Shown: piece by piece, positions 1 to 64,000 of the stretch
Layout of the letters: each line of letters opens with the position of its first letter
Position numbering within the stretch: the stretch's first letter is position 1
Source of the DNA: Rhodamnia argentea
Lineage: Eukaryota > Streptophyta > Magnoliopsida > Myrtales > Myrtaceae
Direction: 5' to 3'
Assembly: GCF_020921035.1 (NCBI RefSeq)
Contig: NC_063156.1
Location: 23,608,283-23,672,282, forward strand
Length of the DNA: 64,000 nucleotides
Program-made: the position numbers and the translations under genes
Notes under the pieces: generated by a model
What the model was told of the DNA's origin: nothing
Seen by the model: only the letters and a program-made list of their open reading frames with translations
Database searches by the model: none

Positions 1-60
1 TAGCGCAATATCTAAAAGAGGTGAAGTGTGACACTATCACTGAGATTGCTGGTGAGGTAC

Positions 61-1246
61 CTGATAATTTGAGATTATCTTCTGCCTGTATTCTCTATGC
101 CTTTGAGCCTGGTAGAGATATAGCAAAGCAACATAAAACCAGCTTCCTCAAGGACACATCAATAAAAATGGCATGGTCGTAAAACCTACTACCTCAAGTA
201 ATTACAAGTGACACATAGAACAGGAAACTACACCCTCGAACATCCACAAACATACAGAGATGCATGTTGAAACTGAAAAGGAGAGAAATATTGACAAATC
301 CTAGGAACAGAGTATTCTTTTTTATTAATTGGTGGCACAGAGAATTTTACCCAGGCCCCAACTGAATGAGATATCGTCATTTGATGAGAGATGAACACAA
401 CCAAGCATTTGCACTCACAGTAATTGCTGCAACAACAGTTCAAAAAGAATATATTGAAGCAAAGTTTCCAACACTGTCTGGTTCAACACGGGCAATCAGG
501 TCCAGACTAACAGTAAGTAAATATTCGAATATGGTGAGGATTGCTACAGAGAGAACGCAGAAGACCACACCCCACTGGGGTGACAAACTGAACATGCTGA
601 GTCTGAGGGAAATTATAAACTTCGAGTCTGACAGATCTCTTCTAAAATCGAAGGGAAGTTAGTAAGGAAACGTACAAAGGGAACCCCAACTCACTCAAAA
701 GGGCGAAGAAGATGAAGCGAGAAGGGCAAAACTAATATTCTCATAACTGATGAACCTCAAAGAGTCGCGTTCTCTGCTTCCGTAGAATTCAATGCATGAA
801 GCCAAATTCGGTCGACTCAGTAGTGAAAAAGCGACGAGAGAAAAGGCAAAAGAAAAACCACAAAGCAGCATTGCACAGCAATGCAAAGCACGAATCGTAC
901 ATACTCTGTTTCGCTCCCCGTGAGGCAAGTATTTGAGCAGAATCTCCCTCATGAACTTCACCTTGTCGTCCCTCGAGACCCCCAGCATGCTCGGCGGCAG
1001 GTACCGCTCCAGCGAGCTGAAGATCGCGGGGCTGAAGTCCAGCTGCAGGTCGTCGTAGCTGTCCGGCTTGTGGTCATTGTTAGGGTTCAGCCTGAGCCTC
1101 TGCTGGCTCGTCATCGCCACCGTCGCCACCGCCACCGGGGCCGCGACCGACGGAGCCGGCGGCCTGCTCGGATCTCCGCCGGGGACCGCGCCGTTGCCTC
1201 CTCCTCCGGTGGCCGGGAGGTCGCCGGAGCCTGCGTCGAGGGACAT
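61..1246 (-). CDS. PKHD-type 2-oxoglutarate/Fe(II)-dependent hydroxylase, N-terminal exons (partial)
   Basis: Two coding exons are visible: 905-1246 (114 codons, phase 0, donor GTATGT) and 61-108 (16 codons between a CCAG acceptor and a GTACCT donor). Exon 1 begins MSLDAG, has a Gly/Pro/Ala-rich low-complexity stretch, then the block LNPNNDHKPDSYDDLQLDFS and ends PHGERNR. Exon 2 reads AQRHREYRQKIISNYQ and continues it in frame. I recognise this as the N-terminus of the plant proteins annotated as PKHD-type hydroxylases (Arabidopsis At1g22950 and At3g18210). The Fe(II)/2OG-binding domain itself lies beyond the left edge, so the catalytic residues cannot be checked. The family is predicted to hydroxylate proline or lysine residues; its substrate is not evident here. 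The start is the first ATG of the open frame. The intervening 800-bp intron holds no further exon that I can see. Confidence 0.72.
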
Positions 1247-2810
1247 GGCCGCGTGTCCAGGAGGCGCTCGGAGGGCGGGCGATCAGGGCATCGAGAGGAT
1301 GTGCGGCGATGATCTGCGAGATGTCGGGGAGGAACGGAGTCAGGGGTTCGGTGGTGCCACCGCCATTGGAGGGTTATGTGCTGGTTGATGGTGATGACCG
1401 GGGAGGTGAAAAAAATGGTGGCAGGTTAGGGTTTTTCCTTGTTGGTCCGCTCGGAATGGTATTTCCGATTCAGTTACTCTGCCTGTTTTCGAATGGAGGA
1501 CAGACCGGGTCGACGCGCCGGGCGCTTGATTATCCGCCGCACGCGCGAGATGAGGGCTCTTTTCGGCCGTTCAGATGAAGCGCGTGTTCAGGAATCTCGG
1601 AAAGTGAGAGTGGTACGACGTTTTTCAGTTGGGGTCCCCACAAGTTAACGTTAGGTGCTGCATTAGGGCAAATTTGCCGAAAAGAGGTGATCTTCCTTCG
1701 TGGTGAAACAATTGTCCTTGGCGCACAGCCTCTCCGTTTGTATGATGGCCCACATTTTTTACAAAGATAAATCAACGAAAAAAATATCTTCACCAATTCA
1801 CGTAAATAATTAATGAAAATATTTAGCGATAAATTACTGACGACAGTATAAATATTTTTTATTAATTTATTATTTAAAGAAATACAAGCGACAAATCTTA
1901 GAGAAAAAAAATTCTAAATCATTCATTTTTTGAATATCATCTCGACTTTTGAGTCCTTAATCATGATTTACTTCAAAAATCAATCCTCTTAAAAATTGTG
2001 GACTGTGCATTTTCGTCAATCGATGTTGTCAAAGCATTCTTTTTTTTCTTCTCTATGATACCCACAATTCACTAAGGTTTTATTCGTTTTTCGAATTTGT
2101 TCGTTTGGATTGTATAGTTTAGATAAAATGACCGATTTTTTTCAAGTGATCATCGGCGACCAACTCAAAAAATTTCTTGTGGGAAATTCTCTCATTTCTT
2201 AAACTCGATCCATTTTATATCATTTGTAAATGGAGAATTTGAGCTTGGTATTAATTATCGAAATATCCGCAATACCCGAATAAGTAATAGAGGAGAAATA
2301 AATCAGAATTCTTAAACTTATTGCGAAAGCATAATGAAATTTTAAAATTTGCAAATGTTATTATCAAGCGATATAATTCGTTCAATAAAATGATATTTGG
2401 TAGGTTAAATAAAAAGGAAAAGAACGGATTTAATGGGAAGAGGATTGGGGGCGTGGAATCGGAATCGGTATTGGTATCGCATTGAATAAAGGGTGAAAAG
2501 AAAAAGGAAAGAAAAATATAAAAAGTAAAAAAAAAAAATCAAATATAACAATATCCTATGGCATAACTTTTTGCCAAAATTTAAATCAACTGGACAAGAA
2601 GAAAGAAAACGAGGGAGAGAATCGAGCCGTTGGAATCGTGCCGTTGGAAATAGCGCGCGTACAGAACAAACCAGTTCGTCGCCGTTAACGTCTCGCGCCC
2701 TCTGTTTTTAACCGTTGCCCGCGTTAATTAACGGTCAGGGAGCCGCGATTTCTAGGGTTCGAGAAGATCCCCGAAGCTCTCAATCGACAAAGCGAGTGAG
2801 CTGGAGAAGG
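1247..2810. other. Divergent intergenic region between the hydroxylase and PP2C genes
   Basis: The first 400 bp are GC-rich and probably hold the hydroxylase 5' leader and promoter. From about 1790 to 2600 the sequence is strongly AT-rich with A and T runs. The part from about 2600 is again GC-richer and probably carries the PP2C promoter and 5' leader. The ORFs in the 1250-1650 GC-rich stretch lack recognisable protein similarity. No clear TATA box could be assigned on either side. Confidence 0.5.
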
Positions 2811-5800
2811 ATGAGCGAGGCCGCCAAATCCGGAGACGGAACTGGAGTCGCCGAGGTCGCGGGAAACCCTAAGCGCGAGGGGGACTTTGGGGATGCCGAG
2901 CTGGCCGCGAAGAAGCCGAGGGCCGCCGAGGACGCGGAGGAGAGAGAGGGAGGGCAGGGTCTTCGAGATCGAAGCGGACGCGGCCGAGGACAAGGGGTCG
3001 AGGCACACCATGGAGGACGCGTGGGTTCTGCTTGAGGATGCTAGCTTGGGTTCTCCTGGGAAACTGAGGTTCTTGGTTTGCTCCTCCGCTCTTCTGTTCG
3101 TTTTTCATTCTCTTCGTTGTTTGGGAAAATGGCTCGTGGCATGGGTGTTTCAGTCTGCCGCAAAGGTTGATAAGTGCGCATAACTCTCAAGAGTTATCAC
3201 TTCAATTTGAGCAGCATTTTTTTAGCCTTTTTCTCCTGGGAAATGTAGCACTTCTCTAAGTATCACGCAATCAATGACAGACTGAGGTGGGGGCGAGTTG
3301 TTTGTCCACGGCAGCCGTCCCTTAGCCGCTCGGTGTTTGTCATCACTAATTTTCAGTCACGTGTTGTGCATTGCTAATCAAAATTACCAAGTTATACACA
3401 ATGATTTAATCACTCAATACTTGTTATGATAGGACGTTTATGTGGTATTATTTATTTTATGATTAGTTTTGTCAAATTTTGCACGGGTGATACATATTCC
3501 TCCCTATCTCACAAGATTTCATGTTTCATTTCCATTCACATTGAACTGGTTTTAAAAGTTCCATACGAACAATGACAAGTCTACAACGGAAAGCAATAGA
3601 AAGCCTCACTCTCCAGTGCATTAAAATTCTTTGCAACGAGAATGAACTTTCAGGAAGATAATATGCCGCTTTCTCTGGACAGATGTGCACATTTTGCAAT
3701 ATATGATGGGCATGGAGGTCGGCTAGCAGCAGAATATGCTCAGAAGAATTTACATGCAAATGTTCTTTCTGCAGGCTTACCACGTGAGTTGGTGTGTTCG
3801 CTTGGTCTAGTTTTACGAATACATTCTTTATGAGCCTGCTCTGGGTTTTCTTGATTTACTTGTCCAAGCTCGCTTGGCACATTAAAACCATCAAGTTTAC
3901 CCTTTAATAGGAGTTTGTTCAGTTTACGACTTGATATTGACAAGCAGTTTGGTTGTGATAATGATTTTTTTCTTCATCGCTGCATAAATATCTTTTGTTT
4001 AATTGTTATAGTTTAAGAGATGATTATAGGTTCAAAGATTCCGTGTTGATGCATCGTTGGACTTATAAGATCTTTGATTCACCTCAATTACGGTTAACAT
4101 GCATGGGCAGTTCTTTGTGTGATCACTTTGCAAGTCCTAGTTTCTTTTCTGTTTGGTTTATGTCCATGTTCTAGTATAGAGACTCTTTTTCATCTCTGAA
4201 CCATTCTATGAAGGAAGATTGAAGCTATAGATTTTCCTGGTTGAACTGTTTTTACATATATCTCCCATGCTGCCTATTGTTTCTGTTATGTCTTGCTTCA
4301 TGAAGCTTCAATACTATTGGCATCATGTGGCTCAATGGGGACGATTCTTTTTGTTCTTTTTTGGCTGACTTCAATGATTTATCATGATGGGTGCAGATGG
4401 ATGTTAAAGCAGCCAAAAAGGCCATTCTTGATGGTAGGAATTCTCTCAGTGCATGTTTAATTGAGACAGCAACACTGTGACTTTTATTTTCCATCTTCAC
4501 GCTTTCTTTTGTTATCTAGGTTTCCGAAAGACTGATGAATCTCTTCTCGAAGAAAGTGCTTCAGGTATTGATCTAACATGTGATTTATTTAGAGTCCACT
4601 TAATTATTTGTCCTTCAATTTGTGCTGCATGATGTCCAATGGGAGCTCCTATAACTGTTTGACTCAGTGGAGAGACTCTAGATGAATTTTCAATGCGCTC
4701 GGTTAGCCTATTGATGACTTAGAACCGTTAGATACTCGCAGCATCTTATGGTTTCTATCTGTGACTTGTGGTGACCTCGGTAGTTTAAATACTACAAGGG
4801 AACATGGGTTACTGATACCACATTAATCAGGAGCCACCCGTATCAGCATTGGGACCATTTCTTAGCATGCATTCGAAGCACCTAGTTCATTTTCACGTCC
4901 ACTGTTAACTAATGTATCTTGGAGCTATTTTTACTAACATAGTGTGTTTTTTTTTTTTTTTGGAATGGTAGAGATATCAAGCAAGATTTGTCGTAGAGTT
5001 CTGTTAAGAATTTTCTTCCAGAAAATATCAAGTTCCTGTACTTCTTTTGCCTCATAGGTTTAGAGAAGTTTACAGAGGATTTTAATCTCCACAAGGATTT
5101 ATCTGTGCGTCTCCTTTTTCAGGGGGGTGGCTGGATGGTGCAACAGCTGTATGTGTTTGGGTATTAGGACAAAGAGTGAGTTTCTTTCCTGGTTTCTTCA
5201 TCCTATTCTTTTGGGTAAAAGTAATGTTTAGGCAGAAATAACCAGAGGAATCGCTAGCTTGGAGATATTTTATTCTTGAGATCAAAATTATGGATGATAT
5301 AAACGTGTGAATCTTTGATCAATTGTGCTGGTCTGGTAATATAATTTTTTTTTTTTTTTGGTAAGCCTCCAAAAGTGTGAATCTATGATATTGTAACCTA
5401 TCAATAATTTTTCAAGATCACTTAAAAGCCTTGGAAGCTGAAAATTATGTGGATGTAGGCGTCCAGAATAAGAAATATAATCGATAATTTAGTCGTTTAA
5501 GATTTTTAACAATTGCCGACTAAGATGACATATGAATTGCATATTGTTGATGATATTGGAGTTAAGTCAGCGACTTAATCTTTCGGTTTACTATTTTTTG
5601 TTTTGTTATGCTTTAATTGTGTCAGAACAATGTTGGCTTGTGGACTAAGTCTTGGTGCATCTTATAGGTATTCATTGCTAACATTGGGGATGCAAAAGCA
5701 GTATTAGCCCGCTCCTCGACTGAAGATGGTGATAGTTCTGTAAAGGCCATTGTTCTGACAAGGGAGCACAAAGCCATTTACCCTCCGGAGCGTGCTCGCA

Positions 5801-8685
5801 TCCAAAAGGTAAGGATGTACATGAAACTTTCTTTTTAGGTCAACAGTTTCCTGCACCATTTTCCGTTGACTTCCAATTTATGAAATGGGGGTATCTTGTT
5901 TTTTATATGATATCTGAAATTATGCATATGCCTTGTGTTGTGATATATGCGTCATCGGCACAAGTTTTCTGTGCCTTTTTAATGAACTAATTTTCCCTGA
6001 TGAGATAATGTTTTGGTCATGCAGCTACATGTCGTTATTTAGAATAACGCGAACTCTTATGTGCTGCTTTTGTTTGTTGGAGAGCTGCCTTCTTTATTAG
6101 CCAGTGCCAAGAAGTTGATATTTACACGCCTTATGAACGTCTATAAAAACATATTTCCTAATTCCTTCCTCCTCCAGTCCTCCTCCTGCTTCTCCTTCTT
6201 ATGGTTTGAAAATTGATGCTTCTTTCTCATCTGAATGTGTCGGAAAGTAAGAGAGGATTGCTATAGTAAGGTCCTGAGGAAATGTCTAAGTTCCTTGAGT
6301 AGATTAGTGTACGGTGCACTATAGACTTTCTAGTTGTCTTTACACATGATCAGGGTTTTGCTTGCAATTATTGCATCTGTTGTTATTTGCAGGCTGGAGG
6401 GGTTGTGAGTTCCAATGGCCGATTACAGGGTCGCATTGAAGTTTCTAGGGCCTTTGGAGATCGCCAGTTCAAAAAGGTTCGGCTTTTATATGAACATTGG
6501 TCCTGTTGTTCCATTTTAGTTAAGTTGCATCTAAAATGAGAGTACTTGTGCATAGCTTTGGCTCCTAATATAATAGTCTAGACATTGCTTATTGCACCAC
6601 AGGGTCAACTAATACATCTGGGCTCTATGGTTACCAGTGGACATGTATTTTGGTGCTTTATATAGACATCTGCTTCTTCAAATGCATAATTTACTCCTGC
6701 TCCATATTCGATTTCATGTGCATAGTTGCTTTTCTATATGAGCTTCAAGTGTATAGCTCATGAAACTTGGGGCACCTCTGGATATGCTTCTACTTTTTGC
6801 TTTTGTTTAAAACTTGCGACGGACACTTTGACTTTTTCTTAGCCCATAACACCTAAAAATTTCACAATATAGGAATCCTGACACATAGATTTATACATAA
6901 ATTATTCATATATTTTTAAATGCAGATAATGTTTTAAATTTTGGGGGGAAAGCAAAAAGTTGTTTTTTTTTTCTTTTGTTGAAGCATAAAAAGATATGCC
7001 CTGGGTGAAACCGAGGGACGAAAGAACCAGTTTACTTAAATTGAGTATGTTTGTTCGGATTTATGATGGTATCATGACATCAATTACAATTGGAAAAGAA
7101 TGACATAATCATGAAGACTGATTGACCTGTCATGTGCAAGGGATTTCATGGGGTTTTGCTCTGTGTGGAAGTCTTTCTATATTAGGACTACTATATAGCC
7201 ATATGTGATTGTCGATATGCTTAGTCCCTTGGGGAAAATAATTTCTGCCACTGTAAACAGAAAAAACTTTGACTATCTTGGATGAAATAACAATGGGGCA
7301 TAACAATGGCCAGGGAGTATAGGAAGTTTTCCTTTCCTTGTGCCGTGTTGAGTACCTTTTGAATTATAATTTAGATAGGCAAAAGAGGTATGTCTACTTT
7401 GCTACTGTGAGTTAGCTTTCAACGGCAAAGTTAGCCGCTCACTGCTGCAATTAATAATCGCTATTGGCGGCTACTTAGTACAACCTGTCCTAACAATGGA
7501 TAATAGCTTCTTCATAAAGAAGAAGCAGGAGCAGAGTAGGAATATAATTGATGGGTCCTCCCCTTCTGAAAAAGAAAATAATAGCAGAAACATAATCTTC
7601 GTACAATGATTACTTTTGTTTTGTCTATTCGGAGAGTTTTGCAACTTTGCAGGTAGGTGTTGTTGCAACTCCAGATATTCATTCTTTTGAGCTGACAGGG
7701 AGAGAGCAGTTCATCATTCTTGGTTGTGATGGCTTATGGGGGGTACGCTTCCACTTTCAATATGACCAATCTCCTGGTCTGAGAAAAACTTTTAGCACTT
7801 GTTGATTGTGAGGGAAAAAATTGTTTCAGGTATTTGGAACAAGTGATGCGGTTGAATTCGTTCACAAGTTATTGAAGGTTGGTGCAGCATTTACATTTTA
7901 TTTTTTGCTAATTCCAGTCAAACAAGATCTTCTTTTCCTCCCTGAAACTTGAAGTTGGGGAGCTCAGTTATGTAAGTAGCTGATATTATGTGTCGACACA
8001 TAACTTGTGAACGAATTCAACTGCATCACTTGTTCATAAATGGTAATTTGAAAAAGTTTACTTCTATTATTTGCATGTATCATTTCTATAGCATCATCGT
8101 CTTCATGTATGTTGAAGTGATAGGCCCTATTTTGATTGTGAAACTCACATATTGAATGCTTGGGCAGAGTGTTTTTATTTATGTAATGGCACATTGTCTT
8201 CTGTGAACTTTTTGCCTTGTTTTCTGGTACTTTTGTTTGCTTGTGAGACAATCCAAACAATATTGTTTCTTAATGGATGACATCTTTCACTTCAAACGTG
8301 CAAAAATACATGCACAATCTATCTGTAGTGGAAAAGTAAGTGCAAAAATACATCCTCTTTTGCCTTGGATGTTATGTTCGATTTTTTCCTGTGGCAGTTA
8401 TTCTAATCTCTACTGTGTCGGACTATGGAGAAAATTAGTATTTTGAAAAGGGAAATGAATGGACTTCATCGGTTGCACCATTAGTTACAACATTTTGCCT
8501 TACCTTATTTACATATGACTTTACTGAAGTGAATGGCCGGTATACTTGCTAACCATCTGTTATGGTACATGCAGGAGGGATTGCTAGTCACGGCCGTTGC
8601 CCGTCGTCTGGTAAGGGAAGCTGTTCGTGAGAGGCGTTGCAAAGACAATTGCACTGCTCTTATTATAGTCTTCAGGCCCAAGTAA
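2811..8685 (+). CDS. Protein phosphatase 2C (PP2C), At1g18030/PP2C8-like; ten exons, one-base frame break in exon 1
   Basis: Exons: 2811-3068, 3683-3791, 4397-4433, 4520-4564, 5123-5175, 5668-5808, 6393-6476, 7653-7742, 7830-7877, 8575-8685. It is a Mg/Mn-dependent Ser/Thr phosphatase. Metal and phosphate-site motifs appear in order: EDKGSRHTMEDAW (exon 1), YDGHGG (exon 2), DGATAVCVW (exon 5), ANIGDAKAVLARS (exon 6), SRAFGDRQFKK (exon 7), GCDGLWG (exon 8) and CKDNCTALIIVF (exon 10). The full set fits the integrin-linked-kinase-associated-phosphatase-like plant group. The natural start MSEAAKSG has a basic KKPR patch, but its frame does not join the catalytic frame. Exon lengths sum to 976, one more than a multiple of three, and the mismatch falls in the GA-rich tract near 2938-2960. 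A shorter in-frame start exists at ATG 2893 (297 residues). Exon 2 seems to use a weak GTGTGT donor at 3792, because the stronger GTGAGT at 3785 would break the frame. Confidence 0.88.
7837..8035. repeat. Inverted partial duplicate of PP2C exon 9 in the following intron
   Basis: Exon 9 bases 7837-7871 recur in reverse complement at 8001-8035 with a single mismatch over 35 positions. A weaker continuation of similarity extends to 8041. The two arms are separated by about 129 bp, so the pre-mRNA could fold into a long hairpin that sequesters most of exon 9. This is an unusual structure for a constitutive exon and may influence its splicing. Confidence 0.9.
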
Positions 8686-9559
8686 CGTGAATTGTCTATC
8701 AAGTTGTGGAATGTTTTAAGTGAGTCAATCCATTTATTATGGTTATCATTTGTCAAACATCTTCATGGCATTAGAGTTCTTATCTTTGCAAGTGTATCCG
8801 ATCTCTAATGCCCGTTAGAAACTGAAGCCCTAGGTTTTAGTGTTGTTTGGTTTGTGAGACTTATACCCTCTTTGTTGTGTGGGCGGGTGTGTCAAGGGGA
8901 GGGCATCCCCGGTAACACTATGTATGCGTGTGTTTTGAACAGCAAGGGGTATCCTGGATCGATCGAAGTAAAGTATCATTGGAGAATCATTGGAAATTCA
9001 GTCTTAGGCCCAATTGTTTCGTGCATCTGACTAGTAGCTTGTCTCTAGAGTAAGTGATCTCTTGAATTTGTTGATGCGGCAAAGCAAGTGACGTTGACAG
9101 TTTCAATGTGCCGAACCTATAGAATGGAGAGGAGAGGAAGATTGTTCAACCCAAAGTCCTCTTAGTAGTTACTTACTGCTCTTTGAAATTATGTGAAATT
9201 TGAAAAAACCTGCTAATTTTCCTCATTTTAATGCCATGGCAAATTGGCAGACGGTTTGTCTCCAATCAGAGAGGCATAGGGAATATTCTGACTCTTCCTC
9301 CAAATTGGGGCTTTTTAAAAACTTCAAGAACCAAGTTGATTGGAGATGGTTAGCGAGTTAGACACACAGATTCATCCATTTGTATTGTCATGTGTATTAC
9401 TTTGCCCAGACTTCTACTATGATATATTAATGTAAAGATCAGTGTGATTTCTTGTAGCTGCGCCATGTGGCATGAAACACCTGTCGCAAGATTCATGACC
9501 TGGTATCTTTGACTAATATGGCCCATATGTACAGTGAACACTGACGTAGGAAACATAGA

Positions 9560-9722
9560 CAATCTCCGAGGGCCTCCGTGTCGGGTCCGACACTCTTCGA
9601 CGTGCGATCTACACATGGTCAGCGCTCTAGACACACCAACAATACGCAAGTCTAGCATTCCGACACACACGTGATCAATTTTAAGCATTTTTCATAAATT
9701 ATGGGTCAAAATGTAGATTTAT

Positions 9723-9759
<37 letters not shown>

Positions 9760-9985
9760 TTGAGTTATATATTTAGCCATTCTAAAATTAATATACCTAG
9801 TCAGCCAAAAAAAAAATGTAATTGTAAATTCTTAACAGAAAAAGAATAAGAAAACTCATCGATATCTTTATATAATCATGTATAAATATAAATATATATT
9901 TAATATACAACGTGTCGGGATTATCTATTTTTTTAGAAATGACGTGTCGACGTGTCGAGTCATGTCGCGTGTCGGTGTCGATGCT
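9560..9985. repeat. GTGTCG-rich inverted-repeat element
   Basis: A GTGTCGGGTCCGACACTC-like segment near 9579-9600 and a cluster of GTGTCG words at 9911-9980 in loosely inverted arrangement flank an AT-rich core with a CA microsatellite. It looks like a degenerate non-autonomous element; the ends are not clear. Confidence 0.35.
9725..9756. repeat. (AC)n microsatellite
   Basis: An uninterrupted AC dinucleotide run of about 16 units. Confidence 0.95.
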
Positions 9986-10479
9986 ATTTGAATGCTGACA
10001 TGGAAAATAGTATTTGCATGTGTCAATTTCATATTCTGTGACTGATTTCAATCCAAATAAGTGTGCTTGAGGAAATAAATGTCCATATGTTCTTTTGTAT
10101 TTTTGTGGGTCAAAATGGCCACATATTCTAATAGGTACAAAAAGAAGAGGTTTTGCTGCGAGTTTTTATGTAAATAATATTCCTAATGTTCGACTAATTA
10201 AATAGATAACACGATCGGAATATGATAAACATTCACATCTATGATTTTGTGCGGATCTTCTCTCTCGTTTGGTTGTAGAGTGTGATTGATCTAATCGCGA
10301 GACGATGTAGAGATGGAGCTTTTGATGACCAAACAAAGAGCTGCGAACCAAACCGACGGGCATTTAAGACGAACTCCAAACAAAAGTTGTTGTTAATTCG
10401 GTTGGTAAACTACAAATAACTCTGATTCTCCGATGGATGGTGCTCAAGCTTGATGGGCCAGAAAGTGTCAAAAGGCATA

Positions 10480-10660
10480 ATTAGCTTTGAAAAAGGTGGC
10501 TTTGAACGAGTAATCTTCGAGACTGATGCTGCTAAAGCCTTTGATGCCCTTTGGGTAAAAGGGAATGAAGTTTCTAGCTGGAAGTGAAGAGCCCCTTATA
10601 GCTGATCTCAGAGAATTGACAGTGGATAAAACTTTGATTTCAGTACCAGAGGTTGCGTCC
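10480..10660 (+). pseudogene. RNase H-like domain relic
   Basis: The plus-strand frame reads GGFERVIFETDAAKAFDAL followed by VKGNEVSSWK, a stop, and then residues resembling PLIADLRELTVD. This resembles the RNase H-like domain of plant non-LTR retrotransposon-derived proteins (a GF.vi.EtD...v..L core followed by an S/W segment). It has in-frame stops and no start, so it is at most a decayed fragment. The assignment is by eye and weak. Confidence 0.35.
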
Positions 10661-11387
10661 TCTCAATTAAAGAAGAATTTAGATGCAAATATGAACATTG
10701 AAGCAATATCCTGAAGGGCTTTGATGAAGATGCGGGCGTTTATCTTTGGTCTAACATGTAGTACATAACTCTCCATAAAAGCACTGAGTCCATTTTTTTC
10801 TTTTTATAACCTCGAAGACCCTCTGACATGTGCTGCCTCCTGCTGCCATTGCCCTCTGGTTCTCCGGAGTAGCCTAATCATATGAACGACGTGCCCCTCA
10901 GATTCCATCTTTTGATTATCATTCTTTAGAGGCCTTCGAACTTCTTTAAGATGGGTCGATTAACTCCAGGGTTACGGAAGTCGAAACAGTTGAATCTTGC
11001 CACAATCATCAAGAGGACGAGAATGTGTGGGGTCTCAGATCAGCTTACCTAAGGACTCTTGAGCAACCTGAGCAATGCGGCCAACATGTTCCGTCTGAGC
11101 AGTGTCCTCCCAGCAGGATTCAATCAAAAATTCAGCAAGATAATGAGATTGTCCTGATCTATAAGCCATCATTGCACAGAGGAGTGTTAACGTGCGAAAT
11201 CCAGCCCGAGTTCATCGTCGCCTTCTGTATACGATTCCCACTGCAAAATATGCAGCAAGAGGTTAACCGCCAAATAAATACACGTTTGACATGATGCTTC
11301 GCCCCGTACGAATATAAACCCATGCAGTCGGAATTCCATCTACACTACACTGACTCCTCCATTGAAAAGCCAAAGTGGTAAAAAGAC
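10661..11387. other. Intergenic region before the WAT1 pseudogene
   Basis: I see no recognisable coding sequence. An 89-codon open frame at 11025-11294 shows no family resemblance. The last 100 bp presumably held the promoter and leader of the transporter gene that follows. Confidence 0.4.
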
Positions 11388-13000
11388 ATGGGGAAAGAGA
11401 ACGTCGTGTCGCACAGCATGAAGCTTCTTCTAGCATTGCTCGCTCTTCAGTTCTGCTTTGCTGCAGGATTTCACATTGTGTCTAGGGTTGCACTCAACAT
11501 TGGCATTAGCAAAGCCATATATCCTGTTCACAGGAACATCATCGCCTTGATTTTGTTGGGCCCTTTCGCGTATTCCTCGGAAAGGTGAGCATTGTCCGAT
11601 GACCGCCCCCATTTCCTTCAACATAATTGCAACAATGTACGATTTCCCCCCCCTTTTTTGGCCTCAGGAAGGAAAGACCACCTCTTGCTTTCTATTTGCT
11701 GGTTCAGTTCTTTCTTCTTGCGCTGTTAGGGCTAGCCATAATCAGGACAAACCTTTCTGAAAGGATAGCTAACGCATAACAACATGAATGAGACTTATCC
11801 TTCAGCTGAACAAGGGATCCTTTCTTTTCCTACTCCAGGATAACTGCAAACCAAGGATTTTCTCTGTTGGGACTGTATTATGCATCACCAACCTTTGGCT
11901 CAGCAATGCAAAATTCTGTTCCTGCTATGGCATTTGTCATGGCTTCTGCTCTAAGGTTCCTCGGATCTCTGTCATATTAATTCCAAATCCTTGATTTCTT
12001 TTTTTTTTTTTGGGAGGAAGAATCACTCTATAAACTGTGTTTTTATCTGTTTTTTCAGACTCGAACGAATTCACATTCCTAGAAGGGATGGCTTGGCAAA
12101 AATTGCAGGAACAATTGCTAGTGTTGGGGGTGCCACACAACCATCACTCTCTTTAGAGACCTTCCTCTTTTGCACCAGAAGCCAACACAAGGCATCATAC
12201 CCGAAGAAGAGGACATTGGTGTGAGGCAAATGCAGAATTGGACATGGGGTTGTATATACTTGCCTGGACACTGCTTATCATGGGTTGGTTTCGCCGATCT
12301 CTAGCATTCTGGCCTGTCATTGACATTATTAAGGGAATTTGAGAAGCGAATGTAAAACGGCCGGCCTAGAAGGATGGGCAGAGCGTTCTTAATCCTTGCT
12401 AAGCTAAATTCGTCACTATAGTTTGCAGGCTCCTCCCTTGAAGAAGTACCGTCGTTTACTTGTTTATTCAGGTTGATCCAGTTCTTGTTCATAGCAGTGT
12501 TCGTGGAATCCAACGCTGACCGCTGGCAAATCTAGTCCGGAGAGGAGCTGTTCACTATTCTCTACGCGGTAATTCACAAGAATCTTTTTATTCGGACATT
12601 TGGTTCTGTCCCTTTTGCTGCAATTGGAAGGGGGATACCAAGCTTTATGCGTTCGATAATGTTCTCAATAGGGAATTGTTGCTCCTGGAGTGGTCCTCTC
12701 TCTGCAGACTCGGTGCATCCACAAAGGAGGTCCCGTCTATGTCGCCGTTTTTCCAGCCAGTGCAGACACTTCCAGTCGCTGTCATGGCTATCTTCAGCTT
12801 CTGGGATCGAACCCTGCTCTGGAAGGTAATCGAGTGATTCGTGTGAGGATAAAAATGAAAACCTAATAACGTTCCCATTCCGCAGCATCTGACACTCATG
12901 ACCAAAGATGAATAGATTGAAGCTGAAATGTCTATGTTGCAGGCATCTTGGAGTGATTCTGATTACGGTAGGTCTAATACTCTGTTTTATGCTCTCTAGT
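11388..13000 (+). pseudogene. WAT1-related (nodulin MtN21/EamA) transporter, disrupted
   Basis: Exon-like blocks match the WAT1 drug/metabolite transporter family: 11388-11584 (MGKENVVSHSMKLLLALLAL, first membrane segment), 11668-11730 (ERPPLAFYLLVQFFLLALLG), 11839-11955 (ITANQGFSLLGLYYASPT) and one from 12059 (RRDGLAKIAGTIASVGGAT). Later blocks include QKPTQGIIPEEDIGVRQMQN, WTWGCIYLPGHCLSW, LIQFLFIAVFVESNADRWQI, SGEELFTILYA and WCIHKGGPVYVAVF. Lesions: a GC rather than GT donor after 11730; an extra CA near 12134-12139 that shifts the frame; TAG at 12533-12535 where the family has a Gln; a one-base excess in the T run near 12748-12754; and a broken frame in the GIIG-like last block at about 12940-12965. 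WAT1 proteins have ten membrane spans and move auxin or other small molecules across vacuolar or plasma membranes. This copy cannot make a full transporter. Confidence 0.85.
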
Positions 13001-14020
13001 CGTATACACAGTCGATAAATTTGGTAAACTGACTTGAAGTCAGTGATCGAACGCTTCACAAAGGGAGAATCAGAGTCCCTCCAGTAGGGTGAAGTGTCTA
13101 GTTTAGCGTGAATCTGACAAATCTATCCATTTTCAAGATTCTGAAGTTAGACGGTCGAGATTGGCTGTTGTCGTGTTAATGCATTTGCTGAAGCGCAACT
13201 TTACACAGGACATGAATCAGATGTCCTCTGTTCCAACTCCATCCCTCGTCCCTCCAACCTTCCTCTCAGTTTATGGACACTCAAAAGGCCTCCCAACAGA
13301 TTAAAACCAAACTATAGAAATGGAGGAAGAAAAACCGGTAAGAAATCACAATGGCTGAACTGTTGACGTTCGAGCTGAGCTGAGTATTCATACAGCAGAT
13401 GCTAATTATTACCCAGAGCAAAACAAACCATGCTTCATTCACTTGACAGTCTATAATTCGGCTCAGAAAATTTTACAAAAACTAATGACCAAGATGAAAG
13501 CATACTGAGAGAAAGATGTCGTATGGGGCCACAAACATTCATGATGTCACTCAGAATTTCTGGTCACAGAAAGGACTTAAAAAGAACAATTGACCAGGAT
13601 TATAGGAAGCACTCAGTAAGTGAATAGTTCGTATTCGATAATTGATCATGTTAATATAGCTAGAAATGGTAAATAACCATTCATCTTGCAGCAAAATCAT
13701 CCAAAAGATTTCCTCCAGTATATAAGCACATGCACAAATGCAAAGCTGCTGAGTTAATAGTCAATTCGTCTAAAATTATATGAAGTGAAAAAATCATGTC
13801 AGTGTGAAGAGACTGTATTCTTAATTTTTGATAGATACTCAATGGAAATATAACCCAGAATTAACATCAAAACACTAGAAGACAGACATACCGCATTCAG
13901 AAATACCTAACACAATTAATCTCAAAATCACAAAAACATCGGTTCAAAGGACAGACAAGCACAGACTGATGACAATGAGTTTGGCTACATATTCCGCAAC
14001 ATTCCCTTGTTCTGCAACGC
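13001..14020. other. 3' flank of the WAT1 pseudogene and 3' region of CCT4
   Basis: No coding sequence was seen. The segment adjoining 14020 probably contains the CCT4 3' UTR on the minus strand. Confidence 0.4.
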
Positions 14021-15625
14021 CTACCTCACTGTAACAATATCATCAATCTTTAAAATCATCCGCACACACTCTGTAGCAAGAGTGATTGCACTTGTACTAA
14101 CAAGCAGGGGCTGCACCACATTTTCCTCCAAGATATTAGTTATTTGCCCCTTCCTGACATTGATCCCAGCATTGATCTCTCCTTGGGCATGCCTATTCCT
14201 CAGCTCAGTCACAATCGCTATCGGATTCAACCCCGCATTCTCAGCAAGCGTGTAAGGAATCACTTCGAGTGCCTCAGCAACCGACTTTACACAATACCCC
14301 TCCATGCCGTGAAGTACCTTTGCCCAGGCTCCCAACTGCCTTGACAGCTCAATCTCCGGAGCACCACCTCCAGCAATCAAGAACCTCTTGCTCACCAAAC
14401 ATCTGACCACGCACAGAGCATCATGCAAGCTCCTCTCAGCCTCGTCAAGCACCAGCAGGTTGGAACCACGTACAAGCACAGTCGTCGTCCTTCCCATATC
14501 CTTAATACCCGTAATCTTCACAATCTTCCCATCACCCAAAGAAACCTCCTCAACAAGATCAGCATAGCCCAGCTTTTCCGCTCGAAAATGTTCAATGTTA
14601 GCAATTGGCAAGCAATTCAAGGTCTTTGTAATGAACTCAATTTCGTCACGCTCCACATCCTTAACAACCAAAATCTTGGCTTTGGCCAAATAATGGAGCG
14701 ACAAATCTGTCACAGCATCTCTCAGAATACTCTTCTGGATCAACAAAACATTGCATCCAGTCGCCTTAATCTTCTTAATCATACCCAAAATGTAATTCCT
14801 CTCTTCTTTCAGTATCCTATCCATCTGAGTATAATCAGAGACCACGATACTCTGCTCAATATCCGTCTTCGGAGGAGAAATCTGGAACTGAATCACCGCA
14901 ATCTTAGCATTTTCAATGTGAGTAGGCCCGCCGGCAGCATGACTCACTTTCTTGTCAAAAACCAAACCTTTAACCAGCTCAGTGTCGTCCACAGTCCCAC
15001 CCAACTTCTTCACAATCTTAATATCTCTCAGATCAACTATATCAGGTTTCAACGGATCTACAACAGACAAAACCGCATCAACCGCGAGGGGCGCCAAGAG
15101 AGTCGAATACTGACTAACGACCTTACTATTAAGCGAAGTGCTGGCGGACTTAACCAACGACTCGCGGTCACTCAACTCGACAGGAACAGCCATCGCGGTC
15201 AAGACGTCGACGGCCTTGATAGCAGCTTTGTGGAGAGAATCGGAGATTACCGTGGGGTGAATGCCGGCGGAGAGGAGGGAGAGGCACTGCTTAAGGAGAG
15301 CGCCCGCGATGACGACCACGGTGGTGGTGCCGTCGCCGGCCGCGGCGTCCTGGGACTTGGAGAGCTCGACGAGCATCTTCGCGGCGGGCTGGAGGACCTC
15401 CATCTTGTTGAGGATGGTGGCCCCGTCGTTGGTGATGATGACCTCGCCGCTGGCGGTGGAGATCATCTTGTCCATGCCCTTGGGGCCGAGGCTGGTGCGG
15501 ACGGCGTCGGCGACGGCGCGGGCGGCCACGATGTTGGCCTGGCGGATGTCCTCCTTGCGCTTGTTGTCGACGTAAGACTCCGTCTTAGAGGAGGTCGAGG
15601 GAAGCAAGACTGCCGGAGCCGCCAT
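14021..15625 (-). CDS. CCT4: T-complex protein 1 subunit delta (CCT4), cytosolic chaperonin; intronless
   Basis: A single uninterrupted frame encodes 534 residues, the usual length for CCT4. The start chosen is [10 protein letters not shown] at 15625; an upstream in-frame ATG at 15718 would add 31 residues derived partly from a GA repeat and is unlikely. Group II chaperonin signatures are visible: [11 protein letters not shown] (about residues 44-54), [10 protein letters not shown] (about 66-75), the nucleotide-binding GDGTTT (about 97-102), and near the C-terminal third [10 protein letters not shown] and NAGLNPI. The protein is one of eight subunits of the TRiC/CCT ring, which folds actin, tubulin and other cytosolic clients using ATP. 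No disabling change was seen. Lack of introns could be ancestral or reflect retroposition; the long clean frame and 5' leader argue it is functional. Confidence 0.96.
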
Positions 15626-15678
15626 TGTGGTGGAGAAAGACGGAGAGAGAGAATCGGAGGTCTGAGATCGCTGGTCTA

Positions 15679-15703
15679 AAGAGAGAGAGAGAGAGAGAGA
15701 GAG
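15679..15703. repeat. (GA)n tract in the CCT4 5' leader
   Basis: A GA/CT dinucleotide run about 55-80 bp upstream of the CCT4 start codon, read as CT repeats in the mRNA sense. Such CT-rich leaders are common near plant transcription starts. Confidence 0.85.
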
Positions 15704-16324
15704 AAATGGTGGGATCAAAAACCCTAGGAGAGGAGAGAGTGTTCTGGAAGTGGGAGTGGGGGAGCTCGAGAGAAGGCGGGGGTCAAAATGGTATTTTCAC
15801 GGCCCGAACCGGATCCGGAGGTGCCCGGATTTTTTTCGAATTTTACATTTCGTGGAGGGACTTAATTACATTTCGCTCCCTATACTTTTGAGGTGTATCT
15901 CAATCAACCCCGTAATTTTAATTTGCTTCGATCAACTCCTTATAATTTCGCTTTTAGCCAAATGAAAAGTAACAACCGTGCCATCCAAATCGTAGCCAAG
16001 AAAACTATTCTTAATCTTCTATGTCCCTCGATGGGAAAAAAAATGGTAGGAGCAACCGGCCTCGACAACCCTCCCTCGAACTTTGTTTTGAGAGACTCAC
16101 ACTCGCCGCAAAATATTCCGTTTGAGCTGAATTGCAACACGTGGATTCATGATTCGGGTGAGGGGTCCCTCAAGTCAACAATTATGTGAGAGGCAAGATG
16201 TTAGGATTAGGAGCACAAACACAAGGAAATAAAGAGTAAAAGGGATGAAGAGAAGTCAAGATATACGATTTATCTTCACCCTCAAACTAATGTTACATCC
16301 ATCAGATAATTCGAGTATAATGAG

Positions 16325-16590
16325 TACCTTTTACATCTTTGTTACAACTCTCAATTATAAAAGAAAATAATTATATATTACAGCAATTATTCATAAGCTC
16401 AAGTCTAATCTATTAATAAAATACATGTTGAAATTATAAAAATTCTCAAGCGTTCTGAGGACGTTGCCCCCTTAAGCTCTCGTCGAGGCAGCCCCCGAGA
16501 TCCTTGTCCGCTCAACGATGAGCGAGGTTTTCGTACCTTTCTATCGATAGGAAGTATGAACCACATCCCAATATAAACTCGTCTCTTCGG
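16325..16590. repeat. Dispersed repeat, copy A (LTR-like fragment)
   Basis: This stretch, beginning near TTACAACTCTCAATTATAA and running through a TCGATAGGAAGTATGAAC-like block, recurs in diverged form at about 19250-19490 in the same orientation. It resembles a fragment of a long terminal repeat, but no paired LTR, primer site or coding region was found. Confidence 0.55.
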
Positions 16591-17191
16591 TGCCACCAGC
16601 ATGTCGACGTGAAGCGTGCTCTTTTGCACGTGGATTGCCGCGCTTCAAACTCGTGACCTCGTACAAAGACAGCAGCCAATTGATGTCGTAAAGCCCAAGG
16701 CCAAAGTGGCCCAGCCTTGTTGTACCTCATGGGCCAACGTTAAGCAGCTTGCATAAGCCGTTAGAGATCCATGTTCGCTTATAGCGTAAGGCCGAGATCT
16801 AAGGGGGCCCAAGGTACAGCCCTGGATTATGTCGAGGTCGATCCATCTCCGAACAGTGAGACATGATCTTCCTAGTATCCGAATTCAAATTAAGATCACA
16901 TAACTAAAGATTTGCGACTAAAACTTGCAACCAAAGCATACGACGAGATCAATCTATACCTATAGACGTCAAACGGACGGATAGGGTCGGGTTTGGATAG
17001 GGTCGAGTTTGGATAGGTCGCAAATGACCCGGCCTAAATTGACATATTTAACATATTTTGTCCATTTTCCATGCAATATAAATATGGCAACTCATACCAA
17101 ACATATACCCAACCTAAATCATGTTACTAAAACACTTTCATATTTTAAACTAATCTAGAAAAAACTAATACCCAAAATTGAGATGCGTGAT

Positions 17192-17222
17192 AGAGAGAGA
17201 GAGAGAGAGGAGAGCGAGAGAG
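17192..17222. repeat. (GA)n microsatellite, interrupted
   Basis: A GA dinucleotide run with one or two interruptions. Confidence 0.9.
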
Positions 17223-17496
17223 AAAGTATTATATGTGTGGTGGATCTAAATAAATTGTGAACCCATTAGCACCTATTTTATTTTAGCTTCATAATTATAA
17301 ACTCGTTTATGATCCATTTACTAAATATAATTAGTCCATATAACAGCTCAGCTAATCAAATGTGGGTTATAAAATGGATTTATAACTCATTTTGATATAT
17401 CTATATATAACTAAGCCAATTGCCAAATTCAAGGGCCCAAATCCGAACCTCCAACTTGACTACATTAAGTATCATAAGACTTCAACTAAAAAATGA

Positions 17497-18000
17497 CAAG
17501 TGCAGCCTTCAAGTTTAGGTCCCTTCTTGGAACCTACCTATCGGAATCGAAACTCCATTTTTTGGAACCTAAAACCTACCATACATATTTTAACATTTAG
17601 AATCTACCTTGTTACAAGTTTCAAGGTCTACCCAACTTCCACTAGTATTTTTAATGAAACAATTACGGTGAATTATCGCCTCTAATAACCAACATTTGCT
17701 CATATTACAATCCATTGATCATACTCATATTTAGACACACAAAGAGTATGATTTATATTGACAAAATAAAATTTTCAACCATGGATATTGCCGAGATGGA
17801 AGTTCGGACTAATGGTCCCGGATTACACTTTTATCATCGGATGCCATTGATTACTGCAAGATCACGCGAAGACATGGAACAAGAAAAACACAAAGACTTG
17901 TTCTAGGTTCCATCTTGCATACCTAAAATTTGGAATCTACCTTATTTCCACCGATTCGGTTTTTCGGTTCCCGATTCTATCTTGAAACCATGCTCACTCA
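17497..18000. repeat. Dispersed repeat family R2, copy A
   Basis: It shares ordered blocks with 23295-23755 in the same orientation: GGAACC/CTCCATTTTTT followed by repeated 'aacctacc' words, an AAACAATTACGGTGAATTA block, a TAGACAC block, GCAAGATCACG-GAAGACAT, and a final CCACCGATTC/TTCCCGATTCTA block. The two are clearly diverged copies of one non-coding element. The internal ACC-TAC words give it an internally repetitive look. Confidence 0.7.
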
Positions 18001-18979
18001 TAATTCGAAATTCTACTTACCAACAAAACTACAGCCCCAAATAAGGCAAAGGCCTCGGACAAATGTAAGAATTTTTTTTTTTTTTTTGGTGTTCATTATT
18101 TTCCCACAACCTTAAAGAACCATCAAACTCTGAGGATAAACTTACTAGATTGTAGAAAAATTTCATTCCATGCCATCTGATAAAATTAGAAAATTAGAAG
18201 AAAAAACTATTATTATCCCTGATTGCTTGGAGTCATAGATAACTTTTTTTTTTTCTGGTCAGAGAGTCATATATAACTTATTGGCTGCATATCTTGGCAT
18301 GACTGACTACTTTTCCATGTTCTGGCTAGTTGACTTATTTTATGTTAGTCCTTTCTCTCTCTCACACACCTTATTAAGAAATTTCTGAACACACTCGGCG
18401 CATTCATGCCTTTTCAATATGATGAGTCTCACGTGAAATTTGCATGATTTAAAGCGGTAAAATTCTTGGTGAGCGCTTCATTGAGTGCACCAAATTTTGT
18501 CTCCACGAAACTACATGCACCATAACTTGCATGAATATAAAATTAGGGCTAGCTGTAGAACAATGTCTCACATTTTCGTTTGCACCCTATTGTCACCAAG
18601 GAAGTGTGAAGATTATAGATTTAGTTTTAATTATATTTTCGGTATTTGACTTAAGAGTGGCAAGCCCAAAAAAAAAAAAAAAACAGAGTAGATTTGGCAG
18701 GCATGGAGGTTTTTATCATCCGAAAATATGAAGTTTCATTTACAATCGGAATAAGCGAACCCACTTCATCTCAACCATCGAAAACTTTCACAAGTCGATG
18801 TTATCAATGAAGTAGCGCACAAGACAAGTGGGAAAAGCAAATTGCAAAGCCACTCCATGGGACTTTGTTAAAGTATCCAATTGAACAAGATGTTGAGATT
18901 CGGTGCACATCACACAACGAACTAGAAAGTAAATGCAAAAAAGAGAAATCAAGATATGAATGTTTATCATCATTCACCC

Positions 18980-19203
18980 TAGACATGGCCAAATGGGTCC
19001 GGGGGCCCGGAACCGGCCCGTTGACCGGGCCTACGGTTCCAACCCGAAACCGGAACCGGCGGAACCACTAGTTCCAACCCGTTTTTTTTTTTAAAAAAAG
19101 GGGGGAGGCACGGGGGAAAGAGCCGTTGGGCTCGGGAATTGGCGGTTTCGAACCGGCGGTTCTCGAACCGGAACCGGCGGTTCGGCCGAACCGGCCATAT
19201 CTA
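18980..19203. mobile_element. GC-rich MITE-like element, TAGACATGGCC family
   Basis: It starts TAGACATGGCCAAATGGG and ends GGCCATATCT, with terminal inverted similarity (GACATGGCC / GGCCATATC). The core is packed with CCGG, GGAACCGG and GGTTC words. It is flanked by ATTCACCC and ATTCAACC, a likely 8-9-bp target duplication with one change. The same family occurs in intron 6 of both MATE genes. Confidence 0.6.
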
Positions 19204-19249
19204 ATTCAACCTTAAATTAGGATTATATTTAGCAGAGAATTCCACTATA

Positions 19250-19490
19250 ACATTTCTATTACAACTCTCAATTACAAGAGAAAGAGATTACATATAAGTA
19301 TTAGCTATTTATGGACTCAAGCCAAAACTAGCAATAAAGTATAGGCTCAAGCTATAAAAAAAGCCCTCTAGTGTCTAAGTGGGCTCTGTCCTCTACAACT
19401 TCGCCGCGGCGGCTACCCCGGGACTCCTTCTCGCTCACCCGATACTTTCATATCGATGGAGAGTATGAACTACACTTTAACATGAGATAC
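19250..19490. repeat. Dispersed repeat, copy B (LTR-like fragment)
   Basis: Diverged partner of 16325-16590 (shared TTACAACTCTCAATTA and TCGATGGAGAGTATGAAC-like blocks). It ends within 300 bp of the GT61 stop codon. Confidence 0.55.
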
Positions 19491-19784
19491 CAGAGATTTC
19501 ACCACCAGCAAAGGTTTTAAGGGAAAAAAGAAAAGAAAATGGATTTGTCCAGAACGAATCTCGTCCTAGCATAGAAGCTCAAGATTTCTTCCCTGGCTTC
19601 TTTGACATTCTAACGCTGAGCAACAGAAGGTGTCCACAACCGACCCTTGATCACTTCACTACACAACCCGCAAGACAGAGAACTCGAATTTGTATGAATT
19701 TACATTCAGAAGGCCCACTGAGCATAAGACCCCCCAAAAAAAAATGAAGGAAAGAGAGAGGATTTGTGTGCAAAGGATGAACTT

Positions 19785-22228
19785 TTAACGCCTCTTCTGC
19801 TCGCGCAGAAGCTGGAGGGCTTTCAGCAAAGTGGGTCTGAACCTCCTGACGTCAAGCTTCACGTTCTGGTTGTCCAGGTAAATCTTCTTGAAATCGTTCC
19901 ATTTGCCTCTGTGGAACGCGGACGGATCTTTCAGAGCGACGTGGTCGACTGGGTATTGATCCGCCAACGTGCTCTCCCTCACGCCAATCTTGTACTCCAG
20001 GTACCTCAAGTTCATGTCCCTGGAAGGGTCGCCAAAGTATGTCCTGGAGAGCCAGGCGCCTCCTAATGGCACGATTTGGATCAGGACCGCGTCGTCCGGT
20101 AGGAACAGGATGTTGGTCAGCCCTGCCCCGTGAACCCCCATCACCGCATCGCACGAGTTCATGAGCTCGGCGAACCGCGCCACGTTCATGTCCGCCTCCG
20201 CCACCACTGGCTCGAACCCCACCGCCTTGGCGGTCTTCGCAATCCTTGTGGGGTTGGTGAAGGATCGTGAACGTTTCCTGGCCACGATCAGAAGACGGGG
20301 CTTTCGAGTGTCGCTGGCCTGTAATTCGATTGCTTTGGCCCTTTCTAGTGAGTAGGAGGTCCTCAGGAATTCCCTGAAGTCCCTCATTGTTGTGTGGGGA
20401 GGCATGGAAGGGTTGATTTTGAACTCGTCGTGACGGTTGAGCCCCACGATCACGCTCGGGAAGCAATGCACCTCTTCCTTTTGCTGGTCAATGTCGATGG
20501 CCGGATGCTTGGAAAGGTTTTGCAGTATCGCTCTGAACTTCGAGGCCCACCAGGACCGGTAATTGGTCACGAGGAGCTGCACGTCCCCATTAAACGGCCT
20601 AGCCGTCAGGTAGAGCGGGAGTATGATGTCGCTGAAGTCATGGAAGTGGTTCCCCGAAAATCCACCGGCCGAGAAAAGGATGGCCGGGGCAGCATGGTTT
20701 TGGGTGCATTTAGGAATTTTACGTCTGTCCACAGATGCAGGGACCACGGACCATTCCGTGACTGAGCTCATTGCCGTCCGGTCTGTTTTTCTCGCGTACG
20801 GTCTTATCTTCCATGAGGTCTGTCCATCATCCAGAGTGGACATTTCAGTGGAAGAGGCATAGACTGTGTAGGATTTGGCATGGACCCTAACTTCACCGGT
20901 GATGTCACATATGTCCGTTCTTGGATTCAGAATGTTGCATAGCGGCACTCTTTTCTGCGTCGCATTCCCTGCAAGGGCGAGTTTCATGAGCCAAAGAACT
21001 CACAATGCGGCACGTAAAATTCAGGAACGAATTCAATTATCTAGGACAACTAAGTAAGTGAATTGACCTGCTATAGACAATGAAGTATCCTGGTGATCAG
21101 TGGAATTTAGCTGCTCTGATTCCTCAATTTCCACAGCTGAGAGATTCACCGACAACGGGAATCAGAATCATAGCAGAATGAACAAGTCTAGATCGAGATG
21201 TAAACTAATTTGGCTTAGAGTTTGAAGTACCTGGGTGTTCTGTGTTATTCAGTAGTACCTCTGGACCAGGTTCCAATGTGACATTTTTTGCAACTGCAAA
21301 ATTGTAAAGAACAGCCTTAATTAACCCAACAGAAGACGGAAGATAATCAGCAGAATTATGTACGTATAGACTAGTTTGATGACCGAAATGAAGTACCATG
21401 GTGATCTGTGGAATTGAGCAGTATCTCCGGTTTCGTTCTCGTCGTATTTTCTGCAATTCACAAGATTTAAGTCAAAGACAACAGAGTTGTTAAGAGCATA
21501 AGGCATCGGATTAGTCAATCAGTTTAAGTACCTTTGGGGTCTGTGGAATTGAGTCGAAGCTCCGGTTTTGTTGTCACATTCTCTGCAAGTACAAGATCAT
21601 AGATGATAAGCGATCGTTCTGTCCGTATACAGATTGAATCAAACAGAGGACTGATTATGAATGTCAACTAATTCGATAGCGCGAATACCCTGGTGACTCG
21701 TGGAAACAAGCAAAAGCTCCGATTTCGCGGCCTCCTTTTGCGCAACTGCAAGATCAAGCAGAAGAGTAGTCAGCATAAAGAGATATCAAATTCATCAGCC
21801 ATTAGAGACTCCATTCATCCGGAGAACTTGTCTGGCTTTGACCACATTCGTGCTTACCTCTGACCATCTCTTGCTTCTGAGAACTCTCTGTCTCCTTGGT
21901 TGCGAACATCCTGTGAGCGACACCCATCGACAACCGCATGTTCACTGCGAAACCAAAACAGGACGTTATACATTATGCAAAGTAAATACTTCAAGAAAAC
22001 GCGACAAAACAAGAATGCGGCATTACGAAAAAAGTAGAAAGCTGGTTCTCAAAGTCATACCACGGAACACAGAGTGAGGCACTTACAAATCGGTAAAGGA
22101 CCCAAGTAAGGTTTGAAGACAGTGAAGAAGCTCAAGAAAATGAGAAAACACCCAAGAAGCGCTCCCCATCCGAGCTTCTTCTGCTCGTACCGGCTAAAAC
22201 TCCTCGCCAGTATCGCTTCATACGTCAT
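19785..22228 (-). CDS. GT61 family glycosyltransferase (DUF563), Golgi type II membrane protein; eight exons
   Basis: Exons (5' to 3'): 22087-22228, 21858-21944, 21689-21745, 21532-21582, 21397-21450, 21231-21293, 21068-21136, 19785-20968; total 1707 nt, 568 residues. The N-terminus MTYEAILARSFSRYEQKKLG precedes one hydrophobic anchor (GALLGCFLIFLSFFTVF) and the Y-LGPLPI motif seen in plant GT61 proteins. The stem is encoded by short phase-1 exons, then one large exon carries the whole catalytic domain with FSAGGFSGNHFHDFSDIILP, TMRDFREFLR, the highly conserved MGVHGAGLTNILFLP, and GDPSRDMNLRYLEYKI. GT61 enzymes of plants add arabinose or xylose to xylan, or xylose to N-glycans; this one resembles the xylan arabinosyl/xylosyltransferase-like group, but the donor sugar cannot be told from sequence. 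No disabling change was seen. Confidence 0.9.
21068..21745 (-). repeat. Array of five homologous stem mini-exons in the GT61 gene
   Basis: Five consecutive exons of 57, 51, 54, 63 and 69 nt are all phase 1-1. They encode related peptides: KSELLLVSTSHQ, KPELRLNSTDPK, KPEILLNSTDHH, GPEVLLNNTEHP and SEQLNSTDHQ. The middle three are each followed by a GTAC-type donor and are separated by introns of about 100 bp. Any number of these exons can be lost, gained or skipped without changing frame. Four of the peptides carry N-S-T or N-N-T sequons, and several exons add a second (NVT, NTT). The pattern implies tandem exon duplication inside the gene. Confidence 0.85.
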
Positions 22229-23294
22229 CCTTCCTACTCTGCTAAACTAGTCCTTGCCAATGCACATTCGAGAGAGATTCCCCGACAATCTCGCACTCAG
22301 GCGCCCTCGAAGAAATCCCGATCGGCGACGACACAGGTGAAGTTCAAGAACCCTCTTCAAGAGGAGCCCAGCAGTTCCTCTTTCTCCATTTTCAAATTCT
22401 GCAAGCAGGCCTTAAATGCCATTTTGCATGACAACACGAGACACAAGGTGGGAAGTTGAAAAATTACATTTCTCTCGACGAATTATTGCTCCTCACGTTG
22501 TCATTAGCGCAGGGCAATTGATATAATCTTTATTTCCAAATCATCTACGAAAGAAAGAGAGAGAACAGAAGGTATCTGAAAGGGACAGACAAGAACATCT
22601 CTTTCACTGATAGGCTTGTGCAAAGTGTTTTAACTTTTCGACTTGGCATGAATGTTTGAGAAGTTGATGAAAGAAGGGCCGGCATGTGTGGCTGCTTCGC
22701 TGGGTAATAAAAGCTTAACCATGCTGGAATGAGTCTGCAGAGAGATTTTCTGACAGTGAGTCAAACGTTGGTATGTCCTAAAAAAACATACACGAGTTGT
22801 AAAAATATTTGGCACCAACTGATCATGACTCGTGAGGGATGACTTGTGGTAACAAATGGATGTGACTACCCACGTGGTTCACCACCAAATCCAGACAATA
22901 AGACATTAGACATGCATACATTTGGCCCTCTCTCAGTTAACCACTGCAATGTTAAGGTAGGACTAGGAATTTTCTTAGGAAGCATCATCCCAAGATAGAA
23001 GGTATATATCGTCACTTTAATAAGGCTCTGAGTCGGACGGCTTAAAACTTTTGAGTTGAGCATTCAAAACATGAGATACGCTACTACGATCTTCTCATTT
23101 GTTGGGTATCTTAAGATCCGGATAGATTATGTCGCTTGTTGCAAATTACTCATCCTTTTTATCGGAGTGAGTACCAAAAGTTCGCATCGATTCATGTTCG
23201 ACTCTTTCCTCGATGATTACACGTGTCCCTGACTATTTCCTCCCAGACTTCTAGTGCACAATGGGGAAAGAGGGGATGAAATTAGGAGTGAGTG

Positions 23295-23755
23295 GTTTCA
23301 AGTTCCTTCTAGATATCACGTGGGATATGAAACCAATCCTTTGGAACCGGTTCTCCATTTTTTGAAACTTGAAACCTACATTTCATATCCTAAAACATAC
23401 TTTGTCGCAGGTTCTAGGGCCGGTTTCAAGGTCTAATCGGTTCCGCGTATATTCTTAGTTAAACAATTGCGGTGAATTAACACTTCTTATCCACTGACCG
23501 TAACTCATATTTAGACACTTATCGGCGAACGCTATGGAATACCGCAAGATCACGTGAAGACATAGAAAAAGAAATACACAATGGCTTATTCCATATTCTA
23601 GGTTGTGAGTATCGCATCTTGAAATCTGAAACCTACCTCGGAATCGGTTTTGAAACCCGAAACTTACTCTGCATATTCCGGAACCCGGAAACCTACCCTA
23701 CTTCCATCGATTCAATTCTTTGATTCCCGGTTCTACCCCAAAACTATACTCGCCC
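23295..23755. repeat. Dispersed repeat family R2, copy B
   Basis: Partner of 17497-18000: the same ordered blocks, including AACAATTGCGGTGAATTA, GCAAGATCACGTGAAGACAT and the terminal TTCCCGGTTCTACC block. Confidence 0.7.
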
Positions 23756-25756
23756 CCCGCACCGAATTGCTAAATCAATCAAAGACTTAAGAGCTTAGCT
23801 AAGGTTTTGCTAGTTGGGGTAGTGCAAATCCAGACAAGGGGGTAGAGAGGAGGGTGGGAGTAAGACGTGTCAACCATAAATCTTTTTTAGGGTTTAGTTG
23901 GGAATCATGATTTCATTTAGTCATGGGAGTAGGAAAGCTCTAATGATCGTGATTTTTTTTAATATTCTTGGATTCTTCCTAAAAACCAGACCAGTACTTG
24001 TGTTTGAGTGTGTGTCGTTCGAACGAATTATGCTCTTTTTTAGGTCTGCCATGTCTGCAAGGAAAGGGAGAAAAAAAAATCGATTTAATTAAGTAAAAAT
24101 TAGGGTTTGTTAGAGGGGTATTTTCACTCAATAATGCACGTTCATGCGAGTTTCTTCTGGTCCACAGGCTCCGGCTCAACATTCATTTCTCCATTTCACA
24201 TGTGATTTTGCACCCGACACCGAAATCATTTGACCTTAATCACGACTTAACAGGATCCGAGATGATGGAAAAGTCAATGGTAGGTGTTGTATTAGTTTAC
24301 AACCCTTTTAATTTGTGGATTTTCTTCTTCTTCTTTTTCTGGAGAAAGTACAGCTTTAAGTACGAAAATAATGAGCTTTGAATGGTTTCCTTCGATTTTA
24401 TATATTCATTTGCTAGGGTGGCACGACCTAAATTGTAGAATTTTCGTACACCTCTTGAGAACTCATTTCGCCAAAAAAATAAAAAATAAAAGACCTATTT
24501 TTCCCCTAAAAATAAAAATAGGAAAGAATGGCCGAGCGGTCCAAGAAAGGGGAAAGGCAAAAAAATAAATTTTAAAAAATATTAAACTATTATGTAGCAT
24601 GCCAGTTGGTGTCCATGTGAGCACCGATTGATCAAAATTTGATGAATGGACTGAATTGACACAATTGTAAAAGGTTTAGGATTGAATCGGCAAAAAAAAG
24701 AAAATTTTAGGATTGAATTGGTGAAATTGCAATAGATTTAAGGTTTTTTTTGGTAATTTTCCCGTATTCGAATATAAAACACGAGGCGGCCGTGGATTTT
24801 TATTTTCCATGCCATTTGCAAAATACGTTGTCGTCGCGGGATCCAAAAAAATCTTATAATCAATTTAACCCGATTGATTTTCATTATTCTTTTTTCGTTT
24901 CTAATGGTCCGACCGATTGGATCGCAAAAACTAATTCCAAAGACTATATACAACATGAATGACATATGTGGGTTAAGACTTGTAAAATCATGTCTTATGA
25001 TAGCTGGAAAAAATAAAGTTCTATTATTTCTGTGGGCTAAGACTTGTAAAATAAAAAAAAAATTCTTCGCGATTCCATCTGTATTTTTTTTTAACTTTAA
25101 TCCGCAATTATGTATTGCAATTCTTAGTTTGGATCGCTCATGACCGACTAGGCCGGTTTTGGTTAACCAACGCACATATAATCAATCAATCCTCCTGATT
25201 CTCCGGCTTCTATTGAAATCATGTCATGCACGTATCATAGATCGGTCATGTTTAAATAAATATTGTTTAATAAGTATTTTGTAGCCAGCTATGTAGTGAA
25301 GATCATAGCTGAGAAGTCAAAACACTGGTTGGTAGAACTTAGAAGCAAGTATGCTCTTCACACGGCCTACTTAGAGACTTAGACATTGATCGTTCCCTCG
25401 CACCAGTTCGGTCCGTCGTGAATTTCGGGTTAATGTCGTTAAAATCGCAATCCTCGATAATCGAATGGTAAAAGAAAAGTATTCATATAATCTCAGATTA
25501 GGAGAGATTCCTCCTCCAGGAATCTAATATGGTTCAAAAGCCTCTTAGGAAGAAACGGGCCGAATGATACGGAAGAGAGAGTGATTAAGAAAATGTTAAG
25601 AGATTGGTTAGTGGAGTTATTGTATGTGAAAATCGGAATTAAATTAAGTGACGTGCGGCTGATTATTTTTGAACAGACGTGTACGTGTTAGAAAAAATAA
25701 TCAAATGAAGCACCAGCAAGAAGACATTGACTTATTTATTTATTTATTTGGCATTT

Positions 25757-26160
25757 TCGGTGTCCTATTAATGTTAGTTTATGACATTTTGGAAAAGTTA
25801 TCTAAAATGTCATATACTTAATATACGACGTTTTATTCAGTCATAAATCTTTCAATTATATCAATTTAATTTTAAAATTTTCGAAAATTTTTCAATTTAG
25901 TTCTAATCCTTTCAATTGTATTAATTTAATCTTGAACATTTTGACAACATGCCAATTTAGTCCTAAATTTATTGACAATTTGTCAATGTAGTCCTTTTGT
26001 CCGATTATCCAAATAATAGGTATAGGACTATATTAACAAAATTTCAAAAAGTTTAAGACTAAATCGGCAAATCGTCAAAAGATTTAGGATTAAATTGGTA
26101 CAATTGAAAAGTTCAGAGAATTGGCCATTATATAATAGTTCTGAGATTTTTTTCGACAAT
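25757..26160. repeat. Fold-back repeat D
   Basis: The left half reads as forward 'caatttagt/tcctaaat' words and the right half as their reverse complement (TTTAAGACTAAATCGGCAAA, GATTTAGGATTAAATTGG). The segment is therefore a long imperfect inverted repeat of the class found repeatedly between 27 and 48 kb. Confidence 0.5.
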
Positions 26161-27231
26161 TATCCCCAAGGAGCTTTGCTCTCGTTGCATAACATTCAGC
26201 TGGAATCGAGGTTTCTTCTAGTCACCCCATGACGCTGGGACCGCCAAAGCCTAGGCCTCGAGACAAGGCAAGAGACCTTGTTCTCATAGGCGCACCTATA
26301 TAGTATATGCTAGGGATAAGAGTTCTCTCTGTTCCAACGGGAGTAGAAGTACACGAGCCCGCTAATCTACGAACTCCCATGTCCTAATTTCATATATGAA
26401 GAGAAATACAAAAATCTAGGATGTGAAAATGCTATGTTTGTTTTCCAATTGATGTACAAAGCAGCATCGAAATTTCATCGTTTGAGCCGTATGCAATGCG
26501 CAAAGGATGCCTTGTCCTTTTCTTGTCACATGAGTCTGAATTTCATATTTCCGAAAAAAAAATTATTGATCAATTTTTAAAACAATACAATCGATTATTT
26601 TTAGAAAAATATTTTTCAAACCACTTTTTTTTTTTATAAAATAAATGGAGCCTTAGAGACAAAACAAATGCTTGGCGATATAATGCGCAAGTGCTAATGG
26701 AATTGTAATGAACGTGCCTCTTGTCCTTATTAATTTAAGAATTTTGGGGGATCGAAAGCAGCCGGACGAAGGATTATATCAATTTGTTTTACATTCGTCA
26801 CATCGCTTGTGGGATTAAATAATCTCGGGGAATTTCTGTTAAATTATAAATTTCAAGATCATGCTCACGTCGAGGCAAAGTTCTTGCCGACAGTCTCGAA
26901 TAATCAACGGCCGACTCCCATGATTCACCCACAGCTGGAGCACTCCATCGTTCGAACCATTTTCGGGGAAATTGTCGCTAGTAATCTGAATTTTTAATGT
27001 CATTGTTCGATTATATAGATGAAAAACTGATGCATATCTAAGTAGCACCGATATCGACATCCGATATGAAGAGGCCCTCGAAAAGTGCCCGCGCTTCCTA
27101 GATGCATATTAAACATTATGAGAGCTTGTTCTCCTGCGTGGAATTCAAGAATACACGACAAAGTAAGGCTCGTCAAAATTATAGAAATCGTGATGGTTTA
27201 ATTAAGGAAGAAATTATCCTGTTAGTCGTAC

Positions 27232-27475
27232 GGACGCCATTCGGCCTCAAACTTTTCAATTTCGCCGATTTAGCTCTAAACCTTTGTGTTAAAAATCAAT
27301 TTAGTCATTCCGATCAATTTTTGCGCTAGCATGGTGGTATGCCACGTCGGGACGGCCGCCACCACATCGGCGGCTCCCGGCAAAGTTTGATCGGAATGAC
27401 TATGCTGGAATTTCATGCAAGGGTCTAAAACTCAATTAACAAAATTAGAAAGTTTAGAGCTGAATTAACATCCGC
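27232..27475. repeat. Fold-back repeat C, cut by the duplication breakpoint
   Basis: The left arm (AACTTTTCAATTTCGCCGAT, TTAGCTCTAAACC) is complementary to the right arm (AAATTAGAAAGTTTAGAGCTGA) across a GC-rich centre containing CCACGTCGG and CCACATCGG words. The left end of tandem unit 1 (27417) falls inside the right arm; only the portion from 27417 on is present in unit 2. Confidence 0.6.
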
Positions 27476-27797
27476 GATCCCCCTCTAAGAGAAGGGAAAT
27501 TCAGGGTTTTGGGTCGCTGTGCATACTCGAGGTCAATGTCCTAGCTAGTAACTTCTAGTCAAAGTAGTGGTTCGCCATGAGGAATCAGCAGCTTCATTTC
27601 GAGTCAGAGATCGACTAGAGCAATCCAACTACAACTGATGAAATGCGATACTTTTCTCCTACGGATTTCGCAGTGGTTGGGCAATGCATTGATCAACTTT
27701 ACGAGCACCAACCGTGGGTGACGATGACAAAATGAGTTAATGACGCAATAATTGATGGTTGACTAAAAAAAAAAATACTCCTATAAAGGCAAAAAGA

Positions 27798-27822
27798 ATA
27801 TATATATATATATATATATATA
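27798..27822. repeat. (TA)n microsatellite
   Basis: TA run; the counterpart in unit 2 (about 44473-44496) differs slightly in length. Confidence 0.9.
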
Positions 27823-28883
27823 AAATTGTTTATTAAATGGAAAGACTTTGACATTTACCTCATTGGCCCAATGTAAACAGTTTCAAGTCCCGGCACACGT
27901 CATCTAGTGAATGGGATATATTTGGAGAGAAGTTTGTTTTGCAGTATCTTGATGCTTTTAAGCAAAGTTTTAAATTTTAAAAAAAAAACACGAAAAATTG
28001 ATATCGAGGGAATTTGTAAAGGGCCCCTCTCCGACTTAAGCCCGTTCATGCTCGAAGAATTATATGCGATTATGATAAGACGGATGGTCGAGAGTCACAT
28101 CTAAGGCCCGATCTTGGGTCCAATATAAATCCCGCCTAGTGACCACCGCTGCAGCCCGAAATGAAAAGTACAGCAAATGCCTCCTTTGTTTCGAGGAAAA
28201 TGAATTACCCGGAAAATAACATTATTTTTATGAAAAATATTTTTGATTTTTTTTTTTTATTGTGCAACAACAATATCACGCACCAAAATCAGGATGCGGC
28301 CCAATAAATAGAACACGGACATGGCAACGGCCCACCCAGATTAGATGTTGATTTAGAAATTAGGATATCATTGAGAAAGAGAGGTACGTCCGTTCATGTT
28401 GGATCGGGTCAGTCCACGTTATGGGCCGGACTAGTTGTATTTACCCAAAAAGAAACTAAGTTGGACTTTTGAGTGGGACGTGACGCACGCTTGGTATCAG
28501 CTTTGGCTACAACTGCATAATAGCCAAGCACAAAAAAAAAAAAAACAAGACGAAAGGTGAAAAAGGACTTTGCTACTATAATAGTTTTTGGACGACTGTA
28601 ATAATAATAATATTTTGTGAGCCATAAGTTTTTAAAAGGGTGGACGTGATAATCATTTTTTATTCATTATTATTTTTTATGGCCCAAAACAAACCGTTAG
28701 CATAATAGCCCCTCAAAGAATATTACATAATCAATTCCTCAATCAAAGTTCAACTACAACACGAACTACAAATCAGATTTCTTGATCTTGTAAAAAAAAT
28801 ATTTAATAGTTAAACATCAAGTTTATATTTCACAAACAATTTTCTTTTTTATTTTCTTCTATATTCTTAGTCAAATCGACATA

Positions 28884-29767
28884 AATTATACCTATCAAAA
28901 TGGATATAAAACCCATTTATTAACCCAAATTTATTTACATGGGTAACAAATGGGTCACTTAAAATGTGCATGCCAACCATAAATGGATTGATAGATGGAT
29001 GAGCCAAAATGAATGGATCTTAAATTGGTTCCGTTATGAACCAATTTACAACCCATTTACAATTAAAAGCCTTGCTCCCACGTTTCACACCATTCCCACA
29101 CACGACATCTTCATCATCTTCCTCTTTAATCCTTCACCTCGCTCTTCATTCGATACGATCTCGTTCACCGCCGCCAACTCCAACCGCAAAGATTGTTTTC
29201 GATTAATCGTCAAGGAAGGGTTTGTTTGTCTCTCCCTCGTCGGGGAAGTCCCAAGCCTTGAGATTAGCCGAACGCCGCAGAGCTCGAGGCTAGTCGAGAT
29301 CTAGCCTCGAGCTCGCCACCGGGATCTTGGTGAGACCCGAGATCGCGAGCTTCGAGCGAGCTAGAGGCTTACCGGGACACGGTCGATTGCTGGGCTTCCC
29401 ACTGTCGCCGAAGCCCTACAACCGGTAGACAGAGGAGGAAGGTAGCAGATGTAGGAGGGAGCTTGCGGACGAAGGAGCGAGGAGGAAAAAAAGAAAAAGA
29501 AAAAAGAAAAAAAAAGAAAAAGAAAATAAAATAAAAACTTAAAACATTTTATAAAAAAAAATTCACTAAATTTACGGAAACTAAAAAGATTAAAAAAAAT
29601 TAAATATATAAGTAATTATTAATATGTGTCGGGTTGGGTATGGTCAAGTTAGGTATGGGTCAATAAATTTACACTACGCATAAATGAGTCATAAAATGGT
29701 TAATGGGTCAAGCCATTTAAGACCCGACCTTTACCCGACCCGACCCCACTTGTTTAACAGGTCTAAT
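28884..29767. mobile_element. Non-autonomous element E in unit 1 with GC-rich cargo
   Basis: The ends are inverted relatives (ATTATACCTATCAAAA at left; the right end reads ATTAGACCTGTTAAAC in reverse complement). Both arms contain 'tgacccatt/aatgggtca' words. The core 29060-29440 is GC-richer than its surroundings and contains a 112-codon open frame (28966-29304) with Ser/Pro-rich sequence reminiscent of a captured leader or first exon, but I recognise no family. The right arm is missing from the unit 2 copy. Confidence 0.5.
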
Positions 29768-29842
29768 GTAAATCACCATCCACGTTCATTTAATATATAG
29801 CAGACTTTTTTTTAATTACAAACCCGCTTGGACATGAAATGT

Positions 29843-30397
29843 GGAAAAAGTGTCAAAAAAATTATAAATCTATTGCATCCGTACTAATTCAGTCCTAAAC
29901 ATTTTGTTGGAGCCAATTCGGTCCTAAACATTTTGCATCGATACAAATTTAGTCATAAACCTTTTATATTTGTGTCTATTCGGTCAATTCGGTCAATTTT
30001 AGTCGAAAATCGCTAATGTGGACGTCGGTTGTCCATGGAGACCTTCGTTTGGGGTTGGCAAGGGTTGGTTGGCGACCCTTGCCACCCCCCCAAAATAAAA
30101 AAAAAAGTGCGAAAAAAGAAAAACAAGACAAAAAGAAAAAACCAAAATTTTTTAAGAAATTATTAAGAATAATTAAAAATATTAAAATAGTATTAAAAAA
30201 TATCTAAGTCAACGTCGGTCGTGTCATGTAGAACAACCGACGTCCACGTCAGCGATTTACGGCTAAAATTGACCGGATCGACTCAATTGTAATTGGTACA
30301 AATGCAAGAGGTTTATGACCGAATTGACACCAATAAAAGGTTAATGACGTAATGACATCAATGCAGTAGGTTTAGGACTTTGTTGACACTTTTCCCC
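29843..30397. mobile_element. Mutator-like fold-back MITE (element A), unit 1
   Basis: Termini are inverted repeats: GGAAAAAGTGTCAA at the left and GGGGAAAAGTGTCAA in reverse complement at the right. They are flanked by 9-bp duplications ATGAAATGT (29834-29842) and ATGAATTGT (30398-30406), which differ at one base. The arms are imperfectly complementary over a few hundred bp ('cctaaac...attcggtc' words) with a GC-rich centre (GACGTCGG). The 9-bp target duplication and G-start termini fit Mutator superfamily MITEs. Confidence 0.65.
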
Positions 30398-30667
30398 ATG
30401 AATTGTGGATTCGGCCGTGGATAGAGATCGTTTCTATAAGTAGAATTGTCCCCAAAGTCATTGTATTTTTCGTCACGGAAAAGATAATGAATATTTTCGT
30501 CCGGCAACAAGATTACATTTTCCATGTTCTCGTAGGCCAATCTGCAATTTCCAGGAAATGTACCATTGACATGTCCTTGATATAAGCCCAATCAGATTAA
30601 CACAATCGAAAGTGATATTTTCCTTTACCATTGGAAGAAAGTTAGTCGTCTTTCGTTCGTGACAACA

Positions 30668-30669
30668 AC

Positions 30670-30712
<43 letters not shown>
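30668..30712. repeat. (AAT)n microsatellite, unit 1
   Basis: An uninterrupted AAT run of about 15 repeats. The homologous run in unit 2 (47212-47244) is shorter, and its flank differs by several substitutions. Confidence 0.95.
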
Positions 30713-30714
<2 letters not shown>

Positions 30715-31215
30715 CTTGAAATGTGCCTTGATTTAAATAGCAGAACCACAAGATTTTCCAATTGACCCCATGTGCTCGCCTTCTTTGACTGACTGACGGC
30801 TGCGGAACCAAACAATCGGAAAATAAGACGAATGATTGCACGACAATTCCAACCTTGCCGCCCAAGCAAAATCGAGGATTCCACGACAAAATGAATTAAT
30901 AAATGTAGATACAAAAGGCTGCTGGTCGTGACCTTTGTCCTAAAGCGTTGCGTCAAGACGAATAAAGACGCCATGTCTCTGTCAAACAGGCGTGGCCAAG
31001 CTGCATAACTCCATATTGGAAAATGCTGCCACAGTTTTTTTTTTCCTTTTTTAATTTCTTGTATCGGTTGACTCAGTAAAGACAAAGACATTGCTGAAGA
31101 AAATGCATCCACATTTCTTTCCCCGGACCGGTAACATGTGCATTGTGCATTGTAGATATAACTTATGTTTTCTACTTTTTCCTTTTTTGAAACCCCATGT
31201 GTTTTTGGCTGACCG

Positions 31216-31830
31216 ATGATCGGGCAAAGTACCCAAAAAAGTCACAAATCTATTGCATTTGTACCGATTTAATCCGAAATTTTTTAATTGTACCGATTGA
31301 ATTATAAAATTTTTGATGATTAGCCAATCTAGTCCATCCTACTAATTTTAATCGAAAATCGCCGACATGAACGACAGTCGTCCGACATGGCATGGCCGCC
31401 GCTAACATGGACGAGTTTTATTATTTTTGTTTTTTCTTTTCTTTCCCAACTTTGGGGCAACGAGGTTGCCCGCCGACCATCACTAGCCACGGGCGAGGGC
31501 GTCAGTCCCTCACCTATATCCGGGCGAGGCCTGACACCCTCGTGGTCAATGAGGGCCGCGACACCCTTGCATGGTCTAGGCAAGGGCCGTGATGCTCTCG
31601 CCAACCCAGAGTTGTAAAAAAGAAAAAACAAAGAAAGGAAAAAAAAGGAAAGAAAAAATATTGAAAAAATATAAAAATTTTCTATGTCAGCAATGGTTGT
31701 GCCACGTAGGAACCCCGGCATCCATGTCGGGGATTATAGGGTCAAAAGGTTTTGGACTCAATCAGTACAATTAAAAAGTTTAAAACTAAATTGACACCGA
31801 TGTAATAAATTTAGTACTTTTTTTATACTT
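31216..31830. mobile_element. Mutator-like fold-back MITE (element B), unit 1
   Basis: Left end GGCAAAGTACCCAAAAAAGT and right end GGGAAAGTATAAAAAAAGT (reverse complement) are inverted. The arms carry ATCTATTGCATTTGTACCGA-like and complementary words around a GC-rich core (31440-31610). It is the same structural class as element A. Flanking target duplication is not clear. Confidence 0.55.
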
Positions 31831-32509
31831 TCCCTAATGATAACCTAACGCGTGATTTCCGAACTCGGATCAAGTGAGCTTTGGTATCAACCCAAATGAC
31901 AATTTGAGTTCCCACAAATAAATAGGTCGAGCATTTGGTCTCCTGGCATTTGCATACATGCTTTCATAGTATGTCAATCATTCAGCTCGGGAGCTAGAGT
32001 TTTCCCTTTCAAACCATATCAATTGCGAGAACTAGTCCGTGTGAGGGCTATCGACCCGGATCTAAGGTTAAAACTCAAACGGTTTATAGGGGTTGCAAGG
32101 TGTTTGACAGGCTTTCATCAATAATCAAATTTTCAACGAGGATATAATCAATTTCGTCTATTGAATTCAATTCAAGCAGTGATGTTTTAGTGACTAAAAT
32201 CTAACATAATGCAAAAATAATCATGGGGGTGATTCCATTCAATCCAAGCAATGAATGTTTTAGTGACTAAGGCTAATGCAATGCCACACTGATCATGGGG
32301 GTGATTAGATTGGAATAATAATGCGTCCTCCTTCCCCGATCGCCAGAAGCACGAGCCGACTGACGTGACCATGCTCCATTTACGATTCTGCCCTTTTCTT
32401 ACATAGAAAGTGAAAACGTGGATCCTTTGTAAGCTGGAACAGTCAGTCAAACGTATGTGATTCTCGTGCTTTTTGAAATTTTTTTAAGAAGGCTAATGAT
32501 ATATACATT

Positions 32510-32782
32510 TGAAGAACAGAATAGTTTTTGGGGAAAAGAAAAAGTTGAACGAGAAGCTTTTGAAGGGATGAAATTCAGTATATCGTTCTAAATTCTTACA
32601 TATACATAAGAACATATAAATACAAGAATGTAGAAATAGGAAAAAAATATACAATATGTTATTTTCCTATTCTATAGACTAAGTATCCAATATTAGAGAT
32701 TTACAGAATTAATCAATCTGAGATGTGCACAAAATAAAATCAATCTTCAGCATTTAGTCCCAATTTATAGCTCGTGTCAACA
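32510..32782 (-). repeat. 3' LTR of the unit 1 Copia element
   Basis: It begins TGAAGAACAG and ends GTCAACA on the plus strand (TG...CA ends). It is immediately followed by the polypurine tract complement CTCCCCCTCAAG at 32783-32794. Confidence 0.85.
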
Positions 32783-32934
32783 CTCCCCCTCAAGTTGATG
32801 TATAAATATATTTAATGCCCAACTTGTTGAGCGAGTTGTAGAAGATCCCGCTTAATACAGCCTTCGTCAGTATGTCAGCCAATTGATCTTCAGATTTATT
32901 AAAAAAAAAATCGAGCTATCTTGTTATCTAGATT

Positions 32935-35900
32935 TTATTTGATAAAATGTCGATCTACCTTAATATGCTTGGTACAAGCGTGCTGAATTGAATTGTGAGA
33001 AATATCAATTGCAGTATTATAGTCACAAAACAAATTCATCTCAAACTTGGGAGCAAGGCCAAGTTCCGACATTAACCTCTTGAGCCAAATAAGTTCACAA
33101 AGTCCTTTGGCTATCCCCCTGAATTTGGCTTCCGCACTCGACAATACTACTATTTTATGTTTCTTGCTTCTCCAAGTGACACAAATCCCTCATACAAAAG
33201 TAAAATACCCCGATGTCGATTTCCGGTCCGAAACACTCCATGCCCAATCTGCATCTATAAAACCTCCAATTTCAAGATGCCCATTCTTTGAAAATAAGAG
33301 TCATTTCCTTGGATCAAACTTCAAGTAGCAAAAGATTCGAACCACAACATTCATATGATCTTCAATAGGTGCATGCATAAATTGCCTAACAATGCTCACA
33401 GCACACGCAATATATGGACGAGTATGAGACAAATAGATTAACTTTCCCACTAACCTTTGATATCTCTTCTCACTAGTTGGCACCTGATCCGGGTATTTCT
33501 CAAGTTTGTAATTCTGAACAATTGAAGTATCAACTTGCTTACAATCTAGCATCCCCATCTTTGCCAATAGGTCTAGTACATATTTCCGTTGAGAAAGAAA
33601 TATGCCTCCTTTCATTCTGGCTATCTCAATTCCTAAGAAACACTTGAGTCCCCCAAGATTCTTCATTTCAAACTCCACTACGAATCTCTCTTAGAGTTTA
33701 GAAATCTCCTCCAGATCGTCCCCTATTATAATCATATCATCCAAATAAATAATCAAAACTGTTGCCTTTTCTTCATGTTGCCTCTAGAATAATGTATAAT
33801 CTGATAAATCTCTTTAAGATTACTCATATCTTTTCATAGCCAAGCTAAAATGACCAAACCAAGCATGGGGAGATTGTTTTAGTCCATATAGAGAACATTG
33901 CAACTTATATCCAATGCCTTGCTGTGAGAAAACATTGTACCCAGGTGGAATATCCATATAAATCTCTTCTTCAAGGTCACCATGGACGAAAGCATTCTTG
34001 ACATCAAACGGGTGTAGTGGCCAATCTAAGTTGGCAGTAAGAGACATCATAAATCTAACGGTGTTAAGCTTTGCAAATGTTGAGAATGTATCCTAGTAAT
34101 CTACGCCATATGTCTATGTGTATCCCTTTGCTATAAACCTTGCCTTATATCTCTTGATGGATCCATCCGCCTTGTATTTAACGGAGAACACTCATTTACA
34201 CCCCACGGTTTTCTTCCCTTTAGGCAATCCCATAAACTTTTAAGTTCTATTTTTTCGTAACGCCTTTGGGTCTTCCAAGGCTTCTTGTACCCTATCGGGA
34301 ACATGGAATGAAGACACATTAGACGTATATGCTTTTAGTGGTTTTGACAATCTCCTAGTTGACACATAGTTTGCAATGGGATATTTTGATCTCCTTTTCT
34401 CCACATCCGGTAAGTATCGGTTTGGGAGCTTGCCATGATTATACCCGCTAGGTAACTTATATCTAGTAGGTATATTAGAATTATCAAGATTATAGGATGT
34501 TGTAGGGAAAATTATCTTAGGAATATCCTCGGGAGATGAGTTGAGTCTTGGAGAGTGGGGAAACTATTTTTGCACATCGTGTTCATGTATGGCCTGCCCA
34601 TCCCTCGTCGGGACCTACCCAACCTTTGGTACCACCTACCCAGCTCTTGTTGGCAATGTTTGGACTTGCTTATCCTCCTTTGGGATTGACCCAACTTTCG
34701 ACATCTCCCGCCCAGCCCATGTCGACAATGTCGGGGCATGCCCAGCTGCTGTTGTGATACTACGGCCATTCACCCATTAATTCTTCATTCCTTCCCATAT
34801 CTCCTCCTAAAAGGAAGAGTTGGATATCGGAAAAAATTAGTTCAGATTCCATGAAGGTCACATCCATAGTAACATAGGTTTTTCGAGTAGACAGATTGTA
34901 GCAATTATAGCACACGGCATGTGGATCAAGTTTAGTGCTCTGATTTTTATGGATGTGTACGAAGGCTACACAGCCAAAAACTTTAAGGGAAATGATCAAA
35001 GTTGAAGGGAGAGAAACATGCGCTAATAGAGTCTATAGTGGAGTCTAAAATGCCAACACTTTAAAGGCGTCCTATCAAAGAGATGAACCACCGTGACAAC
35101 TGCATTTTCCCAAAATTTGTTCGGAACATAAGCTCTAATTAATAGTGCATGAGCTATCTTTAGGATGTGTTTGTTCTTCCATTTAGCTACCCTATTTTGC
35201 TGTGGTGTATGTGGGGAAAAGTATACTAGAAATGCCATAATTTTTGTACGGCGTTCACTTGAATGCTATAACTTTCAAAACGTTCACTTAAGTGCTATAA
35301 CTTTCAAAAATTGTTCACTTGAGTGCCATGTTGACGTGGATGCCGGAAAAGCTAACGTAGCAACCAGAAAGCTAACGTGGATCGCCGGAAAGCTGATGTG
35401 GCACGCCGAAAAAGTTATTGTAGCACTCAAGTGAACGATTTTGCTCCAACGTGACACTCAAGTGAATGATTTTTGAAAGTTATGGCACCTAAGTGAACAT
35501 TTTGAAAGTTATGGCACTCAAGTGAACGCCATACACAAGTTATGACACTCATGGTGTACTTATCCCGGTGTATGTGTATAGGACGTCTCATGAAGGAGAC
35601 CATGCTGCTGAAAATATACTTGCAGGTGTTGATTGGCATTTTCTCCACCATTATCAATACGAAGAACTGGAACTTTAGCACCAAATTGCGTCTTTATCAT
35701 AGTATGGAAGATACAAACCACATTTGATACTTTGTCTTTATGTTTCATCAAATATTACCAAGTCATTCAAGTGCAATCATCAACAAAGGTCACAAATCAC
35801 GTAATTCCCAAAACAGTAGTAATAGGAGAAGGATCCCAAACATCCGAATGTAATAAGGAAAAAGGAACACTCTTATTCAAACTTAGTAGAAAAGGAACAC

Positions 35901-37434
35901 GATGGCTTTTAGCAAAAACAAAAGTCTCATATTAGAAAGCTGAGTCTCATAAATTGGAAAACAACTTAGGAAATAAATATTTCATATAACCAAAGGATGG
36001 GTGCCCCAACCGACGAATGCCATGGCTAAACTTGCTTCCCCTTGCTACAGGAGGAAGGTCTTGTATGGTTCACACTCCCAGCATTGAAATTGTCCATGTA
36101 GTACAACCTCCCTCTCTTAATACTATGCCCAGTGATCTCTTCCGTGAGAATATCCTGAAAAAGTAAAAAAAATTGGATACATTAGAGCAACGCAATTGAG
36201 CTCTTCAGTGGCTTGACCGACAGATATCAATTTATTTGACAATGATGGAACTAGAAGGGTATTAGACAGAGAGAGTGACGTTGAAAGAGCAACAATCCCA
36301 GCTCTTGTCATAAGATAAGTAGTTCCATTAGCATTGGTGATCCTATGACGCCTTGGTTGCGTAACCCTGACGAAGTCGTCTGGATTGAAGGTCATGTGAT
36401 CCGTATCTCCCGAATCAATAATCCATCCACTTTACTTATCGTGATTATAAGTAAATATAGCACATCCATAATTACCTTCATATATTGCAGTTGAATTACT
36501 AGTTGGTTCTACCTGAGAGATCAATAACAAATGAGGTTCCACTGTTACAAGTGAAGCTTTCCTTTTTTCGCCATTCACCTCACATTTAGCTTGTTTTCGT
36601 GCCTTGAGTTCTTTCCACCAATCTGGATACCCATGTAACTTAAAGCATGTCTCATGGGTATGTTTCATGGTCCCACAATGCGTGCATCCACCAACTGGTT
36701 GGGATTTCTGCCTTTAGATTGTGATGTTTCTTCTACCACCCGAGGAGATGCCTATTTTGAAAATTTACAGCATTGACACCTCGTGGATCTCGTCAGCAGA
36801 GGCAATCTTGGCCCCCATCTTCTTCCCTCTCGATACCATGGCAGTGGCGTGTGTAGTGTCTGTGCTCGCCAACATCACCGCCTGTCGTAGATCTTCCCAT
36901 CGAACACGGGCATATGCTAGCTCAATTGTAGGGAAAGGTTGCATTTGGAGTACATCAGCTCAGACTTTATCCAAGCGATCAATACACACTATCTTCCTGA
37001 ATAGCATCATTGTATCTCTCTATATCAACAGGACATATCATCGGATTTGGACGGCTGAAATCAATTTCCCTCCATAAGCCTTGTAGACCATTGTAGTAGG
37101 TTTTAATGGTCCTCTAGCCTGTCTCATTCTAGTCACACGTACGTCTCTTCAAATCATAAACTTGAGAAGTATCAATTCCATAAAAAAGTAATAGCACCAA
37201 ATCCCCACCATTGAATCCTCGATTTTTCACTTTCTAAGCTTGCATCTGTCGATTGGGGTTGAGGAAGATCCCCATTGATATATCCCAATTTGTCTTTTGC
37301 CGGAGATATACATACCAAAGGCCATAGTTGGTGTCGTCCAACTTGATGGCGATCTGTACTGTGGGATATTCATCGTGTGATGTTTGAATCTGGTTCTGGG
37401 TCGGGATCTGCTGCATCTTGGTCGTAATCCTCAA
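32935..37434 (-). pseudogene. Copia gag-pol coding remnants, unit 1
   Basis: Recognisable pieces, in sense order: IAIKLDDTNYGLWYVYLRQ (gag N-terminus); THETCFKLHGYPDWWKELKA (gag C-terminus); LVPSLSNKLISVGQATEELN (preintegrase region); VLRIDNGGENANQHLQVYFQ and QQNRVAKWKNKHILKIAHAL (integrase core); HPFDVKNAFVHGDLEEEIYM and LYGLKQSPHAWFGHF (reverse transcriptase); LGGLKCFLGIEIARMKGGIF; and SSAEAKFRGIAKGLCELIWL with FCDYNTAIDI (RNase H). The usual YVDDM-type active-site region lies in the gap between the 33820-34050 and 33301-33678 pieces, where the frame is broken. Stops and frameshifts recur at the same places in unit 2. Confidence 0.88.
35214..35567. mobile_element. Mutator-like MITE nested in the Copia integrase, unit 1
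   Basis: It splits the integrase reading frame between ..SYTHTP and HTPQQNRVAKW. The target sequence GTGTATGTG is present on both sides (35205-35213 and 35568-35576), a 9-bp (possibly 10-bp) duplication. Ends are inverted: GGGGAAAAGTATACTAGAAA versus GGGATAAGTACACCATGAG in reverse complement. Nearly the whole element is a fold-back of repeated 'gccataactttc...cgttcacttgagt' words. Confidence 0.8.
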
Positions 37435-37529
37435 GGATTGCTATTGCAGAAGGATCCTTGCTGCTCCCCTATTGAGTCTCCAGTTTGTTTCTATCTCCCA
37501 TGACTGTTGCTCACCGGATCAATAACGCT

Positions 37530-37541
37530 GCTCTAATACCA
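37530..37541 (-). other. Copia primer binding site (tRNA-iMet type), unit 1
   Basis: The sense-strand sequence TGGTATTAGAGC adjoins the 5' LTR. It differs at one position from the canonical plant Copia PBS TGGTATCAGAGC. Confidence 0.8.
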
Positions 37542-37822
37542 TGAAGAAGAGAATAGTTTTTGGGGAAAAAGAAAAGTTGACAGAGAAGCTTTTGAAGGAA
37601 TGGAATTCTGTATATCGTTCTATGTTCTTACATGCAACATAAGGACATATAACTACAAGAATGTAGAAATAGGAATAAAAATATACAAGATGCTATCTAT
37701 TTTCCTATTCTATAAACTAAGCAATCCAATCTTAGTGATTTACAGAATCGATCAATCTAAGATCTGCACAAAATAAAATCGTACTTTCAACATTTAGTCC
37801 CAATTTACAGCTCACGCCAACA
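37542..37822 (-). repeat. 5' LTR of the unit 1 Copia element
   Basis: TGAAGAAGAG...CGCCAACA on the plus strand, TG...CA ends. It appears identical by eye to the corresponding LTR of unit 2 (54068-54348). Confidence 0.85.
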
Positions 37823-39146
37823 ATATCGGCAGTGGAAATACTATCGGCTAAAAAGATAAGTTAATATATTTTGTTAATAAGTCAGGTTTGAAAGATGATA
37901 ACGCACGGACTCTTTTCTCGGATTACACCTACCTAATGGCGTGGTTATGGAATTAATAATTCTGCGATGTCATAAATACTTTTTATTCTTTGTTATGACC
38001 GAGAAATTCATTGGTTTCGTCTCGAAGTCAAACTAACATATGGTCCAAATTCGATTCGCATGGAGCAGATATTAGTAGGTGATTCGCGATAATGAACCAT
38101 GTTCGCAACATGTCGGTCACGGACACATATGACTAGTTCAGTAATCCTGTTAGCTCAATTCAAGCGGACCCGCCTACTCGGTATTTACTACTTGGTCTTT
38201 CCTTTGCTTAGAAATTCACAAGTAGTTTTGTTACTGTTTGAACGGTGGACTTTTCTAATGAACTATAGCAACTCATAAATTTTAAAAAAAATTATGATTG
38301 TAGTTTGTATTACGTTGCCAGTTGCCATATTATTGTACTAATGACCCGGAGCACGTTATAATTATATTTGATGAGGGTGAACAAGATGGACCGATCAAAT
38401 CTGAAATAGCCTGGGCCAATTCCAATTACATAAAATTGAAACCGCTGATTTTCGATCCAGTTCAAGGTTCCAAGGAGGAACTCAAAAGTACCTTTGTTAG
38501 AGACTAGCTCCTTTTCAACCTATATAGTTAGCTCGTAGTTCTATCAGAGGGTCGTACGCACGTTTGCCAACTTTTCATCGGCGATAATAATGTCGTCACT
38601 GAGATTGGCTTTCTGGTTGGATTCTCGATTTTTAGGTGCGACCGAACTGGATTGGGAACCAATCATCCCTAATATTTGACTAGAAGGGGAATGATGGGTA
38701 CTAGAACTGTAAGTGGACAAACGCCACGTCAGTCGGCTTCTGGTTGCGGTGCGCTTCTTCGGAGCTTGTATCGTTTTAGTCACAGAAATTAGAAACGCTC
38801 ATCGGTCAGAAGACCCGGACCATGTACAGGTCGGAAAATGACAAGAGAGACTGATGACCACATGCTCTTGTCTTTCCTCTTTGTTTTGCTTGCCTTTCAT
38901 GAATCACACTTCCTCGCCACTTGACCTCCTAATCTAACCCGAAGTCTTAAAAATTTCCACTGGAATCTCCTGTTGAATGGGCACAAAGGAAGCCGCAAAT
39001 CAATGGCTGACACACTGAAGCCCGTGCAAGAAAGAACTTCGTCGTTTCCCGCAACAAGACAGAGACAAACAAGTCTCGCCGCATGCTTAAATACCCGCCG
39101 CAGCCTCGCAAATTCCTGCGCTCCATCTCTCTCTCTATAAGCAACC
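37823..39146 (+). promoter_or_regulatory. Upstream region of MATE copy 1
   Basis: This 1.3-kb stretch between the Copia LTR and the MATE start has no convincing ORF. A TATA-like TTAAATACC lies at 39087-39095, about 50-60 bp upstream of the start codon, followed by a CT-rich CTCTCTCTCTATAAG leader. The initiator context is AACCATGG. Only two or three differences were seen from the unit 2 counterpart over the whole stretch. The Copia LTR ends about 1.3 kb from the ATG and could supply regulatory sequence, which is speculation. Confidence 0.45.
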
Positions 39147-42100
39147 ATGGAGAGAGGAGGACAAGAGACAAGCCTGAGCTCGCCACTGATAGAGCCGTGT
39201 GGTGAGGATGGTTTTGCGAGATCATTGGCTTCGAACGAGAGAGAGGAAGAGAAGGGTGTTGTCAGGTGGAGGAGCGAGGTTCCTGTAGAGATAAAGAAGC
39301 AGCTATGGCTTGCCGGTCCGCTCATATCGGTGAGCTTGTTGCTCTACAGCTTGCAGATGATCTCTCTCATGTTCGTTGGCCATCTTGGCGAGCTGCCTCT
39401 CTCCGGCGCTTCCATGGCCACCTCCTTCGCCACCGTCACCGGTTTCAGCTTACTGGTGAGCTCGAGAGATCGCTGTATTAGCGTTGCTCTTACTTCAATT
39501 CGAATTCCATAACAAAGAGATTTTATTTCTGGTTTTGGCTTAGTTGATGTTCTCATAAATCCATGCTCGTAACTTGAGCTGAGACGATGCTATATGTTTG
39601 TAATGGATGCTCTTGTCCACGATCAATCTGTTTCTTCGTTTTCTTGTAGCAGATTTGGTAGATGTTACCCTTTTTAATCCTGTATTTGCCGCCCGTATTC
39701 ACCTGCAGTTTTTCATCAGTACTAGATCGACAGACTTTGTTTGAGAATTGCTCATTTTGGAGAGGCAACAAACGATGAAGATGATGAAATTACTGTCTCG
39801 CTTGCTATCTAACCGGAATAAAATAGAACTGGTGCCCATAATTTGGCTCGGCTAGCCATATTTTGTTAGTGCTGCACTGGAGATGCTACTGATACCGGAG
39901 TTGAATTTCAGTTCTACCACAGATTTATCCAATTTAAACAACAGTGACTAAACTCTGAAGAGCATATGTCAGTCTTCTCTTGTGAAGTTCTGATTTTTCT
40001 TCTGTCAATCCTCTTTAACTAGATGGGAATGGCCAGCGCATTGGATACGTTCTGCGGCCAATCATACGGGGCTAGGCAGTTTCATATGCTTGGAATTCAC
40101 ATGCAGAGAGCTATGTTCATCCTTCTACTAGTGAGCATACCTCTTGCTTGCATCTGGGCAAACACGAGAATCATACTAGAAGCAGTCGGCCAACAATCAG
40201 ACATAGCGGTGGAAGCGGGAAAGTACGCCCGATACATGATCCCGTCCCTCTTTGCTTACGGCCTTCTTCAATGCCTGGTCAAGTTCTTGCAGACTCAGAA
40301 CATAGTCCTCCCTATGGTGCTGAGCTCGGGAATTGTTACATTACTGCATATCTTCTTCTGTTGGGTTCTGGTCATGAAAACCGGCCTCGGAAGCAGAGGA
40401 GCTGCCTTGGCGAATTCGATATCGTATTGGTTGAACGTGTTGCTGTTGGCGCCTTACGTGAAGTTCTCTTCTTTGTGCTCCAAGACTTGGACCGGGTTCT
40501 CGAAGGAAGCCTTTCACGACATTCTCAGATTCCTTAGACTTTCCATTCCTTCCGCGGTTATGGTCTGGTAAAAACATCTCAGAACCCTTCATCTCTCTCG
40601 CGATCCTGATAAAACCGATGATATGCATGATCTTCTTTGTTGCTGCAGCTTGGTGATGTGGTCATTCGGGATGATGGTGCTCCTCTCGGGACTTCTCCCG
40701 GACCCGACATTGGAAACTTCGGTGCTTTCTATCAGGTTAATCTCGAGCTCGGCGTTAGTCTTTCGTGAAGTAGTTCAGGATGAGGCGCATTTGATGCACA
40801 CTTTAGTTTGTAGTATGTATATGACCTCCCAATGTTTACATTCTCAGTCTCAACACCGCCGCGACAGTTTGGATGATCCCTTTCGGACTCAGCTGCGCTG
40901 TGAGGTAAGCATGCCAAACTGCGTACATTGTATGACATATTCATATGAATATTAAGACCAAATTGGTGTGGCAATGGAGTTTCACGTGTTCCCTGGTCGT
41001 CAATCTATCCAGCACTCGCGTTTCAAATGAACTCGGGGCTGGGAAGCCTCTGGCTGCGCGTTTGGCAGTGTATGTGGTCCTCTCCACGGCCGTAACCGAA
41101 GGAATTCTGGTCGGAATAGTCTTGATCTCGATACGCAATGTGTGGGGCTATGCTTACAGCGACGAGACAGAGGTGGTCGATTATGTAGCCGTCATGATGC
41201 CGATTCTATCAGCTTCGAACTTCTTGGATGGACTCCAATGCGTCCTTTCAGGTTGCTTTAGTTGTTTTACACGATTGGCGTGTTTTTGATCCGGTCCGAT
41301 TCTGTTCCTCGTAGATGCCATGAAATCGAAGCTCATGCTCCAAACTAGTGACAGTTACTTGTGTTTCGCCCTCGCTCTTCTTCAGGAACTGCTAGAGGAT
41401 GCGGTTGGCAAAAGATTGGGGCCTTTGTCAACCTGGGGTCTTATTACTTGGTTGGCATTCCATCTGCAATACTGCTAGGTTTTATTCTCCATGTCGGTGG
41501 AAAGGTGAAACTCTTCGGTCTTATACTTTTCATATTCCTCGATTTTACGTTGAAATGATACGAATAGTCCTAATCCAAAAATATGATTCTGATTAGAATT
41601 GATTTTTTCTGATTCTGTCCTATGAATGAGTTTTAAAGAAGCAAAACGCTTTTGATAACTAATAAAAATTTCTATTTTAAATCGAGAGAAAGCGATGAGA
41701 AAACTAAAAGGAAAAAATGAAAAATATGAGGCTTCATGCTATTTTATGTTTCTGAAAAGTGATTCTTTTTTTTTCAAAATCAACTTTTTTTTTTATTCTT
41801 TTTTTGCCTAAAACTATTCTCGAGAACAAAATCAGAATCAGAATTATTTACGTTACTAAACATGTTTCTCATCCTTTTTTATCCCGAAAAATAAAATCGG
41901 AGAATCAGAATCGTTGCCTGCCCTAACTTTCTAGGAACGGTGATTACAACCTAGACATGGCCACGGGCCGTGAACCGCCGGTTTCGGTTCATGGACCAGA
42001 GGTTCCGGTTCTAGTTCCGGTTATTCCATGGGCCGGTTCCGGGCCCAAACCGGCCTGTGGCCATCTCTATTACAACCCGCTGAATATTTTCTCCTGCTGC

Positions 42101-42321
42101 AGGGTCTCTGGCTAGGAATTATCTGCGCGCTAGTGGTGCAAGTGTTCTGTCTTTTCTGCATCTTTCTACGTACTAACTGGGACCAAGAGGTTAGACCCTT
42201 TTACATTAATAGAGAAGAAATCACTCACCTTGTTCATACTAAAGATTTTCTGCTTTTGCAGGCAAAGAAGGCAGCTGAGAGAGTGCATGACTCCACCATC
42301 CCCATAGACACAGTGTCATAA
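39147..42321 (+). CDS. DETOXIFICATION (MATE) efflux transporter, tandem copy 1; eight exons
   Basis: Exons: 39147-39455, 40023-40567, 40649-40735, 40848-40904, 41013-41251, 41386-41504, 42103-42189, 42262-42321; total 1503 nt, 500 residues, normal for the family. All introns are GT-AG. MATE landmarks: EIKKQLWLAGPLISVSLLLY, MISLMFVGHLGELPLSGASM, GMASALDTFCGQSYGARQFH, LLQCLVKFLQTQNIVLPMVL, STRVSNELGAGKPLAARLAV and GTARGCGWQKIGAFVNLGSY. The protein should have 12 membrane spans and export organic cations, flavonoids, alkaloids or hormones with proton exchange, as described for the DTX family; the substrate is unknown. In exon 3 the conserved TM7 motif is CLVMWSFG here versus CLEMWSFE in copy 2, so two usually conserved glutamates are lost. 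It is convergent with the orphan CDKD exon downstream. Confidence 0.92.
41952..42068. mobile_element. 117-bp TAGACATGGCC-family MITE in MATE intron 6, copy 1
   Basis: It is flanked by perfect 9-bp duplications ATTACAACC (41943-41951 and 42069-42077). Ends are TAGACATGGCCAC and TGGCCATCTCT, imperfectly inverted. The GC-rich core is full of CCGGTT words. It lies 34 bp upstream of exon 7 and does not disrupt the acceptor. Confidence 0.8.
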
Positions 42322-43528
42322 GGAAGAATCTAGTTTTAGGTAGAAAAACTCGGAATATGTGAAGATCGAGAAAGCAAAGAGCAAAATGTTATGCTGAATG
42401 CTGTACTCAAAGAATTGCGGAAGAAAATGCAGGATTGCAGTAACTAGTGCAGTTCAATGCCCCAAGTGATGGTCCAAAGTAAGGAAGAGCCGGCGTGTGT
42501 AAGCTGACCTAAGGCAGGTGTGAAGTGTGAACAGAACGAATGGAGAGTAGGATGATGCCATTGTAACTTTCTACCATCTGAATAACATCAATTTTGATTT
42601 TGATTCGAATGTTGGTGCAGCTTACTCATTGAAATCTCAAATGGAGTAATTTGAGCCGCCTTAATCTCTTTCTAGAGAGCTACTTTAATTCTTAACATTA
42701 CACAAGCTAAGCAAGTGCCAATGTACTCGCTAAGTTTGAGATGCGGACGGCATTGTCCATGCTTATTTAGGAAAATTCTTAGTCCAAAAGAAACGACTAC
42801 TCAATATCAGAGCTGTGTATATAAAAAAGCCAAGCTCATTCAGTTCTATGCACAGGACAGAGTCAGAAACCAAAACAGAGCCACAAAATATATTAACTGG
42901 AAGATAACAAGATCACTTAAACTGTTTTCCGAACAATACATCATGAAATTTCCACATCAATGGTCTAAAATTGCATAATCAAGCCCATTTAATTGAAAAA
43001 TGCGAAGAGTATCCATGTGATAGCTACTCTACAGTATACATACAATAAACAGGATGGATCGGCCTACAGCATTCTCCAGTCTTAATCCTCCATCAAAAGC
43101 AACCAAAAGAACACTGATCATAGAATTAGAATCGGGCACAATAATTAGAGGTGCAAGTAAACCACTCAAAAGCATCAGCTTGGAATAAAAGAAGAAAAAT
43201 GCCTCCAAAAATGTCGGCCTTCTACGACCTAGTGTACAAGTTCTCTGTCAACTAGAAAGGAGGATGTTACCTTTTACTTTTCCCTCCTTTTCATATAATT
43301 ATTTCCTCCCCAATTTCAAGCCTAGATAAATGATTGACTTCCAAATTCAACCAAAGTAGCACCCTCTTCAGTCTCATGATATATGCAAAAGGCGAGCACA
43401 TTTCCTCACAGAACAATGAAACTTTCCGATACTCAAATTACCTCAAGGGAATAACCGCAAGCCTCATTAATGCTTGTGCAGAACTCAGCGTGCATAAACT
43501 TAAGAGAGTCGTGCAAAGCAATGAAGTT

Positions 43529-43586
43529 TCATTCCGGATGCTGGAATTCAAGATCTAGCTTCCGTTTCAAATGGGTCCGGTCAGCA
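43529..43586 (-). pseudogene. Orphan terminal exon of CDKD (duplicated fragment)
   Basis: A GCAG acceptor precedes T-GCT-GAC..., which encodes [18 protein letters not shown] and a stop, the characteristic C-terminus of plant CDKD (CAK) kinases. The rest of the kinase is absent here because unit 1 ends at 44089 and is followed by unit 2. The functional-looking counterpart is at 60121-60178. The two differ in one codon (CGG versus AGG), a synonymous change. Confidence 0.9.
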
Positions 43587-44089
43587 CTGCCCAACAAAAA
43601 AAGACACAGAGCCCTACATCAATAAGCGAAAAATTCCAATACAGCATCACTAAATTTAATGGTATTGGAGTTTCTGCATTTAAATACCATAGACATGAGT
43701 ACATACTTCCGTGTCTGAATAAAGACAAATCTGTTAGCTGATGCCCGACTAAATTATATGCAGCTAAAGATATAATAGCTCGAATATTAGGCCTTCCTAC
43801 AAAACTAGTGAGTAAATCAAATTTCATCTATGAAACTTGTTTTTAAACATGTAGTTTGTCAACTTATTTAGTAGCACGATATTCAATTAACAGGTTGTAT
43901 CTGAGGTACGTAACCGACTCAGTCCTCATCTTTAGGTGATGAGAATAAATGCTTTCAAATCATACACAAATCACTCTGGAGAAGTAGGCATGGCTCAGCT
44001 GCAGGGGTTCCATGGTCAAGTCAGCACATCGTCATATGCTTGGAGAAGAGCCGACACCAGTGACTCAATTTGCTAAAGCTACTTATTAT

Positions 44090-44094
44090 TTTGC
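44090..44094. other. Tandem duplication junction with 5-bp filler
   Basis: Unit 1 ends ...GCTACTTATTAT and unit 2 begins GCAAGGGTCT; TTTGC between them matches neither flank at the original breakpoints (CGACA at 60682, TTTCAT before 27417). Filler bases and lack of long homology suggest end-joining rather than unequal recombination between repeats. Confidence 0.8.
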
Positions 44095-44472
44095 GCAAGG
44101 GTCTAAAACTCAATTGACAAAATTAGAAAGTTTAGAGCTGAATTTACATCCGCGATCACCCTCTAAGAGAAGGGAAATTCAGGGTTTTGGGTCGCTGTGC
44201 ATACTCGAGGTCAATGTCCTAGCTAGTAACTTCTAGTCAAAGTAGTGGTTCGCCATGAGGAATCAGCAGCTTCATTTCGAGTCAGAGATCGACTAGAGCA
44301 ATCCAACTACAACTGATGAAATGCGATACTTTTCTCCTACGGATTTCGCAGTGGTTGGGCAATGCATTGATCAACTTTACGAGCACCGACCGTGGGTGAC
44401 GATGACAAAGTGAGTTAATGACGCAATAATTGATGGTTGACTAAAAAAAAATACTCCTATCAAGGAAAAAAG

Positions 44473-44496
44473 AATATATATATATATATATATATA
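44473..44496. repeat. (TA)n microsatellite, unit 2
   Basis: TA run homologous to 27798-27822. Confidence 0.9.
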
Positions 44497-45547
44497 ATTA
44501 TTTATTAAATGGAAAGACTTTGACATTTACCTCATTGGCCCAATGTAAACAGTTTCGAGTCCCGGCACACGTCATCAAGTGAATGGGATATATTCGGAGA
44601 GAAGTTTGTTTTGCAGTATCTTGATGCTTTTAAGCAAAGTTTTAAATTAAAAAAAAAACACAAAAAATTGATATCGAGGGAATTTGTGAAGGGCCCCTCT
44701 CCGACTTAAGCCCGTTCATGCTCGAAGAATTATATGCGATTATGATAAGACGGATGGTCGAGAGTCACATCTAAGGCCCGATCTTGGGTCCAATATAAAT
44801 CCCGCCTAGAGACCACTGCTGCAGCCCGAAATGAAAAGTACAGCAAATGCCTCGTTTGTTTCGAGGAAAATGAATTATCCGGAAAATAACAATATTTTTT
44901 GAAAAAAAAAATTTTGATTTTTTTTTTATTGTGCAACAACAATATCACGCACCAAAATCAGGCTGCGGCCCAATAAATAGAACACGGACACGGCAACGGC
45001 CCACTCAGATTAGATGTTGATTCAGAAATTAGGAATCATTGAGAAAGAGAGGTACGTCTGTTCATGTTGGATCGGGTCAGTCCACGTTATGGGCCGGACT
45101 AGTTGTATTTACCCAAAAAGAAACTAAGTTGGACTTTTGAGTTGGACGTGACGCACGCTTGGTATCAGCTTTAGCTACAACTACATAATAGCCAAGCAAA
45201 AAAAAAAAAGACGAAAGGTGAAAAAGGACTTTACTAGCATAACAGTTTTTGGACGACTGTAATAATAATACTATTTTGTGAGCCATAAATTTTTAAAAGA
45301 GCGGACGTAATAACAATTTTTTATTTTTTTATTTTTTTGCCCAAAACAGACCGTTAGCATAATAGCCACTCAAAGACTGTTACATAATCAATTCCAATCA
45401 AAATTCAGCTATAACATGAACTACAAATCAGAATTCTTGATCTTGTGTAAAAAAAAAAAGATTGAATAGTTAAACATCAAGTTTATATTTCAGAAACAAT
45501 TTTCTTCTTTATTTTCTTCTATATTCTTCGTCAAATTGGCGTAAATT

Positions 45548-46320
45548 AGACTTGTCAAAATGGGTTTAAAACCCATTTATTGACCCAAATTTATTGACAT
45601 GGGTAGTAAATGGGTCACTTAAAATGCGCATGCCAACCATAAATGGATTGATAGATGGATGAGCCAAAATGAATGGGTCTTAAATTGGTTCTGTTATGAA
45701 CCAATTTACTAACCCATTTACAATTAAAAGCCTTGCTCCCACGTTTCACGCCATTCCCACGCACGACATCTTCACCATCTTCTTCTTTAATTCTTCACCT
45801 CACTCGTCATTCAGTACGATCTCGTTCACTGTCGCCCCACCGCCTTCGCCGCCACCAACTCCAACTGCAAAGATTGTTTTCGATTAATCATCAAAGAAGT
45901 CCCAAAACTCGTCAAGGAAGTCTCAAAACTCGTCAAGAAAGGGTTTGTTTGTCTCTCTCTCGCCAAGGAAGTCCCAAGCCTCCAGATCAGCCAAACGCCG
46001 GAGAGCTCGAGGCTCATCGGGATCCGACCTTGAGCTTGCCCGCCGGGATCTGGCGAGACCCGAGATCACAAGCCTCAAGCGAGGTCGAGGCTCGCCGGGA
46101 CGCAGTTGGTTGTTGGGCTTTCCATTGTCGTCGAAGCCCCGCAACCGGCGGATAGAGGAGGGAGGATGAAGGAGGGAGGAGGAAGGAGGGAGAAGGAAAA
46201 AAAAAAAGAAAAAAAAAACTTAAAACATTTTATAAAAAATAAAAAAAATTCACTAAATTTACAGAAATTAAAAAGCTAAAAAAAATAAATATAGAAGTGA
46301 TTATAAAAGCCTCCTTTAAT
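45548..46320. mobile_element. Element E in unit 2, right arm deleted
   Basis: The left end ATTAGACTTGTCAAAATGGG matches the unit 1 element and better preserves the presumed terminal repeat. About 150 bp corresponding to unit 1 positions about 29620-29785, including the right inverted terminus, are absent, so the element is one-ended here. The GC-rich core (about 45720-46150) is retained, with an insertion of repeated AAGTCTCAAAACTCGTCAAG-like words near 45897-45940. Confidence 0.55.
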
Positions 46321-46373
46321 ATATAGCAGCCTTTTTTTTTTTTTAATTACAAAGCCTCTTGGACATGAAATGT

Positions 46374-46934
46374 GGGAAAAATGTCAAAAAAATTATAAAT
46401 CTATTGCATCCGTACCAATTCAGTCTTAAACATTTTGTTGGAGCCAATTCGGTCATAAACCTTTTGCATTGATACAAATTCAGTCCTAAACCTTTTATAT
46501 TTGTGTCTATTCGGTCAATTTGGTCAATTTTAGTCAAAAATCGCTAATGTAGACGTCGGTTGTCCATGGCGACCTTCGCATGGGGTCGGCAAGGGTTGGT
46601 TGGCGACTCTTACCGCCCCCTCGAAAAAAAAAGTGCGAAAAAAGAAAAACAAGACAAAAAGAAAATACCAAAATTTTTAAAGAAATTATTAAGAATAGTT
46701 AAAAATATTAAAATAGTATTAAAAAATATCCAAGTCGGCGCCAGCCATGCAACGTAGAACAACCGACGTCCACGTCGGCGATTTTTGGCTAAAATTGACA
46801 GGATCTACTCTATTGCAATTGGCACAAATGTAAGAGGTTTATGACTGAATTGGTACCAATAAAAGGGTAAGGACGTAATGGCATCAATGCAGTAGATTTA
46901 TAACTTTTTTGATACTTTTTCGACACTTTTTCCT
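46374..46934. mobile_element. Mutator-like fold-back MITE (element A), unit 2
   Basis: Counterpart of 29843-30397, flanked by ATGAAATGT (46365-46373) and ATGAATCGT (46935-46943). Confidence 0.65.
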
Positions 46935-47211
46935 ATGAATCGTGGATTCGGCCGTGGACAAAGATCGTTTCTATAAGTAGAATTGTCCCCAAAGTCGTTG
47001 TATTTTTCATCGTGGATAAGGTAATGAAAATTTTCTTCCGGCAACAAGATTTCATTTTCCATGTTCTCGTCGGCCAGTCTGCAATTTCCGGGAAATGTAC
47101 CATTGACATGTCCTTGATATAAGCCCAATCGGATTAACACGATCGAAAGTGAGATTTTCCTTTGCCATTGGAAGAAAGTTAGTCCTCTTTCGTGACGACA
47201 ACAACGACAGC

Positions 47212-47244
<33 letters not shown>
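47212..47244. repeat. (AAT)n microsatellite, unit 2
   Basis: About 11 AAT units, shorter than the unit 1 run at 30668-30712. Confidence 0.95.
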
Positions 47245-47764
47245 CACGATCTTGAAATGTGCCTTGATTTAAATAGCAGACCCGCAAGATTTTCCGATTG
47301 ACCCCATGTGCTCGCCTTCTTTGACTGATGACTGACGGCTGCGGAACCAAACAATCGGAAAATAAGACGAATGATTTCACGACAATTCCAACCTTGCCGC
47401 CCAAGCAAAATCGAGGATTCCACGACAAAATGAATTAATAAATGCAGACACAAAGAGCTGGTGGTCGTGATCTTTGTCCTAAAGCGTTGCGTCAGGACGA
47501 ATAAAGACGGCATGCCATGTCTCTGTCAAACAGGCGTGGCCAAGCATAACTCCATATTGGAAAATGCTGCAACAAATTTTTTTTTCTTTTTTAATTTCTT
47601 GTCTCGGTTGACTCAGTAAAGACAAAGACATTGCTGAAGAAAATGCATCCACGTTTCTTTCCACGGATTGGTAACACGTGCAATGTGTATTGTAGATATA
47701 ACTTATGTTTCCACTTTTTCCTTTTTGGAAACCCCATGTGTTTTTGGCTGACCGATGATCAGAC

Positions 47765-48360
47765 AAAGTATCCAAAAAAGTCACGAATCTATTGTATTTG
47801 TATCGATTCAGTCCGAAATTTTTTAATAGTACTAATTGAATCATAAAATTTTTTATGATTAGCCAATCTAGTCTATCTAACTAATTTTAATCGAAAATCG
47901 CCGACATGAACGACAGTCGTCCGACATGGCATGGTCGCTGCTAACATGGATGAGTTCTATTATTTTTGTTTTCTTCTTTTGTCTTTTCCTTTCTTTCCCA
48001 ACTTTGGGGCAGCGAGGTTGCCTGCCGACCATCGCTAGCCATATGCGAGGGCATCGGTCCCTCACCTAGATCGGGGCAAGGCCCGACACCCTCGTGGCCA
48101 ATGAGGGCCGCGACACCCTTGCCTGGTCTAGGCAAGGGCCGCGATGCTCTCACCGACCTAGAGTTGTAAAAAAGAAAAAAACAAAGAAAGGAAATAAAAA
48201 CATTGAAAAGATATAAAAATTTTCCATGTCAGCAATGGTTGTGCCACGTAGAACCCCCGGCATCCATGTAAAAGGTTTTGGACTCAATCAGTACAATTAA
48301 AAAGTTTAAAATTGAATTGGCACCCGATGCAATAAATTTAGTTCTTTTTTGATACTTTCC
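47765..48360. mobile_element. Mutator-like fold-back MITE (element B), unit 2
   Basis: Counterpart of 31216-31830 with the same inverted arms and GC-rich core. It lacks about 25 bp near 48268 relative to unit 1 (the stretch around GGGGATTATAGGGTC). Confidence 0.5.
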
Positions 48361-49036
48361 CTAATGATAACCTAACGTGTGATTTCCGAACTCGGATCAA
48401 GTGAGCTTCGGCATCAACCCAGATGACAATTTGAGTTCCCACAAATAAATAGGTCGAGCATTTGGTCTCCTTGCATTTGCATACATGCTTTCATAGTATG
48501 TCAATCATTCAGCTCAGGAGCTAGAGCTTTCCCGTTCAAACCATATCAATTGCGCGAACTAGTCCGTGTGAGGGCTATCGACCCGGATCTAAGGTTAAGA
48601 CTCAAACGGTTTATAGGGGTTGCAAGGTATTTGACAGGCTTTCATCAATAATCAAATTTTCAACGGGGATATAATCGATTTCGTCTATTGAATTCAATTC
48701 AAGCAGTGATGTTTTAGTGACTAAAATCTAATTTAATGCAAAAATAATCATGGGGGTGATTCCATTCAATCCAAGCAATGAATGTTTTAGTGACTAAGGC
48801 TAATGCAATGCCACACTGATCATGGGGGTGATTAGATTGGAATAATGATGCGTCCTCCTTCCCAGATCGCCAGAAGCACGAGCCGACTGACGTGACCATG
48901 CTCCATTTACGATTCTGCCCTTTTCTTACATAGAAAGCGAAAAAGTGGATCCTTTGGAAGCTGGAACAATCAGTCAAACGTATGTCATTCTCCTGCTTTT
49001 TGAAATTTTTTTAAGAAGGCTAATGACATATACATT

Positions 49037-49309
49037 TGAAGAACAGAATAGTTTTTGGGGAAAAGAAAAAGTTGAACGAGAAGCTTTTGAAGGGATGAAA
49101 TTCTGTATATCGTTCTAAATTCTTACATATACATAAGAACATATAAATACAAGAATGTAGAAATAGGAAAAAAATATACAATATGTTATTTTCCTATTCT
49201 ATAGACTAAGTATCCAATATTAGAGATTTACAGAATTAATCAATCTAAGATGTGCACAAAATAAAATCAATCTTCAGCATTTAGTCCCAATTTACAACTC
49301 ATGTCAACA
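49037..49309 (-). repeat. 3' LTR of the unit 2 Copia element
   Basis: TGAAGAACAG...ATGTCAACA, followed by the CTCCCCCTCAAG polypurine complement. Confidence 0.85.
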
Positions 49310-49461
49310 CTCCCCCTCAAGTTGATGCATAAATATATTTAATGTCCAACTTGTTGAGCGAGTTGTAGAAGATCCCGCTTAATACAGCCTTCGTCAGTAT
49401 GTCAGCCAATTGATCTTCAGATTTATTAAAAAAAAAATCGAGCTATCTTGTTATCCAGATT

Positions 49462-52400
49462 TTATTTGATAAAATGTCGATCTACCTTAATATGCTTGGT
49501 ACGAGCGTGCTGAATTGAATTGTGAGAAATATCAATGGCAGTATTATAGTCACAAAACAAATTCATCTCAAACTTGGGAGCAAGGCTAAGTTCCGACATT
49601 AACCTCTTGAGCCAACTAAGTTCACAAAGTCCTTTGGCTATCCCCCTGAATTTGGCTTCCGCACTCGACAATACTACTATTTTATGTTTCTTGCTTCTCC
49701 AAGTGACACAATTCCCTCATACAAAAGTAAAATACCATGATGTCGATTTCCGGTCCGAAACACTCCATGCCCAATCTGCATCTATAAAACCTCCAATTTC
49801 AAGATGCCCATTCTTTGAAACTAAGAGTCATTTCCTTCGATCGGACTTCAAGTAGCGAAAGATTCGAACCCCAACATTCATATGATCTTCAATAGGTGCA
49901 TGCATGCATTGCCTAACAATGCTCACAGCACACGCAATATCCGGACGAGTATGAGACAAATAGATTAACTTTCCCACTAACCTTTGATATCTCTTCTCAC
50001 TAGTTGGCACCAGATCCGAGTATTTTTCAAGTTTGTAATTCTGAACAATTGAAGTATCAACTCGCTTACAATCTAGCATCCCCATCTTTGCCAATAGGTC
50101 TAGTACATATTTCCGTTGAGAAAGAAATATGCCTCCTTTCGTTTTGGCTATCTCAATTCCTAAGAAACACTTGAGTCCCCCAAGATTCTTCATTTCAAAC
50201 TCCACTACGAATCTCTCTTAGAGTTTAGAAATCTCCTCCAAATCGCCCCATGTTATAATCATATCATCCAAATAAATAATCAAAACTGTTGCCTTTTCTT
50301 CATTTGCCTCTAGAATAATGTATGATCTGATAAATCTCCTTAAGAGTACTCATATCTTTTCATAGCCAAGCTAAAATGACCAAACCAAGCACGAGGAGAT
50401 TGTTTTAGTCCATATAGAGAACATTGCAACTTATATACAACGCCTTGCTGTGAGAAAACACTGTACCCGGGTGAAATATCCATATAAATCTCTTCTTCAA
50501 GGTCACCATGGAGGAAAGCATTCTTGACATCAAACGGGTGTAGTGGCCAATCTAAGTTGGCAGTAAGAGACATCATAAATCTAACGGTGTTAAGCTTTGC
50601 AAATGTAGAGAATGTATCCTAGTAATCTACGCCATATGTCTATGTGTATCCCTTTGCTATAAACCTTGCCTTATATCTCTTGATGGATCCATCCACCTTG
50701 TATTTAACGGAGAACACTCATTTACACCCCACGGTTTTCTTCCCTTCGGGCAATCCCATAAACTTTTAAGTTCTATTTTTCCGTAACGCCTTTGGGTCTT
50801 CCAAGGCTTCATGTACCCTATCGGGAACATGGAATGAAGACACATTAGACGTATATGCTTTCAGTGGTTTTGACAATCTCCTAGTTGACACATAGTTTGC
50901 AATGGGATATTTTGATCTCCTTTTCTCCACATCCGGTAAGTATCGGTTTGGGAGCTTGCCATGATTATACCCGCTAGGTAACTTATATCCAAGAGGTATA
51001 TTACAATTATCAAGATTATAGGATGTTGTAGGGAAAATTATCTTAGGAATATCCTCGGGAGATGAGTTGAGTAATGGAGAGTGGGGAAACTATTTTTGCA
51101 CATCGTGTTCATGTATGGCCTGCCCATCCCTCGTTGAGACCTACCCAACCTTCGGCACCACCTGCCCAGCCCTTGTTGGCAATGTTTGGACTTGCTTATC
51201 CTCCGTTGGGATTGACCCAACTTTCGACATCTCCTGCCCAGCCCATGTCGACAATGTCGGGGCATGCCCAGCTGTCATTGTGATACTACGGCCATTCACC
51301 CATTAATTCTTCATTCCTTCCCATATCTCCTCCTAAAAGGAAGAGTTGGATATCGGAAAAATTAGTTCAGATTCCATGAAGGTCACATCCATAGTAACAT
51401 AGGTTTTTCGGGTAGACAGATTGTAGCAATTATAGCACACAACACGTGGATCAAGTTTAGTGCGCTGATTTTTATGGATGTGTACGAAGGCTACACAGCC
51501 AAAAACTTTAAGGGAAATCATCAAAGTTGAAGGGAGAGAAACATGCACTAACGGAGTCTATAGTGGAGTCTAAAATGCCAACACTTTAAAGGCGTCCTAT
51601 TAAAGAGATGAACCACCGTGACAACCGCATTGTCCCAAAATTTGTTCGGAACATAAGCTCTAATTAATAGTGCATGAGCTGTCTTTAGGATGTGTTTGTT
51701 CTTCCATTTAGCTACCCTATTTTGCTGTGGTGTATGTGGGAAAAAGTACACTAGAAATGCCATAACTTTTGTACGGCGTTCACTTGAATGCAATAACTTT
51801 CAAAACGTTCACTTAAGTGCTATAACTTTCAAAAATTATTCACTTGAGTGCCATGTTGATGTGGATGCCGGAAAAGCTGACTTGGCAACCGGAAAGCTGA
51901 CGTGGATCACCGGAAAGCTGACGTGGCACGCCGAAAAAGTTGTTGTAGCACTCAAGTGAACGATTTTGCTCCAACGTGACATTCAAGTGAACGATTTTTG
52001 AAAGTTATGGCACCTAAGTGAATGTTTTGAAAGTTATGGCACTCAAGTGAACGCCATACACAAGTTATGACACTCATGGTGTACTTATCCCGGTGTATGT
52101 GTATAGGACGTCTCATGAAGGAGACCATGCTGCTGAAAATATACTTGCAGGTGTTGATTGGCATTTTCTCCACCACTATCAATACGAAGAACTGGAACTT
52201 TAGCACCAAATTGCGTCTTTATCATAGTATGGAAGATACAAACCACATTTGATACTTTGTCTTTATGTTTCATCAAATATTACCAAGTCATTCAAGTGCA
52301 ATCATCAACAAAGGTCACAAATCACGTAATTCCCAAAACAGTAGTAATAGGAGAAGGATCCCAAACATCCGAATGTAATAAGGAAAAAGGAACACTCTTA

Positions 52401-53960
52401 TTCAAACTTAGTAGAAAAGGAACACGATGGCTTTTAGCAAAAACAAAAGTCTCATATTAGAAAGCTGAGTCTCATAAATTGGAAAACAACTTAGGAAATA
52501 AATATTTCATATAACCAAAGGATGGGTGCCCCAACCGACGAATGCCATGGCTAAACTTGCTTCCCCTTGCTACGGGAGGAAGGTCTTGTATGGTTCACAC
52601 TCCCAGAATTGAAATTGTCCATGTAGTACAACCTCCCTCTCTTAATACTATGCCCAGTGATCTCTTACGTGAGAATATCCTGAAAAAGTAAAAAAAATTG
52701 GATACATTAGAGCAACGCAATTGAGCTCTTCAGTGGCTTGACCGACGGATATCAATTTATTTGACAATGATGGAACTAGAAGGGTATTAGACAGAGAGAG
52801 TGACGTTGAAAGAGCAACAATCCCAGCTCTTGTCATAAGATAAGTAGTTCCATTAGCATTGGTGATCCTATGACGCCTTGGTTGCGTAACCCCGACGAAG
52901 TCGCCTGGATTGAAGGTCATGTGATCCGTATCTCCCGAATCAATAATCCATCCACTTTACTTATCGTGATTATAAGTAAATAAAGCACATCCATAATTAC
53001 CTTCATATATTGCAGTTGAATTACTAGTTGGTTCTACCTGAGAGATCAATAACAAATGAGGTTCCACTGTTACAAGTGAAGCTTTCCTTTTTTCGCCATT
53101 CACCTCACATTTAGCTTGTTTTCGTGCCTTGAGTTCTTTCCACCAATCTGGATACCCATGTAACTTAAAGCATGTCTCATGGGTATGTTTCATGGTCCCA
53201 CAATGCGTGCATCCACCAACTGGTTGGGATTTCTGCCTTTAGATTGTGATGTTTCTTCTACCACCCGAGGAGATGCCTATTTTGAAAATTTACAGCATTG
53301 ACACCTCGTGGATCTCGTCAGCAGAGGCAATCTTGGCCCCCATCTTCTTCCCTCTCGATACCATGGCAGTGGCGTGTGTAGTGTCTGTGCTCGCCAACAT
53401 CACCGCCTGTCGTAGATCTTCCCATCGAACACGGGCATATGCTAGCTCAATTGTAGGGAAAGGTTGCATTTGGAGTACATCAGCTCAGACTTTATCCAAG
53501 CGATCAATACACACTATCTTCCTGAATAGCATCATTGTATCTCTCTATATCAACAGGACATATCATCGGATTTGGACGGCTGAAATCAATTTCCCTCCAT
53601 AAGCCTTGTAGACCATTGTAGTAGGTTTTAATGGTCCTCTAGCCTGTCTCATTCTAGTCACACGTACGTCTCTTCAAATCATAAACTTGAGAAGTATCAA
53701 TTCCATAAAAAAGTAATAGCACCGAATCCCCACCATTGAATCCTCGATTTTTCACTTTCTAAAGCTTGCATCTGTCGATTGGGGTTGAGGAAGATCCCCA
53801 TTGATATATCCCAATTTGTCTTTTGCCGGAGATATACATACCAAAGGCCATAGTTGGTGCCGTCCAACTTGATGGCGATCTGTACTGTGGAATATTCATC
53901 GTGTGATGTTTGAATCTGGTTCTGGGTCGGGATCTGCTGCATCTTGGTCGTAATCCTCAA
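49462..53960 (-). pseudogene. Copia gag-pol coding remnants, unit 2
   Basis: Same domain pieces as unit 1. In several places unit 2 keeps the more canonical residue: IAIKLDGTNYGLW in gag (unit 1 has KLDDTNY), MTFNPGDFVGVTQ (unit 1 MTFNPDDFVRVTQ), and SHTRPDIACAVSIVRQ (unit 1 SHTRPYIACAVS) in the pol C-terminal part. Elsewhere unit 1 is more canonical (EEEIYMDIPPGY versus EEEIYMDISPGY). Both are non-functional. Confidence 0.88.
51739..52092. mobile_element. Mutator-like MITE nested in the Copia integrase, unit 2
   Basis: Same insertion point as in unit 1, with GTGTATGTG duplications at 51730-51738 and 52093-52101. Here the left terminus GGAAAAAGTACACTAG is closer to the right terminus than in unit 1 (which has GTATACTAG). 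Confidence 0.8.
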
Positions 53961-54055
53961 GGATTGCTATTGCAGAAGGATCCTTGCTGCTCCCCTATTG
54001 AGTCTCCAGTTTGTTTCTATCTCCCATGACTGTTGCTCACCGGATCAATAACGCT

Positions 54056-54067
54056 GCTCTAATACCA
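54056..54067 (-). other. Copia primer binding site, unit 2
   Basis: TGGTATTAGAGC in the sense strand, directly next to the 5' LTR. Confidence 0.8.
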
Positions 54068-54348
54068 TGAAGAAGAGAATAGTTTTTGGGGAAAAAGAAA
54101 AGTTGACAGAGAAGCTTTTGAAGGAATGGAATTCTGTATATCGTTCTATGTTCTTACATGCAACATAAGGACATATAACTACAAGAATGTAGAAATAGGA
54201 ATAAAAATATACAAGATGCTATCTATTTTCCTATTCTATAAACTAAGCAATCCAATCTTAGTGATTTACAGAATCGATCAATCTAAGATCTGCACAAAAT
54301 AAAATCGTACTTTCAACATTTAGTCCCAATTTACAGCTCACGCCAACA
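54068..54348 (-). repeat. 5' LTR of the unit 2 Copia element
   Basis: TGAAGAAGAG...CGCCAACA; appears identical by eye to the unit 1 copy at 37542-37822. Confidence 0.85.
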
Positions 54349-55674
54349 ATATCGGCAGTGGAAATACTATCGGCTAAAAAGATAAGTTAATATATTTTGT
54401 TAATAAGTCAGGTTTGAAAGATGATAACGCACGGACTCTTTTCTCGGATTACACCTACCTAATGGCGTGGTTATGGAATTAATAATTCTGCGATGTCATA
54501 AATACTTTTTATTCTTTGTTATGACCGAGAAATTCATTGGTTTCGTCTCGAAGTCAAACTAACATATGGTCCAAATTCGATTCGCATGGAGCAGATATTA
54601 GTAGGTGATTCGCGATAATGAACCATGTTCGCAACATGTCGGGTCACGGACACATATGACTAGTTCAGTAATCCTGTTAGCTCAATTCAAGCGGACCCGC
54701 CTACTCGGTATTTACTACTTGGTCTTTCCTTTGCTTAGAAATTCACAAGTAGTTTTGTTACTGTTTGAACGGTGGACTTTTCTAATGAACTATAGCAACT
54801 CATAAATTTTAAAAAAAAATTATGATTGTAGTTTGTATTACGTTGCCAGTTGCCATATTATTGTACTAATGACCCGGAGCACGTTATAATTATATTTGAT
54901 GAGGGTGAACAAGATGGACCGATCAAATCTGAAATAGCCTGGGCCAATTCCAATTACATAAAATTGAAACCGCTGATTTTCGATCCAGTTCAAGGTTCCA
55001 AGGAGGAACTCAAAAGTACCTTTGTTAGAGACTAGCTCCTTTTCAACCTATATAGTTAGCTCGTAGTTCTATCAGAGGGTCGTACGCACGTTTGCCAACT
55101 TTTCATCGGCGATAATAATGTCGTCACTGAGATTGGCTTTCTGGTTGGATTCTCGATTTTTAGGTGCGACCGAACTGGATTGGGAACCAATCATCCCTAA
55201 TATTTGACTAGAAGGGGAATGATGGGTACTAGAACTGTAAGTGGACAAACGCCACGTCAGTCGGCTTCTGGTTGCGGTGCGCTTCTTCGGAGCTTGTATC
55301 GTTTTAGTCACAGAAATTAGAAACGCTCATCGGTCAGAAGACCCGGACCATGTACAGGTCGGAAAATGACAAGAGAGACTGATGACCACATGCTCTTGTC
55401 TTTCCTCTTTGTTTTGCTTGCCTTTCATGAATCACACTTCCTCGCCACTTGACCTCCTAATCTAACCCGAAGTCTTAAAAATTTCCACTGGAATCTCCTG
55501 TTGAATGGGCACAAAGGAAGCCGCAAATCAATGGCTGACACACTGAAGCCCGTGCAAGAAAGAACTTCGTCGTTTCCCGCAACAAGACAGAGACAAACAA
55601 GTCTCGCCGCATGCTTAAATACCCGCCGCAGCCTCGCAAATTCCTGCGCTCTTTCTCTCTCTCTATAAGCAACC
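54349..55674 (+). promoter_or_regulatory. Upstream region of MATE copy 2
   Basis: Nearly identical to 37823-39146. The differences I see are one extra G in GTCGGGTCACGG, one extra A in an A run, and CTTTCTCTCTCTC versus CCATCTCTCTCTC in the leader. The TATA-like TTAAATACC is conserved at about 55615-55623. Confidence 0.45.
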
Positions 55675-58600
55675 ATGGAGAGAGGAGGACAAGAGACAAG
55701 CCTGAGCTCACCACTGATAGAGCCGTGTGGTGAGGATGGTTTTGCGAGATCATTGGCTTCGAACGAGAGAGAGGAAGAGAAGGGTGCTGTCAGGTGGAGG
55801 AGCGAGGTTCTTGTAGAGATAAAGAAGCAGCTATGGCTTGCTGGTCCGCTCATATCGGTGAGCTTGTTGCTCTACAGCTTGCAGATGATCTCTCTCATGT
55901 TCGTTGGCCATCTTGGCGAGCTGCCTCTCTCCGGCGCTTCCATGGCCACCTCCTTCGCCACCGTCACCGGTTTCAGCTTACTGGTGAGCTTGAGAGATCG
56001 CTGTATTAGCGTTGCTCTTACTTCAATTCAAATTCCATAACAAACAGATTTAATTTATGGTTTTGGCTTAGTTGATGTTCTCATAAATCCATGCTCGAAA
56101 CTTGAGCTGAGACGATGCTATATGTTTGTAATGGATGCTCTTGTCCACGATCAATCTGTTTCTTCGTTTTCTTGTAGCAGATTTGGTAGATGTTACCCTT
56201 TTTAGTCCTGTATTTGTCACCTGAATTCACCGGCAGTTTTTCGTCAGTACTAGATCGACAGACTTTGTTTGAGAATTACTCACTTTGGAGAGGCAACAAA
56301 GGATGAAGATGATGAAATTACTGTCTCCCTTACTATCTAACCGGAAGAAAATAGAACTGGTGCCCATAATTTGGCTTGGCTAGGCTAGCCATATTTTGTT
56401 AGTGCTGCACTGGAGATGCTATTGATACCGGAGTTGAATCTCAGTTCTACCACACATTTATCCAATTTAAACAACAGTGACTAAACTTTGAAGAGCATAT
56501 GTCAGTCTTCTCTTGTGAAGTTCTGATTTTTCTTCTGTCAATCCTCTTTAACTAGATGGGAATGGCCAGCGCATTGGATACGTTCTGCGGCCAATCATAC
56601 GGGGCTAGGCAGTTTCATATGCTTGGAATTCACATGCAGAGAGCTATGTTCATCCTTCTACTAGTAAGCATACCTCTTGCTTGCATCTGGGCAAACACGA
56701 GAATCATACTAGAAGCAGTCGGCCAACAATCAGACATAGCGGCGGAAGCGGGAAAGTACGCCCGATACATGATCCCGTCCCTCTTTGCTTACGGCCTTCT
56801 TCAATGCCTGGTCAAGTTCTTGCAGACTCAGAACATAGTCCTCCCTATGGTGCTGAGCTCGGGAATTGTTACATTACTGCATATCTTCTTCTGTTGGGTT
56901 CTGGTCATGAAAACCGGCCTCGGAAGCAGAGGAGCTGCCTTGGCGAATTCGATATCGTATTGGTTGAACGTGTTGCTGTTGGCGCTTTACGTGAAGTTCT
57001 CTTCTTCGTGCTCCAAGACGTGGACCGGGTTCTCAAAGGAAGCCTTTCACGACATTCTCAGATTCCTTAGACTTTCCATTCCTTCTGCGGTTATGGTCTG
57101 GTAAAAACATCTCAGAACCCTTCATCTCTCTCGTGATCCTGATAAAACCGATGATATGCGCGATCCTCTTTGTTGCTGCAGCTTGGAGATGTGGTCATTC
57201 GAGATGATGGTGCTCCTCTCAGGACTTCTCCCGGACCCGACATTGGAAACTTCGGTGCTTTCTATCAGGTTAATCTCGAGCTCGGCGTTAGTCTTTCGTG
57301 AAATAGTTCAGGATGAGGCGCATTTGATGCACACTTTAGTTTGTAGTATGTATATGACCTCCCAATGTTTACATTCTCAGTCTCAACACCGCCGCGACAG
57401 TTTGGATGATCCCTTACGGACTCAGCTGCGCTGTGAGGTAAGCATGCCAAACTGCGTACATTGCATGACATATTCATATGAATATTAAGACCAAATTGGT
57501 GTGGCAATGGCGTTTCACGTGTTTCCCTGGTCGTCAATCTATACAGCACTCGCGTTTCAAATGAACTAGGGGCTGGGAAGCCTCTGGCTGCGCGTTTGGC
57601 AGTGTATGTGGTCCTCTCCACGGCCGTAACCGAAGGAATTCTGGTCGGAATAGTCTTGATCTCGATACGCAATGTGTGGGGCTATGCTTACAGCGACGAG
57701 ACAGAGGTGGTCGATTACGTAGCCGTCATGATGCCGATTCTAGCAGCTTCAAACTTCTTGGATGGACTCCAATGCGTCCTTTCAGGTTGCTTTTGTCGTT
57801 TTACACGATTGGCGTGTTTTTGATCCGGTCCGATTCTGTTCCTCGTAGATGCCATGAAATCGCAGCTCATGCTCCAAACTAGTGACAGTTATTTGTGTTT
57901 CGCCCTCGCTCTTCTTCAGGAACTGCTAGAGGATGCGGTTGGCAAAAGATTGGGGCCTTTGTCAACCTGGGGTCTTATTACTTGGTTGGCATTCCATCTG
58001 CAATACTGCTAGGTTTTGTTCTCCATGTCGGTGGAAAGGTGAAACTCTTCGGTCTTATACTTTTCATATTCCTCGATTTTACGTTGAAATGTGGAAAGGT
58101 GAAACTCTTCGGTCTTATACTTTTCATATTCCTCGATTTTACGTTGAAATGATACGAACAGTCCCGATCCACAAATATGATTCTGATTAGAATTGATTTT
58201 TTCTGATTTTGTTCTCTGAATAAATTTTAGAGAATCAAAACGCTTTTGATAACTAATAAAAATTTCTATTTTAAATCGAGAGAAAGCAATGAGAAAACTA
58301 AAAGGAAAAAATGAAAAATGTGAGGCTTCATGCTATTTTATGTTTCTGAAAAGTGATTCTTTTTTTTCAAAATCAACTTTTTTTTTATTCTTTTTTTGCC
58401 TAAAACTATTCTCGAGAACAAAATTAGAATCAGAATTATTTACGTTACTAAACATGTTTCTCATCCTTTTTTATCCCGAAAAATAAAATCAGAGAATCAG
58501 AATAGTTGCCGGCCCTAACTTTCTAGGAACGGTGATTACAACCTAGACATGGCCACGGACCGTGAACCGCCGGTTTCGGTTCATGGACCGGCGGTTCCGG

Positions 58601-58913
58601 TTCTAGTTCCGGTGATTCCATGGACCGGTTCCGGGCCCAAACCGGCCTGTGGCCATCTCTATTACAACCCGCTGAATATTTTCTCCTGCTGCAGGGTCTC
58701 TGGCTAGGAATTATCTGCGCGCTAGTGGTGCAAGTGTTCTGCCTTTTCTGCATCTTTCTACGTACTAACTGGGACCAAGAGGTTAGACCCTTTTACATTA
58801 ATAGAGAAGAAATCACTCACCTTGTTCATACTAAAGATTTTCTGCTTTTGCAGGCAAAGAAGGCAGCTGAGAGAGTGCATGACTCCACCATCCCCATAGA
58901 CACAGTGTCATAA
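55675..58913 (+). CDS. DETOXIFICATION (MATE) efflux transporter, tandem copy 2; eight exons
   Basis: Exons: 55675-55983, 56556-57100, 57182-57268, 57381-57437, 57547-57785, 57920-58038, 58695-58781, 58854-58913; 1503 nt, 500 residues. The same MATE landmarks as copy 1 are present, and TM7 keeps the conserved CLEMWSFEMMVLLSGLLP. Other differences from copy 1 include LALYVKFSSSCSKTW (copy 1 LAPYVKFSSLCSKTW), IPYGLS for IPFGLS, and SEVLVE for SEVPVE. Exon 6 ends at donor 58039, but a perfect 60-bp tandem duplication (58031-58090 and 58091-58150) repeats that donor at 58099. Using the second donor adds 20 in-frame residues without a stop. It is convergent with the CDKD kinase gene, whose stop codon lies 1.2 kb downstream. 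Confidence 0.93.
58031..58150. repeat. Perfect 60-bp tandem duplication spanning the exon 6 donor of MATE copy 2
   Basis: The unit GTGGAAAGGTGAAACTCTTC... ending ACGTTGAAAT occurs twice head-to-tail without a mismatch. Unit 1 of the large duplication has it once (41497-41556). It therefore arose after the large duplication or was lost from copy 1, and lack of divergence points to a recent event. Confidence 0.97.
58544..58660. mobile_element. 117-bp TAGACATGGCC-family MITE in MATE intron 6, copy 2
   Basis: Same site and flanking ATTACAACC duplications (58535-58543 and 58661-58669) as in copy 1. The insertion predates the segmental duplication. Confidence 0.8.
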
Positions 58914-60120
58914 GGAAGAATCTAGTTTTAGGTAGAAAAACTCGGAATATGTGAAGATCGAGAAAGCAAAGAGCAAAATGTTATGCTGAATGCTGTACTC
59001 AAAGAATTGCGGAAGAAAATGCAGGATTGCAGTAACTAGTGTAGTTCAATGCCCCAAGTGATGGTCCAAAGTAAGGAAGAGCCGGCGTGTGTAAGCTGAC
59101 CTAAGGCAGGTGTGAAGTGTGAACAGAACGAATGGAGAGTAGGATGATGCCATTGTAACTTTCTACCATCTGAATAACATCAATTTTGATTTTGATTCGA
59201 ATGTTTGTGCAGCTTACTCATTGAAATCTCAAATGGAGTAATTTGAACCGCCTTAATCTCTTTCTAGAGAGCTACTTTAATTCTTAACATCACACAAGCT
59301 AAGCAAGTGCCAATGTACTCGCTAAGTTTGAGATGCAGACGGCATTGTCCATGCTTATTTAGGAAAATTCTTAGTCCAAAAGAAACGACTACTCAATATC
59401 AGAGCTGTGTATATAAAAAAGCCAAGCTCATTCAGTTCTATGCACAGGACAGAGTCAGAAACCAAAACAGAGCCACAAAATATATTAACTGGAAGATAAC
59501 AAGATCACTTAAACTGTTTTCCGAACAATACATCATGAAATTTCCACATCAATGGTCTAAAATTGCATAATCAAGCCCATTTAATTGAAAAATGCGAAGA
59601 GTATCCATATGATAGCTACTCTACAGTATACATACAATAAACAGGATGGATCGGCCTACAGCATTCTCCAGTCTTAATCCTCCATCAAAAGCAACCAAAA
59701 GAACACTGATCATAGAATTAGAATCGGGCACAATAATTAGAGGTGCAAGTAAACCACTCAAAAGCATCAGCTTGGAATAAAAGAAGAAAAATGCCTCCAA
59801 AAATGTCGGCCTTCTACGACCTAGTGTACAAGTTCTCTGTCAAGTAGAAAGGAGGATGTTACCTTTTACTTTTCCCTCCTTTTCATATAATTATTTCCTC
59901 CCCAATTTCAAGCCTAGATAAATGATTGACTTCCAAATTCAACCAAAGTAGCGCCCTCTTCAGTCTCATGATATATGCAAAAGGCGAGCACATTTCCTCA
60001 CCGAACAATGAAACTTTCCGATACTCAAATTACCTCAAGGGAATAACCGCAAGCCTCATTAATGCTTGTGCAGAACTCAGTGTGCATAAACTTAAGAGAG
60101 TCGTGCAAAGCAATGAAGTT

Positions 60121-63100
60121 TCATTCCGGATGCTGGAATTCAAGATCTAGCTTCCTTTTCAAATGGGTCCGGTCAGCACTGCCCAACAAAAAAAGACACA
60201 GAGCCCTACATCAATAAGCGAAAAATTCCAACACAGCATCACTAAATTTAATGGTATTGGAGTTTCTGCATTTAAATACCATAGACATGAGTACATACTT
60301 CCGTGTCTGAATAAAGACAAATCTGTAAGCTGATGCCCGACTAAATTATATGCAGCTAAAGATATAATAGCTCGAATATTAGGCCTTCCTACAAAACTAG
60401 TGAGTAAATCAAATTTCATCTATGAAACTTGTTTTTAAACATGTAGTTTGTCAACTTATTTAGTAGCATGATATTCAATTAACAGGTTGTATCTGAGGTA
60501 CGTAACCGACTCAGTTCTCATCTTTAGGTGACGAGAATAAATGCTTTCAAATCATACACAAATCACTTTGGAGAAGTAGGCATGGCTCAGCTGCAGGGGT
60601 TCCATGGGCAAGTCAGCACATCGTCATATGCTTGGAGAAGAGCCGACACCAGTGACTCAATTTGCTAAAGCTACTTATTATCGACAAACCAATTCAGTAG
60701 TCCAAGGAAAGGATTTTCATGAATTTGCTTCCTTGATACCGATGGGACTCGTACCTTATCTTCACCAGACTAACTGGAATGAAACTATGCTCACAGGAAT
60801 ACTAATGTCAGTTTGAGTTTCTTCATTGATTGTTTTCTCAGTAACTCGTAGACCCCAACCGAATGACATTCTTTATTGTCTATCCTGGTCTCACAAAGAA
60901 TAAACAAATTTCCTTCTTTCTCTTCCCATCCCCATCCATTCCATATTTACTTTAGAAAAACATTTTGTGACATCCGTCACACATCACTTCCTATGTCTAA
61001 TTATATCCGTCAAGAACTATACAGAGCCAAAAAGCTAGAAAGAGAATATAGACATGGACATCGTCCATAACGGAAAAACATACTGTTAGTTTCAAAAGGG
61101 AGCACAGAAGACTACTGTTTGATGAAAAAATAACCTAATGTTGTACAAACCACTTGTAGATTTGGAGTGCAGACACTTTGTCTAGCCAAGTTCTTGTTGG
61201 AATTATATGAAGTCAAAAGTAAAAGGATTGAACAATTTCCAAACAAAGAAAGAAGTCTGATTGATTGTCAGGGAAATATCCCAATATCAGCCAATATTGA
61301 TAGCAAAATGAGCAAGTAGAAGATGAATCTTCAATTACTCAGATTCTCTTCCATGATACTCATGCACATCTCCATTCGAATAGAAGGAGCTCATTGATTT
61401 AGCAAAAGTTCAAAGGTAAAAACTCTCTCCTTTTTGAGGAGCACAAATTTCTCTTCTCCCATCTCCCATTATCACCATAAAAATGAAGATGCTCAATACT
61501 GATATGTAAGCCTCAAGACTTTAGGACAATAAACTCATTTTTCTATTTATTTATCTGGTAGCAGCAGTACACTCATGAATACTTAAGATTTGAACAATTC
61601 ACACAACCTTCCCTAGCAAGCATACTAACGTGAATACTCTGCAGGAAGAGGGAGCCATGGAATACACTATTGTGGCAGCCGAAACGGCGGATTCCGCAGC
61701 TTGATTACTAGATGAATAATAAAAAACAAATGATTCCTTGGTGCAAGGATCTTAAAATCTGATTCATCAAAACCAGCAGGTAGAGAACTTCACTAAATGT
61801 TGACATTGCAGTTTGGTGACATTGCGGCTCTTATTCAGAACGTTGGCACTTAAATCATCATAAAGTCACCCTGGAGAATCAATTGCAAGAAGACACTACA
61901 TGGAAAGCAAGAAAATTTATGATGCTAAATTTTGGAGGAAAGTGCTAGTCTCTCCCTCCCCCATTCATCACACAGGTAGTACATCTATTTAAATAAATGT
62001 AGAAACATAAATTGTGTGTAAGGCCTCGTGAATGAATAAATTCCGATTTGGCCCAAAAGGAAAGCTAGGATATGAATATCTTGATATGCCTGAAAAAAAA
62101 AAACAAAGGAAAAAATGAACCAGTCATATAGCCACATAGGCTATGGAAGTGACTTATGTTCATTGAAACATATTCATCTACAAAATTTAATTTTAAATAG
62201 ATCCAAGAAATTAAAATGTCAACAAAAGAACCAGGTGGTCCAGCCTGAAAGGTATAACTGCCTTCACAGCTCAGTGTCATATTAACAGTCATGATCAAAT
62301 AGCCTCAACAATCTATGCATGAAAGGCATGAAGTCAGATTAATTAGCCCCAGCTATGAAAAGGTATTTGTCCACATTTGAAACATTTTGGCCCGAGCAAA
62401 CTATGACAAGGTGACCAAGTAAATATGCACTGTTTTACCTGTTGATTGTTGGTCTATTTGGAGGTCTGGCACCAAATATGGAAAAATCCAGTGACATAGG
62501 AACCTGCTCGTTTCTGCTTGCATGATCTCCAAGACCCGGTCTAACTTCACTGACATGATCATCCAATTTATCATTCTGATAGGCATTCCCTTCAAACCCT
62601 TCACGTTCTGGCATCACTCTCCTGGACTTTCTCGGAGGTGATAACACGGTGGGACCCTCGGGTGGATTAAAGTCCGAGGTCCTAGAATTATGTGATTCCC
62701 GCTTTGGAGCTGGTCGAGGTAGCTTATCAGGAACTGTTGGCAGAGGAGCTGATGAGAAGTACCTATGCAGAAGGAAACCATGGACAGAAAAAGGAATGAA
62801 GGGTAGCCGTTGGTAGATAATCTGGAGCAGCAGGTGCCAATGGGACATGAGGTGAATAGGGAGTAAAAAGAAAGAAAACAAAGGACAGAGAGTGGGTGGA
62901 GGAGGCTTAGCTCACGTACCTGTGTTCTAGAGCCTGCTGTACTGAGATTCTATTCTTTGGATCATATGTAAACATTTTGGCTAACAAGTCCAGAGCATCA
63001 TCACTTGCCATAGGAAAGAGTGAACGAAGAGGAGGTGCTGGGACATACTGGTATTCCACATAATCTGGAAGGTACACCATGTCAGGCCACTGAGAAGCTG

Positions 63101-63155
63101 TTGGAGTCCCAAAAGCTGCAAAGATCTTTCCAAGTTGATCAATGTCACTTGATCC
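60121..63155 (-). CDS. CDKD: Cyclin-dependent kinase D (CDK-activating kinase), C-terminal exons (partial)
   Basis: Three exons are visible on the minus strand: 62920-63155 ([20 protein letters not shown] through [20 protein letters not shown], the end of the kinase domain), 62439-62762 ([60 protein letters not shown]) and the terminal exon 60121-60178 ([18 protein letters not shown], stop). Phases agree: H-R(AG|G)-Y and N-S(AG|T)-A. The long C-terminal tail is typical of plant CDKD proteins, the CDK7-type kinases that phosphorylate CDK T-loops and the RNA polymerase II CTD with cyclin H and MAT1. Earlier exons with the catalytic core lie beyond the right edge. The last intron is about 2.26 kb and contains the end of the tandem duplication (60681), so the terminal exon used by this gene sits inside unit 2. 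Confidence 0.92.
60682..62438. other. Unduplicated part of the last CDKD intron
   Basis: No coding sequence recognised on either strand; AT-rich with T-rich and A-rich runs. Small open frames at 60604-60816 and 60876-61070 show no family similarity. Confidence 0.5.
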
Positions 63156-64000
63156 CTGTAAAAAAAAGGGAGACCAGATTCAAAAGGTTATCAAAGATAA
63201 CAAGCCTGAGGCAATAAAGATAAGAAGGCATGCAATTGAACAATGTCACTCACCATGCATCCTATATAAACAACAAATAGCAAGTTAATCAATCCCAGAT
63301 TTAAGTTTTTCCAGCATAGATAGATGAAAATAGTAATTACATGCAATCAGGCAGAATTTCCATTCTCATCTGACAAACTGCACTTGGGCACACCAATATT
63401 CAAGTTGGACCAACTTTCAAACATCGGGCAAATAGCTTAAAAGTTAAATCTCCATAACCATGGATTATAGCCAACCTCCACCAGTGTCTCATGAATAAAA
63501 TCCAACTCAAATTCCATCATAGGCCATCTCGAGGTCCACTTAAATCTCCATAGCCATGGATCACTATAAGGGTACTCACAATTTGGTTTAAATCAGTATG
63601 AAAAGAATGAATCGATGCAGATATATTGGCCTAAAGGAATTCCAAATTGAGATCAAACCAAACTAGTGAAAATGAACCTCCAAAACTCAAGATTGCATTC
63701 ATTTGATTTGCCAATACACATGTTGGATTTCTATTGTTTTTACAGATAAATTAGTAGTTTTTCTATGGCCAAGTAAGAAAATGTTCTTAACATGCAAAAT
63801 ATATGCCTGTAGTATGAAATAAAACCTTTTGCAAACTATTTCTGTGGTATAATAACGATATATAAGACGTAGTGAAAAAGTTTCTCTTAATAGGGTCTAG
63901 GAAAACTTAGGGCAGAACACAAACGCATTAGTTCAATGTCTGTCAAATCAACAATTATATCAATTAACTCCCAAATCACCAATCATATCAATTAAGTAGA
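63156..64000. other. CDKD intron sequence to the window edge
   Basis: I searched this stretch by eye for the preceding CDKD exon (the APELLFG...PFLQ region) and did not find it. It appears intronic throughout. Confidence 0.45.

Follow-up and report, generated by a model that had tools for sequence, protein, structure and literature searches.

A direct tandem duplication carrying a MATE transporter gene in Rhodamnia argentea, with unevenly diverged copies

The described systems closest to the locus reported here are tandem plant MATE/DTX genes of the DETOXIFICATION 16-like kind, which it resembles in that two intact eight-exon DTX genes sit head to tail at a single locus, and from which it differs in that copy A lacks two TM7-region glutamates. 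The best-scoring solved structure by sequence is that of AtDTX14 (PDB 5y50), whose alignment to residues 46-490 of the copy B translation P0002 is gap-free (E 3.3e-141), placing the pair among eMATE/DTX homologs; the AtDTX14 study proposes Glu265 as a proton-binding residue and implicates it in proton coupling (PMC5696359). Duplicated genes that exchange sequence, i.e. interlocus conversion in a plant gene family, are exemplified by RPP8 (PMC6771003), whereas the patchwork at the present locus extends over an LTR element and DNA that is largely non-coding, and is seen in a single genome. We found no literature naming both "Rhodamnia argentea" and "MATE".

The window, i.e. the whole 64,000-nucleotide stretch that was analysed from the genome of malletwood, the tree Rhodamnia argentea, contains two adjacent collinear copies in the same orientation, with unique outer flanks, and thus a direct (head-to-tail) segmental tandem duplication, delimited as follows.

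27302-27402, no strand assigned: hairpin with a 16-bp outer stem (-34.9 kcal/mol, z -5.98)
27417-44089, + strand: copy A of the tandem duplication (self-BLAST, global alignment)
44090-44094, + strand: 5-bp filler TTTGC at the joint (raw sequence)
44095-60681, + strand: copy B of the tandem duplication (self-BLAST, global alignment)

The original prediction had proposed a 16.6-kb direct tandem duplication with exactly these ends, a TTTGC filler and abrupt flanks. Self-BLAST returns collinear direct copies that stop at the same bases, and the raw sequence, inspected at all three ends, confirms the filler at the joint and unrelated flanks on the outside. Its cargo was likewise confirmed: the transporter gene is of the MATE family, the retrotransposon is a decayed Ty1/copia LTR element and the kinase exon belongs to CDKD. 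Its reading as a single duplication, whose joint has no usable homology and which yielded a MATE gene pair and a copied kinase exon, stands. The joint contains no assembly gap, since the letters of the window are A, C, G and T throughout.

Templated filler is a signature of polymerase theta. Within 150 bases of either breakpoint, the longest match that covers the filler is an 8-mer, TTTTGCGC, found at 27319, and a templated origin of TTTGC is not claimed, because 5.1% of 3000 random fillers match equally well or better. The hairpin, which none of 200 shuffles equals in stability, lies just beyond the duplicated unit, its end being about 14 bp to the left of the left breakpoint, and it may be a fragile site.

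The right breakpoint (60681/60682) falls inside the last intron (60179-62438) of CDKD, a CDK7-type kinase gene whose last exon is the piece that was duplicated.

43529-43586, - strand: orphan CDKD last exon in copy A (splice acceptor kept; 19 residues and a stop, with a split S codon)
60121-60178, - strand: CDKD last exon in copy B, nearest the rest of the gene (same ending in P0121)
62439-63179, - strand: two more CDKD exons, not included in the duplication (kinase C-lobe and tail)

Probing with the tail of CDKD located the last exon in both copies, which differ there at one synonymous position. As the breakpoint lies in the last intron, the kinase retains a last exon and copy A carries an orphan. 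Ten stop-free frames, drawn from the right-hand ends and from the tail of CDKD, were searched against Pfam, which recovered the kinase exon (62910-63179) outside the copies; a sub-threshold CathepsinC_exc match for 43334-43555 (E 0.17) was taken as chance.

Each copy also carries one complete MATE gene.

39147-42321, + strand: MATE/DETOXIFICATION 16-like gene, copy A (8 exons, 500 aa, intact open reading frame; translation P0001)
55675-58913, + strand: MATE/DETOXIFICATION 16-like gene, copy B (8 exons, 500 aa, intact frame)
58031-58151, + strand: 60-bp tandem repeat, in copy B only, repeating the exon-6 splice donor

The copy B translation is P0002 if the first exon-6 donor is used; the repeat creates a second in-frame donor that adds 20 aa. 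The MATE relatives listed are assigned to PF01554. Gln296 and Trp266 of AtDTX14 correspond to Ala and Met in both copies, and copy A has Val287 at the position of Glu265, with Gly292 replacing the second glutamate. Copy B retains both TM7 glutamates (287 and 292), and these positions are Glu in all of the 118 other proteins among the best 120 relatives listed. The C-lobe acidic pair (Glu265 and Asp383 of AtDTX14) is therefore present in copy B as E287 and D405 and broken in copy A (V287 and D405).

The two coding sequences differ at 21 sites, 10 of which change the protein. Eight differences could be polarised with five Myrtaceae-like relatives (our count), seven having changed in A and one in B, a small asymmetry (two-sided binomial about 0.07). 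The substitution rates (dN 0.0088, dS 0.0312) give a ratio of about 0.28, unlike a gene long free of constraint. The pair is evolving unequally: copy B has the residues of a conserved transporter and presumably functions as one, whereas copy A is probably dying or changed and, judging from its residues, probably a decaying, non-coupling transporter despite its open frame. It is very unlikely that copy A is instead being kept, as a full-length proton-uncoupled MATE held near B by repeated conversion with Val287 and Gly292 retained. The role of such an uncoupled protein would be channel-like, regulatory, or that of a dominant-negative partner of copy B.

The original prediction had also cautioned that the two units might be haplotypes. 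The two MATE models are identical to separate NCBI proteins from Rhodamnia argentea, which weakens this worry and does not remove it, as those proteins and the window probably derive from one and the same assembly. Heterozygosity is common in trees of this kind, and an assembler could have set two haplotypes end to end, yet the joint is sharp, with 5 extra bp and not a single N, and copy A stops inside the CDKD intron instead of continuing into its flank. A divergence of 9%, reached in part of the unit, is generally high for alleles, and the loss of two invariant glutamates would be less expected in an allele of a working single gene. We consider a false duplication highly improbable.

Global alignment of the copies gives 567 mismatches in 16,406 columns (3.46%) and 40 gap runs, 30 of which are concentrated in the first 4.4 kb. 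Segmentation of the alignment yields divergences of 2.06, 9.36, 3.40, 0.31 and 1.99% from left to right; under a stricter penalty three segments remain, at 2.06, 9.28 and 1.90%.

A 28200-31829, B 44870-48356, no strand assigned: most diverged block (316/3375 columns differ, 9.36%; segmentation)
A 35507-39106, B 52032-55634, no strand assigned: least diverged block (11/3600 columns differ, 0.31%; segmentation)

The duplication had been called recent, as if of a single age, a description that fails against 9.36% over 3375 columns and 0.31% over 3600 columns: the two blocks do not fit a single age without later exchange. A mismatch-free run of 1758 columns (A 37366-39123, B 53892-55651) lies mostly inside the least diverged block, and two one-base indels split it into runs of 749 and 840 columns plus ends. 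If every indel is scored as a single difference, the longest uninterrupted run is 840 columns, compared to a maximum of 448 in 10,000 shuffles; with indels ignored, the 1758 columns compare to maxima of 418 (all columns) and 428 (non-coding columns) in 5000 shuffles. The differences are thus clustered beyond a single rate, as in interlocus gene conversion. Methylation-driven C-to-T change was rejected as the cause of the unevenness, since clustering persists after CG and CHG columns are dropped (longest run 1496 with indels ignored, shuffle maximum 760) and since divergence does not peak in the LTR element. Constraint on exons was also rejected, because the 1758-column run holds no exon column.

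The Ty1/copia element, one LTR of which lies in this tract, gives an internal comparison.

32510-37822, - strand: decayed Ty1/copia LTR element, copy A (LTRs 32510-32782 and 37542-37822)
49037-54348, - strand: matching Ty1/copia element, copy B (LTRs 49037-49309 and 54068-54348)

Retroelement families were matched by 4 of the 10 frames given to Pfam, with pieces of RVT_2, SH3_retrovirus and Pol_BBD on the - strand of the copy A element; RVT_2 lies between two LTRs, the domains are of copia type and the reading frames are broken. No target-site duplication of the element was recognised by eye, and matches to CED4_WHD, NB and Herpes_U59 in one frame were sub-threshold (E 0.06-0.09) and taken as chance. 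The two LTRs of one element differ at 32/273 columns in copy A (11.7%) and 29/273 in copy B (10.6%). Between the copies, the left LTRs differ at 5 of 273 columns and the right LTRs at 0 of 299. The element predates the duplication. Gene constraint does not explain the homogenised tract, because an LTR is identical between the copies over 299 columns and yet 10.6-11.7% different from its partner LTR.

A near-identical tract of this kind could also be produced within a real duplication by read collapse or polishing, as tracts this long are generally difficult for short reads, and no assembly report for Rhodamnia argentea was recognised by title in the literature searched. Differences of 2-3% are nevertheless retained on either side, and the 3.6-kb tract itself still carries 11 mismatches and a few one-base indels, so that we regard this origin as quite improbable.

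Another reading is that the duplication is young (about 1-3% divergence) and that in one copy a diverged relative took the place of the 28.2-31.8 kb block, either through ectopic conversion from another site or because two diverged parental haplotypes were joined in the event. The stricter segmentation leaves 12.2 kb at one low rate (1.90%), with the block alone deviating, the MATE dS is 3.1%, and foldback repeats are present in the block, so that relatives may exist elsewhere; eight frames from it (five from copy A, three from copy B) matched no Pfam family with an E-value of 0.1 or lower. However, the differences remain clustered when A 28000-31899 is left out: the longest unbroken run is still 840 columns (shuffle maximum 707), and as few as 11 differences occur in the best 3000-column stretch, for which shuffles give at least 31 (10,000 shuffles each). 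Either collapse or a degree of exchange between the two copies is therefore still required, and we find this reading unlikely, if less so than collapse.

The likely explanation, in our view, is an ordinary end-joined tandem duplication followed by patchy conversion, with the CDKD exon kept via copy B and the MATE gene of copy A decaying. Probably, one end-joining event joined a break in the CDKD last intron to a break in the GT61-MATE spacer, the latter adjoining the strong hairpin. The duplication would be old enough that unexchanged sequence differs by about 9%, and patches of up to about 3.6 kb would later have been homogenised between the copies, at different times, by gene conversion or an equivalent exchange, which we infer from two sequences in one genome. 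CDKD would receive its last exon through copy B, leaving that of copy A as an orphan. Part of the pattern could also stem from a rate that varies within the duplication, or from exchange between the 28.2-31.8 kb block and a third copy located elsewhere. Rhodomyrtus tomentosa is the natural comparison genome, since a passage in PMC10144328 places its split from Rhodamnia argentea at about 15 million years.

The tandem MATE duplication is in itself ordinary and adds another case to the familiar tandem duplicates of detoxification genes. The overall identity of 96.5% conceals a mosaic of ages, and dating by mean identity would mislead. With two copies that are 98% identical, one of them without the glutamate, the pair is a natural experiment on the proton-coupling glutamate of plant MATE transporters.

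The original prediction described a direct tandem repeat at 27417-44089 (copy A) and 44095-60681 (copy B), and self-comparison of the window recovers it with these ends. The raw sequence at the joint also bears out the TTTGC filler (...TTATTAT-TTTGC-GCAAGGG...), while the left flank enters copy A as ...TTTCAT-GCAAGGG and copy B ends as ...TTATTAT-CGACAAAC. In a global alignment of the copies, 567 of the 16,406 aligned columns are mismatched and there are 40 gap runs; chance is no concern for a repeat this long. The observation of a duplication of this type is sound and well described; such events are ordinary in plants. The features of the interval are as follows.

Left of the duplication, minus strand: TCP-1/cpn60 chaperonin gene
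Left of the duplication, minus strand: GT61 glycosyltransferase gene
27302-27402: hairpin outside the duplicated unit, right edge about 14 bp short of the left break (-34.9 kcal/mol, z -5.98)
Copy A: MATE gene, 8 exons, GT-AG, 500 aa
43529-43586, minus strand, copy A: orphan CDKD last exon, with acceptor and intact frame
60121-60178, minus strand, copy B: CDKD last exon
62438 down to 60179, minus strand: CDKD last intron
Right of the duplication, minus strand: CDKD, a CDK7-type kinase gene (best PDB match CDK7, E 1.4e-22), within which the window stops, the 5' part lying beyond it

The raw sequence of the joint and both outer ends shows no homology common to the two break ends, which fits end joining. 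A templated origin of the filler is not supported, its match to nearby sequence being no better than chance allows. The hairpin, as stable as which none of 200 shuffles was, may mark a fragile site and is perhaps a MITE-like element. Also left of the duplication, a 216-bp foldback (25902-26117) matches its own reverse complement at 75% identity.

The kinase exon of the original prediction is indeed the CDKD last exon, found in both copies. Since the last exon lies in copy B and its duplicate in copy A, the right breakpoint fell within an intron, CDKD retains its last exon and copy A carries an orphan, which differs from it by one synonymous change. Among seven relatives fetched from the best 120 of 142 matches, P0121 has an identical C-terminal ending of 19 residues, P0122-P0125 differ at few residues, P0129 lacks part of the ending and P0132 is more different. 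Given its acceptor and intact frame, CDKD could in principle splice to the orphan, past MATE copy B.

Divergence between the copies is uneven. Penalised segmentation of the aligned columns gives five blocks, differing at 16/775 (2.06%), 316/3375 (9.36%), 125/3675 (3.40%), 11/3600 (0.31%) and 99/4981 (1.99%) columns; a stricter penalty leaves only three (2.06%, 9.28% and 1.90%). The longest mismatch-free run, 1758 aligned columns at A 37366-39123, includes no exonic column and compares with maxima of 418 (all columns) or 428 (non-coding) in 5000 shuffles; with CG and CHG columns removed, it is 1496 against 760 (5000 shuffles). The 1758-column run contains two one-base indels. When indels are counted as differences, the top runs are 840, 749 and 740 columns, adjacent within A 36459-39123, and the maximum of 10,000 shuffles is 448, or 707 without A 28000-31899. 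Without that same segment, the most similar 3000-column stretch has 11 differences, against a shuffle minimum of 31 (10,000 shuffles). About 159 bp at 29627-29785, near inverted repeats at 29843-30396, are present in copy A and absent from copy B, through either insertion in A or deletion in B.

The copies share a minus-strand Ty1/copia element with broken reading frames, whose RVT_2 (in two frames), SH3_retrovirus and Pol_BBD domains occur as separate pieces (4 of 10 frames matched). Its left and right LTRs differ by 11.7% in copy A and 10.6% in copy B, so the element was present before the duplication. An inverted repeat is nested in it in both copies (35214-35566 and 51744-52091; arms 84% identical in A). 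Over 299 columns the right LTR of A matches that of B without a single difference, and selection on genes is thus rejected as the cause of near-identity. After a single duplication every site would have the same age; the mosaic needs a later exchange between A and B, sequence from a third donor, a strong change of rate or an artefact of assembly. The main rival is a young duplication with a foreign block; we prefer an older duplication, which would have been followed by repeated gene conversion between the copies. With divergence from 0.31% to 9.36% by block, "recent" does not hold as a single age and should be replaced by "old enough for about 9% divergence where not homogenised".

The MATE model of copy A is identical at every residue to P0001, and that of copy B, when the first exon-6 donor is taken, to P0002; NCBI names both protein DETOXIFICATION 16-like from Rhodamnia argentea (Myrtaceae, Myrteae) and gives each a longest contig of 30,013,793 bases. 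These entries place both genes in the deposited assembly and are not independent support. Copy B alone has a 60-bp tandem repeat (58031-58151) that gives exon 6 of the MATE gene a second splice donor. Its use would lengthen the protein by 20 residues without a frameshift; the NCBI model uses the first donor. Among the best 120 of 4163 matches, clustered and partially named, Corymbia citriodora (92%), Psidium guajava (90%) and Syzygium grande (88%) have one named entry each, which suggests a single copy in these species.

The MATE copies show 21 coding differences, 10 of them protein-changing (dN 0.0088, dS 0.0312). Eight of these could be polarised against the other 118 proteins among the 120 best matches, sites 38 and 166 being excluded as ambiguous: copy A changed at 46, 247, 254, 287, 292, 399 and 446, and copy B at 326. 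Positions 287 and 292 are Glu in copy B and in 118/118 others, and Val and Gly in copy A. Position 287 corresponds to Glu265 of AtDTX14, a plant MATE of solved structure, by gapless PDB alignment and AtDTX14 numbering (Cys263-Leu-Glu265-Trp266), with which the P36A site is likewise in register. In AtDTX14 numbering, Asp383, Asn406, Tyr410 and Gln443 are present in both copies, and Gln296 and Trp266 are absent from both. The AtDTX14 paper (PMC5696359) places a bond between Glu265 and Asp383 in the C-lobe and proposes protonation of one of these residues as the driver of the TM7 change. It reports reduced activity for D383A in AtDTX14 and for mutation of the equivalent residue of human MATE1, Glu273. 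Together with these findings, the Val in copy A makes it most likely that this copy lacks the proton-coupled transport of its relatives, which copy B should have. The interest of the locus is modest and lies in the divergence mosaic and in this natural Glu265 variant.
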